From Streptomyces sp. NBC_01294 (GTDB lineage: Bacteria; Actinomycetota; Actinomycetes; Streptomycetales; Streptomycetaceae): a stretch of DNA of 64,000 nt. Position 1 is the stretch's first letter; each line of letters begins with the position of its first letter. The position numbers and the translations under genes were made by a program. Location: assembly GCF_035917235.1 (NCBI RefSeq), contig NZ_CP108423.1:6663501-6727500 (forward strand), read 5' to 3'. This document shows, piece after piece, positions 1 to 64,000 of the stretch. The notes beneath the pieces were generated by a model, which was not told where the DNA came from, did no database searches, and saw nothing but the letters and a program-made list of their open reading frames with translations.

Positions 1-528
1 GTCACCCCGCACCACCTCCTCCTCACCGACGAGCTCGTCCGCTCCTACAACGCGGTCTACAAGGTCAACCCGCCGCTGCGCACCGAGCGCGACGTGCTGG
101 CCCTGCGCGAGGCGCTCGCCGACGGCACGATCGACATCGTCGCCACCGACCACGCCCCGCACCCGCACGAGGACAAGGACTGCGAGTGGGCCGCCGCCGC
201 CATGGGCATGGTGGGCCTGGAGACCGCGCTCTCCGTCGTCCAGCAGACGATGGTGGAGACCGGACTGCTCGACTGGGCGGGCGTCGCCGAACGGATGTCC
301 TTCGCTCCCGCGCGCATCGGCAGCCTGGAGAACCACGGCCGTCCCGTCTCGGCAGGTGAACCCGCGAACCTGACCTTGGTCGATACCTCGTACCGTGGTG
401 TCGTGGACCCCGCACAATTCGCCTCCCGCAGCCGCAACACGCCTTACGAGGGCCGTGAGCTGCCGGGGCGCGTCACTCATACCTTCCTGCGGGGCCGGGC
501 AACGGTCGTGGACGGGAAACTGGCGTGA
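1..528 (+). CDS. pyrC: Dihydroorotase, C-terminal part (5' end outside window)
   Basis: Reading frame 1 is open from the first base and ends at 528. The visible 175 residues are the C-terminal part of a roughly 430-aa class I dihydroorotase, which closes carbamoyl aspartate to dihydroorotate in pyrimidine synthesis. The first residues include the family motif [11 protein letters not shown] and then KVNPPLRT, followed by [10 protein letters not shown], whose Asp and His belong to the amidohydrolase metal site. The C-terminus has the usual [10 protein letters not shown] and a GRATVVDGK tail typical of cyclic amidohydrolases. The stop overlaps the GTG of the next gene, so it is the upstream member of the pyr operon. 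Identity is secure; only the N-terminal half is missing. Confidence 0.96.
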
Positions 529-1106
529 CACCTGCAGTAATCCAACTGGCCGCCGAGGCCGCCGAACGACAGTCGGCGGAGGTGACCAGTGTCGGCGCCC
601 GCATCGCGTGGGTGATCGGCCTGATCGTCTTCATCGCGTTCGTGTACTGGCTGATGCGGCAGGGCTGGAAATGGCGCGGCGCCCTGCAGAGCGATCTGCC
701 GGAGCTGCCCGCCGCCCCCGACGGTCTCCCCGCGCACCGGCTGGCCCTGACCGGCCGGTACCACGGCTCCACCACCGCCGGGCAGTGGCTCGACCGGATC
801 GTCGCCCACGGTCTGGGCGTCCGCAGCCGGGTCGAGCTCACGCTCACCGACGCGGGCCTGGACGTGGTCCGACCGGGGGCCACCGACTTCTTCGTACCGG
901 CCGCGCAGCTGCGCGGCGCCCGCCTCGACAAGGGAATCGCGGGCAAGGTACTCACCGAGGGCGGTCTGCTCGTCGTCACATGGGCGCACGGCGACAAGCT
1001 GATCGACTCCGGATTCCGCTCCGACCGCGCGGCCGAACACGCCGCCTGGGTCGAAGCCCTCAATCTCATGAACTCATCCATCACGACGGAAGGCGCCGAA
1101 CGATGA
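525..1106 (+). CDS. Membrane-anchored PH-like protein of the pyr operon
   Basis: A 193-aa protein starting at GTG 525, overlapping the pyrC stop (GTGA). It has one clear transmembrane segment near residues 25-45 ([17 protein letters not shown]), then a cytoplasmic region of about 140 residues with alternating beta segments ([36 protein letters not shown]). That pattern fits a PH-like domain as seen in the conserved small membrane protein that actinobacteria keep between pyrC and carA. It ends in ATGA overlap with carA, so it is translationally coupled. Its role is not known to me. Operon position suggests a link to pyrimidine synthesis or simple co-expression, but nothing catalytic can be seen. 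Confidence 0.8.
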
Positions 1107-2258
1107 CGACCTCCACCAGGGGAGCAGCCAAAGCTCCCGCCGTACTCGTCCTGGAGGACGGTCGGATCTTCCGCGGCCGCGCCTACGGCGCTGTGGGGGA
1201 GACCTTCGGCGAGGCCGTGTTCTCCACCGGCATGACCGGCTACCAGGAGACCCTCACCGACCCGTCGTACCACCGGCAGGTCGTCGTGATGACCGCCCCG
1301 CACGTGGGCAACACCGGCGTCAACGACGAGGACCCCGAGTCCTCCCGCATCTGGGTGGCCGGCTACGTCGTCCGCGACCCCGCCCGCGTCCCCTCCAACT
1401 GGCGCTCGCGGCGCTCGCTGGACGAGGAGCTCGTCAAGCAGGGCGTCGTCGGGATCTCCGGCATCGACACCCGCGCCCTGACCCGCCACCTGCGCGAGCG
1501 CGGCGCCATGCGCGTCGGCATCTTCTCCGGCGAGGCCTGGGTCGGCATCCGCGACGAGGCACTGCTGGCCAAGGTCCAGTCCCAGCCGCAGATGAAGGGC
1601 GCGAACCTCTCCGCCGAGGTCGCCACCAAGGAGGCGTACGTCGTCCCCGCGATCGGCGAGAAGCGCTTCACCGTCGCCGCCGTCGACCTCGGCATCAAGG
1701 GCATGACCCCGCACCGGATGGCCGAGCGCGGCATCGAGGTGCACGTGCTGCCCGCCACCGCCACCGTCGAGGACGTGTACGCGGTCAACCCGGACGGCGT
1801 GTTCTTCTCCAACGGCCCGGGCGACCCGGCCACCGCCGACGGCCCCGTCGCCGTCATGCAGGGCGTGCTGGAGCGCAAGACCCCGCTCTTCGGCATCTGC
1901 TTCGGCAACCAGATCCTCGGCCGCGCGCTCGGCTTCGGCACCTACAAGCTGAAGTACGGCCACCGCGGCATCAACCAGCCGGTGCAGGACCGCACCACCG
2001 GCAAGGTCGAGATCACCGCGCACAACCACGGCTTCGCCGTCGACGCGCCCCTCGACAAGGTCTCGGACACCGCCTACGGCCGCGCCGAGGTCTCCCACGT
2101 CTGCCTGAACGACCAGGTCGTCGAAGGCCTCCAGCTGCTCGACCAGCCGGCCTTCTCCGTCCAGTACCACCCCGAGGCGGCCGCCGGCCCGCACGACGCC
2201 GCGTACCTCTTCGACCGCTTCACGTCTTTGATGGAAACCGCCCTGATGGAGGCCGAGC

Positions 2259-2266
<8 letters not shown>
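1103..2266 (+). CDS. carA: Carbamoyl-phosphate synthase small (glutaminase) subunit
   Basis: A 387-aa protein, normal length for CarA, starting at ATG 1103 within an ATGA overlap. The N-terminal domain carries the family pattern [14 protein letters not shown]. The C-terminal class I glutamine amidotransferase domain has the nucleophile Cys266 in GICFGNQ and the His356/Glu358 pair in QYHPEA. It releases ammonia from glutamine and channels it to CarB for carbamoyl phosphate, used in pyrimidine and arginine synthesis. GICFGNQ in place of the common GICLGHQ is a normal actinobacterial variant as far as I know. The end overlaps the carB GTG by 8 nt, consistent with equimolar synthesis of the two subunits. 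A longer upstream reading frame is an artefact of high GC. Confidence 0.97.
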
Positions 2267-5567
<3,301 letters not shown>

Positions 5568-5592
5568 GCAGCCCGTACAGCCCGGACACGGG

Positions 5593-5628
5593 GAGGGGGA
5601 CACCGGTTTCACGACGGGTGTCCCCCTC
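5593..5628 (+). terminator. Hairpin after carB
   Basis: A perfect 12-bp stem (GAGGGGGACACC paired with GGTGTCCCCCTC) around a 12-nt loop lies 25 nt after the carB stop and is followed by TT. It probably terminates or attenuates transcription before pyrD, which starts 30 nt further on. It lacks a long U tract, as is usual in Streptomyces. Confidence 0.7.
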
Positions 5629-5657
5629 TTCACGAGCGCAGAGGGATCTTCTCGACG

Positions 5658-6767
5658 ATGTACAAAATCTTCTTCAACCTGGTCTTCAAGCGGATGGACC
5701 CGGAGCAGGCCCACTACATGGCCTTCCGCTGGATCCGCCTCGCGGCCCGCACGCCCGTGCTGCGCACCTTCCTCGCGGCCTGGCTCGCCCCGCGCCACAA
5801 GGAGCTGCGTACGGAGGCCCTGGGCCTGCGCATGCACGGCCCCTTCGGGCTCGCCGCCGGCTTCGACAAGAACGCCGTCGCCATCGACGGTATGTCGATG
5901 CTCGGCTTCGACCACATCGAGATCGGCACGGTGACGGCCGAGGCGCAGCCCGGCAACCCGAAGAAGCGGCTCTTCCGGCTCGTGCCGGACCGCGCGCTGA
6001 TCAACCGGATGGGCTTCAACAACGAGGGCTCGGCGGCCGTCGCGGCCCGCCTGGCGGCTCGCGAGGCCGTTTTCCGGACCGTCGTCGGCGTCAACATCGG
6101 CAAGACGAAGGCCGTGCCGGAGGAGGAGGCGGTGGGGGACTACGTCGCCTCCACCGAGCGGCTCGCCCGCCACGCCGACTACCTCGTGGTGAACGTCTCC
6201 TCCCCGAACACCCCGGGCCTGCGCAACCTCCAGGCCACCGAGTCGCTGCGGCCGCTGCTGACGGCCGTACGGGAGGCCGCGGACCGGGTGGTCACCGACC
6301 GCCGGGTGCCGCTGCTGGTCAAGATCGCGCCCGACCTCGCGGACGAGGACGTCGACGCGGTCGCGGACCTGGCGCTGGAGCTGGGCCTGGACGGCATCAT
6401 CGCGACGAACACCACCATCGCGCGGGAGGGGCTGGGCCTGAAGTCCTCCCCGGACCTCGTGAAGGAGACCGGCGGGCTCTCCGGCGCCCCCGTCAAGGAG
6501 CGCTCGCTCGAGGTCCTGCGCCGCCTGTACGCCCGTGTGGGGGACCGGCTGGTCCTGGTCGGGGTCGGCGGCATCGAGAACGCCGAGGACGCCTGGCAGC
6601 GGATCCTGGCCGGTGCCACGCTGATCCAGGGGTACAGCGCCTTCATCTACGAGGGCCCGTTCTACGCCCGCGCCATCCACAAGGGCCTGGCCGCGCGCCT
6701 GGCCGTCAGCCCGTACGCGACGCTCGCCGACGCGGTGGGCGCCGAGACCCGAAAGGCCGCCCAGTGA
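5658..6767 (+). CDS. pyrD: Dihydroorotate dehydrogenase (quinone, class 2)
   Basis: A 369-aa protein from ATG 5658. The N-terminal about 40 residues ([20 protein letters not shown]) form the amphipathic membrane-association helices that distinguish class 2, quinone-linked enzymes from the soluble class 1. The TIM barrel follows with the FMN contact region [10 protein letters not shown], the substrate motif NRMGFNN, and [10 protein letters not shown], which contains the serine general base of class 2 enzymes. ATNTTI and VGVGGI near the end are the usual FMN phosphate-binding loops. It oxidises dihydroorotate to orotate at the membrane. The stop overlaps the pyrF GTG, so the two are coupled. 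Confidence 0.97.
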
Positions 6768-7603
6768 CTGTGACCCCGTTCGGCACCCGCCTGCGCGCCG
6801 CGATGGACTCCCGCGGCCCGCTGTGCGTGGGCATCGACCCGCACGCCGCCCTGCTGGCGCAGTGGGGCCTCCAGGACGACATCGCGGGCCTGGAGCGCTT
6901 CTCCCGCACGGTCGTCGAGGCGCTCGCCGAGTCGGTGGCGGTCTTCAAGCCGCAGGCCGCCTTCTTCGAGCGGTTCGGCTCCAAGGGCGTCGCCGTCCTG
7001 GAGCAGACCGTCGCGGACGCCCGGGCGGCCGGGACCCTGGTCGTCATGGACGCCAAGCGGGGCGACATCGGCTCGACCATGGCGGCGTACGCCTCGGCCT
7101 TCCTGGACCCGTCCTCGCCGCTGTTCTCGGACGCGCTGACGGTCTCCCCGTACCTGGGCTACGGCTCGCTGAAGCCGGCCGTGGAGCTGGCCCGGGAGTC
7201 GGGCGCGGGCCTGTTCGTGCTCGCCCTGACCTCGAACCCGGAGGGCGCGGAGGTCCAGCGGGCGGTCCGGGAGGACGGCCGCACCATCGGCGCGACCATG
7301 CTGGCGCACCTGGCGGCGGAGAACGCGGACGCCTCCCCGATGGGGTCCTTCGGCGCGGTGGTCGGCGCGACCCTGGGCGACCTGTCCTCCTTCGACCTGG
7401 ACATCAACGGGCCGCTGCTGGCCCCCGGCATCGGCGCGCAGGGCGCGACGGCGGCGGACCTGCCGGCGGTGTTCGGCAAGGCCGTGCGCAATGTCGTCCC
7501 GAACGTCTCGCGGGGCGTCCTCAAGCACGGTCCGGACGTGGCGGCCCTGCGCGACTCTGCGCGCCGGTTCGCCGACGAGATCCGCGAGGCCGTCTCGGCG
7601 TAG
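6764..7603 (+). CDS. pyrF: Orotidine 5'-phosphate decarboxylase, type 2
   Basis: A 279-aa protein from GTG 6764, which overlaps the pyrD stop; a second GTG six bases on is an alternative start. It is the longer (type 2) OMP decarboxylase typical of actinobacteria. The catalytic Asp-Lys-Asp array is visible in VVMDAKRGDIGSTM, preceded by VFKPQAAFFERFG. It decarboxylates OMP to UMP, the last step of de novo UMP synthesis, completing the pyrC-carAB-pyrD-pyrF set. pyrB, pyrR and pyrE are not in the window. About 300 nt follow before the next gene, so the pyr transcription unit likely ends here. Confidence 0.97.
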   Translation: MTVTPFGTRLRAAMDSRGPLCVGIDPHAALLAQWGLQDDIAGLERFSRTVVEALAESVAVFKPQAAFFERFGSKGVAVLEQTVADARAAGTLVVMDAKRGDIGSTMAAYASAFLDPSSPLFSDALTVSPYLGYGSLKPAVELARESGAGLFVLALTSNPEGAEVQRAVREDGRTIGATMLAHLAAENADASPMGSFGAVVGATLGDLSSFDLDINGPLLAPGIGAQGATAADLPAVFGKAVRNVVPNVSRGVLKHGPDVAALRDSARRFADEIREAVSA

Positions 7604-7681
7604 CGGGCCACCTGCGAGGTCTCGTTCGCACCTCTCGGCGCGGCGTCTCGCACTCCTTGGCGAAACTCGAACGTCTTTCCT

Positions 7682-7707
7682 CGGACAAAACGGGGGTATT
7701 TTGTCCG
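7682..7707. promoter_or_regulatory. Inverted repeat between pyrF and mihF
   Basis: CGGACAAAA and TTTTGTCCG form a perfect 9-bp inverted repeat separated by 8 nt. It lies 79 nt after the pyrF stop and about 200 nt before mihF. The A/T-rich centre of each arm is unusual for this genome. It could be a terminator for the pyr operon or a dimeric operator for the mihF-gmk-rpoZ unit. The sequence does not decide between these. Confidence 0.45.
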
Positions 7708-7755
7708 TGATGTACGGTTCAGTGGAGGCTGACCAGGACTTTTCGTCCGTTCTCG

Positions 7756-7784
7756 CTGACTGGAGCGGTGTTGGCCGCTAGTCT
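7756..7784 (+). promoter_or_regulatory. Candidate housekeeping-sigma promoter for mihF
   Basis: CTGAC (7756-7760, close to TTGAC) and TAGTCT (7779-7784) are separated by 18 nt, which fits a HrdB-type promoter. It would give a 5' leader of about 115 nt before mihF. Apart from this and the inverted repeat at 7682-7707, I see nothing else in the 302-nt gap 7604-7905. Confidence 0.4.
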
Positions 7785-7905
7785 CCGAGCAGAGTGAACG
7801 AGCAGCGAACGAATTCCGTCGCTGTTCGGGGGCTCGCCTGGTGTGGTGCCCTCGGGTTACCCACCGGTCCGTATCCGACAGTTCGACATCCGAGGTGACG
7901 TAGGC

Positions 7906-8229
7906 GTGGCTCTTCCGCCCCTTACCCCTGAACAGCGCGCAGCCGCGCTCGAAAAGGCCGCCGCGGCTCGCCGGGAGCGGGCCGAGGTGAAGAATCGACT
8001 CAAGCACTCCGGCGCCTCGCTCCAAGAGGTCATCAAGACGGGCCAGGAGAACGACGTCATCGGCAAGATGAAGGTCTCCGCCCTGCTGGAGTCTCTGCCT
8101 GGCGTGGGCAAGGTGCGCGCCAAGCAGATCATGGAGCGTCTCGGCATCTCCGAGTCCCGGCGTGTCCGAGGTCTCGGTTCCAACCAGATCGCCTCTCTGG
8201 AGCGCGAGTTCGGCAGCACCGGCGCCTGA
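7906..8229 (+). CDS. mihF: Integration host factor, actinobacterial type (sIHF/mIHF)
   Basis: A 107-aa protein. GTG 7906 ([18 protein letters not shown]) was chosen over the longer frame because it gives the length and N-terminus known for Streptomyces sIHF. A basic N-terminal helix ([17 protein letters not shown]) is followed by an H2TH-like DNA-binding module, including [20 protein letters not shown] and then RVRGLGSNQ. In mycobacteria and streptomycetes this nucleoid-associated protein binds DNA non-specifically and affects topology, sporulation and antibiotic production. It is unrelated in fold to E. coli IHF. Its place directly before gmk and rpoZ is conserved. Confidence 0.97.
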
Positions 8230-8290
8230 GGCGTCGACTGAAGTTCTCCCGGCGTTCTCAGGCAGTCCTGGGAACCTGGATAATCGCTCT

Positions 8291-8854
8291 ATGGCAGCAG
8301 AGGTTCGTCCGCGGCTGACCGTGCTCTCCGGCCCCTCCGGGGTCGGCAAGAGCACGGTCGTCGCGCATATGCGCAAGGTTCACCCCGAGGTATGGCTCTC
8401 GGTGTCGGCCACCACCCGCAAGCCGCGGCCCGGTGAGCGACACGGAGTCCACTACTTCTTCGTCAACGACGACGAGTTCGACAAGCTGATCGCCAACGGC
8501 GAGCTGCTGGAGTGGGCCGAGTTCGCGGGCAACCGCTACGGCACACCGCGCGGCGCGGTGCTGGAACGCCTGGACAACGGCGAGCCGGTACTGCTGGAGA
8601 TCGACCTCCAGGGCGCACGACTCGTCCGCGAGTCCATGCCCGACGCCCAGCTGGTCTTCCTGGCTCCCCCGAGCTGGGACGAGCTGGTCCGCCGGCTGAC
8701 CGGCCGGGGCACCGAATCGGCCGAGGTCATCGAGCGCCGGCTCGCCACCGCCAAGATCGAACTCGCTGCCGAGTCCGAGTTCGACACCACCCTGGTCAAC
8801 ACCTCCGTCGAGGACGTTGCGCGCGAGCTGCTAGCCTTGGTGGCAGTTGTCTGA
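8291..8854 (+). CDS. gmk: Guanylate kinase
   Basis: A 187-aa protein from ATG 8291. The P-loop GPSGVGKST is at residues 14-22, followed by the GMP-binding elements [11 protein letters not shown] and HYFFV, and the lid region [14 protein letters not shown]. It phosphorylates GMP to GDP. Length is normal. A longer in-frame extension begins inside mihF and is not needed. With mihF and rpoZ it forms a compact unit and ends 72 nt before rpoZ. Confidence 0.97.
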
Positions 8855-8926
8855 TCGTTGATCGATGTTTTGAATCGATCGATACCAGGACGGCCCCATC
8901 TTTCACCCATCTTCGGAAGGTAGAGC

Positions 8927-9199
8927 GTGTCCTCTTCCATCACTGCGCCCGAGGGCATCATCAACCCGCCGATCGACGAGCTGCTCGAGGCCACGGACTC
9001 GAAGTACAGCCTCGTGATCTACGCGGCCAAGCGCGCGCGTCAGATTAACGCGTACTACTCGCAGCTCGGTGAGGGCCTGCTCGAGTACGTCGGCCCGCTG
9101 GTGGACACCCACGTCCACGAGAAGCCGCTTTCGATCGCGCTGCGCGAGATCAACGCGGGTCTGCTGACCTCCGAGGCCATCGAGGCCCCGGCCCAGTAG
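8927..9199 (+). CDS. rpoZ: RNA polymerase omega subunit
   Basis: A 90-aa protein from GTG 8927 with a GGAAGG ribosome binding site 7-12 nt upstream. The omega signature is seen as [20 protein letters not shown], then AAKRARQIN and [10 protein letters not shown]. It aids folding and assembly of the beta-prime subunit and, in Streptomyces, affects ppGpp-linked traits and secondary metabolism. A strong terminator hairpin follows. Confidence 0.97.
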
Positions 9200-9216
9200 G
9201 CACCGAGATTCCTTTC

Positions 9217-9253
9217 ACCACAGGCCCGGCAGAACATCTGCCGGGCCTGTGGT
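9217..9253 (+). terminator. Strong hairpin after rpoZ
   Basis: A perfect 17-bp stem with a 3-nt loop (ACA) starts 18 nt after the rpoZ stop. One of the strongest hairpins in the window, it separates rpoZ from coaBC. Confidence 0.85.
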
Positions 9254-9322
9254 GTGTCATGGGTAGGTACGACGGGCAGAGCCGAACGCGTCGGACACGT
9301 CGGACAGGTCGAAGGGAAGTGC

Positions 9323-10540
9323 ATGGTGGGTAAGCCGAAGGTCGTGCTGGGGGTCAGCGGCGGGATCGCCGCCTACAAGGCGTGCGAGCTGCTCCGCCTG
9401 CTGACCGAGTCCGGCCACGAGGTGCGGGTGGTGCCCACCGCGGCCTCCCTGAACTTCGTCGGCGAGGCCACCTGGGCCGCCCTCTCCGGCAATCCGGCCT
9501 CCACCGAGGTGTGGGAGTCCGTCCACGAGGTGCCGCACGTGCGCATCGGACAGAGCGCCGACCTCGTCGTCGTCGCCCCGGCCACCGCCGACATGCTGGC
9601 CAAGGCCGCCCACGGGCTCGCCGACGACCTGCTCACGAACACCCTGCTGACCGCCCGCTGCCCGGTGGTCTTCGCCCCCGCCATGCACACCGAGATGTGG
9701 GAGCACCCCGCCACCCAGGAGAACGTGGCCACACTGCGCCGGCGCGGCGCCCTCGTCATCGAGCCCGCCGTCGGCCGGCTCACCGGCAAGGACACCGGCA
9801 AGGGGCGGCTGCCCGACCCCCAGGAGATCTTCGAGGTGTGCCGGGGGGTCCTGGTCCGCGGGGCGGCCGAGCCGGACCTCGTCGGGCGGCACGTGGTGAT
9901 CAGCGCCGGCGGCACGCGCGAGCCGCTGGACCCGGTCCGCTTCCTCGGCAACCGCTCATCAGGCAAGCAGGGCTACGCGCTCGCCCGCACCGCCGTGGCC
10001 CGCGGCGCCCGGGTCACCCTGGTCGCGGCCAACACGGCGCTGGCCGACCCGGCCGGGGTGGACGTCGTCCGCGTGGGGACGGCCGTCCAGCTGCGGGAGG
10101 CCGTGCTCAAGGCGGCCGCGGACGCCGACGCCGTGGTGATGGCCGCGGCCGTGGCCGACTTCCGGCCCGCCGAGTACGCGGGTGGAAAGATCAAGAAGAA
10201 GGACGGGCAGGAGCCCGCGCCCGTGGCGCTGGTGCGCAATCCGGACGTCCTCGCCGAGATCTCGGCCGACCGGGCCCGGGACGGACAGGTCGTGGTCGGA
10301 TTCGCGGCCGAGACCGACGACGTCCTCGCCAACGGCCGGGCCAAGCTCGCGCGCAAAAGGTGTGACCTTCTCGTCGTGAACGAGGTCGGGGAAGCCAGGA
10401 CCTTTGGATCCGAGGAGAACGAAGCGGTCATCCTGGCCTCCGACGGCTCGGAAACCCAGGTCCCCTATGGTCCGAAGGAAGCCCTGGCGGCCGTGATTTG
10501 GGACCAGGTGGCGGTCCGGCTTCCGTCGCGGCGCGCCTGA
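9323..10540 (+). CDS. coaBC: Bifunctional phosphopantothenoylcysteine decarboxylase / phosphopantothenate-cysteine ligase
   Basis: A 405-aa protein from ATG 9323 with GAAGGGA upstream. The N-terminal flavoprotein (CoaC) domain shows GVSGGIAAYK, the substrate-clamp His in EVPHVRI, the PAMHTEMW loop (PXMNXXMW family) and the active-site Cys in VCRG at about residue 175. The C-terminal CoaB half begins at GRHVVISAGGTREPLDPVRF and carries the usual KIKKKDG and NEVGE elements. It performs two consecutive steps of CoA synthesis: ligation of cysteine to 4'-phosphopantothenate, then decarboxylation. Length and order of the halves are standard. Confidence 0.96.
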   Translation: MVGKPKVVLGVSGGIAAYKACELLRLLTESGHEVRVVPTAASLNFVGEATWAALSGNPASTEVWESVHEVPHVRIGQSADLVVVAPATADMLAKAAHGLADDLLTNTLLTARCPVVFAPAMHTEMWEHPATQENVATLRRRGALVIEPAVGRLTGKDTGKGRLPDPQEIFEVCRGVLVRGAAEPDLVGRHVVISAGGTREPLDPVRFLGNRSSGKQGYALARTAVARGARVTLVAANTALADPAGVDVVRVGTAVQLREAVLKAAADADAVVMAAAVADFRPAEYAGGKIKKKDGQEPAPVALVRNPDVLAEISADRARDGQVVVGFAAETDDVLANGRAKLARKRCDLLVVNEVGEARTFGSEENEAVILASDGSETQVPYGPKEALAAVIWDQVAVRLPSRRA

Positions 10541-10736
10541 GCGGATTCCCTTCTCCTGGTCACCTCCGTACGTCAGAATGTGAGTGCCGCAGGTCACACG
10601 GCTCCCAGAAGGCGAGACGGGTGGTCCCGGAAACGGTGGCGACCGATAAACTGCATGAGGAACGTGATCGGGCGCAGCCCCCGATGTGGTTCCGCCAAAT
10701 GATCAGCCAGCAGCCGCTGCAACCCCAGGGAGCGTT

Positions 10737-11945
<1,209 letters not shown>

Positions 11946-11966
11946 GACCTGACGACGCAACACGTG

Positions 11967-12009
11967 ACACGTACGGCCCCGGACCCTCGCGGTCCGGGGC
12001 CGTACGTGT
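11967..12009 (+). terminator. Very long hairpin after metK
   Basis: A perfect 19-bp stem with a 5-nt loop (CTCGC) begins 22 nt after the metK stop. Its right arm runs directly into the first unit of the 18-nt repeat that follows. Confidence 0.85.
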
Positions 12010-12085
12010 TCCCCGGGCCGTACGTGTTCCCCGCGCCGCACGGGTTCTCGGACCGCGTGGGTTCCCGGGCCGTACGGGTTCCAGG
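11998..12085. repeat. Degenerate 18-nt tandem repeat between metK and priA
   Basis: Five imperfect units built on GGCCGTACGTGTTCCCCG. The first two (11998-12015 and 12016-12033) are identical. The next ones (12034-12051, 12052-12067, 12068-12085) diverge but keep the CCG.ACG.GTTC core. The array starts inside the right arm of the metK terminator, so it may have grown by slippage from that hairpin. Confidence 0.75.
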
Positions 12086-12123
12086 CCGACCCGTTGTCGG
12101 TGGCGTTTGGTAAGAATGCGGGT

Positions 12124-14256
12124 GTGAGCAGCGCGAACGAGCCAGAGCAGCGGGGCGCGGACCAGGGTCCCGACGGTCCGCCGGAGCAGCTTGCGCTGAT
12201 GCGGGAGATGGTCGCCGAGGCGAAGGCCAAGGCGCCCAAGGCCAAGCCGCGCACCTGGCGGGGGGCCGCCCTGGCCGAGGAGCTGCCCGTCGCCCGGGTC
12301 CTGGTGAACAAGGGCGTCCTCCATCTCGACCGGACCTTCGACTACGCCGTGCCCGCCGAGCTCTCCGAGGCCGCGCAGCCGGGGGTCCGCGTCCGGGTCC
12401 GCTTCGGGGCCGGATCCCACCAGGTGCACGGCGGCCGCCGCGAAGGTGGCGGTCTCATCGACGGCTTCATCGTGGAGCGCCTCGCCGAGTCCGACTACAA
12501 CGGAGCCCTCGCCGCCCTCGCCCACGTGGTCTCGCCCGAAGTGGTGCTCAGCCCGCGCATGCTCGCGCTCGCCCGGGCCGTCGCCGACCGGTACGCCGGC
12601 AGTCTCGCCGACGTGCTCCAGCTCGCCCTGCCCGCACGGAGCGCCCGCGCCGAGGCCAAGCCCTCACCCGAGCCGCTGCCCCCGCCCGCCGCGCCCGAGC
12701 CCGGCGGCTGGGAGCGGTACGGCGCCGGGCCCGGCTTCCTGCGCGCGCTGGCCACCGGCGCCGCCCCGCGCGCCGTGTGGACCGCGCTGCCCGGCCCCGG
12801 CTGGGCCGACGAACTCGCCCGTGCCATGGCCGCCACCCTGGCCTCCGGCCGCGGGGCCCTCGCCGTGCTCCCCGACGGGCGGACCGCCGGCCGGGTCGAC
12901 GCGGCGCTGACCGCCCTCCTCGGCGAGGGACGGCACGCCCTGCTGACCGCAGAATCCGGGCCCGAGAAGCGCTACCGCCAGTGGCTCGCCGTGCACCGCG
13001 GCTCGGTGCGTGCCGTCGTCGGCACCCGGGCCGCGATGTTCGCCCCCGTACGGGACCTCGGACTGGTCGCGATCTGGGACGACGGGGACTCCAGCCACAG
13101 TGACGACAACGCCCCCTTCCCGCACGTCCGGGAGGTACTGGAGCTGCGCGCGGTCAACGACGGCTGCGGCTTCCTCGCCGGGTCCACCAGCTGCACCGTG
13201 GAGGCCGCCCAGCTGGTCGAGTCCGGCTGGGCCCGGCCGCTGGTCGCGAGCCGCGAGACGGTACGGGAGTGCGCCCCGCGGATCCGCACCGTCGGCGACG
13301 AACTGCTGGCCCGCGACGAGGCGGCCCGGGCCGCACGACTGCCGAGCCTGGCGTGGGAGACCGTACGGGAAGGGCTGAAGACCGGGCCCGTCCTGGTCCA
13401 GGTGCCCCGGCGGGGCTACGTGCCCCGGCTGGCGTGCGAGCGCTGCCGGACCCCCGCCCGCTGTACGGTCTGCGCGGGGCCGCTGGAGGCGCCCGACGCG
13501 CGTGACCTGCAGTGCGGCTGGTGCGGGCGGGCAGAGCCGTCCTGGCACTGCGAGGAGTGCGGGTCGCTGCGGCTGCGGGCCCGGGTGGTGGGCGCGCGGC
13601 GCACGGCGGAGGAACTGGGACGGGCCTTCCCGGCCGTGCCCGTACGGACCTCCGGGCGCGACCACGTCCTGGACGAGGTGCCGGACCGGCCGGCGCTGGT
13701 GGTGTGCACCCCGGGCGCCGAGCCGGTGGCGGCGGGCGCGGGGTACACGGCCGCGCTGCTGCTCGACGGGTGGGCCATGCTGACCCGGCCCGACCTGCGG
13801 GCCGGGGAGGACGCGCTGCGCCGGTGGATCGCGGCCGCCTCGCTGGTCCGGGGGGACGGGCAGGTCGTCGTGGTCGCCGAGCCCACGCTGCGGCCGGTGC
13901 AGGCCCTCGTGCGCTGGGACCCCGTGGGCCACGCCGTACGGGAGCTCGCGGAGCGGGCCCAGCTCGGCTTCCCACCGGTGTCCCGGATGGCGGCGGTGGC
14001 CGGCCGGGGCGAGGCGGTCGAGGCCTTCCTGGCCGGTGCCGGGCTGCCGCCCGACGCCGAGATCCTGGGCCCGGTGCCGCTCGCCGGGCGGCGCGGGGAG
14101 CCGTCCCCGGGGGAGCGGGCCCTGGTCCGGGTCCCGCCGGGAAGCGGCGCCGCCCTGGCGGCCGCCCTGAAGTCGGCGCAGGCGGCCCGCATGGCACGGG
14201 GCGTCCCTGCGGCGGAGGCGGTGCGGGTCCGGATCGATCCGTTGGACATCGGCTGA
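12124..14256 (+). CDS. priA: Primosomal protein N' homologue without helicase motifs
   Basis: A 710-aa protein from GTG 12124 (VSSANEPEQRG). The N-terminal DNA-binding domain starts near PVARVLVNKGVLHLDRTFDYAVP. A cysteine-rich zinc region lies at about residues 438-479 (CERC, CTVC, CGWC, CEEC), as in PriA. The ATPase core is degraded: where E. coli PriA has the Walker A GxTGSGKT there is only ALPGPGWADE, and the DEEH box is replaced by IWDDGDSSHSDD. The protein therefore probably keeps a structural replication-restart or primosome-loading role without helicase activity, as recognised for actinobacterial PriA. It is alone on its transcript between two hairpins. Confidence 0.92.
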   Translation: MSSANEPEQRGADQGPDGPPEQLALMREMVAEAKAKAPKAKPRTWRGAALAEELPVARVLVNKGVLHLDRTFDYAVPAELSEAAQPGVRVRVRFGAGSHQVHGGRREGGGLIDGFIVERLAESDYNGALAALAHVVSPEVVLSPRMLALARAVADRYAGSLADVLQLALPARSARAEAKPSPEPLPPPAAPEPGGWERYGAGPGFLRALATGAAPRAVWTALPGPGWADELARAMAATLASGRGALAVLPDGRTAGRVDAALTALLGEGRHALLTAESGPEKRYRQWLAVHRGSVRAVVGTRAAMFAPVRDLGLVAIWDDGDSSHSDDNAPFPHVREVLELRAVNDGCGFLAGSTSCTVEAAQLVESGWARPLVASRETVRECAPRIRTVGDELLARDEAARAARLPSLAWETVREGLKTGPVLVQVPRRGYVPRLACERCRTPARCTVCAGPLEAPDARDLQCGWCGRAEPSWHCEECGSLRLRARVVGARRTAEELGRAFPAVPVRTSGRDHVLDEVPDRPALVVCTPGAEPVAAGAGYTAALLLDGWAMLTRPDLRAGEDALRRWIAAASLVRGDGQVVVVAEPTLRPVQALVRWDPVGHAVRELAERAQLGFPPVSRMAAVAGRGEAVEAFLAGAGLPPDAEILGPVPLAGRRGEPSPGERALVRVPPGSGAALAAALKSAQAARMARGVPAAEAVRVRIDPLDIG

Positions 14257-14305
14257 CGCCGAACGCCGAACGCCGAAGCGGGAACACCGACGCCGGAACG
14301 CCGAC

Positions 14306-14345
14306 GCCCCCGGCGGGGCGACCGTGCGGTCGCCCCGCCGGGGGC
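14306..14345. terminator. Bidirectional hairpin between priA and the convergent gene
   Basis: A perfect 18-bp stem with a 4-nt loop (GTGC) lies between the convergent ends of priA and the minus-strand gene at 14410, so it can serve both. Confidence 0.85.
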
Positions 14346-14409
14346 GGATCCAGGTGCGGCGAGCGGGGACCGGCCGTCGGGGGTCGGCGTCCCGGCGGCG
14401 GGACGCGCG

Positions 14410-14958
14410 TCAGCCGTTGCGCGGACCGGGGAGGGCGGGGGAGCGGGGGGCCTCGCCCAGGCTGCGTCCGGGCGGCCCGGCGGCCGCGGCCTGGGCCTCC
14501 TCGCGCATCGGCTGCGGCGGCACCGAGCGGGCGGCCGGGACGGTCGGCAGCGGCCCGAGGGTCCGCGTCGCCGTCCCCTCGGCCAGCGGCTCCGCCGACT
14601 CGGCGGACTGCGCCCGGCGGGCACCGTAGCGGCGGTGCACGGCCTGCTTGGTGACACCCAGCGCCGAGCCGACCGCGTCCCACGAGAAACCGAGCGAACG
14701 GTCGAAGTCCACCGCAGCGGTGACCAGCGTCTCGACGCTGTCCCGCAGCTCCTGCGCGAGGCGGACGGTGGGCGCGGGCGCCCGGCCGTAGACGACGAAG
14801 CCCGTGGAGGGACCTGAGCGGCGCGGGCGGTACACGTTGCCGAGCTGGGCGGTGAGCGTACGCAGAGCATCCACCTGCCGGCGAACCCGCTCGATGTCCC
14901 GCACCAGGAGGTGCAGGCTGGCCCGGGCTTGGGCGTCGTGGGTGGCGTGGTCGGCCAT
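14410..14958 (-). CDS. HTH-containing conserved hypothetical protein
   Basis: A 182-aa protein encoded opposite to its neighbours. Residues about 1-55 form a charged helical region ([19 protein letters not shown]). A helix-turn-helix follows near residues 90-112 ([22 protein letters not shown]), the pattern of a sequence-specific DNA-binding motif. The C-terminal 60 residues are Pro/Ala-rich and probably disordered. This suggests a small DNA-binding regulator. An inverted repeat 70-90 nt upstream of the start may be its own operator. The gene sits between priA and fmt; I know no function for it. Confidence 0.75.
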
Positions 14959-15026
14959 GAAGAAGCCTCTCGAACCGGTGCTGAAGGGCGGATCGGGCCG
15001 CAGACACCGTTCACACGCGGCCCGTT

Positions 15027-15048
15027 TTGGTCAATCTCTCTTGACCAA
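15027..15048. promoter_or_regulatory. Inverted repeat upstream of the HTH gene
   Basis: TTGGTCAA and TTGACCAA form a perfect 8-bp inverted repeat with a 6-nt spacer. It lies in the divergent gap between the HTH gene and fmt. Read on the minus strand it includes TTGACC, a good -35 box. It could be an operator for autoregulation of the HTH protein or part of the divergent promoters. Confidence 0.5.
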
Positions 15049-15174
15049 CGCGCCACCCGTCGCCCAGGTCACGCTGTGGGGGCGTGTCGGCATATGCGAG
15101 AGGCGCGCGGGTGTGCGTACGCCCCCTCAACACCGCAGGTGGGGCGACCGGCAGCCCCCTGCGCCGGCGCCCCA

Positions 15175-15180
15175 TAGACT
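15175..15180 (+). promoter_or_regulatory. Candidate -10 box of fmt
   Basis: TAGACT, 40 nt before the fmt GTG, fits a Streptomyces -10 element. No convincing -35 is present, so the assignment is tentative. Confidence 0.3.
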
Positions 15181-15219
15181 GGTGCGCTGCTGACAGCCGA
15201 GATAGCGAGGTAGGACCCA

Positions 15220-16164
15220 GTGAAGCTCGTCTTCGCAGGCACCCCCGAGGTCGCCGTACCCGCCCTGGACGCCCTGATCTCCTCCGGGCGGCACGAGGTC
15301 GCCGCCGTCGTCACCCGGCCCGACGCACCGGCCGGCCGCGGCCGGCGGCTCGTCGCCAGCCCGGTCGCCGAACGCGCCGAGGAAGCGGGCATCGAGGTGC
15401 TCAAGCCCGTCCGCCCCCGCGACCCCGACTTCCAGGCCCGGCTGCGCGAGATCGCCCCGGACTGCTGCCCGGTCGTCGCCTACGGCGCCCTGATCCCCAA
15501 GAGCGCCCTCGACATCCCCCGGCACGGCTGGGTCAACCTGCACTTCTCGCTGCTCCCCGCCTGGCGCGGAGCCGCGCCCGTCCAGCAGTCGATCATGGCG
15601 GGGGACCAGGTCACCGGCGCCTCCACCTTCCAGATCGAGGAGGGCCTGGACACCGGCCCGGTCTACGGCATCCTCACCGAGGAGATCCGGCCCACCGACA
15701 CCAGCGGCGACCTGCTCACCCGGCTCGCCTTCGCCGGGTCCGGACTGCTGGCCGCCACCATGGACGGCATCGAGGACGGCACCCTGCGCGCCGTCGCCCA
15801 GCCCCACGACGGGATCTCCCTCGCGCCCAAGATCACCGTCGAGGACGCCCGGATCGACTGGGCCGCCCCCGCGATGCGCGCCGACCGCGTGGTGCGCGGC
15901 TGCACGCCGGCGCCGGGTGCGTGGACCGTCTTCCGCGGCGAGCGGCTCAAGCTGATCGCGCTGGGCCTGGTGCCCGACCGTACGGACCTGGCGCCGGGCG
16001 TGCTGGCCCCGGCCAAGAACAACGTCCACGTCGGGACCGGCTCGCACGCGGTGGAGCTGCTGTGGGTGCAGCCGCAGGGCAAGAAGCCGATGCGGGCCGC
16101 CGACTGGGCCCGCGGGGTGCGGATCGCGCCGGGCGAGCGGCTCGGCGGGGCCGACGTAGGCTGA
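15220..16164 (+). CDS. fmt: Methionyl-tRNA formyltransferase
   Basis: A 314-aa protein from GTG 15220. The N-terminal formyl-transferase Rossmann domain shows [19 protein letters not shown], then the catalytic region with the conserved Asn-His ([19 protein letters not shown]) and the Asp of [11 protein letters not shown]. The C-terminal OB-like tRNA-binding domain begins around residue 210. It formylates initiator Met-tRNA using 10-formyl-tetrahydrofolate. A GC hairpin separates it from rsmB, with which it is probably co-transcribed. Confidence 0.97.
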
Positions 16165-16169
16165 ATCCA

Positions 16170-16194
16170 CCCGCGCCGCTCGCGGCGGCGCGGG
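16170..16194 (+). terminator. Short hairpin between fmt and rsmB
   Basis: A perfect 10-bp stem (CCCGCGCCGC with GCGGCGCGGG) and 5-nt loop lies 6 nt after the fmt stop. The 16231-16273 stretch after it is a pyrimidine-rich tract. It may attenuate rather than fully terminate. Confidence 0.5.
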
Positions 16195-16307
16195 CACAGC
16201 GGCCCCGCACGGCCCGCCCCTGCGGGGCGCCGGCCCCTCCACCTCTCCACCTCCTCACCCCTCTCCCTCATCACCGCAGCACCTCGTAAACCCGGAGCAC
16301 CTTTCAC

Positions 16308-17768
16308 GTGAGCGAACAGCCCCGTCCCCGTCGCAAGCCCGCAGGCAACCGGCCGGCCAAGCCGCACCGCCGGCCCCAGAAGGACCCCGTCCGGATGCTG
16401 GCCTTCGAGGTGCTGCGGGCGGTGGGCGAGCGTGACGCCTACGCCAACCTCGTCCTGCCGCCGCTGCTCAAGAAGGCCCGCCAGGACGAGAGCTTCCAGG
16501 CGCGCGACGCGGCCCTGGCCACGGAACTGGTCTACGGGACGCTGCGCAGGCAGGGCACGTACGACGCCGTGATCAAGGCGTGCATCGACCGGCCGCTGCG
16601 CGAGGTGGACCCGCCGGTGCTGGACGTGCTCTCGCTCGGCGCGCACCAGCTGCTGGGCACCCGCATCCCCACGCACGCGGCGGTCTCGGCCAGCGTGGAG
16701 CTGGCCCGCGTGGTGCTCGGGGACGGGCGCGCCAAGTTCGTGAACGCAGTCCTGCGGAAGATCGCCGCGCACGACCTGGACGGCTGGCTGGAGCGGGTCG
16801 CGCCGCCCTACGAGGACGACGCCGAGGAACACCTCGCGGTGTACCACTCGCACCCCAGGTGGGTCGTCAGCGCCCTGTGGGACGCGCTTGGCGGCGGCCG
16901 GGCGGGCATCGAGGACCTGCTGGAGGCCGACAACGAGCGGCCCGAGGTGACGCTCGTGGCGCGGCCGGGCCGGTCCACGAAGGAAGAGCTGCTGGAGGCG
17001 GTCGGCGAGGAGTCGGCGCTGCCCGGGCGCTGGTCGCCGTACGCGGTCCGGATGTCCGAGGGCGGCGAGCCGGGCGCGCTGGAGGCGGTGCGCGAGGGCC
17101 GCGCCGGTGTGCAGGACGAGGGCAGCCAGCTGGTGGCGATGGCCCTGGCGGCCGTTCCGGTCGAGGGCAGCGACGAGCGCTGGCTCGACGGCTGCGCGGG
17201 CCCCGGCGGCAAGGCGGCGCTGCTCGCGGCGCTCGCGGCGCAGCGCGGGGCGTTCCTGCTGGCCTCGGAGAAGCAGCCGCACCGGGCGCGGCTCGTGGAG
17301 CGCGCGCTGGCGGGCAACCCGGGCCCGTACCAGGTCATCACGGCGGACGGCACCCGGCCGCCGTGGCTGCCCGGCTCCTTCGACCGCGTCCTGATGGACG
17401 TCCCCTGCACCGGCCTGGGCGCGCTGCGGCGCCGCCCGGAGGCCCGCTGGCGCCGCCGCCCGGAGGACCTGGAGGGCTTCGCACCGCTCCAGCGCGGGCT
17501 GCTGCGCGAGGCACTGTCGGCGGTGCGGGTGGGCGGCGTCGTGGGCTACGCGACCTGCTCGCCGCACCTGGCGGAGACCCGGGTCGTCGTGGACGACGTC
17601 CTGAAGGGCCGCGGCGCGGGCGCGTCGCCGGTGTCCGCGGAACTGATCGACGCGAGGCCGTTCATGGCGGGCGTACCGGCCCTGGGCGACGGCCCGGACG
17701 TCCAACTGTGGCCCCACCTGCACGGAACGGACGCGATGTACCTGGCCCTGCTGCGCCGCACGGCGTAG
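16308..17768 (+). CDS. rsmB: 16S rRNA (cytosine-967-C5)-methyltransferase
   Basis: A 486-aa protein from GTG 16308. After a basic N-terminus (PRPRRKPAGNRPAKPHRRPQ) comes a NusB-like RNA-binding domain (about residues 30-165; AFEVLRAVGERDAYANLVLP). The Rossmann methyltransferase domain follows with the SAM loop DGCAGPGGKAA. The two conserved cysteines of RNA m5C methyltransferases are in MDVPCTGLG and YATCSPH. It methylates C967 of 16S rRNA in the small-subunit assembly pathway. It marks the end of the conserved core block; the next gene to the right belongs to an accessory island. Confidence 0.96.
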   Translation: MSEQPRPRRKPAGNRPAKPHRRPQKDPVRMLAFEVLRAVGERDAYANLVLPPLLKKARQDESFQARDAALATELVYGTLRRQGTYDAVIKACIDRPLREVDPPVLDVLSLGAHQLLGTRIPTHAAVSASVELARVVLGDGRAKFVNAVLRKIAAHDLDGWLERVAPPYEDDAEEHLAVYHSHPRWVVSALWDALGGGRAGIEDLLEADNERPEVTLVARPGRSTKEELLEAVGEESALPGRWSPYAVRMSEGGEPGALEAVREGRAGVQDEGSQLVAMALAAVPVEGSDERWLDGCAGPGGKAALLAALAAQRGAFLLASEKQPHRARLVERALAGNPGPYQVITADGTRPPWLPGSFDRVLMDVPCTGLGALRRRPEARWRRRPEDLEGFAPLQRGLLREALSAVRVGGVVGYATCSPHLAETRVVVDDVLKGRGAGASPVSAELIDARPFMAGVPALGDGPDVQLWPHLHGTDAMYLALLRRTA

Positions 17769-17796
17769 CAGCGCACGGCTCGGCCCCGCACGGCCC

Positions 17797-17833
17797 GACA
17801 CCCCCCGCGATGATGCACGTCGCGGGGGGTGTC
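17797..17833 (+). terminator. Hairpin after rsmB
   Basis: A perfect 14-bp stem with a 9-nt loop begins 28 nt after the rsmB stop. Confidence 0.8.
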
Positions 17834-18202
17834 CCGTATCTGCGGTCTGCCGCGGCCCTGCCAGTGGGCGGCGGCGGACTGACGCCGTGAACCCTTCCCA
17901 GCCCGCCGCGGGCAACACGGTCCCGCACCCCCAACCGCCGCCGACGACCGCGACAGAGCCTGCGCGGTGGACGACCCGGCCGACGTGATCGCCGTCGGCG
18001 GGGTCGTGAAACGGCGAGGGGCTGTTCCGCGCTTTGTCACAACTCCGCGACAGGGGCGGCCGCTGGGCCGGAATGACCCTCATTCACTTTGCATACGTCA
18101 ATGCCGAGTTGATAGAAATGGATCACCTGTGCGGGTGGGCGGCGGCGCCGTCGGCCGGCGGCGGGGCACTCGAGAGAAGCGTTGTGAGGAACGGGGGACA
18201 AC
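17834..18202 (+). promoter_or_regulatory. 369-nt non-coding gap with candidate promoter
   Basis: No convincing gene is present. A relatively A/T-rich stretch near its end contains TTGCAT (18089-18094) and TAGAAA (18113-18118) separated by 18 nt, a plausible vegetative promoter for the toxin locus. GGGGGA then serves as ribosome binding site for the gene at 18203. The rest is GC-rich with no repeats that I can see. Confidence 0.4.
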
Positions 18203-18586
18203 GTGTCTACGTGGGACATCAAGCCGGCCGGCGTCCAAGGAGTCCTGAACAAAACTGCCGAAGCGGGCAGCAAGTTCGAGGAAGAGTTCACGTCGTGCAG
18301 CGACGGTGTGGTCGGCGCCGCGACGTGGGCGGGCACGATGGTGCTGGGCGGGACCGAGCTGCCCAAGGAGGGCGCGTTCGGCCCTGTGGCCCAGGCATTG
18401 CTTGAGTTTCAGCAGCGAACGGAAAGCGACCTGAAGTTCCTTCCCGTCCGGACGGGAAAGTCCATCACCGGTGCACGCCTGGCCACTGAGGAATACGTCA
18501 AGGGCGACCTGCAGATGGCGAAGAACAAGCAGGAGGAGTACTCCAAGGCTCCGACCGCGGAAGAGCTGAAGGGCCCCAAGAAGTGA
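18203..18586 (+). CDS. Small WXG-like (DUF6507-type) protein
   Basis: A 127-aa protein from GTG 18203 with a GGGGGA site upstream. It begins STWDIKPAGVQGVLNKTAE and is mostly helical, with conserved Trp-Asp near the N-terminus and KFEEEF in the middle. I associate this pattern with the Streptomyces DUF6507 family, small helical proteins found next to large WXG/LXG-type toxins. It ends in GTGA overlap with the toxin gene, so the pair is translationally coupled and may form a heterodimeric type VII secretion substrate, as WXG100 pairs do. No classical central WXG motif is present, so the family call is moderate. Confidence 0.65.
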   Translation: MSTWDIKPAGVQGVLNKTAEAGSKFEEEFTSCSDGVVGAATWAGTMVLGGTELPKEGAFGPVAQALLEFQQRTESDLKFLPVRTGKSITGARLATEEYVKGDLQMAKNKQEEYSKAPTAEELKGPKK

Positions 18587-20916
18587 TCGACGTCGGGAAG
18601 ATACCGACCTTCACCGGCAACCTGGACACCCTGGAGACACACGCGGCCGCGCTCAAGACGACCGCCTCCAGCATCCGCGGTACGGGCAGGGACGTGCACA
18701 ACGCCTTCCAGGCGCTGGATCCGGTCTATGACGCCCCCGAGCAGGAGGAGTTGCTCGACTCGACGCTTCCGGTGCGGGACAAGGCGGACGCGTTCGCGAC
18801 GAAGCTGGAGTCCGTCAGCGGCACGCTGACGAGCTTCGCGTCGACCGCCCGCCCGCTGGTGGACAAGATGAAGCAACTCCGCATCGACGCTGAGAAGTTC
18901 GTCGTGGAGAACAAGGACGACGAGGACTGGCAGCAGGACCAGGGCAAGATCGACGAGAACGCGCGCCTTGTCCGTGAGGTCGGCGTGACGTGGGTGGCGT
19001 TCCAGGGCGTCGAGCGCGACGCGGCCAACAAGATCACCACGCTGGTGGGCGGCACGCACTTCGTCGTCGACGACGGCTCCCACAAGGCCGGCATGTACGG
19101 CTTCAAGGAGAGCGACGTCAAGGACGCCAAGGAGACACCTTGGGGGACGGCCGACGGGCGCGAGTACACGGGCCTGCGGGCCGCGTGGGAGTGGACGAAG
19201 GACAAGGTCGGCAGCGGCCTGAAGGGCTTCTTCGTCGACGGCGTCTGGGGCACCCTCAAGGGCCTCGGCAACATGGTCAACGTGTTCGACATGGACACCC
19301 TCAAGAAGACCTGGTCGGGCATCGGCGACGTCTTCGAGGGTGTCAGCGGCTACCTCCTCACGCCGTGGGACTGGGTGATGGACAAGACGCTCGGCCCGGC
19401 CGACCACACCGAGCGCGAGAAGAACAAGGCGGCCCTGCGCAACTTCGGCAAGTCGCTGGTCGCGTGGGACGAGTGGGGCAAGGATCCGGCGCGGGCGGGC
19501 GGGACGGTGGTGTTCAACATCGTGACCATCGGCGCGGGTTCGTTCCTCAAGCTCGGCAAGGCCGGAAAGCTGGGCGTGGGCTCGGAGATCGCGACCGTGG
19601 TGGGCAAGGCGGGCGTGCTCGTCGACCCGATGAGCTACCTCGGCAAGGCCGCGAACCTCACCAAGATCAAGGTCGGCGACCTGATGGAGGGTCTGAAGGC
19701 GAGCAAAGCGGGCGTGGACGACATGGCCCGCAACATGCCCGGCGGAACCTCCCCGCACCCGGCCGACACCACCGCACCCCCCGCAGGCGCCGGCGACAGG
19801 ACGCCGCCCGGCTACGAGTACGCCGACCCGCAGGGCAACAAGCGCGTCATCGGCCACGACGGCACCATCCGCGACGAGCACGGCAACGTCGTCCCCGACA
19901 CCGAGCCCGTCAGGGAGCCGCACAGGGGCGACCTGCCCAACACCCACGAGCCCGCCCCGGCCAGGGAACGCGTCCTCGAAGGCGCGGGCGGCCCGAGCCA
20001 CGTCGAAAACAGCACGGGCCACCCGCCCGGCGCCTCCCACAACGGTGGCTCCACGGCACCGCACGCCGGCCACGATCCGGCGGGCGGCGGCTCGCACACA
20101 CCGCCCTCCGCCGGTGGCGGACAGGACGGCGCGGGCCACACGACAGGTGGTCACCACGAGACCCCGGGCTCGGGCCCCGGCCAGGGCTCCGGCACCCCCC
20201 ACACCCCCACCGGCCCGGGCCACGATCTGCCGCCCCGGGGCGACGGCGAGGGTGCGCCTGGTCGCGGCGGGGACGAGGGCGACGGCAAGCCTGGTCACGG
20301 CAAGGATGAGGGCGACGGCAAGCCTGGTCACGGCAAGGATGAGGGCGACGGCGAACCTGGTCACGGCAAGGACGAGGGCGACGGCGAACCTGGTCACGGC
20401 AAGGACGAGGGCGACGGCGGGGGCGAGGGTGCCGGGGAGGGCGCGGGCGGGGACGGGACTCCGGTCAACGACCACCCCCTGGGCACTCCCGAAAATCCGC
20501 ACCCGGTGACCGACGTCCAGCAGGCCGACTTCATGAAGACCCAGAGCGAACTGGATGGACTCAGCAAGAAAAAGCAAATCGACCTGGTCGGCCGTGGTAT
20601 TGAGGTAAACGGTCAGAAATACAAACCGGAAGCACCTCTGCTCAAGGGTGCAAAGCATGGAATCGACTGGACTGAAGGGCCGGCGCGCGCAAGCAAGGAA
20701 GGCAAGCCGCAAGGGAAGTTCGGGACGCCGGCGGACGTCGCGTATGCTACGCAGCGCGCCGCTGATGTGGGGCCCGGAAAGACTGGATTCTTCAAGCTTC
20801 CCGAGGGGCATGGCTGCATCGAATACATGCCCGACGGTAAAACGCGGACGCCAAATGCCCTCTTTGTCAAGGTGTACCCCAACGGCAAGGTACACGCTTA
20901 CCCGACGACCCGATAG
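18583..20916 (+). CDS. Polymorphic toxin with WXG/LXG-like N-terminus and repeat linker
   Basis: A 777-aa protein starting at GTG 18583, overlapping the previous stop. Residues 1-110 are a helical WXG/LXG-like domain without a Sec signal. Residues about 185-395 hold a pre-toxin region with Trp/Gly-rich amphipathic segments (WTKDKVGSGLKGFFVDGVWG; GGTVVFNIVTIGAGSFL), which could insert in membranes. Residues about 395-625 form a Pro/Gly/His-rich disordered linker with an 11-aa repeat (DEGDGKPGHGK) four times over. The last about 130 residues are compact, with DWTEGPARASKEGK, GFFKLPEGHG and KVHAYP. GC drops sharply from about 20546, a sign of tip exchange. The tip is probably the toxic domain; its activity is not recognised (a small RNase fold is one possibility). 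The downstream genes are candidate immunity proteins. Confidence 0.75.
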   Translation: MIDVGKIPTFTGNLDTLETHAAALKTTASSIRGTGRDVHNAFQALDPVYDAPEQEELLDSTLPVRDKADAFATKLESVSGTLTSFASTARPLVDKMKQLRIDAEKFVVENKDDEDWQQDQGKIDENARLVREVGVTWVAFQGVERDAANKITTLVGGTHFVVDDGSHKAGMYGFKESDVKDAKETPWGTADGREYTGLRAAWEWTKDKVGSGLKGFFVDGVWGTLKGLGNMVNVFDMDTLKKTWSGIGDVFEGVSGYLLTPWDWVMDKTLGPADHTEREKNKAALRNFGKSLVAWDEWGKDPARAGGTVVFNIVTIGAGSFLKLGKAGKLGVGSEIATVVGKAGVLVDPMSYLGKAANLTKIKVGDLMEGLKASKAGVDDMARNMPGGTSPHPADTTAPPAGAGDRTPPGYEYADPQGNKRVIGHDGTIRDEHGNVVPDTEPVREPHRGDLPNTHEPAPARERVLEGAGGPSHVENSTGHPPGASHNGGSTAPHAGHDPAGGGSHTPPSAGGGQDGAGHTTGGHHETPGSGPGQGSGTPHTPTGPGHDLPPRGDGEGAPGRGGDEGDGKPGHGKDEGDGKPGHGKDEGDGEPGHGKDEGDGEPGHGKDEGDGGGEGAGEGAGGDGTPVNDHPLGTPENPHPVTDVQQADFMKTQSELDGLSKKKQIDLVGRGIEVNGQKYKPEAPLLKGAKHGIDWTEGPARASKEGKPQGKFGTPADVAYATQRAADVGPGKTGFFKLPEGHGCIEYMPDGKTRTPNALFVKVYPNGKVHAYPTTR
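20272..20418 (+). repeat. 33-nt in-frame repeat in the toxin linker
   Basis: Four consecutive 33-nt units (20272-20304, 20305-20337, 20338-20370, 20371-20403) and a partial fifth encode DEGDGKPGHGK or DEGDGEPGHGK. They lie just before the GC drop that marks the toxin tip and form a flexible linker likely to vary in copy number between strains. Confidence 0.85.
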
Positions 20917-20924
20917 GAACGACG

Positions 20925-21419
20925 ATGAGTTTCTCGATCCAGGCAGGCTGCCCGGCCGTTCTGAATTGTGAATCAGCCGCCGACATGGCTGATGCGGTCG
21001 GTGAGATGTACTCCTCCGAGGCTGAGGACGCGATTCTGGTATGGAATCTGGTACCAGTGCGGCTGCCGTACGGCTATGACCTCGCCGCCCTTCTCGATGA
21101 CCTGGTCCCGCTTCTTGAGGAAATCCAACGGCTGGAGTTCTCGGAGACCGAGGTCTTCTGGGGGTCCGACACGTTTTCGGCCGAATGGAGAATGGTCCGT
21201 GAGGGAGATGCCCTGAGGATCGGGGCGCGCTGGCACAGCACACTCGGAAATTACGAGACGCTGCTGGCCGAGCGGGGCGATGTGGTGGTCCCTGTGAAGG
21301 AATTCGTCAGCGAGTGGGCGAAGGTCCTGCGGCGGATCGTGACCGACATCGAGGCGGAGTCGGTGCAGTTGGACGACGACGATATCTTCCTCCGCGCCAA
21401 GGCCCTGCTCGCGGCCTGA
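20925..21419 (+). CDS. Candidate immunity protein to the adjacent toxin
   Basis: A 164-aa acidic protein from ATG 20925, 8 nt after the toxin stop, with GATAGGAA upstream. It reads MSFSIQAGCPAVLNCESAAD and includes an aromatic stretch (VFWGSDTFSAEWRM) and an acidic C-terminus (LDDDDIFLRAKALLAA). There is no signal peptide or membrane segment, so it is cytoplasmic. Its position directly behind the toxin, small size and acidity fit a cognate immunity protein. I do not recognise the family. Confidence 0.6.
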   Translation: MSFSIQAGCPAVLNCESAADMADAVGEMYSSEAEDAILVWNLVPVRLPYGYDLAALLDDLVPLLEEIQRLEFSETEVFWGSDTFSAEWRMVREGDALRIGARWHSTLGNYETLLAERGDVVVPVKEFVSEWAKVLRRIVTDIEAESVQLDDDDIFLRAKALLAA

Positions 21420-21532
21420 GTCGACGAACAGGTTGCACCGTCCGCGGCGCCGGGCGCTTCGTACGGGCGGCAAGGGCGGCCCGGCCGACACGCAGCTCGG
21501 CGCCGGGCCGCCGCGCGTAGGACAGGAAGTGA

Positions 21533-21820
21533 ATGGAAGAGCGATTCGAGCGTTTCGTGAGGGGCTATCTTTCCCACACGGAAGCGTATGACACGAGTGG
21601 CTATCTCAGGCCGACGCTCCTCGGATTCAACGACTCGTTCGTCGAGGCGGTTCGCTCAGGGTTCGCGCAGCTCCTGGCGGACGCCTCGGCCAGGTCGGTC
21701 GAATATGAGCGAATGACGGATATCGAGTTCCCTGACGAGGAAACTCTCCGTACCTACCTGCAGGCAATGTATGACTACCTCTTCAACGGTGTGCCGGAGC
21801 AGCCGATGCCGCCGGGGTGA
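21533..21820 (+). CDS. Small immunity-like protein, copy 1
   Basis: A 95-aa protein from ATG 21533 with AGGACAGGAA upstream. It is clearly paralogous to the 95-aa protein at 23550: both contain YDxSGYLRPTLL, a Phe-rich central helix, MTDIEFP or LTDIEFP, and identical C-termini EQPMPPG. GC is lower than in neighbours. Size, acidity and location in a toxin locus suggest an immunity protein; a loose resemblance to CdiI-type immunity domains is possible but not shown. Confidence 0.6.
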   Translation: MEERFERFVRGYLSHTEAYDTSGYLRPTLLGFNDSFVEAVRSGFAQLLADASARSVEYERMTDIEFPDEETLRTYLQAMYDYLFNGVPEQPMPPG

Positions 21821-21861
21821 CGTCGTCCAGGACCTCGCCGACGGCCCTCAAGCCGGCCCGT

Positions 21862-22022
21862 TCCGGACCGGCAGGGGCGGCCTCCGTACGCACAGCCGCC
21901 CGAACCCCGTCACGAGCCTGCCGGGCCGGCCTGGACACCTGTTCCTCCTGCCGCTCGTCTCCGGGTATCTGCTGGCCGCGGGCAACGGGAGGGCGCGCGG
22001 AGATCCGCGAAGCGCTGAGTGA
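21862..22022 (+). pseudogene. Gene remnant behind immunity copy 1
   Basis: A short stretch that translates to PFRTGRGGLRTHSRPNPVTS. It matches the stretch FQTGRGGLGMHSRLSLVTRS encoded behind immunity copy 2 at about 24058-24120. The two regions are also similar at DNA level (about three of four bases over roughly 55 nt). It is a decayed end of a gene that once followed this immunity gene. Confidence 0.45.
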
Positions 22023-22043
22023 CACGACCAGAAAGAGCACGGC

Positions 22044-23471
22044 ATGACCAAGGACGTGATCGCGCTCACCGAGCGCATGCCCGACGCGATGAGCGTTCTG
22101 GCGGGCCTGCTCGCGGGCGGACCGGACCTGCGGGTCGAGACCGCCGGTGAGGGCGCAGTGGTTCAACTGTGTGACGCCGAGGGCCGGCCGCTCGTATCGA
22201 TCGAAGTGCCGCTGATGCTCCAGGTGCCCGGCGAGGCGGCCCGCCTGCTGGGGCCCGGCGCAGAGCTGTCGGGCGACGGCCCCGCCTGGTGGGTCGAAGC
22301 CCGCGCCGCCGCGGGCGTACCGCAGGCCGAGCAGCTCGCCGGAGCCTTCGCGGCCCGGCTGACCATGCTGCTGGGCGGCCGGGTCTGGCCGCCGGACGCC
22401 CCGGGCACCGTCGGCGCGGCCCGCCCCGTCAACGTCTCCGGCATCACCGCCGTACCGGCCCCCGCCGCAGCCCAGCCGGCCGTCGACATGCTCACCGACA
22501 AGGCCGCCGTCGTCCTCCAGGACCGCCCGGTCGTCCCCATGACGAGCTGGCTCTCCGAGGTGCTGCGGGCCACCGTGGAGAGCGACCGGTCCCTGCAGAT
22601 CGTCACCCCGCCGCACTGTCGCATCTCCCTGCCCACCCGCCTGCTGCTGCAGTCCATGCCCTCGCGCTGGGTGGTTCAGGACGAGCGGTGCGGCTACTAC
22701 GACGGCCTGACCGGCGCGGTACTGACCTGGCAGGACGACGCCTTTTCCCCGGCCCGGGACGAGAACGGCGAGACGCCGGTGGCGGACGCCTTCGCGGAGG
22801 CCGGGCCCACCGGCGAGCGCCAGCTCAGCGTCTCCTTCCGCACCCTGCACCGCCCCACGGCGGACCTGCTCCTCGGCGGCGCGCTCGAAGTCGCCTGGCA
22901 GGCGCTGACCGGCGGCCCGCCGGCCGGCTGGGGCACGTCGGAGCCCGCCGGTCTGACGTGGTCGAGGCGCCAGCTGACCGAGCTGGCGTACGAACGTGCC
23001 CCCCGCTCCACGTGGACCGTTGTCGTCGGCACCGCTGACCGGCCCGCCGTCGCCACCTTGCGCGTCATCCGCACCCCGGAGGGCGTGGAGGAGGACATCA
23101 CCCTCACCGTGGGCTACGGCTCCGATGAGGAGCTCCCGCTGGAGGCGCTGCCGGGGCTGGCCGGCGAGCTGGTGACCCGGTATGGACTGCAGACCATGCT
23201 GTGCCAGCTGCGCGAAGCCCGCCGGGACCTGAGCGCCCCGCCCCACTACGAGAACCCGCCGCTGCCGTACGCGTTCGTACTCGGCCCCACGGAGGTCCAG
23301 GAGGCGGGGCGCGACAGGGCGAGCAGGACGCCGCTCAAGGAACGCCCGGTGCGGCTGGGCCCGAGCGTCCGGCCCGGTTTCTACTACGCGCTCGGCGACG
23401 GCCGGACCGCTGAGAGCTGGACCGCCCTGGAGCAGCTCCTGCGCCACCTGCGCGGCGCGCCGCCCGCCTAG
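22044..23471 (+). CDS. DUF6177-like conserved protein of the toxin locus
   Basis: A 475-aa protein from ATG 22044 (MTKDVIALTERMPDAMSVLAG). It has no signal peptide or clear membrane helix. Conserved-looking stretches are VVLQDRPVVPMTSWLSEVLR, IVTPPHCRISLPTRLLLQS and PLPYAFVLGPTEV. I associate this architecture with the Streptomyces DUF6177 family, repeatedly found beside WXG-type secreted toxins, hence probably a cytoplasmic accessory factor such as a chaperone or adaptor. That role is inference. It lies between the two copies of the duplicated immunity module, and its GC is typical of the genome. Confidence 0.6.
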   Translation: MTKDVIALTERMPDAMSVLAGLLAGGPDLRVETAGEGAVVQLCDAEGRPLVSIEVPLMLQVPGEAARLLGPGAELSGDGPAWWVEARAAAGVPQAEQLAGAFAARLTMLLGGRVWPPDAPGTVGAARPVNVSGITAVPAPAAAQPAVDMLTDKAAVVLQDRPVVPMTSWLSEVLRATVESDRSLQIVTPPHCRISLPTRLLLQSMPSRWVVQDERCGYYDGLTGAVLTWQDDAFSPARDENGETPVADAFAEAGPTGERQLSVSFRTLHRPTADLLLGGALEVAWQALTGGPPAGWGTSEPAGLTWSRRQLTELAYERAPRSTWTVVVGTADRPAVATLRVIRTPEGVEEDITLTVGYGSDEELPLEALPGLAGELVTRYGLQTMLCQLREARRDLSAPPHYENPPLPYAFVLGPTEVQEAGRDRASRTPLKERPVRLGPSVRPGFYYALGDGRTAESWTALEQLLRHLRGAPPA

Positions 23472-23549
23472 TCGGCGCGGGCGGTCGAGTTCGGTCCGGG
23501 CCGGATGGCGAGCGTAGGTCCGGCCCTCGTCATCAAAGAAGAGGATTCA

Positions 23550-23837
23550 GTGGACGCGAATTTCAGAAATTTCTTCAGAGCGCATCTGAGCCTCGAAGAG
23601 GGCTATGACGTGAGCGGTTATCTGAGGCCCACTTTGCTGAGCTTCAGTGACTCTTATGTGGAATTGATCCGCTCGGGATTCGATCGGATCATTGCGGACG
23701 ATTCTTTCGGGCCGGCCGAGTATGAGCAGCTGACTGATATCGAATTTCCTGACAGGGAAACCCTGGATACGTATCTCCGGTCCCTTTATGGCTATCTGTT
23801 CAACGATGAGCCGGAGCAGCCGATGCCGCCGGGGTGA
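23550..23837 (+). CDS. Small immunity-like protein, copy 2
   Basis: A 95-aa protein. GTG 23550 (VDANFRNFFRAHLSLEEGYD) gives exactly the length of copy 1 at 21533; the longer upstream frame (from 23505) is less likely because AAGAAGAGG just upstream is the better ribosome binding site. It shares YDVSGYLRPTLL, IEFPDRETLDTYL and the C-terminus EPEQPMPPG with copy 1, and the last 27-30 bases plus stop are nearly identical. It is clearly A/T-richer than the genome. Probable immunity paralogue; the toxin it matches may have been lost. Confidence 0.6.
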   Translation: MDANFRNFFRAHLSLEEGYDVSGYLRPTLLSFSDSYVELIRSGFDRIIADDSFGPAEYEQLTDIEFPDRETLDTYLRSLYGYLFNDEPEQPMPPG

Positions 23838-23884
23838 CGGTGCAAGGGACTCGGGATTGCCATGCCAATGCCGTTGAGGTGTAA

Positions 23885-24238
23885 GGAAGTTCGTGGGCCG
23901 AGCTGATGCGGGCGCCGAAAGAGAGCGGTTCGTGGGTTTGGAATCTGGATGACGTGGCGGAGCCGGGTCTGGATTTTGCGCTCAAGACCGCCGGCCGCAT
24001 GAGTGCGGTGCTGGAGAAGTACACCTTGCTGGTGCCGTCCTCACTTGAGTGGGACTGGTTCCAGACCGGCCGGGGCGGCCTCGGTATGCACAGTCGCCTG
24101 AGCCTCGTGACGCGATCGCTCGACGATCCGGCGCTGCCCGATCGGCTCCGCGCCTGTCGGCCGACCGGTTATCCGCAGGCCGAGATCGGGGGGAATCACC
24201 GTGCTGGGACCGGGCGTCTGGTACGACGCCGACGGTGA
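23885..24238 (+). pseudogene. Gene remnant behind immunity copy 2
   Basis: An open frame after TAA 23882 reads SSWAELMRAPKESGSWVWNL, then DDVAEPGLDFALKTAGRMSA and LEWDWFQTGRGGLGMHSRLS, which looks coding but has no ribosome binding site at the only ATG (23906). It is probably the truncated relic of the gene whose shorter remnant follows immunity copy 1. The last 38 nt overlap the next reading frame. Family not recognised. Confidence 0.4.
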
Positions 24239-24544
24239 ACGGCTAAGGGAGTACCGGCTGGTGGAACCCTTCTTGGCGTCCGACCGGACGGGCCTCTGGG
24301 CCGAACTGTCCGTGTACCACGACGTCTGGGGGCCCTGCGATTTCGGGGCGAGCCGCAGCCGGTCATCCACGCCCACAACGCACCCCGGCTCGCGTCGGCC
24401 CTGCGGGAGCTCGACCAGGTGCTCGGAGCGGCGGCGGAGGCCGGCGAGCCGACGTACTACGGACGAGCCGAGGGCTGCGGGCTCGAGACTCCCGACCTCA
24501 TCGACGGCCACGGACAGGACCTCACGGACGCGACACTCGGCTAG
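24201..24544 (+). pseudogene. Frameshifted small cytoplasmic protein gene
   Basis: GTG 24201 opens MLGPGVWYDADGERLREYRL, continuing to VWGPCDFG. After a run of four Gs at 24345-24348 the plausible sequence moves to another frame: GEPQPVIHAHNAPRLASALR, then EAGEPTYYGRAEGCG and LIDGHGQDLTDATLG to TAG 24544. Adding one G restores a single frame of about 114 codons. It is either a genuine one-base deletion or a sequencing error in the G run. The protein looks like a small acidic immunity-type protein; family not identified. Confidence 0.55.
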
Positions 24545-24576
24545 ACGCTCGACCGGGTGGATATGGCGGGGCGCGG

Positions 24577-24753
24577 GGTGGCTTCGGGGGCGGCGGGAGC
24601 CGCTGGGGCGGTGGTCAGGGATGTGTATGGGGGGTTTCCCGTCAGTCTCTTCGTCTCTCCGGTTCGGGCCGGCCCCTCAAGGGCGCTCCTCCTTCGTCGT
24701 CGCGTCGCTTCGCGATGTCGCTGCGCTCTACCCTTGACCGACCGTCCCGCCCC
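24577..24753 (+). repeat. Left arm of inverted repeat
   Basis: Matches the reverse complement of 25306-25473 with a few substitutions and one 3-nt insertion. Inside it, CAAGGGCGC and CTACCCTTG form a further imperfect hairpin. Confidence 0.65.
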
Positions 24754-25305
24754 ATTGAGGGCGTCTCGGCGCTGTCTGGGGTGGAAAGGCGGCTGACAGC
24801 GGCTATTTCGTCGTGGAGTCGGGTCAGTGAGAGCGGACCGCTCGAATCGCCGACCATTTGCCCTGATTACCCAGCTTTGGGAGTGGGTTTGTGGTGTCGC
24901 TTGTGCTCTGACCCGGATCCACGACGGAATAGCCGGGGAAACAGCCGCCCACCCCTCTCGCCGGCCCTCATCAGCCCCGGCCGGGCCGCCGGTCGCAGTC
25001 CAGGAGAAGCGCGTAGCGATCTGAGGCGGCTCATGGCCGGCCCAAGACGGTCGTCGGACGCATCTCGTGAGGTGAACCGGGGCCGTGGGCGGCTTATGTC
25101 CAGCCCCGGACGGTGGTCGGACGCTGAGAGGCGAGGAGCGCGTAGCGATTGGACGCGCTTCCCCCGACCCGGCCGGTGTGCGGGATGGGCCCCGTCTCAG
25201 GGAGGTGCCTTCCCCCGACCGGGCAGGGCTTCTCCGGCCGCCCCGCCCTTGGAAGCTCGGACCGGCCCGTTCCTTTGGGGGCTTCCCGACAGTCTTCGTA
25301 TGTCC

Positions 25306-25473
25306 GGGGCGGGACGGCCGGTCAAGGGTGGCCGCAGGCCATCGCGCAGCGACGCGACGAAGGAGCGCCCTTGACGGACCGGCCCGACACGGAGAGACGA
25401 TGAGACTGACGGGAAACCCCCATGCACGTCACTGACTCCCGACTGCTCGGATCCCGCCACCCCCGAGACACCT
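25306..25473 (-). repeat. Right arm of inverted repeat
   Basis: Inverted copy of 24577-24753. It has an internal hairpin between GTCAAGGG (25321-25328) and CCCTTGAC (25368-25375), so a transcript could fold strongly. Confidence 0.65.
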
Positions 25474-25498
25474 CGCGCCTATCGCGCCGTCCCGCCCC

Positions 25499-26269
25499 TC
25501 ACCCCGCCGCGCCCCGGAAGGGGGGAGAAGGCCATCGGGGCCCAGGTGCGGCCCAGGTGGGGGCCAGGAGGGTGGCTCCGGTCCAGAGGGTGGTGTGAAG
25601 GGTGGCTGGTTCCGCCAGGAGGCCCGAGGTGGCCGAGCCCAGGGCCAGGGTGCCGCCGGCTCCGCGGCCGGCGATGGTGGCGGCGGCCATGAGGGTTGCC
25701 GTCGCGGTGTTCGCGCGCACCAGCCCTCCCGGCCGATGAGCTGCGGCAGGACGCTCTGGGAGCCGACGTCGGAGAAGACGGTGGCGACGCCGCCCGGTAG
25801 GACCGCGGCGTACAGCTGCCCCAGCGTGAGGGCGTCGAGCCACCGCGCGAGCGGTAAAGAGGCGAAGAGCGCGGCCCGGGCGAGGTCGGCGGGTGATGAG
25901 GACGCGGCGGGTGCGCAGGCGATCGACCCAGGCTCCGGCGGGCAGGCCGATCAGCAGGAAGACGAGCGTGGCGAGCGCGGCGAGGGTGCCGACCTGGGCG
26001 GGGCTCGCGGTGAGGGCGGTGAGGGCGGTGAGGGCGAGCAGGGGGACGGCCACGTGGACGGTGTTGGTGCCGAGCCGGCTGAGGGTGGCGGCGCCGAAGA
26101 GGGTGCGGAAGTCCGGATTGCGCCAGGGGGAGTCGGTGCGGGAGGGAACGGTGTCCGCTCCTGAGGTTCGGACGGGTGCCGTGCGGCCCGTCCGGGGGTG
26201 ACGCTCCGGGCGCCGGCGCGAAGCCGATGTCATGGACAGGACCGCGCCGAAGTCGATCTCGTAGAACAA
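25499..26269 (-). pseudogene. Decayed MFS transporter
   Basis: The minus-strand frame begins as a normal MFS_3-type exporter (NPDFRTLFGAATLSRLGTNT, then PAGAWVDRLRTRRVLI). Near 25895 the sensible sequence jumps to another frame (LARAALFASLPLARWLDALT, VATVFSDVGSQSVLPQLIG) and returns near 25735 to VRANTATATLMAAATIAGRG. It stops after about 250 residues instead of about 400, at the edge of the inverted-repeat element. Two compensating frameshifts plus truncation mean it is not functional. The likely start was ATG 26234 or the TTG at 26269. Confidence 0.7.
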
Positions 26270-26280
26270 ATTAAATGTTC
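26264..26280. promoter_or_regulatory. A/T-rich palindrome at the MFS pseudogene start
   Basis: GAACAAATTAAATGTTC is an interrupted palindrome (GAACA/TGTTC) in a very A/T-rich spot between the divergent MFS pseudogene and rpe. It looks like a repressor operator (for example ArsR- or TetR-type) left over from the transporter. Confidence 0.45.
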
Positions 26281-26365
26281 TCCGTGATCATTTAAGCACT
26301 GCTACGTGAGCTGCGACTTGCGGGGTCGTGGCCGGAACAGGCTGCAGGCATGGCAGGCTTGGGTC

Positions 26366-27052
26366 ATGTCCGCTCAGATTTATCCCAGCATCCTGTCCGC
26401 CGACTTCGCCCGACTCGCCGAGGAGGCGAAGGCCGTCGAGGGAGCCGACTGGCTGCATGTCGACGTCATGGACAACCACTTCGTCCCGAACCTCACCCTC
26501 GGAATGCCGATCGTGGAGTCCTTGAGCAGGGCCACCGACATCCCGCTGGACCTCCATCTGATGATCGAGAACCCGGACCGCTGGGCCCCGCAGTACGTGG
26601 AGGCCGGCGCGGGGTCGGTCACCTTCCACGCCGAGGCCGCGGCGGCGCCCGTACGTCTCGCGCGGGAGATCCGGGCCAAGGGGGCGCGGGCGTCGATGGC
26701 GCTCAAGCCCGCGACGCCCATCGAGCAGTACGAGGACCTCCTCCCCGAGCTCGACATGCTGCTGATCATGACGGTTGAGCCGGGGTTCGGTGGTCAGCCC
26801 TTTCTCGACATCATGCTGCCCAAGATCCGCCGTACCCGGGAGCTGATCGCCAAGCACGGTCTGGAGCTGTGGCTGCAGGTCGACGGCGGGGTCTCGGCCT
26901 CGACCATCGAACGCTGTGCCGAGGCCGGCGCCGACGTCTTCGTCGCGGGCAGCGCGGTCTACGGCGCGGTCGAGCCGGCCGCCGCCGTCCGCACGCTGCG
27001 TGAGCAGGCGGGTGCGGCCATCGCGGCGGCGCCGTGGGCTTGCGACCACTGA
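26366..27052 (+). CDS. rpe: Ribulose-phosphate 3-epimerase
   Basis: A 228-aa TIM-barrel protein from ATG 26366. Family motifs are all present: [29 protein letters not shown] with metal-binding His and Asp, [21 protein letters not shown], and DGGVSASTI near the phosphate site. It interconverts ribulose-5-P and xylulose-5-P in the pentose phosphate pathway. In other Streptomyces it is close to rsmB, so the 17.8-26.3 kb island interrupts or extends this conserved neighbourhood. The start was chosen over the longer upstream frame because it matches the family N-terminus. Confidence 0.96.
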
Positions 27053-27181
27053 GCCAAGGGTTGATGAACAGCTCGGTGAACGGGAGCTGTCCAGGCTGAT
27101 TAACGGCCGTCGGATCTGACAGGATGAACGGCGAGTCGAGAGTGTGAACACGACAGTGTGAACAGCAGTGAGGAGAACGCG

Positions 27182-28204
27182 GTGTCTGCAATGTCGGCGG
27201 GACGGTCAGCCCTGCGGATGGGACCCGCGGAGCTGGTGCAGGCGGCGGCCATGGCGCGCCGCTTCTACCTCGAAGGCAAGTCCAAGATCCAGATCGCCGA
27301 GGAGTTCGGCGTGAGCCGCTTCAAGGTGGCCCGGGTCCTGGAGACCGCCCTCGAACGCGACCTCGTACGGATCGAGATCCGGGTGCCGGCCGAGCTCGAC
27401 GCGGAGCGGTCCGACGCCCTCAGGGCCCGCTACGGGCTCCGGCACGCCGTCGTCGTGGAGTCGCCCGCCGACGCCACCGAGGACGCCCCCGACCCGGAGA
27501 ACCTGGGCGCGGTCGCGGCCGACCTGCTGGGCGAACTGGTCAACGAGGGCGACGTACTGGGTCTGGCGTGGGGGCGGTCGACCATCCACATGGCCGCCTC
27601 CCTGCACCGGCTGCCCCCGTGCACCGTGGTGCAGCTGACCGGTGTGTACGACGCGGGGACCGCGGAGCGGGGTTCGGTCGAGGCCGTGCGCCGGGCCGCC
27701 CAGGTCTCGGGCGGAGACGCCCACCCCATCTATGCGCCGATGCTGCTGCCCGATCCGGCGACCGCGGCGGCGCTGCGCAGCCAGACGGGGATCGCGCGTG
27801 CGTTCGAGTACTTCGACAAGGTGACGGTCGCGGCCGTCTCCATCGGGTCGTGGGAGCCGGGCATCTCGACCGTCCACGACATGCTGACCGACGAGGAGCG
27901 GGCCCACTACGCCTCGCTGGGCGTCGCGGCCGAGATGTCCGCCCACCTCTTCGACTCCGAGGGCCGGCGGGTCGGCCGTGACCTCGGCGAGCGGTGCATC
28001 ACCGTCGAGGCGGACCGGCTGCGGCGGATCCCCGAGGTCGTGGCGATCGCGGGCGGGCTGCGCAAGGCCTCCGCGATTGGGGCGGTGCTGCGGTCGGGGC
28101 TGGTGACCAGCCTGGTCACGGACACGGCGGTCGCCGACTACCTGCTCACCGAGTCGGCCCCCGGGCTGCGGCCGGCGCTGGACCGGGCCGACCCCGACGA
28201 CTGA
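27182..28204 (+). CDS. SorC/DeoR-type sugar-binding transcriptional regulator
   Basis: A 340-aa protein. GTG 27182 is preferred because GGAGAA lies 7 nt upstream; GTG 27158 and ATG 27191 are alternatives. The N-terminal HTH is near residues 25-65 (MARRFYLEGKSKIQIAEEFG, then VSRFKVARVLETAL). The C-terminal SorC-type effector domain resembles phosphosugar-binding isomerase folds (GLAWGRSTIHMAASLHRLPP; GDAHPIYAPMLLPDP; VAIAGGLRKASAIGAVL). It likely senses a sugar phosphate and represses or activates a carbohydrate operon. Following rpe, its ligand may be a pentose phosphate, which is inference. Confidence 0.9.
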   Translation: MSAMSAGRSALRMGPAELVQAAAMARRFYLEGKSKIQIAEEFGVSRFKVARVLETALERDLVRIEIRVPAELDAERSDALRARYGLRHAVVVESPADATEDAPDPENLGAVAADLLGELVNEGDVLGLAWGRSTIHMAASLHRLPPCTVVQLTGVYDAGTAERGSVEAVRRAAQVSGGDAHPIYAPMLLPDPATAAALRSQTGIARAFEYFDKVTVAAVSIGSWEPGISTVHDMLTDEERAHYASLGVAAEMSAHLFDSEGRRVGRDLGERCITVEADRLRRIPEVVAIAGGLRKASAIGAVLRSGLVTSLVTDTAVADYLLTESAPGLRPALDRADPDD

Positions 28205-28350
28205 TGCGGGCCGATGCGGGCCGATGGGGCGTATCGGGCCTGGCCGGGCGCCGTCGGCGGCCGCGGAGGCCCCCGCCGGGGCGGATGGTGCCGGAATTGA
28301 GATCCGAACGGCGGACCGCGCGGCGGCCTGCGGGGCGCATACTGGTTCCA

Positions 28351-28572
28351 ATGACAAAGTCAGCAGTACCTCGCCGCCATTTGCCGTCCAGCCCGTTCAA
28401 GGCCCCCGTGGAACAGCCCATCCGGCAGTTCAACGTCGGCGACCGGGTCACTCACGACGAGCACGGCCTCGGCCGTGTCGTCGGAATCGAGGAGGGGATC
28501 GCCGTTCTCGTCGACTTCGGTTCGGTTCAGAAGCGAATCCTGAGTCCCTACACCAAGATGGCCGCTCTCTGA
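28351..28572 (+). CDS. Small conserved Tudor/SH3-like protein
   Basis: A 73-aa protein from ATG 28351. Residues about 28-60 (VGDRVTHDEHGLGRVVGIEE) show the beta-barrel pattern G(D)xVxHxxxGxGxV seen in Tudor/CarD-type RNA-polymerase-binding or helicase-tail domains, followed by KRILSPYTKM. It is too short to be CarD. It is a conserved small actinobacterial protein of unknown role. Start is by length and pattern; the upstream frame runs into the previous gene's 3' gap. Confidence 0.7.
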   Translation: MTKSAVPRRHLPSSPFKAPVEQPIRQFNVGDRVTHDEHGLGRVVGIEEGIAVLVDFGSVQKRILSPYTKMAAL

Positions 28573-28582
28573 AGCCATCGGG

Positions 28583-28600
28583 CGATTCGCGAGCGAATCG
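28583..28600. promoter_or_regulatory. Perfect 8-bp inverted repeat upstream of the RNase gene
   Basis: CGATTCGC-GA-GCGAATCG. It is too tight for a terminator loop, so more likely an operator. TATTTAG (28603-28609), right after it, could be the -10 of the RNase gene, giving a nearly leaderless transcript because no ribosome binding site precedes ATG 28622. Confidence 0.4.
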
Positions 28601-28621
28601 GATATTTAGCACGATCGGTGC

Positions 28622-29113
28622 ATGATCTTTCGGAACGTGCCCCGATCGTTGCTGCGTTTGCTGGGGGCCGTGTTCCTCTGTGCCGCGCTGGTCGGCGCGG
28701 TGGGCTGTGGCGGGCCGAAGCCCGCGCCTGCTGCCGCGAGCACCAGTACCGGTGCCAGCGCGAGTGCCAGTACCGGCGCTGATCAGGGTGCTGCTTCCAG
28801 TGCCGTCCCCGGGACCGTTCCGCCGTGGGCGAAGGGGATGGCCACCGTACGGGCCGACGCGCTGCCGCCGCAGGCCCGGGACGTCCTCGCGCTGATCGAC
28901 AAGGGCGGGCCGTATCCGTACCGGCAGGACGGCACCGTCTTCGGGAACTTCGAGAAGGTCCTGCCGCAGCAGAAACGTGGTTACTACCACGAGTTCACCG
29001 TTCGGACGCCGGGGGAGCGGGATCGTGGGGCCCGGCGGATCGTGACGGGTGCGGGTGGGGAGTTCTTCTACACGGACGACCACTACGAGACCTTCAAGGC
29101 GATTCTCCGATGA
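28622..29113 (+). CDS. Secreted RNase Sa-like guanyl-specific ribonuclease, lipoprotein
   Basis: A 163-aa protein from ATG 28622. Residues 1-29 are a lipoprotein signal (basic start, hydrophobic core, lipobox-like AVGC with Cys29). A Ser/Thr/Ala-rich spacer reaches about residue 65. The domain from about 75 to 163 aligns with Streptomyces RNase Sa: GGPYPYRQDGTVFGN, YYHEFTVRTPG, then RGARRIVTG and DDHYETF. Glu124, Arg138/139 and His154 correspond to RNase Sa Glu54, Arg65/69 region and His85. The disulphide cysteines of RNase Sa are absent. It should cleave RNA after G outside the cell while anchored to the membrane. ATGA overlap with a barstar gene supports the call. Confidence 0.88.
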   Translation: MIFRNVPRSLLRLLGAVFLCAALVGAVGCGGPKPAPAAASTSTGASASASTGADQGAASSAVPGTVPPWAKGMATVRADALPPQARDVLALIDKGGPYPYRQDGTVFGNFEKVLPQQKRGYYHEFTVRTPGERDRGARRIVTGAGGEFFYTDDHYETFKAILR

Positions 29114-29625
29114 GCCTGGACCCGCAGCCGCTCGCCCCCGCGCTGGAAGCCGCCGAAGCCGCGGGCTGGACGGTCCTGGGGCTGGACCTGGACGGCGTAC
29201 GGGGCAAGGCCGGGCTGATGCGGCGGTGCGGGGGTGCCTTGCGGCTGCCGGAGTGGGTCGGGGGGAACTGGGACGCGCTGGCCGATGCGCTGCGGGATCT
29301 GTCGTGGCTGCCGGTTGCCGGGGGCGGGGGGCGGTTGGTGGCCGTGACCTCGTGGCGGGGGTATGCGGGGGCTCGGCCCGGGGAGTGGGAGATCCTGGTC
29401 GAGATCCTGGAGGAGGCCGTGGATTTCTGGCGGGGGCAGGAGGGGGAGCCGCCGTTGGTGGTGCTGCTGGCCGAGGCCGGGCCCGGGCCGGAGGCCGAGG
29501 CCGGGCCGACGGGGCTCCGCCCCGGACCCCGCGCCTCAAACGCCGGCGGGGCTGAAGGACTCGGGGCTCCGCCCCGGACCCCGCGCCTCAAACGCCGGCG
29601 GGGCTGGATTGGCCGGCGGGGCTGA
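29110..29625 (+). CDS. Barstar-family ribonuclease inhibitor with repeat-derived tail
   Basis: A 171-aa protein whose ATG overlaps the RNase stop. Residues about 15-110 match the barstar fold: GWTVLGLDLDGVRGKAGLMR, then LRLPEWVGGNWDALADALRD and a C-terminal EILEEAVDFW. It should bind and block the RNase in the cytoplasm before export. Normal barstars are about 90-130 aa. The last 40 or so residues here (GLRPGPRASNAGGAEGLG and APPRTPRLKRRRGW) are translation of the dispersed GC-rich repeat that starts at 29511, so the original stop seems to have been lost by repeat insertion. Confidence 0.85.
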   Translation: MSLDPQPLAPALEAAEAAGWTVLGLDLDGVRGKAGLMRRCGGALRLPEWVGGNWDALADALRDLSWLPVAGGGGRLVAVTSWRGYAGARPGEWEILVEILEEAVDFWRGQEGEPPLVVLLAEAGPGPEAEAGPTGLRPGPRASNAGGAEGLGAPPRTPRLKRRRGWIGRRG

Positions 29626-29718
29626 AGGACTCGGGGCTCCGCCCCGGACCCCGCGCCTCAAACGCCGGCGGGGCTGGATTGGGCCGGCGGAGCCGGAGTG
29701 GGCCGGCGGAGCCGGAGT
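29511..29718 (+). repeat. GC-rich repeat cluster at the end of the barstar gene
   Basis: Three copies of a roughly 45-50 nt unit with GGGGCTCCGCCCCGGACC, GCGCCTCAAACGCCGGCG and GGGCTG: 29511-29561, 29563-29607 and 29633-29678. A 19-nt unit (GGGCCGGCGGAGCCGGAGT) follows twice at 29681-29718. A relative of the main unit occurs at 62118-62191. It resembles REP-like dispersed repeats of Streptomyces. Confidence 0.8.
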
Positions 29719-29723
29719 GGGGT

Positions 29724-29754
29724 GGTGGGGGCTGGACGGGGTCCTGCCCCCACC
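29724..29754. terminator. Hairpin at the convergent end of barstar and trHb genes
   Basis: A perfect 9-bp stem (GGTGGGGGC with GCCCCCACC) and 13-nt loop lie just past the end of the minus-strand haemoglobin gene. Confidence 0.6.
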
Positions 29755-29762
29755 GGGTTGGG

Positions 29763-30233
29763 TCAGGTCGTTTTCGGGATCCAGGGTGGGGTTTGGCCCC
29801 AGGACCAGACCGGGATCTTGGCCGCGTCGACCGGGGGCGGGTTGGGGCCCGAGTAGATCAGGGCCATGCGGGTGCCCCACTCGATGTAGTAGGCGAACAC
29901 GCCGCGGAATTCCGGGTCCGCCGGGAGGCCGACCTCGTCGGCCGTGTCCATCAGCAGGTCCACCCAGCGGCGGCGCTGCTTCTCGGTGATCGCGCGGCCC
30001 AGGTGTTTGGTGGCCATGTGCTGGTGGCCGCCGTGGTGGGCGGTGTAGTCCGAGGGCCCGCCGAAGACCTCCGACAGCCAGACCGCGACGTGCTGCGGGT
30101 GCTCGGAGTCCATCCCGGCGAAGACCGGGGCCAGGATCTCGTCCTGCAGGGCGTGGGCGTAGAAGGCGTCGGTGAGGCGGTTCATCGCCTCGGCTCCGCC
30201 CATCCACTCGTAGATGGTGGGTGTGGTGCTCAT
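29763..30233 (-). CDS. Group 2 truncated haemoglobin
   Basis: A 156-aa protein starting at 30233 in ATGA overlap with the upstream ABM gene. It reads MSTTPTIYEWMGGAEAMNRL, with FYAHALQDEILAPVFAGMDS, the TAHHGGHQHMATKHLGRAIT region around the proximal His, and a distal helix ending in EWGTRMALIYSG. This is the TrHbO/group 2 pattern with a C-terminal extension. Such haemoglobins bind O2 or NO and are linked to detoxification or electron transfer. The partner monooxygenase may receive oxygen or redox support from it, which is inference. Confidence 0.9.
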   Translation of the reverse strand: MSTTPTIYEWMGGAEAMNRLTDAFYAHALQDEILAPVFAGMDSEHPQHVAVWLSEVFGGPSDYTAHHGGHQHMATKHLGRAITEKQRRRWVDLLMDTADEVGLPADPEFRGVFAYYIEWGTRMALIYSGPNPPPVDAAKIPVWSWGQTPPWIPKTT

Positions 30234-30559
30234 CGTGATCCGGCGGCCTTTCCCGTGCCCACGACGCCCGTGACGAGGTAGTGCTGCATCTCCTCGATGG
30301 CCGTCACGTACGGTCGGATCGCGCTGAAGAAGGCCGGGAAGTGCTCGCCCTTGCGGAATCCGCCCAGGTGGTCCTCGATCGAGGTCCAGCGGATGCGCAG
30401 GATGTAGCGGTCCTTCTCCTCGTCGCAGCGGGCCAGTTCGTAGTCGATGCACTCGGGCGAAGCGGCCAGGGACTCGGCGGCCCGGGCGTACGCGTCCTCG
30501 AAGGCCGGCTGGTCGTCCAATGCGATCCGGTAGCGGATGTATTCGACGGTCGTGGTCAT
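30230..30559 (-). CDS. ABM-type (antibiotic biosynthesis) monooxygenase
   Basis: A 109-aa protein from ATG at 30559. It has the dimeric alpha/beta ABM fold pattern: MTTTVEYIRYRIALDDQPAF, CIDYELARCDEEKDRYILRI and GEHFPAFFSAIRPYVTAIEE. Cofactor-free ABM enzymes oxidise quinols or polyketide aromatics. It is the first gene of a coupled two-gene operon with the truncated haemoglobin, an association seen in actinobacteria. Substrate unknown. Confidence 0.85.
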   Translation of the reverse strand: MTTTVEYIRYRIALDDQPAFEDAYARAAESLAASPECIDYELARCDEEKDRYILRIRWTSIEDHLGGFRKGEHFPAFFSAIRPYVTAIEEMQHYLVTGVVGTGKAAGSR

Positions 30560-30633
30560 GGTGTGCGTGCCTCTCCCTGGGTGTCGGTCGTGGCCAGCCT
30601 TACGCGATCACGCGCGGCCGTGGGGCTCATTCG

Positions 30634-31143
30634 TCATTCGGGATCGGACTTCATGGAGTCGGTCGTGCCGGAGACGTCGGGACCCTGCGCGCGGACCTGG
30701 TGGACCTTGTCCAGGGAGTCGCGCAGCTCCGCCAGCCAGGTGTCGGTGTTGCGGCCGACGAGGCGGACGCACCAGGCCAGCGCGTCGGCCCGGCTGCGGG
30801 CCACGCCTCCCGCCACCAGGGTGTCGAGGACCTGGCGCTCGGACTGGCGCAGGCGGGTCATCACGGGGACGGCGAGGTGGGTGAAGAGCGTCGTCTCCTC
30901 ACCCACCCGCACGCCCCAGGCCACCTTGCGGCGGTAGAGGGACTCGGCCTCGCGGGCCACCTCGATGCGCTGTTCGCGGGTGCGTTCGCGGAAGTCCTTG
31001 ACGGACTCGGTCGCCGGGATGGTGCCGACGACCGTGATCTCCTCGCGGTCGGCCGTGACCGAGAGGAGGGACTCGTAGATGTCCACCGGCAGGCGCTCGG
31101 CGAACCACGCGCGGAGCTGTTCGCTCTGTTCGGCTGTAATCAT
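30634..31143 (-). CDS. Conserved hypothetical protein (about 170 aa)
   Basis: A 169-aa soluble protein from ATG at 31143 (MITAEQSEQLRAWFAERLPV). It contains ITVVGTIPATESVKDFRERT, RIEVAREAESLYRRKVAWGV and a ribbon-helix-helix-like stretch RQVLDTLVAGGVARSRADAL with AWCVRLVG. The latter resembles DNA-binding or regulatory motifs in actinobacterial proteins, but no function is known to me. It is separated by about 70 nt from each neighbour and is probably its own unit. Confidence 0.7.
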   Translation of the reverse strand: MITAEQSEQLRAWFAERLPVDIYESLLSVTADREEITVVGTIPATESVKDFRERTREQRIEVAREAESLYRRKVAWGVRVGEETTLFTHLAVPVMTRLRQSERQVLDTLVAGGVARSRADALAWCVRLVGRNTDTWLAELRDSLDKVHQVRAQGPDVSGTTDSMKSDPE

Positions 31144-31213
31144 GTAATCAACGTTGCATCCGATACCGTCTTGATCGCAAGGTCCACGACCCCATCGGAC
31201 GCCGCGTTCGCTG

Positions 31214-32947
31214 TCAGCCCATCGAGCGGTAGCGGTGGATCAGCGAGACGGCCATCGCGCCCTCGCCCACGCCCGAGGCGACGCGCTTCACCGAGTGGGC
31301 GCGGACGTCGCCCGCCGCGAAGACGCCGGGGACGCTCGTCTCCAGGGGGTAGGGGGCGCGCTCCAGGCTCCACTCGGCCGGGAGTTCGCCGCCGTTCGCG
31401 ATCAGGTCCGAGCCGGTCAGGACGAAGCCGTACTCGTCCCGCTCGACGACGCCCGAGAGCCAGTCGGTGTGCGGCCGGGCGCCGATGAAGGTGAACATGA
31501 AGCGGGCCGGGACCTCGGTGTCCTCGCCCGTGTCCGCGTCGTGGAGCGTGAGGCGTTCGAGGTGCTCCTCGCCGTCCAGCCGGACCACGGTCGTGCGCAC
31601 CCGCACCTCGATGTTCGGGGTGCGGTCGATCTCGTCGATCAGGTAGCGGGACATGCTCGCGTCCAGGGAGGCCGCGCGGACCAGGATCGTCACGCGGGCG
31701 GCGTACTTGGCGAAGTGCACCGCCGCCTGGCCCGCGGAGTTGGCCCCGCCGACGATGAACACGTGCTGCGAGATGCAGGCCGAGCTCTCCGTGGTCGCCG
31801 CGCCGTAGTAGAGGCCGGCACCCTCGAAGCGGTCCGCGCCGGGGGCGTCGAGGCGGTTGTACGAGACCCCGGTGGCGAGCAGGACCGTCTCGGCGGAGAT
31901 CTCCGTGCCGTCCGCCAGGGTCAGGATCTTCGCCGGGTCGTCCCGGGTCAGCGAGACCACCTCCACCGGGTGCAGGATCTCGGCGCCGAACCGGGAGGCC
32001 TGGATGGTGGCCCGGCGGGTCAGGTCGCCGCCCGAGAGGCCCGAGGGGAAGCCGAGGTAGTTCTCGATCAGGCTGGAGGTGCCGGCCTGGCCGCCCGGGG
32101 CGCGGGAGTCCAGCATCAGGGTGGACAGGCCCTCCGAGGCCGAGTAGACGCCCGCCGCCAGGCCCGCCGGGCCCGCGCCGACGATGACGCACTCGTAGTG
32201 CGGGCGCGAGGCGGTGGTGGCCAGGCCCAGGCGCTGCGCGAGCTGGGTGTCGGTCGGGGCCGAGAGCACCGAACCGTCCGGGAAGCGGACGAGGGGGAGC
32301 GCCCCGTCGGGCTGGGCGGCGATCAGGGTCAGCGCCTCGGGGTCCCGCTCGACGTTGAGGAAGCGGAACGGCTGGCCGTTGCGGGTGAAGAAGTCCCGGA
32401 CGGCGTGGGTGCCGGGGGAGACCAGGTGGCCTGCGACGATGATCCCGTCGTACGCCGGCCGGTAGGTGGCCAGCCAGTCCGACAGCAGGTCGTCCAGGAC
32501 GGGGAAGAGCCGCTCGTGCGGCGGGTCCCACGGCTTGAGCAGGTAGTAGTCCAGCCGGACCCGGTTGATGGCGGTGATGGCCGCGTCGGTCTCCGCGTAG
32601 GCCGTCAGCAGCACGCGGCGGGCGTCCGGGAAGCGGCTGACCGCCTCCAGCAGGAACTCCACGCCGGTCACGTCCGGCATCCGCTGGTCCACGAGGAACA
32701 GCGCCGGGTCGTGGCCGCGTTCGTCGAGGGAGTCCAGGATCTTCAGCGCGTCGGCCGCCGAGGAGGCGCCGAGGACCCGGTAGCGGTCGCCGTAGGCGCT
32801 GCGCAGGTCGCGGCGGACGGCGCGCAGCACCTGCGGGTCGTCGTCGACGGCCAGGATGACGGGCTTCCTGTTCTCCGCGCGCTCGGCCGCGGCCGCGCTC
32901 ACCGACGGGGCGGCGTGGGCGGCGGCGCTCTCCGGGGCCGCGTTCAC
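31214..32947 (-). CDS. Receiver / glutaredoxin-like / thioredoxin-reductase-like fusion
   Basis: A 577-aa protein from GTG at 32947 (GTGA overlap with the zinc-finger gene). Residues 28-150 are a response-regulator receiver (Asp35-37 pocket, phosphoacceptor Asp87, Lys138 in YYLLKPWD). Residues about 165-240 look like a glutaredoxin fold that has lost its CPxC (GHLVSPGTHAVRDFFTRNGQ). Residues 250-577 are a class II pyridine-nucleotide oxidoreductase (FAD loop GAGPAG 257-262, NADPH loop GGANSAGQAA 400-409). The redox CxxC of thioredoxin reductase is missing: the spot reads YYGAATTESSAC. It probably transfers electrons from NADPH to an unknown partner under phosphorylation or signal control. Annotators often call this type fused response regulator/thioredoxin-disulfide reductase. 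Confidence 0.9.
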   Translation of the reverse strand: MNAAPESAAAHAAPSVSAAAAERAENRKPVILAVDDDPQVLRAVRRDLRSAYGDRYRVLGASSAADALKILDSLDERGHDPALFLVDQRMPDVTGVEFLLEAVSRFPDARRVLLTAYAETDAAITAINRVRLDYYLLKPWDPPHERLFPVLDDLLSDWLATYRPAYDGIIVAGHLVSPGTHAVRDFFTRNGQPFRFLNVERDPEALTLIAAQPDGALPLVRFPDGSVLSAPTDTQLAQRLGLATTASRPHYECVIVGAGPAGLAAGVYSASEGLSTLMLDSRAPGGQAGTSSLIENYLGFPSGLSGGDLTRRATIQASRFGAEILHPVEVVSLTRDDPAKILTLADGTEISAETVLLATGVSYNRLDAPGADRFEGAGLYYGAATTESSACISQHVFIVGGANSAGQAAVHFAKYAARVTILVRAASLDASMSRYLIDEIDRTPNIEVRVRTTVVRLDGEEHLERLTLHDADTGEDTEVPARFMFTFIGARPHTDWLSGVVERDEYGFVLTGSDLIANGGELPAEWSLERAPYPLETSVPGVFAAGDVRAHSVKRVASGVGEGAMAVSLIHRYRSMG

Positions 32948-33216
32948 GCCGGGTCCAGCATCAGCTTGTCGGTGTAGCACCAGGCCCAGTCCTCGCCGGG
33001 CTCGTGGGAGGCCGCGATGGGGTGCTCGGTGGTCCGGTAGTGCCGGGTGGCGTGACGGTTCTTCGAGGAGTCGCAGCATCCGACGTGCCCGCAGCTGAGG
33101 CACATCCGCAGGTGCACCCAGGTGTCGCCGGCGGCGAGGCACTCCTCGCAGCCCACGGCGGTGGGCTTCACCGGACGTATCTGATCGATGTGTGTGCACA
33201 ACAGGTCCATCGACAT
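32944..33216 (-). CDS. UBP-type zinc finger protein
   Basis: A 90-aa protein. ATG 33216 (MSMDLLCTHIDQIRP) is chosen because GAGGAGAGGGAC lies 8 nt upstream; a longer frame starts at 33243. Metal ligands expected of the ZnF-UBP domain are visible: Cys7, Cys23, Cys26, Cys39, Cys42, Cys47, His55, His59 and His65, with the motif MCLSCGHVGCCDSSKNRHAT. In eukaryotes this domain binds the ubiquitin C-terminus; its bacterial role is not known. Translational coupling to the receiver/flavin-reductase gene suggests it is that enzyme's partner. Confidence 0.88.
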   Translation of the reverse strand: MSMDLLCTHIDQIRPVKPTAVGCEECLAAGDTWVHLRMCLSCGHVGCCDSSKNRHATRHYRTTEHPIAASHEPGEDWAWCYTDKLMLDPA

Positions 33217-33505
33217 CGTCCCCGTCCCTCTCCTCGTGCTCATGCTCGTTCACCCGTCACATCTCGCGCGCCCGTGCTGCACGGCGTGTCCAGACCATAG
33301 GACGGGCCCTGTGAAATGGTTCATCGATTCGGCCGAAGTCAGGTAGTCCTGAAGCTACTTCATGACGTCTGCGGACGACTTCCTGAGGTGCCCCCATGAC
33401 CTGCGCCGCTACCTCACGAAGTCGCATACCAGCGCTTTGACGAAGGCCTTGGGCACGGCCAGTGTGGGGGACGCCAACGACAACAGGCGGCGCCTGGAGG
33501 AATAC

Positions 33506-34330
33506 GTGAGCAGAAAGATTCTGGTCATTGTCTCCGAACACGGTTACTGGGCCGAGGAACTGATAGGCCCCGTTTCGAAGTTCGACGAGCGGGGCTACGA
33601 GGTCATATTCGCCACGCCGACCGGAAAGCGTGCACACGCTCTTCCGCCGAGCCTCGACGCGAACTACATCGACCCTCCGCTGGGACGCTCGGTCACGACC
33701 GAGGAGAACGCCCGGCTGGGGCGGGAGTTCGAGCAGTCGAGCCGGCTGGACTCGCCGCTCGACATCGAGGCGTGGGTCCCCGAGCGGCCGTACACGAGCG
33801 ACGAGGGGTACCTGCCCAAGCTGGAGCAGTACCACCGCGATCTGGACAAGCTCGACGCCGAAATCGCCGGATACGACGCGATCCTCATCGTCGGCGGCAG
33901 CGGCCCGATCGCCGACCTCGCCAACAACGAGCGCGTGCACGCCCTGATCCTGGCCTTCCAGAAGGCCGGCAAGGTCGTGGCCGCGGAGTGCTACGGGGTC
34001 GCCTGCCTGGCCTTCGCCCGGGACTGGAGCGACCGCAAGAGCATCATCTGGGGCAAGCACGTGACCGGCCACTGCAAGGAGTACGACTACAAGGACGGCA
34101 CCGGATTCCTCGGTACCGACTTCAACATGGGGCCGCCGCCGTATCCGCTGGAGTACATCCTGCGCGACGCGACGGGCCCGAGCGGCGCGTACCACGGGAA
34201 CTTCGGCAAGCCGGTCTCGGTGATCGTCGACTTCCCCTTCGTCACCGGACGTTCCACCCCCGACTCCTATCTCACGGGGCAGAAGATCGTAGAAGTCCTG
34301 GAGGACGGTCTCACCCGATACGGCTGGTAA
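33506..34330 (+). CDS. DJ-1/PfpI family protein, first gene of the large cluster
   Basis: A 274-aa protein. GTG 33506 is chosen because TGGAGG ends 5 nt upstream and the DJ-1 core begins at once (SRKILVIVSEHGYWAEELIG); the frame is open further upstream to 33362 without a ribosome binding site. The nucleophile elbow is AECYGVACL with Cys162, and VGGSGPIADLANNERV precedes it. It is longer than simple DJ-1 proteins, with insertions around residues 50-105 and a C-terminal YHGNFGKPVSVIVDFPFVTG. DJ-1 homologues act as glyoxalase III, deglycase, hydratase or chaperone. The substrate here is unknown. It opens a run of about 24 plus-strand genes. Confidence 0.85.
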   Translation: MSRKILVIVSEHGYWAEELIGPVSKFDERGYEVIFATPTGKRAHALPPSLDANYIDPPLGRSVTTEENARLGREFEQSSRLDSPLDIEAWVPERPYTSDEGYLPKLEQYHRDLDKLDAEIAGYDAILIVGGSGPIADLANNERVHALILAFQKAGKVVAAECYGVACLAFARDWSDRKSIIWGKHVTGHCKEYDYKDGTGFLGTDFNMGPPPYPLEYILRDATGPSGAYHGNFGKPVSVIVDFPFVTGRSTPDSYLTGQKIVEVLEDGLTRYGW

Positions 34331-34372
34331 TCCCGGAGGCCGCAGAGAAATCGGAGAGTTGAGGGGGAATTC

Positions 34373-36010
34373 ATGGAAGCCACTCCCGGACGGGAAAGGC
34401 TGATCGAGCAGTTCAAGGCCGACGGCCTGAATGTGATGTTCGGAAATCCGGGGACGGTGGAACAGGGATTCCTCGACGCGGTGGACGCGGCGGAGGACTT
34501 CCACTACATCCTCGCCCTCCAGGAGACCGTGGCCGCCGGCATCGCCGACGGGTACGCCCGGGCGACCGGCGGCGCGGCCCTGCTCCAGCTGCACTCCGGG
34601 GTGGGTCTGGGCAACGGCATCGGCATGCTCTACCAGTCGCTGCGCGGCCACACCCCGCTCGTCGTGGTCGCCGGTGACGCCGGGGTGCGCTACGACGCCA
34701 TGGACGCGCAGATGGCGTCCGATCTGGTGGCGATGGCGAAGCCGGTGACCAAGTACGCGACCCGGGTCACCGACCCGCGGTCCGTGCTCCGCACCATCCG
34801 GCGGGCCGTGAAGATCGCGCTCACCCCGCCCCGGGGGCCCGTGTTCGTGGCGCTGCCGATGGACGTGCTGGACGAGCTCAACTCCGAGCCCGTCCTGCCG
34901 GCCACGGTGCCGCTCACGGACGTGGCGCCCTCGCCCGCCTCGGTGGGGCGGGCGGCCGAGCTGCTCGCCTCCGCCGAGCGGCCGGTCGTCCTGATCGGGG
35001 ACGGGGTCGCGCTCTCCGGGGCGCAGTACGAGCTCGCCGCCGTCGCCGAGCTGCTGGGCGCCGACGTGTACGAGGTCGACTCCTCCGAGGTGAACATCGC
35101 GGCCTCGCACCCGCTGCGGCGCGGCCAGACCGGCCACATGTTCGGCCCGCACAGCAAGGAGCTGATCGGGGACGCCGACGGGGTCCTGATCGTCGGCACC
35201 TACGTCTTCCCGGAGGTGTTCCCCGAGCTGGAGAGCCCCTTCCGGGCCGGTGCGAAGGTCGTCCACATCGACCTCAACGCCTACGAGATCGCCAAGAACC
35301 ACCCGGTGGACCTCGGCCTGGCCGCCGACCCCAAGCAGGCACTGCGCGCCCTGGCCGGCGTACTGGACCGGCTGCTGACCCCGCAGCGCAGGGCCGCGGC
35401 GGCCGCCCGGCTCGACGTACGGCGCCGGGAACGGACCCGCGAGGCGCAGTCGGCCACGGACGACGGCACGCCGATGGCCCTCTTCCTCAAGACCCTGGCC
35501 GAGCGCACCGGCGGGGACCTGATCGTCTTCGACGAGGCACTGACCACCTCCCCGCTGGTCACGCGCTACCTGCCGGCGGAGCGTCCCGGCGACTACCACC
35601 TGACCCGGGGCGGTTCGCTGGGCGTGGGCTTCCCGGGCGCGGTCGGCGCCAAGCTGGCCCGGCCGGAGCGGCTCGTGGTCGGCTTCGCGGGCGACGGCGG
35701 CTCCATGTACACGTACCAGGCGCTGTGGACCGCGGCCCGGCACGGCATCGACGCCAAGTTCGTCGTCTGCAACAACCGCAAGTACCGGCTGCTGGACGAC
35801 AACATCGCCCAGTACTGGCGCGAGCGGGACATCCCGGAGCACGGCTTCCCGGGCTCCTTCGACCTCTCGCACCCCGAGATCGACTTCGCCGGGCTGGCCC
35901 GGTCGCTCGGCGCCGGCGGGATGCGGGTGGAGAAGCCGGACGAGGCGGTCGCCGCCGTGGGCCGGATGCTGTCCCACCCCGGACCGTTCCTCGTCGACAT
36001 CCAGATCTGA
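34373..36010 (+). CDS. ThDP-dependent benzoylformate decarboxylase-type enzyme
   Basis: A 545-aa protein from ATG 34373 with GAGGGGGA upstream. It has the full three-domain PYR/central/PP layout of ThDP enzymes. Glu51 (LALQETVAAG) should activate the cofactor, and the ThDP-Mg motif is GDGG at 440-443 ending in Asn467-Asn468. A His at LQLHSGVGLGNGIGMLYQSL matches the substrate-binding SAAGTGN-like region of benzoylformate decarboxylase. It would decarboxylate a 2-oxo acid to an aldehyde or ligate aldehydes. The downstream SnoaL proteins, GMC oxidoreductase and aldehyde dehydrogenase fit an aldehyde-producing step. Exact substrate unknown. Confidence 0.88.
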   Translation: MEATPGRERLIEQFKADGLNVMFGNPGTVEQGFLDAVDAAEDFHYILALQETVAAGIADGYARATGGAALLQLHSGVGLGNGIGMLYQSLRGHTPLVVVAGDAGVRYDAMDAQMASDLVAMAKPVTKYATRVTDPRSVLRTIRRAVKIALTPPRGPVFVALPMDVLDELNSEPVLPATVPLTDVAPSPASVGRAAELLASAERPVVLIGDGVALSGAQYELAAVAELLGADVYEVDSSEVNIAASHPLRRGQTGHMFGPHSKELIGDADGVLIVGTYVFPEVFPELESPFRAGAKVVHIDLNAYEIAKNHPVDLGLAADPKQALRALAGVLDRLLTPQRRAAAAARLDVRRRERTREAQSATDDGTPMALFLKTLAERTGGDLIVFDEALTTSPLVTRYLPAERPGDYHLTRGGSLGVGFPGAVGAKLARPERLVVGFAGDGGSMYTYQALWTAARHGIDAKFVVCNNRKYRLLDDNIAQYWRERDIPEHGFPGSFDLSHPEIDFAGLARSLGAGGMRVEKPDEAVAAVGRMLSHPGPFLVDIQI

Positions 36011-36054
36011 CAGCCATCCGACGCAGCACCCAGTACCGAACAGGAGGAGACCGC

Positions 36055-36489
36055 ATGCCCGCCGAGCGGCAGCTGACCGAGGACGCGATCCGCAGTTTCG
36101 CCGAGAACTGGTACGTGGCGCTGGACCAGCACGTGGGTCTGGACGACGTGCTCGCCCTGATCACCGAGGACCTGGAGTTCCAGGTCCCCGAGGACACCTT
36201 CCTCGGGCACGAGGGCTTCGGCCGCTGGTACGCGGCCGTCACCCACCGCTTCTTCGACGAGGTGCACACGGTCGTGAAGGTGGAGCCCGTCATCGAGGGC
36301 GACCGGGCCGTCGTCCGCGTCCTCGTCAACTGGCAGGCCAAGATCTGGGACCCGCCGGCCGCCCGCAGCCAGTGGCTCGGCTTCGACGCCGACCAGACCT
36401 GGACCGTGGTGGCCGGTCCCGACGGACCGCTGATCAAGCAGTACACCGTCAACGACCTGGCGCCCATGCCCGGTTCCGGCTCGCTCTGA
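36055..36489 (+). CDS. SnoaL/NTF2-like protein 1
   Basis: A 144-aa protein from ATG 36055 with AGGAGGA 8 nt upstream. It has a cone-like NTF2 fold pattern: a helical start (AIRSFAENWYVALDQHVGLD), TEDLEFQVPEDTFLGHEGFG and alternating strands ending with QYTVNDLAPMPGSG. Such proteins are lyases, isomerases or ligand-binding subunits. It is the first of three in a row, each with its own good ribosome binding site. No catalytic assignment is possible. Confidence 0.82.
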   Translation: MPAERQLTEDAIRSFAENWYVALDQHVGLDDVLALITEDLEFQVPEDTFLGHEGFGRWYAAVTHRFFDEVHTVVKVEPVIEGDRAVVRVLVNWQAKIWDPPAARSQWLGFDADQTWTVVAGPDGPLIKQYTVNDLAPMPGSGSL

Positions 36490-36512
36490 CCGCCGGCGAA
36501 GGAGAAGCGACG

Positions 36513-36968
36513 ATGACCGAAGTGACACGGGAGCGGGTCGGGGCGGCCTACGCCGCCCTCGGCTCCGGCGACCGGGCGCGCATCCTGGAGTACTACTCGG
36601 AGGACCTGCGCTGGCTGGTGCCGGGCAACCACCCGCTGGCCGGCTGGTACGAGAGCCTGGACGCCTTCCTGGAACTGATGGGCCAGACCCACAAGCTCAC
36701 GGGCGGCACCTTCCGGATGGACCTGGAGGCGGTCCTCGTCGGCGAGGACTGTTCCGCGGACGTGTGCCGCAACGTCGCCCTGCGGGACGGAGCGGCTCAG
36801 GACAGCCGGTCCCCGTACGAGCGGATGGACTACCCCGTCTTCCACTTCATGCGGTGGCGGGACGGCCGGATCGTCGAGGGCCGCGACGGGCTCTTCGGAG
36901 ACTCGGCGGCCGCCTTCAGCCAGTTCTGGGCGCCGTTCGCGCCGGACGGAACCCGCAGGGACCGATAG
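36513..36968 (+). CDS. SnoaL/NTF2-like protein 2
   Basis: A 151-aa protein from ATG 36513 with AAGGAGAAG upstream. It reads MTEVTRERVGAAYAALGSGD, then YYSEDLRWLVPGNHPLAGWY, the W-x-x-P-G-x-H-P-L-A-G signature of the SnoaL-like group, and a C-terminal PVFHFMRWRDGRIVEGRDG. It starts 23 nt after SnoaL 1 and may form a heteromer with it. Function unknown; candidate ring-forming or hydrating enzyme. Confidence 0.84.
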   Translation: MTEVTRERVGAAYAALGSGDRARILEYYSEDLRWLVPGNHPLAGWYESLDAFLELMGQTHKLTGGTFRMDLEAVLVGEDCSADVCRNVALRDGAAQDSRSPYERMDYPVFHFMRWRDGRIVEGRDGLFGDSAAAFSQFWAPFAPDGTRRDR

Positions 36969-36981
36969 GGGGATGCGCGCG

Positions 36982-37353
36982 ATGGACGCACGACAGATCT
37001 TGACCAAGTACTACGAGTACGCCAACGCCGGGGACTGGGACCGCTGGTGCGACCTGTTCGCCGACGACCAGGTGATGGACGAGCAGCTCGCCGGCCACAT
37101 CGAGGGCCTGGAGGTCCTGCGCTCGATGATGAAGGGCATGGGCACGATGTACCGGGTCTTCCGGAACGAGCCCGTGCACTTCATCGTCGACGGCGAGAAG
37201 GCCGCGGCCGTCTCGCACCTGACCGCGGTCAGCGCCTCCGGTGAGGCCATCGAGGCCGAGGTCATGAACTTCTTCCGGATCGTGGACGGAAAGATCGCCT
37301 ACATGGCGAACTACCACGACACGGTTCCCTTCCAGGTGCTGAGCCAGGGCTGA
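36982..37353 (+). CDS. SnoaL/NTF2-like protein 3
   Basis: A 123-aa protein. ATG 36982 (MDARQILTKYYEYANAGDWD) is preferred over ATG 36973 because the GGGGG stretch abuts the latter. It shows DRWCDLFADDQVMDEQLAGH and ends EVMNFFRIVDGKIAYMANYH, the conserved SnoaL pattern of an ion-pair plus Tyr/His in the pocket. It precedes the GMC oxidoreductase by 10 nt, so the two are co-translated. Confidence 0.84.
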   Translation: MDARQILTKYYEYANAGDWDRWCDLFADDQVMDEQLAGHIEGLEVLRSMMKGMGTMYRVFRNEPVHFIVDGEKAAAVSHLTAVSASGEAIEAEVMNFFRIVDGKIAYMANYHDTVPFQVLSQG

Positions 37354-37363
37354 GGGGGGACCC

Positions 37364-38968
37364 GTGAGCGTCGAAGAGTACGACTACATCGTCGTGGGAT
37401 CCGGCACCGCGGGCAGCGTGCTGGCGGCCCGGCTCTCCGAGGACCCGGACGTCTCCGTCCTCGTCCTGGAGGCGGGCGGCTCGCGGATCCCGCCCGAGGT
37501 GGACGACCCGTCCTCCTGGTACAAGCTCCTCGGCGGGCCCGTGGACTGGGGCTACACCAGTACCCCGCAGCCCGGCCTCGACGGCCGCCGTACGTACGAA
37601 CCGCGCGGCAAGGCCCCCGGCGGCAGCAGCAACCTCTACATCATGATGCACATCCGGGGCCACGCCTCGGACTTCGACAACTGGGCCTACCAGGGCGCGG
37701 CCGGCTGGGCGCACGAGGACGTGCTCCCGTACTTCGCCCTGCTGGAGGGCCAGGAGGACGTCACCGCCGCCACCACCGGCACCCGGGGTCCGCAGCGGAT
37801 CACCCACGCCGGGCGGCACGGCCCCAACCCGGTCTCCCGGGCCTTCATCGACGCCGCCGTCGAGCTGGGCCACGAGGAGATCGCCGACTTCAACACCGAC
37901 GGTCCCCGGCGCGGCCTCTTCGGCACCGGCTGGCACCACATCGACGTGGCCGACGGCCGCCGCCAGGGGGCGCTGGCCGCCTACCTGGAGCCCGCGCTCG
38001 GACGCTCCAACCTGACCCTGCGCACCAACGCGCAGTCCACCCGGCTGCTCTTCGACGGGGACACCTGCACGGGCGTCGAGTACGCCCAGCTGCGGGCCCC
38101 CGCCGAGATCCCGGGCCGGACCGTCCGGGACGGACACAGCAGCGCCGCCGCGCCCGGGCTGCACACCGTACGGGCCCGCCGGGAGGTGGTCGTGGCCGCG
38201 GGGGCGATCGAGTCCCCGAAGCTCCTGCTGCTCTCCGGCATCGGCCACCCCGAGCAGCTGCGCGAGCACGGCATCGAGGTCACCGCGGCCCTGCCCGGGG
38301 TCGGCGAGAACTTCCACAACCACGTCCTGACCGGGCTGATGGCCGAGGTCACCCAGGAGCTCCCGCCGCCGGCGCAGAACCTGTCGGAGAGCGCTCTGTT
38401 CCTGTCCTCGCAGCCCGGGCTGCCCGCGCCGGACCTCCAGATCGCCTTCGTCCACGTGCCCTTCGACGTGATCGTCGGCCAGGACCACCCCAACACGGTG
38501 TCCATCCTGCCGGGGGTCGTACGGCCGGTCTCGCGCGGCTGGATCAGGCTGGCGAGCGCCGACCCGCTGGCCCACCCGCTGATCAACCCGAACTACCTGG
38601 GCGACCGGTGGGACCTGGAGCGGATGGTGCAGGGCGTCAAGATCGCCCGGGAGATCTTCGCGACCTCCGCGTTCTCGCCCTGGTACAAGCAGGAGCTCCA
38701 GCCCGGTCCGGGCTACGTGGGCGACGACGACCTGCGGACCTTCGTGAAGCAGAAGTCGGAGAGCTACCACCACCAGGCCGGCTCCTGCCGCATGGGCATC
38801 GACGACCTCTCCGTCGTCGACCCCGAGCTGCGGGTGCACGGCGTGCGCAACCTGCGCGTCGTCGACGCCAGCGTGATGCCCGCGGTCCCGTCGGGCAACT
38901 GCCACACCGCCATCGCGATGATCGCCGAGCGCGCGGCGGACTTCCTGAGGGGGGTGTCCCGTGCCTGA
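37364..38968 (+). CDS. GMC family FAD oxidoreductase
   Basis: A 534-aa protein from GTG 37364 with GAGGGGGG upstream. It has the FAD Rossmann loop GSGTAG (12-17), the GMC signature 1 region (GKAPGGSSNLYIMMHIRGHA), signature 2 (GAIESPKLLLLSGIG) and the catalytic His pair region at the C-terminus (His469/His470 in SYHHQAGSCRMG, His514 in SGNCHTAIAM). GMC enzymes oxidise alcohols, sugars or choline to aldehydes or lactones using O2 or a quinone. Overlap of its stop with the next DJ-1 gene argues they act together. It could supply an aldehyde or H2O2 in this pathway. Confidence 0.92.
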   Translation: MSVEEYDYIVVGSGTAGSVLAARLSEDPDVSVLVLEAGGSRIPPEVDDPSSWYKLLGGPVDWGYTSTPQPGLDGRRTYEPRGKAPGGSSNLYIMMHIRGHASDFDNWAYQGAAGWAHEDVLPYFALLEGQEDVTAATTGTRGPQRITHAGRHGPNPVSRAFIDAAVELGHEEIADFNTDGPRRGLFGTGWHHIDVADGRRQGALAAYLEPALGRSNLTLRTNAQSTRLLFDGDTCTGVEYAQLRAPAEIPGRTVRDGHSSAAAPGLHTVRARREVVVAAGAIESPKLLLLSGIGHPEQLREHGIEVTAALPGVGENFHNHVLTGLMAEVTQELPPPAQNLSESALFLSSQPGLPAPDLQIAFVHVPFDVIVGQDHPNTVSILPGVVRPVSRGWIRLASADPLAHPLINPNYLGDRWDLERMVQGVKIAREIFATSAFSPWYKQELQPGPGYVGDDDLRTFVKQKSESYHHQAGSCRMGIDDLSVVDPELRVHGVRNLRVVDASVMPAVPSGNCHTAIAMIAERAADFLRGVSRA

Positions 38969-39572
38969 AGCCGTCCTGCGCGAGGGTGCGCTGTCCGGGA
39001 CCCGGATCGCGGTCCTGGTCGAGAGCGACTACTACGAGCCGGAGATCTTCTACTACCAGCACCGGTTCGCGGAGGAGGGCGCCGAGGTCGACTTCCTGAC
39101 CCGGCTGTGGGGCAACGACTCCATCACCTTCACCGGGCACGAGTACCGGGCGCCGTTCACCGCGAACCAGTCCCTGGAGGGGCTGGGCGACGACGACCTG
39201 CGCCGGTACGCGGCGATCATCGTGCCCTCCGGCATGGTGGCCGACCGGCTGCGCTACACCGAGGACGTGGACGTCCTCGCCCCGGCGACGGAGCTGCTGC
39301 GCCGGGCCTTCGAGGAGCCGACCGTCCTCAAGGGGATCATCTGCCACGGGATGTGGCTGGCCTCCTCGATCCCGGACAAGGTGCGCGGCCGCAAGGTCGT
39401 CTGCCACAACAACCTCATCGGCGACGTCCGGAACATGGGCGCCCAGTACGTCGACGAGGACGTGGTGGTCGACGGGGACCTGGTCACCGGCCGCACCGGC
39501 GCCCACCACCACCTCTTCGCCCGCCGGATCATCGAACTGATCGCGGCCGGGCGGGGCCGGGGAGCCGGCTGA
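38961..39572 (+). CDS. DJ-1/PfpI family protein 2
   Basis: A 203-aa protein from GTG 38961, overlapping the GMC gene by 8 nt. It begins with a short extension and then TRIAVLVESDYYEPEIFYYQ with the conserved Glu of the DJ-1 active site (EPEIFYY), and the elbow IICHGMWLASS with Cys128. KVVCHNNLIGDVRNMGAQYV and the C-terminal HHHLFARRI are typical of PfpI/deglycase-type members. Likely a hydrolase or deglycase on reactive carbonyl adducts; substrate unproven. Confidence 0.88.
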   Translation: MPEAVLREGALSGTRIAVLVESDYYEPEIFYYQHRFAEEGAEVDFLTRLWGNDSITFTGHEYRAPFTANQSLEGLGDDDLRRYAAIIVPSGMVADRLRYTEDVDVLAPATELLRRAFEEPTVLKGIICHGMWLASSIPDKVRGRKVVCHNNLIGDVRNMGAQYVDEDVVVDGDLVTGRTGAHHHLFARRIIELIAAGRGRGAG

Positions 39573-40018
39573 TGGCGGGCGCCGCGGACCGGCCGATGGT
39601 CTGGTCGCACGTGGGCCTCAACTGCAGGGACCAGAAGACCACCGAGGATTTCTACACCCGCTACTTCGGCTTTGCCCGGGCCCGGGTGGTCGACCTCGGA
39701 GAGGCCAAGATCGTGTTCCTGCGCAAGGGGGACGCGTACCTGGAGCTCTTCGCGGCCGACGCCGAACCGGCCCGCGAGGCTCACGACGACGGCCCGCAGG
39801 CCCCGGGCCGGATGCGCCACCTGGCCTTCCAGACCGACAGCGTGGACGCGTTCCTGGCCGGACTGGGCGACGCGGCGGAAGTGACCCTGGGACCGCTGGA
39901 CTTCGACGACTTCATCTGCGGGTGGCGGACCGTGTGGGTCCGCGATCCCGACGGGGTGATCGTCGAGGTCAGCCAGGGATACGAGGACGACAGCACTCAC
40001 GACAAGGACGGTGCATGA
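39572..40018 (+). CDS. Glyoxalase/VOC superfamily protein
   Basis: A 148-aa protein with ATG 39572 sharing one base with the previous stop. The two beta-alpha-beta-beta-beta VOC modules are visible: WSHVGLNCRDQKTTEDFYTR (first metal-ligand His) with AYLELFAADAE, and MRHLAFQTDSVDAFL (second His) with WVRDPDGVIVEVSQ (final Glu). All ligand positions of a metal-dependent VOC enzyme are thus occupied. It may be a glyoxalase I-like, dioxygenase or epimerase enzyme. Confidence 0.88.
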   Translation: MAGAADRPMVWSHVGLNCRDQKTTEDFYTRYFGFARARVVDLGEAKIVFLRKGDAYLELFAADAEPAREAHDDGPQAPGRMRHLAFQTDSVDAFLAGLGDAAEVTLGPLDFDDFICGWRTVWVRDPDGVIVEVSQGYEDDSTHDKDGA

Positions 40019-40019
40019 C

Positions 40020-41843
40020 ATGGCGGATGCCGTGAGCTTCTCCTTCTCCGACACCATCGCGGGCTACGTCGTCCGCTTCGACTCCGGTACCCGCGTGCTG
40101 CGGCTGAAGACCTCGGACGGCCGGGAGTTCGACGTCTCCCTGGCCGGCGACCCCAGCGCCGAGCTGGTCCGCAACCTGGACGAGCCCTACATCGACGCCT
40201 CCGGGCACATCGACGAGATGCTCTCCCCGGGCCGGTTCCTCTTCGTCTACGGAGTCCACTACCCGGAGCGGGGCGGGCGTTTCGACGCCAAGCGCCTGGT
40301 GTTCCTGGGCCGCGGCGCCGAGGACTACCGCTTCGAGGAGCCCAGCTGGTGGATCAAGCAGATCGAGTCGCTGGCCGACTTCTACAAGCGGGCGCAGTTC
40401 GGCGACGGGCCGGTGGACTTCACCGAGTACCGCACCGAGATCCGGCTCGGCGGTGACAAGACCGCCAGCCACGTCCAGGAGACCGACACGATCTCCCGCC
40501 TGGTCTACGGCATGGCCTCGGCCTACCTGCTGACCGGCAAGGACGAGTACCTGGAGGTCGCCGAGCGCGGCACCGAGTACCTGCGCAAGCACATGCGGGT
40601 CGTGGACGGCGAGGAGGACGTGGTCTTCTGGTACCACGGCATCAGCGTCGACGGGGACAGCGAACGCAAGCTGTTCACCTCGGAGTTCTCCGACGACTAC
40701 GACGCGATCCCGATGTACGAGCAGATCTACGCGCTGGCCGGACCCATCCAGACGTACCGGATCACCGGTGACGTCCGGATCAAGAACGACGCGGACGCCA
40801 CCATCCGGCTGTTCGACAAGTTCTTCTTCGACCCGGAGCAGGGCGGCTACTACTCGCACATCGACCCGATCCTCTTCAGCGCCGACCACGAGTCCCTCGG
40901 AGAGAACGCCGAGCGCAAGAACTGGAACTCGGTCGGCGACCACGCGCCCGCGTACCTGATCAACCTGTACCTGGCGACCGGCGACCAGAAGTACGCCGAC
41001 TTCCTCGAATACACCTTCGACACCATCGCGGACAAGTTCCCGGACTACAAGAACAGTCCCTTCGTCCAGGAGCGCTTCTTCCGCGACTGGTCGCACGACA
41101 AGGCGCACAGCTGGCAGCAGGACCGCGCCGTGGTCGGCCACAACCTGAAGATCGCCTGGAACCTGATGCGGATGAACTCGCTGAAGGCCAAGCCGGCGTA
41201 CGAGGAGCTCGCCAAGAAGATCGGCGAGATCATGCCCGCGGTCGGCAGCGACGTGCAGCGGGGCGGCTGGTACGACGTCGTCGAGCGGCTCAAGTCCGGG
41301 GACGAGGAGACGTATCGTTTCGCCTGGCACGACCGCAAGGCCTGGTGGCAGCAGGAGCAGGCGATCCTCGCCTACCTCATCCTGAACGGCACGGTCGGCG
41401 GCGACGCGAACCTGCGCGAGGCCCGGCAGGCGCAGGCCTTCTACAACACCTTCTTCCTCGACCACGACGAGGGCGCCGTCTACTTCAACGTGCTCGCCAG
41501 CGGCACGCCGTACCTGCTCGGCACCGAGCGGCTCAAGGGCAGCCACTCGATGTCCATGTACCACTCGGCGGAGCTCTGCTATCTCTCCGCCGTCTACAAC
41601 AACCTGCTCATCAACGGCCGGGAGATGGACTTCCACTTCCAGCCCGACCCGACCAACCTGCCCGACCGCGTCCTGCGCGTCTCGCCCGACCTGCTCCCGG
41701 CCGGCTCGGTGCGGATCGCGTCCGTGGAGATCGACGAGAAGCCGTACACCGACTTCGACGCCGACGCCCTCACCGTGCGGCTGCCCGACGTCCAGGGGCG
41801 GGTGAAGGTCAAGGTCCGGCTGCGTCCAGTGGCCAAGAAGTAG
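40020..41843 (+). CDS. AGE-type (alpha/alpha)6-barrel protein with N-terminal beta domain
   Basis: A 607-aa protein. ATG 40020 has AAGGA 11 nt upstream; GTG 40011 is a less likely start. Residues 1-100 form a beta-rich domain (TIAGYVVRFDSGTRVLRLKT). The rest resembles the N-acylglucosamine 2-epimerase/cellobiose epimerase barrel, with SHVQETDTISRLVYGMASAY, FRDWSHDKAHSWQQDRAVVG, GHNLKIAWNLMRM and WWQQEQAILAYLIL, where the His and Glu residues match the catalytic pattern of AGE enzymes (paired His on the barrel rim). It probably isomerises or epimerises a sugar or hydrolyses a glycoside. Being next to STAS and GlgX genes links it to carbohydrate metabolism. Confidence 0.82.
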   Translation: MADAVSFSFSDTIAGYVVRFDSGTRVLRLKTSDGREFDVSLAGDPSAELVRNLDEPYIDASGHIDEMLSPGRFLFVYGVHYPERGGRFDAKRLVFLGRGAEDYRFEEPSWWIKQIESLADFYKRAQFGDGPVDFTEYRTEIRLGGDKTASHVQETDTISRLVYGMASAYLLTGKDEYLEVAERGTEYLRKHMRVVDGEEDVVFWYHGISVDGDSERKLFTSEFSDDYDAIPMYEQIYALAGPIQTYRITGDVRIKNDADATIRLFDKFFFDPEQGGYYSHIDPILFSADHESLGENAERKNWNSVGDHAPAYLINLYLATGDQKYADFLEYTFDTIADKFPDYKNSPFVQERFFRDWSHDKAHSWQQDRAVVGHNLKIAWNLMRMNSLKAKPAYEELAKKIGEIMPAVGSDVQRGGWYDVVERLKSGDEETYRFAWHDRKAWWQQEQAILAYLILNGTVGGDANLREARQAQAFYNTFFLDHDEGAVYFNVLASGTPYLLGTERLKGSHSMSMYHSAELCYLSAVYNNLLINGREMDFHFQPDPTNLPDRVLRVSPDLLPAGSVRIASVEIDEKPYTDFDADALTVRLPDVQGRVKVKVRLRPVAKK

Positions 41844-41880
41844 CGCTCAACGGGGGGCGCCCCAACCAGAGGGGAATGCA

Positions 41881-42227
41881 ATGACTCTCAACGTCAAGGA
41901 ACGCCGGAACAAGACGGGCACCGTGCTCGTCGCCACCGGCGAGATCAACAGCGAGACATCCGGCTCGCTGCTCCAGGCCCTGCTGCCGCTCGTCCGCGAG
42001 GGCAAGCCGCTGAAGATCGACCTCACCGCGGTCACCTACGTCTCCAGCGCCGGCCTGCGCACCCTGCTCGTCGTCTACCGCGAGGCGCAGCACGCCGGCG
42101 TCGCCGTCACCCTCTACGGGGTGAGCGAGGAAGTCCGGTTCGTCATGTCGGCCACCGGCTTCCTCGACTTCTTCGAGACCGGCGAGGCCGTCGCGGCGGC
42201 CGCCAAGGCCAAGGCCAAGGCAGCACG

Positions 42228-42231
<4 letters not shown>
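41881..42231 (+). CDS. STAS-domain anti-sigma factor antagonist 1
   Basis: A 116-aa protein from ATG 41881 with AGAGGGGAA upstream. It is a single STAS domain: VLVATGEINSETSGSLLQAL and then IDLTAVTYVSSAGLRTLLVV, with Ser56 at the position phosphorylated in SpoIIAA/RsbV. The C-terminus is an Ala/Lys repeat tail (AAAAKAKAKAAR). It should be switched by the RsbW-like kinase and RsbU-like phosphatase encoded 3 kb downstream. It overlaps glgX by ATGA, an unusual coupling of a regulatory protein to a glycogen enzyme. Confidence 0.92.
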
Positions 42232-44375
<2,144 letters not shown>

Positions 44376-44391
44376 CCGAAGGAGACCTGAC

Positions 44392-44703
44392 ATGCCGCTT
44401 TCCGTGTCCCTGAGCATCGAGGGCGACACCACCGTGATCGAACTGACGGGCGAGCTGGACGCCAAGACCGCGCCGGAGTTCCACCAGACCATCGAGAAGG
44501 CCGCGGGCCACGGCACCAACACCGTGGAGATCCGGATGGCCGGCGTCGGCTACATGGCCAGCGCCGGCCTGCGCTCCCTGGTCTTCGCCCAGCAGAAGGT
44601 CGCGAACCACGTCACCATCAAGGTGGTCGGTGCCATCGAGCCCGTGTCCCGGACCATCCGGACGGCCGGACTCGACCGCAGCATCGTCCTCTCCGATGAG
44701 TGA
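44392..44703 (+). CDS. STAS-domain anti-sigma factor antagonist 2
   Basis: A 103-aa minimal STAS protein from ATG 44392 with GAAGGAG upstream: TTVIELTGELDAKTAPEFHQ and VGYMASAGLRSLVFAQQK with Ser57 at the phospho-acceptor site. Its stop overlaps the kinase GTG. Having two antagonists for one kinase suggests either two signals or a sigma/non-sigma split in output. Confidence 0.93.
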   Translation: MPLSVSLSIEGDTTVIELTGELDAKTAPEFHQTIEKAAGHGTNTVEIRMAGVGYMASAGLRSLVFAQQKVANHVTIKVVGAIEPVSRTIRTAGLDRSIVLSDE

Positions 44704-45173
44704 CCACCGTGACTGACATGGTCGAACTGGCGAGGACGCCCGTCGTGCTGGAGGTGCCCGCGACGGTGGGGGCACTGGGCGACATCGCCTTGTTCGTCCT
44801 GCGGCTGGCCGGACGGGCGGGCCTGGACAAGGGCGCCGCCTACCGGCTCCGGCTGGCCGTGGACGAACTGGCCACGAACATCGTGATGCACGGGTACCGG
44901 GGCGGCGACGGACGGATCACCGTCCGGGGCCGCTCCGGCCCGGGCCGGGTGCGGATCGTCATCGAGGACTCCGCACCCGCCTTCGACCCCGTCGAAGGCC
45001 GCCTGCCCCCGGCCGACGGGGTCCCCCCGGAGAACCGGCGGATCGGCGGACTCGGCATCCACCTGGCACTGACCAGCGTGGACGAGTTCAGCTACGCGTA
45101 CAGGGACGGCCGCAACATCAGCACGCTGGCTGTGAACGCTGAGGGGACGGACCGATGCCCTCCACGACCGTGA
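44700..45173 (+). CDS. RsbW-like anti-sigma factor / serine kinase
   Basis: A 157-aa protein from GTG 44700 (GTGA overlap). It has a GHKL ATPase domain with N box AVDELATNIVMHGY, G1 box VIEDSAPAFDP and G2 box RRIGGLGIHLALTSVDEF. It should phosphorylate the adjacent STAS proteins and bind a sigma factor or other target. No sigma gene is in the window, so its target is unknown. It overlaps the phosphatase gene by 19 nt. Confidence 0.92.
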   Translation: MTTVTDMVELARTPVVLEVPATVGALGDIALFVLRLAGRAGLDKGAAYRLRLAVDELATNIVMHGYRGGDGRITVRGRSGPGRVRIVIEDSAPAFDPVEGRLPPADGVPPENRRIGGLGIHLALTSVDEFSYAYRDGRNISTLAVNAEGTDRCPPRP

Positions 45174-46414
45174 TCATCCTCGACGAGTACCCGCCACCGC
45201 CGCCCGAGCTGCTCGACGCCCTGCGGACGATGGACGCCTCGCTCGTCACCCGCACGCTGACCGAACTGCGCGAAGGCCCGCAGGACCGGCTGCCCGTCGC
45301 GGACGTGCTGCTCGCCCCGGCCGAGTCCGACGGGGAGGCCGTACGGATGGCCGTACGCCGGCTGCGCCGCTGGGCCGGGGCCCCCATCGTCGTCGTCTGG
45401 ACCGTGACGGAGTTCGCCGCACTGGAGGAACACGTCCGGATCGGGCACGACTACCTCGTACCGCCCTTCCTGCCCGCCCTCGTCGGAGCCCGGCTGCACA
45501 GCTGCTCGGAACGCGCCGGACTCGGCCGCACCCTGCGCGAAGCCGACGCCCGCGCCGAACTCATGGGCTACGAGAAGGAGCTGGAGATCGGCCGGGAGAT
45601 CCAGGCCGGCTTCCTGCCCGAATCGCTGCCCGTTCCCGCGGGCTGGGAGATCGACGTGCGCTTCCGGCCCGCCCGGCAGGTCGCCGGGGACTTCTACGAC
45701 GTCTTCGAGATCTCCCGCGGCCGCCGGCTCGCCTTCGTCGTCGCCGACGTCTGCGACAAGGGGGTCGGCGCCGCGCTCTTCATGGCGCTCATCCGCTCTC
45801 TGCTCCGGCACACCGCGCAGAACAGCGGCCTGCAGCACCTGGTCGCCGCCGGACGCGCCGGCGGCAGCAGGCGGATCCCGGTCGTCGGCGCCACCCCGCT
45901 GCTCAACGCGGTCACCGCCACCAACGGCTACCTCACCCGCAACCACCTGCGGCAGGGCTACTTCGCCACCCTCTTCTTCGGGGTGCTGGACCCGCTCACC
46001 GGCAGCCTCGTCTACATCAACGGCGGCCACAACCCGCCCCTGCTGCTGCCCGCCGACGGCGGACCGCCCGAAGCCCTGGACATCACCGGGCCCGCCGTCG
46101 GCGTCCAGCCCGACTGCGTCTACACGCTCGGCTACGCCCAGCTGAACCCGGGCGACACCCTGTTCGCGTTCACCGACGGAGTCCCCGAGGCCCGCTGCCC
46201 GAACGGCAGCTTCCTCGGCGACGAACGGATGCTCGAACTGCTCGCCGGCATCCCGGTGAGCGGCAAGGACGTGGTGGACCGGATGGACCTGGCGGTGCGC
46301 GAGCACACCGGGACCGCCGAACAGCACGACGACGTCACCATGCTGGCCCTGCACCGGCCACGCGCGGCGCGGGGGCCGCGCGCGGACGGTGCCCGTCACC
46401 AGGTGGTGGCCTAG
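45155..46414 (+). CDS. RsbU-like PP2C phosphatase with receiver-like N-terminus
   Basis: A 419-aa protein from ATG 45155. Residues 1-115 resemble a degenerate receiver (TTVIILDEYPPPPPELLDAL, VADVLLAPAE, APIVVVWTVTE) without a clear phospho-acceptor Asp. A linker helix (ELEIGREIQAGFLPESLPVP) leads into the PPM/SpoIIE phosphatase domain. Metal-binding acids are kept: GDFYD at 178-182, ADVCDKGVGAALFMAL at 197-212, FTDGVPEA and HDDVTMLAL. It should dephosphorylate the STAS proteins and release the switch. A roughly 30-residue insertion rich in Gly/Arg (VAAGRAGGSRRIPVVGATPL) sits within the catalytic domain. Confidence 0.92.
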   Translation: MPSTTVIILDEYPPPPPELLDALRTMDASLVTRTLTELREGPQDRLPVADVLLAPAESDGEAVRMAVRRLRRWAGAPIVVVWTVTEFAALEEHVRIGHDYLVPPFLPALVGARLHSCSERAGLGRTLREADARAELMGYEKELEIGREIQAGFLPESLPVPAGWEIDVRFRPARQVAGDFYDVFEISRGRRLAFVVADVCDKGVGAALFMALIRSLLRHTAQNSGLQHLVAAGRAGGSRRIPVVGATPLLNAVTATNGYLTRNHLRQGYFATLFFGVLDPLTGSLVYINGGHNPPLLLPADGGPPEALDITGPAVGVQPDCVYTLGYAQLNPGDTLFAFTDGVPEARCPNGSFLGDERMLELLAGIPVSGKDVVDRMDLAVREHTGTAEQHDDVTMLALHRPRAARGPRADGARHQVVA

Positions 46415-47170
46415 ATGACCCGCACCATCGTGGTGCACTCGCACCGCGGCGGGACGGGCAAGTCCTCGGTACTGGCGAACCTCGCGCTGCTGATCGCGGC
46501 CGGGGGGCGCCGGGTGGGGGTGGTGGACACCGACATCCAGTCACCCACCCTCGACCTGCTGTTCCGGCTCGGCCCTGGCCCCGCGCTGGCCGACTATCTG
46601 CTCGGCCGCTGCGAGATCGAGGCCACCGCCCAGCAGGTGGGCGCCGGCCGCGGTCCGGGCGGGCTGTACGTCGTACCGGCCCGGACCGGTACGGCCGCCC
46701 TGCGCGAGATCATGACCGGCGGCTACGACGTGGGGCTGCTGCCCGAGGGCTTCGACCGGCTGGCCCGGCACCACGCCCTCGACGTGCTGCTGCTCGACAC
46801 CCACGCCGGGCTCAACAACGAGTCGGTGACCGCCATGGCGAGCGCCGACGTACTGATGATCATGGCCCGGGCCGACCGGATCGACCTCTCCGGGGTCGAG
46901 GAGACCATCGCCCTCGCCGGGCGCCTGACCTGCCGGCGCGCCCTGGTGCTGAGCATGGCGCCCGAGGGCATCGACCGGGAGGCGGCCCGGCGGCGCTCCG
47001 AGGAGGTCTATCGGGCACCCCTGGCCGGAATCCTTCCGTACTCGCCGGAAATGGCGGCCCTGTACGGGGAGCGCATATTCGCAGAAGCTCATCCCGACCA
47101 CCCCCTGGTCGGTGAATTCCGCACCATCATCTCGGCGTTGGACGCACGTGACGAAGTATCGCGGGCCTGA
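46415..47170 (+). CDS. ParA/MinD-type ATPase ending the partner-switch unit
   Basis: A 251-aa protein whose ATG directly follows the phosphatase stop. It has the Walker A HRGGTGKSS (residues 10-18; the deviant-Walker Lys position is Arg), switch I VVDTDIQSPTLDLL and Walker B LLLDTHAGLNNESVTAM. It keeps SMAPEGIDREAARRRSEEVY and a C-terminal GILPYSPEMAALYGERIF, like Streptomyces MinD/CpaE-type proteins without a receiver. ParA-family ATPases position cargo or gate a complex. Linked to STAS/RsbW/RsbU it may act as the downstream effector or as a localisation factor. A hairpin follows. Confidence 0.88.
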   Translation: MTRTIVVHSHRGGTGKSSVLANLALLIAAGGRRVGVVDTDIQSPTLDLLFRLGPGPALADYLLGRCEIEATAQQVGAGRGPGGLYVVPARTGTAALREIMTGGYDVGLLPEGFDRLARHHALDVLLLDTHAGLNNESVTAMASADVLMIMARADRIDLSGVEETIALAGRLTCRRALVLSMAPEGIDREAARRRSEEVYRAPLAGILPYSPEMAALYGERIFAEAHPDHPLVGEFRTIISALDARDEVSRA

Positions 47171-47182
47171 CGTCACCCCCTT

Positions 47183-47202
47183 ACGCCCCCTGCGGGGGGC
47201 GT
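47183..47202 (+). terminator. Short hairpin after the ATPase gene
   Basis: ACGCCCCC and GGGGGCGT form a perfect 8-bp stem with a 4-nt loop, dividing the cluster at 47.2 kb into two possible transcription units. It is followed by GTTGAATC, which is not a clear U tract. Confidence 0.5.
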
Positions 47203-47239
47203 GTTGAATCGGCAGCGAATCCAGAACAAGGAGAGAGTC

Positions 47240-47980
47240 ATGAAGATTCTCGTCGTCATGACGGCCAAGGCCACACTGCATCTCCTGGACGGCGAACAGC
47301 ACCCCTCGGGATTCTGGGCCGAGGAATTCGTCGTTCCCTTTTCCCTCTTCAAGGCGGCCGGCCACGACGTGGACGTGGCGACGATCGCGGGCCGGACGCC
47401 CACGGTCGACCAGACGAGCATCGACCCCCAGTTCCTCCAGTGGGTCCGCCCCCAGGGTTCGCCGGACGAGGACGCGGCCAACGCCGCCGAGTACGTCCGG
47501 GTCATCGAGAGCACGCCCCAGCTGAGAGCCCCCCTCGCCCTGGAGGACCTCACCGAGAAGGACATCGCCGACTACGACGGCGTGTACGTCAGCGGCGGCC
47601 ACGGCGCCATCGGCGACCTGCCCAAGTCCGACGAACTCGCCCAGATCCTGCGCTGGATCATCGCCCAGGACAAGCCGCTCGCCACCGTCTGCCACGGCCA
47701 CACCTCGCTGCTCGCGCTGCGCGACGGCGAAGGCCGCTGGCCGTTCGAGGGCTACCGGATGACGGCCTTCTCCCACAGCGAGGAACTGGTCACCAACATG
47801 GCCGGCCGGCTCCCGCTGATCCTGGAGGTCGAGCTCACCCGGCTCGGCGCGCGCTACGAGAAGGCCGACGCCATCTGGGACTCGCACGTGGTCGTCGACC
47901 GCAAGCTGACGACCGGACAGAACCCCTACTCCTCCAAGGCCCTCGCCGAGACCTTCTTACGGCAGCTCGCGAAGGGCTAG
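47240..47980 (+). CDS. DJ-1/PfpI (Hsp31-type) protein 3
   Basis: A 246-aa protein from ATG 47240 with AAGGAGAGAG upstream. It begins MKILVVMTAKATLHLLDGEQ and has the Hsp31-like Glu region GFWAEEFVVPFSLFKAAGHD and the elbow LATVCHGHTSLLAL with Cys151 followed by His, as in glyoxalase III and chaperone-type DJ-1 members. The late part (EELVTNMAGRLPLILEVELT) is also Hsp31-like. It likely acts on methylglyoxal-type carbonyls. It is the third DJ-1 fold of the cluster and the first gene after the short hairpin. Confidence 0.9.
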   Translation: MKILVVMTAKATLHLLDGEQHPSGFWAEEFVVPFSLFKAAGHDVDVATIAGRTPTVDQTSIDPQFLQWVRPQGSPDEDAANAAEYVRVIESTPQLRAPLALEDLTEKDIADYDGVYVSGGHGAIGDLPKSDELAQILRWIIAQDKPLATVCHGHTSLLALRDGEGRWPFEGYRMTAFSHSEELVTNMAGRLPLILEVELTRLGARYEKADAIWDSHVVVDRKLTTGQNPYSSKALAETFLRQLAKG

Positions 47981-48013
47981 TACCGCCCCCGCACCCGACA
48001 CCGGAAGGCAGCC

Positions 48014-49498
48014 ATGACCAAGCGTGAGCTGAGCGGCCAGCCCCTCGCCAATCCCGGGAAACTGTTCATCGGCGGCAGATGGGTTCCGGCCCAGGACGGC
48101 CGTACCGAGCCGGACATCAGCCCCGTGGACGGGCAGGAGATCGTGCCGGTGGCCCAGGCCACCGCCGCCGACGCGGACGCGGCCGTCGCCGCCGCCCGCA
48201 AGGCGTACGAGGAAGGCCCCTGGAGCAGACTGTCCGCCCAGGAGCGCGCGCTGCGGCTGAACCGGGTCGGTGAGCTCATCGAGCGCGACCTGGAGGAGAT
48301 CGCCCTGCTGGAGACCGTGGACATGGGCAAGCCGTTCGCGTTCTCCAGCACGGTCGACGCCCCCATGGCCGCCCAGCTCATGCACTACTACGCCGGCGCC
48401 GTGACCCGGGTCGACGGCTCCTCGCGGGCCCCGGCCGGCGGCCAGCTCGCCTACACCCTGCGCGAACCGCTGGGCGTGGTCTGCGCCATCACCCCGTTCA
48501 ACTTCCCGCTGCTGCTGTCGATGACGAAGATCGCACCGGCGCTCGCGGCGGGGAACACGGTGGTCCACAAGCCCTCCCCGGCCACCCCGCTCACCGCCCT
48601 GAAGATCGCCGAACTCTTCCAGGAGGCGGAGATCCCGGACGGCGTGCTGAACGTGATCACCGGTCCCGGCGTGGAACTGGGGGAGACCCTCACCGACCAC
48701 CCCGACATCGACAAGATCGCCTTCACCGGGTCCACCTCCGTCGGCCAGTCCATCATCCGCAAGGCGGCCGGCACCCTGAAGAAGGTGACGATGGAACTCG
48801 GCGGCAAGTCCGCCAACATCGTCTTCGCCGACGCCGACCTCGACGCCGCCGAGGAACTCGCCTTCTTCGGCATCTACTACAACAAGGGCGAGATCTGCAC
48901 CGCCGGCTCCCGGCTGCTGCTGCACCGGCCCATCCACGACGAAATGGTCGAACGCCTGGTCCGCCGGGCCGCCGCCCTCAAGCCCGGCGACCCGCGCGAC
49001 CCGGCCACCCTCTTCGGGCCGCTCGCCCACCGCGGCCAGTTCGACAAGGTCAGCTCCTACATCGAGGTCGGCGAGAAGGAAGGCGCGCTGCTGCGCACCG
49101 GAGGCACCGGCTGGACCCCCGAAGGCGCCTCCAGCCAGGGCCTGTACTTCCTGCCGACCATCTTCACGGGCGTCGACAACGGCATGCGGATCGCCCAGGA
49201 GGAGATCTTCGGACCCGTCCTGTCGATCATCCCCTTCGACACCGAGGAGGACGCCGTGCGCATCGCCAACGACAGCGCGTACGGCCTCGCCGCCGGCGTC
49301 CACACCAAGGACCTGCGGCGCGCCCACCGCGTCGCCTCGCAGATCAAGGCCGGCACGGTCTGGGTCAATTGCTACAACCAGTACGACCCCGCCGTGCCCT
49401 ACGGCGGCTACAAGGCCTCCGGCTACGGCCGCGAATGCGGCCCCGAGTCGCTGGAGAGCTACACCCAGACCAAGTCGGTCTGGATCGGCATGGACTGA
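48014..49498 (+). CDS. Aldehyde dehydrogenase (NAD(P)+)
   Basis: A 494-aa protein from ATG 48014 with GGAAGG upstream. All ALDH hallmarks are present: ITPFNFPLLL (oxyanion Asn), HKPSPATPL, FTGSTSVGQSI, the general base Glu261 in MELGGKSAN, the nucleophile Cys295 in EICTAGSR, and EEIFGPVLSI. It belongs to the betaine/phenylacetaldehyde-type superfamily. It would oxidise an aldehyde from the ThDP or GMC step to an acid. It sits between the Hsp31-like protein and the molybdenum hydroxylase genes. Confidence 0.94.
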   Translation: MTKRELSGQPLANPGKLFIGGRWVPAQDGRTEPDISPVDGQEIVPVAQATAADADAAVAAARKAYEEGPWSRLSAQERALRLNRVGELIERDLEEIALLETVDMGKPFAFSSTVDAPMAAQLMHYYAGAVTRVDGSSRAPAGGQLAYTLREPLGVVCAITPFNFPLLLSMTKIAPALAAGNTVVHKPSPATPLTALKIAELFQEAEIPDGVLNVITGPGVELGETLTDHPDIDKIAFTGSTSVGQSIIRKAAGTLKKVTMELGGKSANIVFADADLDAAEELAFFGIYYNKGEICTAGSRLLLHRPIHDEMVERLVRRAAALKPGDPRDPATLFGPLAHRGQFDKVSSYIEVGEKEGALLRTGGTGWTPEGASSQGLYFLPTIFTGVDNGMRIAQEEIFGPVLSIIPFDTEEDAVRIANDSAYGLAAGVHTKDLRRAHRVASQIKAGTVWVNCYNQYDPAVPYGGYKASGYGRECGPESLESYTQTKSVWIGMD

Positions 49499-49537
49499 CA
49501 CGGCATCGACTGACCATCCCTTTCCCGAGGAGCGTCA

Positions 49538-50152
49538 ATGCGGACAGGCATCATCGGCACCGGGCGGATCGGCACGGTCCTCGCGAGGATCCTCGTGGCG
49601 GCAGGCCACCAGGTCGTCCTGGCCAACGCCCGGGGCCCGCAGACCCTCGGCCCGCTCGTGGCCGAGCTGGGACGGGCGGCCTCGGCGGCGCACCCCGCCG
49701 AGGCCGCCGGCCAGGCCGAACTCCTGGTGCTGATGGTGCCCTTCGACAGCGTCCGGGGGCTGCTCCCGCCGCACGTCGTGCAGGACAAGGTGGTCGTCGA
49801 CGCGACGAACGCGTTCGGCGGCCCCGGCACACCGGCCGACCTCGGCGGGCGCGGCTCCAGCGACCTGGTCGCCGAGTGGTACCCCGACGCCCAGATCGTG
49901 AAATCCCTGAACACCATGCATTTCGAAACCCTCGCCGTCGCGGGCACCGCACCCGGAGAACGCCTGGCCCATTTCACCGCGGGCGACGACGTGAAAGCGA
50001 AGGAAATCGTCGCGGGAATCATCACGGATCTGGGATTCGCGCCCGTCGACACCGGCCCGCTGCACTCCGGGGGAATTCTCCAGCAACCCGGCGGGCCCCT
50101 CTTCAACCGGCCGCTCACGGAAGCGCAGGCGCTGGCATGGATATCACACTGA
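49538..50152 (+). CDS. NADP-dependent F420 reductase-like Rossmann protein
   Basis: A 204-aa protein from ATG 49538 with GAGGAG upstream. The N-terminus MRTGIIGTGRIGTVLARILV has the GxGxxG dinucleotide motif, then VVLANARGPQTL, with LLVLMVPFDSV and VVVDATNAFGG. This is the F420-reductase (COG2085) pattern, a hydride-transfer module; NADP preference is suggested by the Arg after the second strand. It may recycle F420 or reduce a pathway product. It overlaps the next gene by 16 nt. Confidence 0.85.
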   Translation: MRTGIIGTGRIGTVLARILVAAGHQVVLANARGPQTLGPLVAELGRAASAAHPAEAAGQAELLVLMVPFDSVRGLLPPHVVQDKVVVDATNAFGGPGTPADLGGRGSSDLVAEWYPDAQIVKSLNTMHFETLAVAGTAPGERLAHFTAGDDVKAKEIVAGIITDLGFAPVDTGPLHSGGILQQPGGPLFNRPLTEAQALAWISH

Positions 50153-50679
50153 AGGTGAACGGAAGACCCGAGCAGTTCTCGGCACAGCCGAACGAACTGC
50201 TCGTGGAACGGCTCCGCGACGGCCTCGGACTGACCGGAACCAAGGTCGGCTGCGACACCGGCCAGTGCGGCTCCTGCGTCGTCCGGCTCGACGGCAGGTC
50301 CGTCAAGAGCTGCCTGGTCCTCACCGCCGCGGCCGCCGGCTCCGAGGTGGCCACCATCGAGGGCGTCACCACCCCCGGCGGTGAACTGTCCGGCCTCCAG
50401 GAGGCACTGCGCCAGGAGCACGGCACCCAGTGCGGCTTCTGCACCCCCGGCATGGTCATGGCCCTCGGCGAGCTCGTCGACTCCACCGCCGGCGGCGCGG
50501 CCCCCACCGAGCCCGAGATCCGCGAGTGGCTCACCGGGAACCTGTGCCGCTGCACCGGCTACCACAGCGTCGTACGGGGCGTGCAGCGCGCCTGCGCGGC
50601 CACCCGCGCCGAGGCGCCCGCCGGTCTCCCCGAGGCCGGCACCGTCGCCGCATCCACCGCTGCCGGACAGGAGGTGTGA
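50137..50679 (+). CDS. Molybdenum hydroxylase [2Fe-2S] subunit (CoxS/XdhA-type)
   Basis: A 180-aa protein from ATG 50137 within the previous gene's end. Both iron-sulphur centres are intact: the plant-type site Cys39, Cys44, Cys47, Cys59 (GCDTGQCGSCVV) and the second at Cys99, Cys102, Cys137, Cys139 (CGFCTPGMV; NLCRCTGYH). It passes electrons from the molybdenum subunit to FAD in xanthine-dehydrogenase, aldehyde-oxidase or CO-dehydrogenase-type enzymes. A C-terminal Ala/Thr-rich tail of about 25 residues is unusual but harmless. Confidence 0.94.
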   Translation: MDITLKVNGRPEQFSAQPNELLVERLRDGLGLTGTKVGCDTGQCGSCVVRLDGRSVKSCLVLTAAAAGSEVATIEGVTTPGGELSGLQEALRQEHGTQCGFCTPGMVMALGELVDSTAGGAAPTEPEIREWLTGNLCRCTGYHSVVRGVQRACAATRAEAPAGLPEAGTVAASTAAGQEV

Positions 50680-50684
50680 GGGAC

Positions 50685-53090
50685 ATGACCGCAGTGACGG
50701 GGGACGCCCCTGCCGTGGGAGGCGGAGTGCTCGGGCAGCCGCTGGACAGCCGCGAGGACCCGCAGCTGCTGCGCGGCGAGGCGACGTACGTGGCGGACAT
50801 CGATCTGCCGGGCACCGCGCACATGGCCATCCTGGGCAGCCCGGTGGCCCACGCGAAGATCCTCTCCATCCAGACCAAGGCGGCCGAACAGCTGCCCGGC
50901 GTGCTGAAGGTGGCCACCGCCGCCGACTTCACCGACGTCATGCCGCTGCCCTGCATCTGGATCCCGGGCGGGGTCGAGAGCCACTTCCCGCCCCACCCCT
51001 ACGGACTTCCCGGCGCCCGCCCGGTCCTGACCGGCGACACCGTGCGGCACGTCGGCGACCCCATCGCCGTGGTCGTCGCCGAGACCCCGCGCCAGGCCGC
51101 CGCGGCGCTGGCCGCCATCGCCGTCGAGTACGAGCCGCTGCCCGTGGTCACCCGGGCCGACGAGGCGCTCGCCGACGGCGCGCCCCAGCTCCACGAGGCC
51201 GTGCCGGGCAACCTGAACGCGTACTGGACCTGCGGCGACAAGGACCGCACCGACGCGGCCATCGCCGGGGCCGAGGTCACCGTCGAGCTCGACCTGGTCA
51301 ACCAGCGCACCATCAACAGCCCCATCGAGCCGCGCGGCGCGGTCGGCGACTACAACGCCGCCACCGGCGAGTACACGCTCTACGCCACCACCCAGGGCCC
51401 GCACAACCACCGCTTCCTGCTCTCCGCGCTGGTCCTCGGCATCCCCTTCAACAAACTCCGGGTGATCGCCCCGACCGTCGGGGGCAGCTTCGGCACCAAG
51501 GGCTACCTGTACCCCGACATGGCGCTGGTCCTGCTGCTCTCCAAGGCGCTCGGCCGGCCCGTGAAGTGGGTGGACACCCGCACCGGCCTGATGAACTCCA
51601 CCGTCCAGGGCCGTGACCACCGCCAGCACGTCACGCTGGCCGGCACCCGCGACGGCCGGATCACCGCCGTGCGCTGCACCAGCTACGCCAACCTCGGCGC
51701 GTACCCCTCGACGATCGGCCCCGGTGTCGCCACCGCCCTGATGGGCCGCTCCATCAGCGGGATGTACGACATCGACGCCGCGTTCTGCGAGGTCTACGCC
51801 GCCTTCACCAACACCGTCTCGCTCGGCGCCCAGCGCGGCAGCGGGCGCGCCGAGGCCGCCTTCCTCATGGAGCGCCTGGTCGACCGGTACGCCTCCGAGA
51901 TCGGCATGGACCCGGCGGCGGTGCGGCGCAAGAACCTGGTGCCGAAGGAGAAGTTCCCGTACGACAACGGTCTCGGCTGGACCTACGACTCCGGGAACTA
52001 CCAGCTGAACTTCGACAAGGCCATCGAGCTGTCCGGCTACGCCGACATGCCCGCCCGCAAGGCCGAGGCCCGCACCCGCGGCAAGCGCCTCGGCGTCGGC
52101 CTCGCCACGTACGTCGCGATCTGCGGGGTCGGCCCCTCCACCCGGATGTCCCAGGAGGGCATGCTCGGCGGCACCTGGGAGAGCGCGAACATCCGCGTCC
52201 ACCCGACCGGCGAGGTGACCGTCACCGTCGGCTCCGCCTCCACCGGCCAGAGCCACGGCACCGTCTTCGCGCAGGTCGCCGCCGACGAGCTCGGCATCGA
52301 CCCGGACACCGTCCAGGTCCTCGAAGGCGACACGCAGAAGGCCCCGTACGGGCAGGGCACCTACGGCTCCCGCTCCTACAGCATGGCCGCGCCCGCCGTC
52401 GCCCTCACCGCCCGGAAGATCAAGGGCAAGCTGGTCCGGGCCGGCGCCGTCTTCCTCGGCGTCCCCGAGGACAAGGTCGTCTACGCGGGCGGCAAGGTCT
52501 ACGAAGAGGGCAACGAGGAGAACACCAAGACCTTCGCCGAGCTGGCGATGGCCATGTGGTACGGCTGGGGACTGCCCCCGGAGATCGAGCCGGCCCTCGA
52601 CGAGACCACCCACTTCGACCCGCCGGACTTCAACTACCCCTTCGGGACGCACGTCGCGGTCGTCGAGATCGACGAACTGACCGGCGAGACCGAGGTGGTG
52701 GCCTACACCGCCGTCGACGACGCCGGGAACATCGGCAACCCGAAGATCGTCCACGGGCAGATCGAGGGCAGCATCGTCCACGGCCTCGGCCAGGCCCTCA
52801 TGGAGATCGCCGAATACGACGAGAACGGGCTGCTCGTCAGCGCCGACCTGGGCCACTACGCCCTGCCGCGCGCCGCCGACGTGCCGTTCTTCACGCTCGA
52901 CAAGACCGTCACGCCCAGCCCGCACAACCCGCTCGGCGCCAAGGGCGCGGGCGAGATCGCCACCGTCCCGCCCGCCGCGGCCGTCGTCAACGCCGTCGTC
53001 GACGCCCTCGCCGACCTGGGCGTCCGGCACATCGACATGCCGGTCACCCCCGAGAAGGTCTGGCGCCGCCTGAGAGGGGAATCCCAGTGA
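50685..53090 (+). CDS. Molybdenum hydroxylase large (molybdopterin) subunit
   Basis: An 801-aa protein from ATG 50685 with GTGAGGGA upstream. It has the CoxL/XDH architecture: N-terminal [49 protein letters not shown], the active-site loop GAQRGSGR at 381-388, and the catalytic Glu757 in [10 protein letters not shown]. The loop resembles the AYRGAGR of form II CO-dehydrogenase-like enzymes, not the AYRCSFR of true CO dehydrogenase, so it is an aldehyde or N-heterocycle hydroxylase rather than a CO oxidiser. It needs sulphurated Mo-cytosine dinucleotide, and xdhC lies 6 kb downstream. No cofactor genes such as mobA are close. Confidence 0.93.
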
Positions 53091-53911
53091 TCCTCACCGA
53101 GTTCGACTACGTCCGGCCCACCGGCCTCGACGAGGCGCTGACCCTGCTGTCCGGGACGCGCGGCGCCCGGGTCCTGGCCGGCGGGCAGAGCCTGCTCCCC
53201 GACCTGCGCACGGGAGCCGAGCACGCCCGGCTGCTCGTCGACATCCGGCAGCTGGCGGACCTGCGGGGCATCGGGCGCACGGCCGACGGGATCCGCATCG
53301 GGGCGCTGACCACGCTCGCCGAACTCGCCACGGACCCGCTGGTGCTCGCCGAGGCACCGGAACTGGCCGCCGCGGCCCGCTCCAACGGCGACCCCCAGGT
53401 CCGCAACCTCGGCACCGTCGGCGGCAACCTCGCCGCCGCCGGGCGGGCCACCGACCTGCCCGTCGCCGCGCTCGCCGCCGACGCCGTCGTCGAACTGGCC
53501 GGTCCCGGCGGGCGGTCGACCCTGACTGCCGAGGAGTTCGCGGCCGGCAGCGCACCCGCCGGCACCGTCCTCACCGCCCTGCTGGTGCCCGCCGCCGGGC
53601 AGGCCGCCGCCTTCGAGAAGACCGCCGACCGGGCCACCCGCTACCCGGTGTGCGCCACCGCCGTACGGATCACCCCGAACGGCCCGCGCATCGCCGTCAC
53701 CGGAGCCACCTCCCGCGCGCTGCGGCTGCGCGGGGTCGAGGACCGGCTGCGCGGGGGTCCGTACAGCACGGACGCCGTGCTCGCCGCCTTCCGCGCCGAA
53801 CCCCGGGAGCTCTTCGTCCCCGGGCGCGGCACCTCGGCCGAGTACCTCGGCCACCTCGCGGGGGTCCTCACGGCCCGAGCCTTGCAGAGGGCCGGTCGGG
53901 CACTCGCCTGA
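53087..53911 (+). CDS. Molybdenum hydroxylase FAD subunit (CoxM-type)
   Basis: A 274-aa protein from GTG 53087 (GTGA overlap). It shows the CoxM/XDH FAD-binding motifs VLAGGQSLLPDLRTG and RNLGTVGGNLAAAGRATDLP, and a C-terminal domain (CATAVRITPNGPRIAVTGAT). Subunit order is small, large, medium, i.e. FeS-Mo-FAD. Together the three genes encode a complete heterotrimer whose natural acceptor (NAD, quinone or O2) is unknown. Confidence 0.93.
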   Translation: MILTEFDYVRPTGLDEALTLLSGTRGARVLAGGQSLLPDLRTGAEHARLLVDIRQLADLRGIGRTADGIRIGALTTLAELATDPLVLAEAPELAAAARSNGDPQVRNLGTVGGNLAAAGRATDLPVAALAADAVVELAGPGGRSTLTAEEFAAGSAPAGTVLTALLVPAAGQAAAFEKTADRATRYPVCATAVRITPNGPRIAVTGATSRALRLRGVEDRLRGGPYSTDAVLAAFRAEPRELFVPGRGTSAEYLGHLAGVLTARALQRAGRALA

Positions 53912-53965
53912 CCGGCCGCCACGGGGCCCGGAACGGGGCCCATCACGGGGGAGTTGAGTGAAGCA

Positions 53966-55231
53966 GTGGCCGAATCATCCAAGACGACCACGGGAGTGAC
54001 CGTGCACCCAGCCGCCCGCACGGCCCGTGCGGCCGGCGCGTCCAGAGGCTCCGGCTTCTGGGTGGTGGGCGCGGTGCTCGTCCTGCTGATGCTCTCCTCC
54101 TCCGTGCCCTCCGCCCTCTACGTGCTCTACCAGCAGGAGTGGGGGCTGTCCTCCGGCACGATCACGGTGGTCTTCGCCCTGTACGCCGTCACCGTGCTCG
54201 CCGGGCTCCTGCTCTTCGGGTCCCTCTCCGACACCCTGGGCCGGCGCCCGGTCCTGGCCGCCGGACTGGTCCTGGCGATCGTCTCCATGGCCCTGTTCGC
54301 CGCGGCCCAGGGGCTCGGGCTGCTCCTGGCCGCCCGCGCCGTGCAGGGGCTCGCCGTGGGCCTCGCCACCGGGGCGATGGGCGCGGCCCTGCTCGAACTC
54401 AGCCCCGCGTCGCGGCCCGCGCTCGGCGCCCAGGTCAACAGCGCTGGCCCGACCGTGGGCATCGGCCTTGGCGGGCTCGGCGCCGGACTGCTCGTGCAGT
54501 TCGCGCCCGCGCCGACCGTCCTGAGCTACCTGCTGCTGGTCGGGGCCTTCGCCGTGACCCTGGTGGGGGTGATCCGGATGCGAGAGAGCGCTCCGGGCGC
54601 CGGGGGCCGCTTCCGGGTGGTCCCGCACCGGATCCACGTACCGGCCGGCGCCCGCGGCCGCTTCGCCGTCCTTGTCCTGACCATCGTCGCCGTCTGGTCG
54701 GTGGGCGGCTTCTACCTCTCGCTCGGCCCGCACCTGGCGCTCTCGCTGCTGCAGTCCACCAACTACCTCGTCGGCGGCGCCACGGTCGCCCTGCTCGCCG
54801 GCGCCGCCACCGTCGCCCAGCTGGTGCTCGGCCGCACCGAGGCGCTGCGCACCGCCGTCCTCGGACTGCTCGGGCTGCTCGCCGGACTCGGCCTGGTGCT
54901 GCTGGCGCTGGGCCTCGGCTCGGCCGCCGTGTTCCTGGTGGCCACGGCCGTGCTCGGCAGCGGCTGGGGCGCCGCCTTCCTCGGTTCCTTCCGCGCGCTG
55001 AGCATGCTCGCCGAACCGGCGCACCGCGGTGAACTGACCGCCGCCGTCTACGTCTTCGCGTACCTCGCCATGAGCGCGCCGGCGGTCCTCGCCGGGATGC
55101 TCACCAACATCCACGGACTGCACCGCACCTCGGTCGGCTTCATGGCCGCCGTCGCGGGGGTGTGCGCGCTGGCCCTGCTGGCCACGCTGCGGCTGGCCGC
55201 CCGTACCCGCGCCGAGGGGAGCACGGCGTGA
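53966..55231 (+). CDS. MFS transporter
   Basis: A 421-aa membrane protein. GTG 53966 is chosen because GGGGGA ends 13 nt upstream; TTG 53954 is an in-frame alternative. About 12 hydrophobic segments are visible, with the MFS loop motif FGSLSDTLGRRPVLAAGLVL between TM2 and TM3. The N-terminus of about 30 residues is cytoplasmic and Ala/Thr-rich. It is an exporter or importer of a cluster substrate; it does not resemble a sugar-specific clade in any way I can see. Its stop overlaps the histidine-kinase start. Confidence 0.88.
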   Translation: MAESSKTTTGVTVHPAARTARAAGASRGSGFWVVGAVLVLLMLSSSVPSALYVLYQQEWGLSSGTITVVFALYAVTVLAGLLLFGSLSDTLGRRPVLAAGLVLAIVSMALFAAAQGLGLLLAARAVQGLAVGLATGAMGAALLELSPASRPALGAQVNSAGPTVGIGLGGLGAGLLVQFAPAPTVLSYLLLVGAFAVTLVGVIRMRESAPGAGGRFRVVPHRIHVPAGARGRFAVLVLTIVAVWSVGGFYLSLGPHLALSLLQSTNYLVGGATVALLAGAATVAQLVLGRTEALRTAVLGLLGLLAGLGLVLLALGLGSAAVFLVATAVLGSGWGAAFLGSFRALSMLAEPAHRGELTAAVYVFAYLAMSAPAVLAGMLTNIHGLHRTSVGFMAAVAGVCALALLATLRLAARTRAEGSTA

Positions 55232-56739
55232 GCGCCACGGAGCTGAGGTCCGCCCTGCACGGGCTGGAGATCTTCGCCGGGATCACCGACGAGCAGCTGG
55301 ACTGGCTGGTCTCGGTCTCGCAGCCGCGGGTCCTCGCCGACGGCGAGGTGCTCTTCCGGGACGGCGAGGAGGCCACCGGCTTCCACGTCCTGCTCTCGGG
55401 CGGTCTGGTCGTCACCAAGGTCGTCGACGGCCGGGAGGAGGTGCTCACCCGGCACTCCACCGAGGAGGAGAGCGCCGCCGCAGAGGACCACGACGGCAAG
55501 CCGTCGGCCGCGCACCGGTTCACCGGCGAGCTGCCGCTGCTGACCGACGGCGCGTACGTGGCCACCGCGGCCGCGAGCGGCCCGTCGACCACCGTCGTGG
55601 CGTACCCCAAGGCGGTCTTCTTCGAGATGCTGACCCGGTGCCACGGGGTGGCCGCCGTACTCATCCCCGTGCTGGCCTGGCGGATCAAGTCCTCCGAGGT
55701 GCAGGCCCGTAAACGGGCCACCGTGGAGGCGCTCGGCACGCTCGCCGCCGGGCTCGCGCACGAGCTGAACAACCCCGCGGCGGCCGTGGCCCGGGCGGCG
55801 CAGGAACTGGCCCCCGCCCTGGACCGGCTCACCCGCACCGCCCAGGCCTGGGGTGCGGCCGCCACCGGCGCGGAGCGCTCCGTCTTCGACCGGCTCGCCG
55901 ACGAGCTGGACAAGCTGCCGCCGCCGCTGACCACCGACCCGTTCGCCCAGGCCGACGCCGAGGAGGAGATCGCCGACTGGGCCGAGGAGGCGGGCACCGA
56001 ACGGCCCGGCCTGCTCGGCTCGGGGGTCTCGGACCTCGGCCTGGAGCTGGGCTGGCTGCTGGAGCGGCTGGAGGGAGTCGGCGAGCCGGCCCTCGCCTGC
56101 GCCCTGGACCACCTGGCGGCGCTGCTGGAGATCCGCTCGCTCGCCGCGGAGCTGCGGGCCGCGGGCCCCAGGATCTCCCAACTGGTCGCAGCGACCCGGG
56201 ATTACGCCAATCTCGACCGGGCGCCCGAACAGCGCTTCCGGGTGACCGAGGGGCTGGAGAACACGCTGGTCGTGCTGCGTGCCAAGCTCGCCGGCATCAG
56301 CATCGTGCGTGAGTACGAGCCCGACCTGCCCGAACTGACGGGCTATCCGAGCGAGTTGAACCAGGTGTGGACCAACCTGGTCGACAACGCCGCCGAGGCC
56401 ATGGAGGGCTCCGGCGTACTGACCCTGCGCGCCCGCGCCGAGGGCGTCTGCTTGCACGTCGAGATCGCCGACACCGGCCGCGGCATCCCGGAGGAATCCC
56501 TGCCGCGGATCTTCGAACCCTTCTACACCACCAAGGACGTGGGCAAGGGCACGGGACTGGGGCTGCACCTCAGCTACCGCATCGTGACCCAGCGCCACCA
56601 CGGGTCGATCACCGCCCACTCGCGGCCCGGTGAGACCCGGATGGTGGTCCGGCTGCCCTTCGCCGGCAGCGCCCGGTCCTGCGCCTCACCTGCCACGACA
56701 CCCGATACGGCACCCGCCGAGGGCACCTTCCCGAGTTGA
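55228..56739 (+). CDS. Histidine kinase with cyclic-nucleotide-binding-like input domain
   Basis: A 503-aa protein from GTG 55228, overlapping the transporter stop. Residues about 10-150 form a cNMP-binding-like beta roll (IFAGITDEQLDWLVSVSQPR; GFHVLLSGGLVVTK; GELPLLTDGAYVAT in the phosphate-cassette position). The H box is GLAHELNNP with His178. HATPase boxes follow (VWTNLVDNAAEAM, DTGRGIPEESL, KDVGKGTGLGLHLSYRI). A long helical insert (about 200-320) separates H box and ATPase domain. No membrane segment exists, so it is cytoplasmic. No response regulator is adjacent; it may signal to the receiver fusion at 31.2 kb or feed the partner switch. Confidence 0.88.
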   Translation: MSATELRSALHGLEIFAGITDEQLDWLVSVSQPRVLADGEVLFRDGEEATGFHVLLSGGLVVTKVVDGREEVLTRHSTEEESAAAEDHDGKPSAAHRFTGELPLLTDGAYVATAAASGPSTTVVAYPKAVFFEMLTRCHGVAAVLIPVLAWRIKSSEVQARKRATVEALGTLAAGLAHELNNPAAAVARAAQELAPALDRLTRTAQAWGAAATGAERSVFDRLADELDKLPPPLTTDPFAQADAEEEIADWAEEAGTERPGLLGSGVSDLGLELGWLLERLEGVGEPALACALDHLAALLEIRSLAAELRAAGPRISQLVAATRDYANLDRAPEQRFRVTEGLENTLVVLRAKLAGISIVREYEPDLPELTGYPSELNQVWTNLVDNAAEAMEGSGVLTLRARAEGVCLHVEIADTGRGIPEESLPRIFEPFYTTKDVGKGTGLGLHLSYRIVTQRHHGSITAHSRPGETRMVVRLPFAGSARSCASPATTPDTAPAEGTFPS

Positions 56740-56751
56740 AACGGAGTCGAC

Positions 56752-57093
56752 ATGGCCAAGTACGACATCTCCAAGCTGCACCCGGTGTTCGTCCGTCAGA
56801 TGGACGCGCTCGCCGCCCTGGACATCGAGGCGGTGATGAAGAACTACACCGACGACGCGGTGCTGCTGCGCTTCGAGGGGGTCTCGGTGGGCATCGAAGC
56901 CGTTCGCGAGACGTTCACCGGCTATCTCACCGTGAAGCCCACCCTGGTGGAACTCCAGGAGTACATCGAGACCGAGGACACCATCTTCTACCGGGCGATC
57001 ATGAACCTCAACGGTGAACCGGAGCACGCGTTCGGGACACTTGTCGTCCGCGATGGCCGGATCTGGCGGCAGACTGCGGGATTCGGCGGCTGA
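56752..57093 (+). CDS. SnoaL/NTF2-like protein 4
   Basis: A 113-aa protein from ATG 56752, 12 nt after the kinase. It reads MAKYDISKLHPVFVRQMDAL, then KNYTDDAVLLRFEGVSVGIE and HAFGTLVVRDGRIWRQTAGF, the NTF2/SnoaL pattern (as in DUF4440/SnoaL_2). It has the same fold as the three proteins at 36-37.3 kb but clusters with the kinase. It closes the large cluster and is followed by a terminator-like hairpin. It may be a ligand sensor or a small isomerase. Confidence 0.85.
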   Translation: MAKYDISKLHPVFVRQMDALAALDIEAVMKNYTDDAVLLRFEGVSVGIEAVRETFTGYLTVKPTLVELQEYIETEDTIFYRAIMNLNGEPEHAFGTLVVRDGRIWRQTAGFGG

Positions 57094-57117
57094 CGGCCGA
57101 AATCTGGGTAGCGTGTG

Positions 57118-57148
57118 CGGGGAGGGCGGCGAGAGAACGCCCTCCCCG
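57118..57148 (+). terminator. Hairpin closing the large cluster
   Basis: CGGGGAGGGCG and CGCCCTCCCCG form a perfect 11-bp stem with a 9-nt loop, 25 nt after the last SnoaL gene. Confidence 0.7.
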
Positions 57149-57178
57149 TATGTGTGGGCATACCACGGGTGCGCCGGA

Positions 57179-57190
57179 TGCATATATGCA
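57179..57190. promoter_or_regulatory. A/T-rich palindrome before the TMEM175 gene
   Basis: TGCATATATGCA is a perfect 12-bp palindrome, 21 nt before ATG 57212. TATATG inside could serve as -10. It may be a promoter/operator for the channel gene. Confidence 0.45.
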
Positions 57191-57211
57191 GGACATCGCA
57201 AAGGGGAGGCA

Positions 57212-57859
57212 ATGGAAAACGAGACCGGGCGGATCGAGGCATTCAGTGACGGTGTATTCGCCATCATCATCACGATCCTCGTTCTGGAATTGAAGGTTCC
57301 GGAAGAAACGGGGTCCGAGTTCTGGCACGGGGTCCGGGAACAGTGGCCCCATTACGCCGCCTACATCGTGAGTTTCCTCATCATCGGCGTGATGTGGGTG
57401 AACCACCACACCATCTTCAGTCACCTCAAGAGGGTCGACCGCCCCTTGTTGTTCCTGAATCTCCTGGTGCTGATGGTGGTGTCGGTGATCCCGTACACCA
57501 CCAACGTCCTCGCCGAACACCTCGTGGAGGAGGGCGGCTCCGCCAACGCGGCGGCGGTCCTCTACAGCGGCGTCACCGTGGCCTACGCCTTGGCCTTCCT
57601 GGCCTTCTGGTGGTACGTCACCCGGATCGGCCACCTGTTCCACGAGGAGGTCGACAAGGCCGGCGCACGGGCCACCCGGATGCGCTTCGGCCTCGGTGCC
57701 ATCGCCTACCCCCTCACGGTCGCCCTGGCCTTCTACTCCGCAACACTCACACTCGTGGCCCACTTCCTGATCGCGATCTACTATGCGGCGAACCAGATCC
57801 CCATCCCTCTCGTGGTAGAGGAAGAGCGGCTCGATTCTGCCAGCGACCTCAGGAAGTAG
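57212..57859 (+). CDS. TMEM175-type potassium channel protein
   Basis: A 215-aa protein from ATG 57212 with AAGGGGAGG 6 nt upstream. It begins with the family signature RIEAFSDGVFAIIITILVLE, in which the FSD motif and the row of Ile line the pore of bacterial TMEM175 channels. Six hydrophobic segments can be counted (for example YAAYIVSFLIIGVMWVNHHT and FLNLLVLMVVSVIPYTTN). Bacterial TMEM175 proteins form tetrameric K+ leak channels. It is separate from the cluster upstream by a hairpin and is probably independently expressed. Confidence 0.9.
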   Translation: MENETGRIEAFSDGVFAIIITILVLELKVPEETGSEFWHGVREQWPHYAAYIVSFLIIGVMWVNHHTIFSHLKRVDRPLLFLNLLVLMVVSVIPYTTNVLAEHLVEEGGSANAAAVLYSGVTVAYALAFLAFWWYVTRIGHLFHEEVDKAGARATRMRFGLGAIAYPLTVALAFYSATLTLVAHFLIAIYYAANQIPIPLVVEEERLDSASDLRK

Positions 57860-57931
57860 CCGCAGGGGCCTACGGCCGTTCTCGGCGGTCAAGTAGGGTA
57901 TTGGATCTAGCTGGTCGCGGGGGAGGCCCAG

Positions 57932-59227
57932 ATGGCTCGCGTAGTCCTGCCGGAGGATTCCACGAAGGAAATCTCCGAATTGATCGACGTACTGATCTCT
58001 CTGCTCTTCGAGTCCTTACCCCGGCGGGACCAGCGAAACTGGGCCCGCGTTTATCTGAACGGCCTCGTGCGGACCACCGGAAAGAAAACAATCCGTAACA
58101 TTGCCGGAACAGGGGCCAGTTCCGTCGAACAGAGCCTGCAGCAGTTCATCAGCAAGTCGCCCTGGGACTGGACCCCGGTCCGCCGCTCCCTCGCCCAGCA
58201 CCTCGAACGCACCGCGCAGCGCCCCCTGGCCTGGGTGATCCAGCCCATGGTCATAGAGAAGGCCGGCGACCGATCGGTGGGCGTCGGCCGCCAGTTCGTC
58301 CCCCAGCTCGGCCGCACGGCCAACTGCCAGCAGGCCGGCGGGATCTGGCTCGCCTCCAGCGAAGCCAGCTTCCCGGTCGAATGGACCCTCACCCTCCCCG
58401 GGCCCTGGACCAGCGAACTCCTGCGCCGCCGCCGGGCCGGCATACCCGACACCGCCCGCTCCCTCACCCCCGCCCAGGACGCCGTACACGCCGTCCAGCG
58501 GATGGCCGCGACCTGGCAACTCCAGCGCCGGCCCGTGGTGATGGAGGTCGCCAACGGCGATCTGCCGCAGAGCATCGAGTCCTTCGCCCTGCACGACATC
58601 CCCTTCGTCTTCAAGGTCGACGGCTCGCTGCCCGTCTCCTTCGGGGGCGCGGGCCGTCACAAACCCGGGCCGCACACCGCGCCCGCCCGCGAACTCATCG
58701 ACTCCCTGCGCTCCCAGCGCCGCGTCGTCGAATGGACCCGGCACGGCCGCGCCGAGGGGGCAGTGACCCTGCTGACCTCGGCCTCGATCCTCGCCACCCC
58801 CTGCGAGGACCGTCCCCTGCCCGCGCCGATGCCCCTGCTGCTGCTCGGAGCCTGGACCGAGGCGGCCCTGCTGCCCTCCGAGTTCTGGATCACCAACATC
58901 GGCGACCGGCCGCTCGCCCAGCTCTTCCTGCTCGCCAAACTCACCGACCGGGTCTCCCTGGACTTCGCCGAGACCTGCGAGCCCGTCGGCATCCGGGACT
59001 TCGAGGGCCGCTCCTTCCGCGGCTGGCACCACCACGCCACCCTGGCCAGCGTGGCCCACGCGGCGAAACTGCTGGGCGCGCGGCCGCAGGTACCCGAGGG
59101 ATTCCCCGGGCCCACCCGGTCGGCGGCCGCGGCGGCCCGGCCCGCCACCCGGCCGGCGACCCCGGCCGTGCTGCCGCCGCGCCCGATCCTGCCCGGACAG
59201 ATCCCGCGCCGCGAGTACATCCGCTGA
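57932..59227 (+). CDS. IS701-transposase-derived protein, probably not a transposase
   Basis: A 431-aa protein from ATG 57932 with GGGGGAGG upstream. The N-terminal region (DQRNWARVYLNGLVRTTGKK) and GVGRQFVPQLGRTANCQQAG are clearly IS701/DDE-transposase-like. However, the first catalytic Asp (DDTGF in IS701) is replaced by a MVIEKAG context, and the second (ADAGYG) by EVANGDLPQS. The third acidic block is weak (FAETCEPVGIRDFEG). The C-terminal 45 residues are Pro/Ala-rich. No inverted repeats flank it, and it is coupled to xdhC by a one-base overlap. It seems to be a domesticated DNA-binding protein. Actinobacteria keep this family near metabolic genes. Confidence 0.75.
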   Translation: MARVVLPEDSTKEISELIDVLISLLFESLPRRDQRNWARVYLNGLVRTTGKKTIRNIAGTGASSVEQSLQQFISKSPWDWTPVRRSLAQHLERTAQRPLAWVIQPMVIEKAGDRSVGVGRQFVPQLGRTANCQQAGGIWLASSEASFPVEWTLTLPGPWTSELLRRRRAGIPDTARSLTPAQDAVHAVQRMAATWQLQRRPVVMEVANGDLPQSIESFALHDIPFVFKVDGSLPVSFGGAGRHKPGPHTAPARELIDSLRSQRRVVEWTRHGRAEGAVTLLTSASILATPCEDRPLPAPMPLLLLGAWTEAALLPSEFWITNIGDRPLAQLFLLAKLTDRVSLDFAETCEPVGIRDFEGRSFRGWHHHATLASVAHAAKLLGARPQVPEGFPGPTRSAAAAARPATRPATPAVLPPRPILPGQIPRREYIR

Positions 59228-60378
59228 TGCTCGACATAGCCGAAGGGCTCCGTGCGTGGTGCGCCGCGCAGCGGGAGTTCGCACTGGCCACCGTCGTCGC
59301 CGTCAGCGGCAGCGCCCCGCGCGGCCCCGGCGCCTCGCTCGCCGTCGACGACCGGGGCACGGCCCTCGGCTCCGTCTCCGGGGGCTGCGTGGAGTCCGCC
59401 GTGCACGAGCTGTGCCTCGACGCCATCGCCTCCGGCGAAGGCGGCGTGCACCGCTTCGGCTACAGCGACGACGACGCCTTCGCCGTCGGCCTGACCTGCG
59501 GGGGAGTCCTGGACGTCCTGGTCACCCCGGTGCGCGGACTCGACCCGGTACGGCCCGTCCTCGGGTCCGTGCTCGACGCCGCCGCCGGCGGGACGCGGGC
59601 CGCGCTCGCCCGCGTGGTCTCCGGCCCGCCGGGGCAGCTCGGCCGGGCGCTCGCCGTCCACGCCGACGGGTCCTACGAGGGCGGGCTCGCCGGCGGCCCC
59701 GCCCTGGACCGGGCCGCCGCCGGGCGGGTACGGGCCCTGCTGCTGGCCGGGCGCACCGGCACCGCCGAGCTCGGCACGGCCGGCGGACTGTGCGGGGAGC
59801 CGCTGACCCTGCTGGTCGAGTCGGCCGCCGAACGGCCCCGGCTCCTCGTCTACGGGGCCATCGACTTCGCCTCGGCCCTGGCGCGGATCGGCGCCTTCCT
59901 GAGCCACCGCGTCACCGTGTGTGACGCCCGGCCCGTGTTCGCGACCCCGGCACGCTTCCCCGACGCCGACGAGGTGGTCGTCGACTGGCCGCACCGCCAC
60001 CTGGCCGCCGAATGGGAGGCGGGCCGCCTGGACTCCCGTACCGCCGTCTGCGTCCTGACCCACGACGCCAAATTCGACGTACCGCTCCTGGAGCTCGCCC
60101 TGCGGCTGCCGCTGGGCTACGTCGGCGCCATGGGATCGCGGCGCACCCACGCCGCCCGCGAGCAGGCGCTGCGGGAGGAGGGCGTGGCCGACTCCGACCT
60201 GGCCCGGCTGCGCTCACCCATCGGCCTCGACCTCGGCGGCGCCACCCCCGAGGAGACGGCCCTGGCCATCGCCGCCGAGTTCACGGCCGTCCGGCACGGC
60301 GGATCGGTGCTCCCGCTGGCCCGGCGCGGCGGCCCCGTCCACCGGCGGACCCGGCCGTGGGGGACCAAGGTCCCGTAG
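59227..60378 (+). CDS. xdhC: XdhC/CoxI-family molybdenum-enzyme maturation factor
   Basis: A 383-aa protein whose ATG 59227 shares one base with the previous stop. The N-terminal domain (VSGSAPRGPGASLAVDDRGT, VSGGCVESAVHE) is the XdhC/CoxI motif, and the C-terminal Rossmann domain shows LLVYGAIDFASALARIGAFL and GYVGAMGSRRTHAAREQA. XdhC binds the Mo cofactor, helps its sulphuration and inserts it in the large subunit. The probable client is the molybdenum hydroxylase at 50.1-53.9 kb. The final codons and the stop lie in the first unit of a 24-bp tandem repeat. Confidence 0.92.
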   Translation: MLDIAEGLRAWCAAQREFALATVVAVSGSAPRGPGASLAVDDRGTALGSVSGGCVESAVHELCLDAIASGEGGVHRFGYSDDDAFAVGLTCGGVLDVLVTPVRGLDPVRPVLGSVLDAAAGGTRAALARVVSGPPGQLGRALAVHADGSYEGGLAGGPALDRAAAGRVRALLLAGRTGTAELGTAGGLCGEPLTLLVESAAERPRLLVYGAIDFASALARIGAFLSHRVTVCDARPVFATPARFPDADEVVVDWPHRHLAAEWEAGRLDSRTAVCVLTHDAKFDVPLLELALRLPLGYVGAMGSRRTHAAREQALREEGVADSDLARLRSPIGLDLGGATPEETALAIAAEFTAVRHGGSVLPLARRGGPVHRRTRPWGTKVP

Positions 60379-60456
60379 CTGGTGGTGACCAAGGTCCTGT
60401 AGCCCGTGGGGACCAAGGTCCGGTAGGCCTCAGGGACCAGCGTCCCGTAGGAAACG
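60361..60456 (+). repeat. Four-copy 24-bp tandem repeat over the xdhC stop codon
   Basis: Units 60361-60384, 60385-60408, 60409-60432 and 60433-60456 share GGGACCAAGGTCCCGTAG with small changes and a variable last 6 nt. As 24 is divisible by 3, the xdhC frame reads GTKVP-stop, VTKVL-stop, GTKVR-stop, GTSVP-stop in turn. GGACC(A)AGGTCC is palindromic inside each unit. The array separates xdhC from guaB1. Confidence 0.88.
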
Positions 60457-60502
60457 ACCACGCGGCCCGGTATGTCCTGGACGATCGCCCCGGACGGTGT
60501 AA

Positions 60503-62032
<1,530 letters not shown>

Positions 62033-62043
62033 TTCCCCGTTGT

Positions 62044-62088
62044 GCCCGTGACCCCGGTCGTCCCTCGCGGACGGCCGGGGCCACGGGC
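62044..62088 (+). terminator. Hairpin after guaB1
   Basis: A 20-bp stem with one mismatch and one G-T pair around CTCGC begins 11 nt after the guaB1 stop. Confidence 0.75.
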
Positions 62089-62117
62089 GTTCCCGGCTGC
62101 GCTGCCGCTGCCGGGGG

Positions 62118-62191
62118 CCGGCCCCCGGACCCCCGCGCCTCACACGCCGGCGAGGCTGAAGGATCGCCTCAAACGCCGGCGGGGCTGGATT
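62118..62191 (+). repeat. Copy of the GC-rich dispersed repeat
   Basis: CCCCCGCGCCTCACACGCCGG and GCCTCAAACGCCGGCGGGGC match the core of the repeats at 29511-29678. It lies between the guaB1 terminator and the convergent kinase gene, so it is intergenic as expected for REP-like elements. Confidence 0.75.
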
Positions 62192-62212
62192 TTCAGCCCG
62201 TGGCCCGTCCGT

Positions 62213-63457
62213 TCAGGGCGGGGAAGGGGTGTGGCCCGCAGGGGAACTGTGGACGCCCGCGCGGTATTTGGGGATGCGGATCGTGACCTTCATGCCCGCC
62301 CCGACGCCCGTCTCGATCACCGGCCCGTACTCGTCCCCGTACACCTGCCGGATCCGCTCGTCGACGTTCGGCAGCCCGATCCCCGACGAGCCGCCCCCAC
62401 GCTCCCCGGCCAGGATCCGCCGCAGCAGCGCCGGATCCATCCCCACCCCGTTGTCCTCCACCGTGATCACCGCCTCCGCACCCGCGTCCCGCGCCGTGAT
62501 CGTGATCCGGCACTCCTCGGTGGAGTCCTCCAGCCCGTGCTTGACGGCGTTCTCCACCAGCGGCTGCAGGCACAGGAAGGGCAGCGCCACCGGCAGCACC
62601 TCCGGCGCCACCTGCAGGGTCACCTTCAGCCGGTCGCCGAACCGGGCCCCGGCCAGCGCCAGATACTGCTGGACGGAGCGCAGCTCCTCGGCGAGGGTGG
62701 TGAAATCGCCGTGCCGGCGGAAGGAGTACCGGGTGAAGTCCGCGAACTCCAGCAGCAGTTCCCGGGCCCGCTCCGGATCGGTCCGGACGAACGAGGCGAT
62801 CGCGGCCAGGGAGTTGAAGATGAAGTGCGGGGAGATCTGCGCCCGCAGCGCCTTGATCTCCGCCTCCATCAGCCGGGTCCGCGAGCGGTCCAGCTCGGAG
62901 AGCTCCAGCTGGACGGACACCCACCGCGCGACCTCCGTCGCCGCGCGCACCAGCACCGCCGACTCCCGCGACCCGTACGCCACCAGCGCACCCAGCACCC
63001 CGTCCTCGCCGGTGAGCGGGGCCACCACCGCCCACTTCAGCGGGCAGTCGGGCCGCTCGCACTCGGTCCGCACGCTCTGACTGCGCTCCGACTCCAGCAT
63101 CACGGCCACCCGGGCCATCGCCCGCCGCTGGTGGTGGTCGGCGCCCGGTCCGTCCCAGGCCAGCACCGACTCCCGGTCGGTGAGGCACAGCGCCTCCGTG
63201 CCCAGCAGCGACCGCAGCCGCCGGGCGGCCTTGCGGGCGGCGTCCTCGGTCAGCCCGGCGCGCAGCGGGGGAGCGGCCAGCGAAGCGGTGTGCAGGGTGT
63301 GGAAGGTGGCCCGCTCCACTGGTGTCCCGAGGTCCAGTCCGGCCGCGCGTTCCCCGCTCCGGGCGTGCCACCGGCCGGCCGCCCAGCCCGCGGCCAGCAT
63401 CAGGGCGGCGCCCGCCACCGCCAGCACGGCCAGCACGGCCGGCCCCACCCCGGTCAC
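62213..63457 (-). CDS. LytS/YehU-type sensor histidine kinase
   Basis: A 414-aa protein. GTG 63457 is chosen because it overlaps the symporter stop (GTGA); the frame is open further upstream only as a shadow. One N-terminal transmembrane segment (AVLAVLAVAGAALMLAAGWA) anchors a GAF-like domain (about residues 70-185), then the PF06580 kinase domain with His211 in ISPHFIFNSLAAI and ATPase boxes PLVENAVKHGLE, VEDNGVGMDP, GIGLPNVDERI. It is coupled to a sodium/solute symporter. That pairing is known in actinobacteria, where the transporter may take part in sensing a carboxylic acid. The matching LytR-type regulator would be outside the window. Confidence 0.93.
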   Translation of the reverse strand: MTGVGPAVLAVLAVAGAALMLAAGWAAGRWHARSGERAAGLDLGTPVERATFHTLHTASLAAPPLRAGLTEDAARKAARRLRSLLGTEALCLTDRESVLAWDGPGADHHQRRAMARVAVMLESERSQSVRTECERPDCPLKWAVVAPLTGEDGVLGALVAYGSRESAVLVRAATEVARWVSVQLELSELDRSRTRLMEAEIKALRAQISPHFIFNSLAAIASFVRTDPERARELLLEFADFTRYSFRRHGDFTTLAEELRSVQQYLALAGARFGDRLKVTLQVAPEVLPVALPFLCLQPLVENAVKHGLEDSTEECRITITARDAGAEAVITVEDNGVGMDPALLRRILAGERGGGSSGIGLPNVDERIRQVYGDEYGPVIETGVGAGMKVTIRIPKYRAGVHSSPAGHTPSPP

Positions 63458-64000
63458 CGCCGGCCTCCCGCCCGGTCCCCGGCCACGACCTCCGGCAGGT
63501 GCAGCCGGGTCAGGGTGGCCGCCGTCCCGGCCGGGATCCGCGACCGGGTGGCCAGCGACACCGCCACCATCGTCAGGAACCCGAGCGGCACCGACCAGGC
63601 CGCCGGCCACGCCAGCAGCGTGTGCGTCCAGCCCGCCGGGGCCAGGCCCGCCCGGGTCGCCAGCACCGCGCTCAGCGCCGCCCCGCCGCCGGTGACCAGC
63701 CCGGCCACCGCACCCGGCGGGGTCAGCCCGCGCCACCAGATGCCCAGCACCAGCAGCGGGCAGAACGAGGAGGCCGACACGGCGAAGGCCAGGCCCACCG
63801 CGTCCGCCACCGGCACCTCCGTCGCGGCCACGCTCCCGCCCAGCGGCACCAGGATCGCCACGAGCACCGCGGAGCGGAAGCTGCGCACCCCGCGCGCCCG
63901 CAGCACGTCCTGGTGCAGCACCCCGGCCACCGCCATGGTCAGCCCCGAAGCCGTCGACAGGAATGCCGCGAAGGCGCCCCCGGCCAGCAGCGCCCCCAGC
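63454..64000 (-). CDS. Sodium/solute symporter (SSS family), C-terminal part
   Basis: The frame enters at the right window edge and ends at 63454, so the 5' end is missing; about 182 residues are visible. GGAFAAFLSTASGLTMAVAG is the highly conserved SSS segment found in acetate/pyruvate (ActP/MctC-type) symporters, followed by several membrane helices (FCPLLVLGIWWRGLTPPGAV; PAAWSVPLGFLTMVAVSLAT) and a short cytoplasmic tail. It imports a monocarboxylate with Na+. Its stop overlaps the kinase start. Confidence 0.9.
   Translation of the reverse strand, partial: LGALLAGGAFAAFLSTASGLTMAVAGVLHQDVLRARGVRSFRSAVLVAILVPLGGSVAATEVPVADAVGLAFAVSASSFCPLLVLGIWWRGLTPPGAVAGLVTGGGAALSAVLATRAGLAPAGWTHTLLAWPAAWSVPLGFLTMVAVSLATRSRIPAGTAATLTRLHLPEVVAGDRAGGRR

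Follow-up and report, generated by a model that had tools for sequence, protein, structure and literature searches.

What joins redox enzymes, three DJ-1 proteins and a regulatory partner switch in one compact series of genes in the soil bacterium Streptomyces sp. NBC_01294? Here, we analysed a stretch of 64,000 nucleotides of contig NZ_CP108423.1 (positions 6,663,501 to 6,727,500, hereafter the window), in which 24 genes, all on the plus strand, are tightly packed between positions 33506 and 57093 (Table 1). Neighbouring genes overlap by 1, 4, 8, 16 or 19 nt or are separated by 0–44 nt, and the only wider gap, of 69 nt (30 nt with the other DJ1c start), lies between the ParA and DJ1c genes. 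The earlier note, made from the letters alone, had described this overlapping plus-strand run, and every enzyme family that it named was recovered by Pfam (three DJ-1/PfpI, four SnoaL-like and two STAS proteins, among others). It was mistaken, however, in ending the run at 57093, since the plus-strand series extends through TMEM175, DDE_5, XdhC and an IMPDH-like gene to 62032. The same note took the 24 genes for a single pathway; they are probably not one unit. We consider it fairly likely, judging from sequence comparison, that the core (33506–47170), with the conserved order DJ1-ThDP-[SnoaL x3-GMC]-DJ1-[VOC]-AGE-STAS-glgX-STAS-RsbW-RsbU-ParA, constitutes an icfG-type operon of actinobacteria for the control of carbon storage, with reactive-carbonyl enzymes attached, and that, as part of this reading, the tail from DJ1c onwards is a separate, lineage-specific addition.

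Table 1. Features of the locus, with positions counted from the first nucleotide of the window
Feature	Position	Strand	Basis or remark
DJ1a, DJ-1/PfpI-like	33506..34330	+	PF17124/PF01965
ThDP enzyme, benzoylformate-decarboxylase-like	34373..36010	+	H281V/Q282F
SnoaL1	36055..36489	+	Pfam
SnoaL2	36513..36968	+	Pfam
SnoaL3	36973..37353	+	Pfam
GMC oxidoreductase	37364..38968	+	Pfam
DJ1b, PfpI-like	38961..39572	+	Pfam, conserved residues
VOC protein	39572..40018	+	Pfam, conserved residues
AGE-fold sugar epimerase/isomerase	40020..41843	+	Pfam, fold, conserved residues
STAS1	41881..42231	+	Slr1856 counterpart by position
GlgX/isoamylase	42228..44375	+	Slr1857 counterpart
STAS2	44392..44703	+	Slr1859 counterpart by position
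RsbW-type kinase	44700..45173	+	Slr1861 counterpart
SpoIIE/PP2C phosphatase (RsbU)	45155..46414	+	IcfG/Slr1860 counterpart
ParA/MinD-like ATPase	46415..47170	+	Pfam
GC-rich hairpin, ParA/DJ1c interval	47182..47203	+	possible terminator or operator
DJ1c, HchA-like	47240..47980	+	start uncertain, 47201 or 47240; outside core
Aldehyde dehydrogenase (ALDH)	48014..49498	+	tail
PF03807 NADP/F420 oxidoreductase-like	49538..50152	+	tail
Mo hydroxylase, three subunits	50137..53911	+	tail
Mo hydroxylase, 2Fe-2S subunit	50137..50679	+	
Mo hydroxylase, Mo subunit	50685..53090	+	
Mo hydroxylase, FAD subunit	53087..53911	+	
MFS transporter	53954..55231	+	tail
Histidine kinase with cNMP-binding domain	55228..56739	+	tail
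SnoaL4	56752..57093	+	tail
DDE_5 transposase-like protein	57932..59227	+	without transposase catalytic signatures
XdhC, probable Mo-hydroxylase maturation factor	59227..60378	+	1-nt overlap with DDE_5

The earlier note knew of no described pathway with such a mix of genes, but the series AGE-STAS-glgX-STAS-kinase/phosphatase matches the slr1852-1862/icfG operon of Synechocystis sp. PCC 6803 (gene content as given in PMC8670252 and PMC12329169), in which AGE, STAS, GlgX/isoamylase, STAS, SpoIIE phosphatase and RsbW-type kinase likewise form one operon. The described gene order agrees with that found in Synechocystis salina (L082), which reads slr1852-like, CMD, DJ-1, AGE, STAS, glgX, STAS, phosphatase, kinase. 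The six shared genes also stand together on one strand in the window, and S. salina, too, has a DJ-1 gene upstream. There are, however, differences. The kinase precedes the phosphatase in the window and follows it in S. salina, though this order varies within cyanobacteria, with the kinase first in L068, L069 and L090. The input domain of the phosphatase has, by sequence, been exchanged: the N-terminal domain in the window is receiver-like, apparently without the phospho-acceptor Asp, whereas that of S. salina is dCache-like/HAMP. The window adds the ThDP, DJ1a, SnoaL, GMC, VOC and ParA genes, and its actinobacterial relatives have glucan-synthesis neighbours. Neither an slr1852-like nor a CMD gene occurs among the matches listed for 36 other actinobacterial loci. 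We found no description of an icfG-like operon in actinobacteria in the open-access literature searched.

The partner switch that the note had recognised is borne out by the RsbW-type kinase, the SpoIIE phosphatase and two STAS proteins, both with a phosphorylatable serine. Ser56 of STAS1 is kept in all 75 aligned rows and Ser57 of STAS2 in 75 of 77 (Thr in the other two); we take these to be the phospho-serine sites by analogy with SpoIIAA/RsbV. Three phosphatases (L064, L066 and L069) were dropped from the structure alignment, which thus fell from 22 to 19 rows. The HATPase_c_2 kinase, phospho-serine STAS proteins and SpoIIE phosphatase resemble the RsbU-RsbV-RsbW and SpoIIAA-SpoIIAB switches; in contrast to these, the two STAS genes are interleaved with the sugar enzymes GlgX and AGE, and no cognate sigma gene was found in or beside the cluster. 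No sigma domain was detected in the 57 window ORFs scanned, a scan outside which some small ORFs fell. The AGE protein of the window has the (alpha/alpha)6 AGE fold (structure alignment of 24 rows, reduced from 26 by dropping L070 and L084) and, at its N terminus, an additional region made up of beta strands. Its His206, His374 and His437 are kept in 79/79 rows, and it carries the conserved histidine motifs GHN and WWxQxE, which we take as the superfamily signature.

To assess conservation of the locus, we sampled 80 loci picked by AGE similarity alone (the best 80 of 570 confirmed relatives of one query): 25 from the virginiae clade, 36 from other Actinomycetota and 19 from outside that phylum. 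Within this sample, AGE-STAS-glgX-STAS-kinase/phosphatase is a series shared by Actinomycetota and Cyanobacteriota, as well as by single MAGs from the Chloroflexota and the Deinococcota. The earlier note had made its grouping depend on gene order being conserved in other genomes, and for the core it is; since this order recurs in four phyla, the clustering goes beyond chance. Among the 36 other actinobacterial loci, STAS1 was found in 34, glgX in 35, STAS2 in 34, RsbW and RsbU in 33 each, ParA in 26, DJ1a in 30, ThDP in 29 and DJ1b in 30, so that, as proposed, DJ-1 and ThDP are conserved along with the switch. In the 19 non-actinobacterial loci the counts were 19 for glgX, 17 for STAS1, 15 for STAS2 and 11 each for RsbW and RsbU, and 14 have DJ-1 upstream of AGE; both RsbW and RsbU are absent from eight, of which a short contig accounts for only some. 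The switch genes of L062 and L078 lie apart from the rest, on the opposite strand. Across 391 genomes of the order Streptomycetales, with 3–4 candidates scored per genome and absence hence less sure than presence, AGE and ThDP were each found in 43, and RsbU in 26, in every case within 10 kb of AGE. These RsbU-bearing loci are type 1; 18 type-2 AGE loci have no close RsbU inside 10 kb, and thus the metabolic part can exist in the absence of the switch. The same two sets emerge from sequence identity (at least 69% versus 56–60%, judged by eye). When the search was widened to the class, 8 of 394 genomes proved to have AGE.

The connection to glycogen, also proposed in the note, gains support from neighbouring genes: of the 36 other actinobacterial loci, 26 carry at least one of a glgC-like gene, maltokinase, glgE and glgB next to the core. 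S. noursei (L046) and S. diastatochromogenes (L052) have it between a glgC-like gene/maltokinase and glgE/glgB, as part of what resembles the Streptomyces GlgE-pathway loci (glgE, maltokinase/Pep2, glgB). The window differs from these in that none of glgC, glgE, glgB and maltokinase is present among the ORFs scanned. A secondary-metabolite cluster was considered and rejected, since the neighbours in relatives indicate alpha-glucan metabolism. Counting the one in the cluster, three full-length GlgX proteins are encoded in this genome. In the GlgX tree, where S. salina represents the cyanobacterial operon in place of PCC 6803, cluster proteins from four phyla form one clade (support 99/99) that takes in 27 of the 28 cluster rows, with L083 just outside. 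The window GlgX is 62–67% identical to the ten non-actinobacterial rows of this clade versus 40–42% to its two paralogues in the same genome; it is thus nearer to the cyanobacterial operon GlgX than to the other GlgX proteins of its own host. One of the two GlgX proteins of S. venezuelae is a c-di-GMP effector, according to PMC9530166. That the window protein is the equivalent of this effector was considered and set aside as improbable, given the two further full-length GlgX proteins of the genome.

How might such an operon work? In the icfG-type reading, RsbW would phosphorylate STAS1 and STAS2, and the phosphatase, sensing a metabolic or redox cue via its N-terminal domain, would dephosphorylate them. 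Free STAS would then capture RsbW and release the target of the kinase, for which the most likely candidate is a sigma factor with its gene outside the locus. The outcome may be a reset of alpha-glucan breakdown and storage (GlgX and AGE; in relatives also the glgC-like gene, maltokinase, GlgE and GlgB), while the DJ-1, ThDP, VOC and SnoaL/GMC proteins would handle reactive carbonyls arising from mobilisation of stored sugar. In Synechocystis, according to PMC12329169, phosphorylation of STAS proteins by the kinase, their dephosphorylation by the phosphatase and control of carbon use are reported; the operon is linked to use of glucose and inorganic carbon, and its output is partly known, SigC through Slr1861. 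Alternatively, the switch could act directly on the enzymes, with STAS1 and STAS2 binding and controlling AGE or GlgX by phosphorylation and no sigma factor involved. STAS1 lies between AGE and glgX and STAS2 after glgX, in an order kept in four phyla, the ORFs scanned hold no sigma factor, and the type-2 loci L108 and L112 have a weak STAS-like match beside glgX with no adjacent kinase or phosphatase. Nevertheless, we regard direct control as unlikely: an interaction of Slr1861 with SigC has been reported (PMC12329169), and STAS2 lies no nearer to GlgX than to RsbW.

A carbonyl role of the core DJ-1, ThDP, VOC and SnoaL/GMC proteins is suggested by family membership. DJ1a Cys162 and Glu18 are kept in 59/59 aligned rows (two of them probably DJ1c-type), DJ1b Cys128, His129 and Glu28 in 68/68, and the presumed metal ligands His/Glu/His/Glu of the VOC protein in 36, 38, 38 and 38 of 38; DJ1c rows were left out as they contain DJ1a cross-matches. 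Among solved structures, the ThDP enzyme is best matched by benzoylformate decarboxylase and an engineered glycolaldehyde synthase derived from it (PDB 6a50). The catalytic set of the former, which we take to be Ser26, Glu47, His70 and His281, is incomplete here: in 55/55 rows Thr stands for Ser26 and Val for His281, beside Glu47 and His70. Val281 and Phe282, both invariant, take the place of the catalytic residues His281 and Gln282 of benzoylformate decarboxylase and are two of the seven changes of the engineered enzyme, but its other five (86, 87, 109, 110 and 460) are not found. Two other ThDP paralogues of the genome (L119, L121) lack the Val281/Phe282 pair. A protein search with the ThDP enzyme gave 4901 matches, the best 120 of which are all at least 90% identical.

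Downstream, the window has a DDE_5 gene, and such a gene is found no more than 30 kb from AGE in 42 of the 44 Streptomycetales loci. DDT and RWxIE are presumably the signatures of an IS701 transposase, and both are also seen in the multicopy element L114; the DDE_5 copies inspected lack the catalytic signatures. The signatures were read in 45 rows, five of them the same gene twice and four not linked to AGE, separately from the wider match set behind the 30-kb count. The window DDE_5, lacking DDT and RWxIE and with one full-length copy in the genome, was rejected as an ordinary insertion sequence on these grounds and for the recurrent proximity of DDE_5 genes to AGE. Against cluster specificity, 53 of the 102 DDE_5 matches in those genomes are located away from AGE, and copies without the signatures also occur in genomes without AGE (L103–L105; G004, G015 and G009). 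A domesticated IS701-type protein in Streptomyces was not found described in the open-access literature searched. A bolder proposal, which we hold to be quite doubtful, would see in the icfG switch an ancient regulator of glycogen that crosses phyla, and not a cyanobacterial device for carbon uptake. In actinobacteria it would govern a metabolic island where a natural ThDP carboligase, sharing the Val281/Phe282 pair with the engineered glycolaldehyde synthase, would condense small aldehydes to sugars that feed alpha-glucan stores; a domesticated, catalytically dead transposase would be a constant member of this island.

The single pathway of the earlier note, making and clearing reactive aldehydes with all 24 genes, is not supported by comparison with relatives and seems very improbable. 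Its close spacing on one strand, its many carbonyl-related families and retention of the tail in 23–24 of the 25 virginiae-clade loci would agree with it. Tail genes, however, are absent from nearly all other core loci: in the 36 other actinobacterial loci DJ1c accompanies the core in six (on the same strand in only one), ALDH in one, the F420-like gene in two and a Mo subunit in three, and the core is flanked by alpha-glucan genes elsewhere. This conservation, together with the GC-rich hairpin after ParA, suggests an operon split at ParA/DJ1c; by a crude count, a stem of at least 7 pairs is present in 14 of 24 relatives. A U-tailed terminator there has no support, and in favour of one pathway the scan of 33000–51000 found no plus-strand terminator (five sites, all minus, 5.0 expected). 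The same interval gave no sigma-70-type promoter versus 0.5 expected. Horizontal assembly of unrelated modules with no common function is hardly credible, in spite of the patchy spread (43/391 genomes), the grouping of Sphaerisporangium melleum L060 with the virginiae clade, apart from S. corydalis L055, in the GlgX tree and the two AGE systems (L057, L073) of Streptomyces sp. ISL-87, given identical gene order in four phyla and AGE and ThDP common to 42 genomes, about 5 expected.

Thus, the core seems to belong to a poorly understood carbon-control system common to distant bacterial phyla. Its ThDP enzymes with an unusual active site mark out a family for study, and a protein of transposase origin, annotated as a mobile element, behaves as though it were a permanent constituent of a metabolic locus. 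That the icfG gene order occurs in Streptomyces, which are not photosynthetic and often carry it next to genes of the GlgE pathway, suggests glycogen/alpha-glucan handling as the shared function, and these bacteria are tractable non-photosynthetic hosts in which icfG-type function may be tested.

Gene calls and Pfam scans of the window, which lies in a host genome of 8.5 Mb, bore out the gene list of an earlier note, and its observation of a cluster of about 24 plus-strand genes is right. This cluster consists of a core (DJ1a to ParA) and a tail (DJ1c to SnoaL4).

Features of the window
Feature	Position	Strand	Content
Possibly a secretion/immunity region	18203-29625		Genes for DUF6507, DUF6177 and barstar-like proteins
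Gene pair directly upstream, divergent from the cluster	31214-33171	minus	Response-regulator/thioredoxin-reductase fusion; overlapping UBP zinc-finger gene
Core	33506-47170	plus	DJ1a, ThDP, SnoaL1-3, GMC, DJ1b, VOC, AGE, STAS1, glgX, STAS2, RsbW, RsbU, ParA
ThDP enzyme	34373-36010	plus	
AGE	40020-41843	plus	AGE-fold sugar epimerase/isomerase
GlgX	42228-44375	plus	
ParA-DJ1c spacer	47171-47239		
Tail	47240 to SnoaL4 (57093)	plus	DJ1c, ALDH, F420-oxidoreductase-like, three-subunit Mo hydroxylase, MFS transporter, histidine kinase, SnoaL4
Histidine kinase	55228-56739	plus	With cNMP-binding domain
Genes beyond SnoaL4	to 62032	plus	TMEM175, DDE_5 protein, XdhC, IMP dehydrogenase-like
DDE_5 protein	57932-59227	plus	

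In order to assess conservation, the window proteins were compared against 80 loci from species-representative genomes, fetched by the AGE protein alone; they are the best 80 among 570 relatives that were confirmed. The window AGE shares 97% identity with its Streptomyces virginiae counterpart, and on that ground the host is taken to be a Streptomyces, of the order Streptomycetales. Among the 25 loci of the S. virginiae clade, all genes from DJ1a through the Mo subunit are present wherever the locus reaches far enough, which carries little weight given how closely these genomes are related. Across the 36 other actinobacterial loci the core recurs: STAS1 in 34, glgX in 35, STAS2 in 34, RsbW and RsbU in 33 each, ParA in 26, DJ1a and DJ1b in 30 each and ThDP in 29. 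The middle block is optional there (GMC 16, VOC 8, SnoaL1 10, SnoaL2 4, SnoaL3 10), and the tail is almost missing (DJ1c 6, only one on the same strand; ALDH 1, F420-like 2, Mo subunit 3). Two AGE systems occur together in Streptomyces sp. ISL-87: the first has the long virginiae form, the second a form with LtrA upstream. The remaining 19 loci, some on short contigs, come from cyanobacteria, one Chloroflexota MAG and two Deinococcota MAGs (one of these short). All 19 have glgX, with STAS1 in 17, STAS2 in 15, RsbW and RsbU in 11 each and ParA in 6, and a DJ-1 gene lies upstream of AGE in 14. Loci L074 and L083 are differently arranged, with glgX upstream of AGE.

The Synechocystis salina locus (L082) reads slr1852-like gene, carboxymuconolactone-decarboxylase family, DJ-1, AGE, STAS, glgX, STAS, SpoIIE phosphatase and RsbW-type kinase; its layout is that of the icfG operon of Synechocystis PCC 6803, as two papers describe it (PMC8670252, PMC12329169). 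According to the former, the slr1852-1862 operon encodes Slr1855, an N-acetylglucosamine 2-epimerase, the anti-sigma antagonist Slr1856, GlgX1 and IcfG. In the 2025 paper (PMC12329169), which cites older work, Slr1861 is the kinase of Slr1856 and Slr1859, IcfG is the phosphatase of Slr1856, and mutants are affected in carbon and glucose use; that paper itself places SigC under the control of Slr1861 together with Ssr1600. Orthology of the window cluster with the icfG operon finds backing in a 30-row GlgX tree, where a single clade (support 99/99) spans four phyla and takes in 27 of the 28 AGE-linked GlgX. The ten non-actinobacterial rows within it are 62-67% identical to the window GlgX; the Anabaena GlgX of L083 (49%) falls just outside. 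The host genome's remaining two full-length GlgX proteins lie far off, at 40-47% identity depending on the aligner (40-42% by blastp, 46-47% by a second one). Against solved structures, the window GlgX scored highest with plant isoamylase 1, above bacterial GlgX/TreX.

The link to glycogen and alpha-glucan metabolism is visible in the neighbouring genes. The loci of S. noursei (L046) and S. diastatochromogenes (L052) begin with a glgC-like gene, one unassigned gene, DDE_5, maltokinase and EthD, L046 alone having a flavoprotein between the last two, and continue with DJ1a, ThDP, DJ1b, AGE, STAS, glgX, STAS, RsbW, RsbU, ParA, glgE and glgB. Of the 36 other actinobacterial loci, 26 have one or more of glgC-like, maltokinase, glgE and glgB (maltokinase 15, glgE 18, glgB 21); none of the four was seen in the window. 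In the GlgX tree the window's closest relative that is not a Streptomyces is Sphaerisporangium melleum (L060), where a glgC-like gene lies between ParA and DJ1c.

We also surveyed 391 genomes of the order Streptomycetales, scoring only 3-4 candidates per genome. AGE and ThDP (E<=1e-100) were each found in 43 genomes, together in 42, with one AGE-only and one ThDP-only genome; about 5 joint occurrences would be expected by chance, and any p-value is inflated by kinship among the genomes. RsbU (E<=1e-60) occurs in 26 genomes, never more than 10 kb from AGE; the same genomes, and no others, have an AGE at least 69% identical to the window's (type 1). Around the 18 type-2 loci (AGE 56-60%), no RsbU was found within 10 kb at this threshold among the candidates scored. 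The distance from AGE to ThDP is at most 10 kb in 25/26 type-1 and 5/18 type-2 loci, and at most 30 kb in 25/26 and 15/18, respectively. Six type-2 loci were inspected directly, and none contains RsbW or RsbU. Three (L108, L111, L112) retain DJ1b-AGE-glgX, L108 and L111 additionally having DJ1a and ThDP, with glgE and maltokinase adjoining on the opposite strand; a weak STAS match remains in L108 and L112. The other three (L106, L107, L110) read glgX-AGE-DDE_5. The switch is thus a module that a metabolic core has either gained or lost.

Among solved structures, the ThDP enzyme comes closest to variants of benzoylformate decarboxylase, headed by an engineered glycolaldehyde synthase (6a50). 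In all 55 cluster sequences His281-Gln282 is replaced by Val-Phe and Ser26 by Thr, while Glu47 and His70 are retained; four additional rows, two of type 2, concur. The engineered enzyme carries seven changes (PMC6435721); two of them are Val281 and Phe282, and the other five are absent here. The pair was compared within the cluster sequences and these four rows. With these active-site residues changed, the natural decarboxylase mechanism is, judging from sequence, unlikely to have stayed intact; that the enzyme is an aldehyde carboligase can be offered only as a reasonable guess.

Public records name relatives of the DDE_5 protein IS701 transposase. The DDT and RWxIE signatures are missing from 43 of 45 aligned rows (five of the 43 being the same gene fetched twice and four not AGE-linked) and present in the other two, which belong to an element that a different genome carries in multiple copies. 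The host genome has one full-length DDE_5 and four weaker partial matches close to contig ends. A match (E<=1e-20) lies within 30 kb in 42 of 44 AGE loci (43 genomes), and 49 of 102 matches, whose signatures were read only in the aligned rows, lie within 30 kb of AGE, where about 0.7% is expected from genome length. DDE_5 occurs in 25 of the 36 other actinobacterial loci and in none of the 19 non-actinobacterial ones; similar signature-less copies also occur away from AGE. The protein seems to be a domesticated component that turns up recurrently, a candidate domesticated transposase.

Conservation stops at a GC-rich hairpin between ParA and DJ1c (-19.5 kcal/mol; 3 of 200 shuffles fold equally well), and a longer hairpin lies 3' of SnoaL4. 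Neither has a U tail, and a consensus terminator scan of 33000-51000 gave no plus-strand site. The ParA-DJ1c spacer is highly conserved in the S. virginiae clade, so that a DJ1c promoter or operator may sit there instead, and the arms of its GC-rich palindrome vary among relatives (e.g., L032); operator, promoter and terminator are all possible.

The regulatory target of the switch, and the role that the carbonyl enzymes would play, are points that we infer. It can be concluded that the window cluster is a variant of the icfG operon as found in actinobacteria, with a tie to alpha-glucan metabolism and a lineage-specific tail added.
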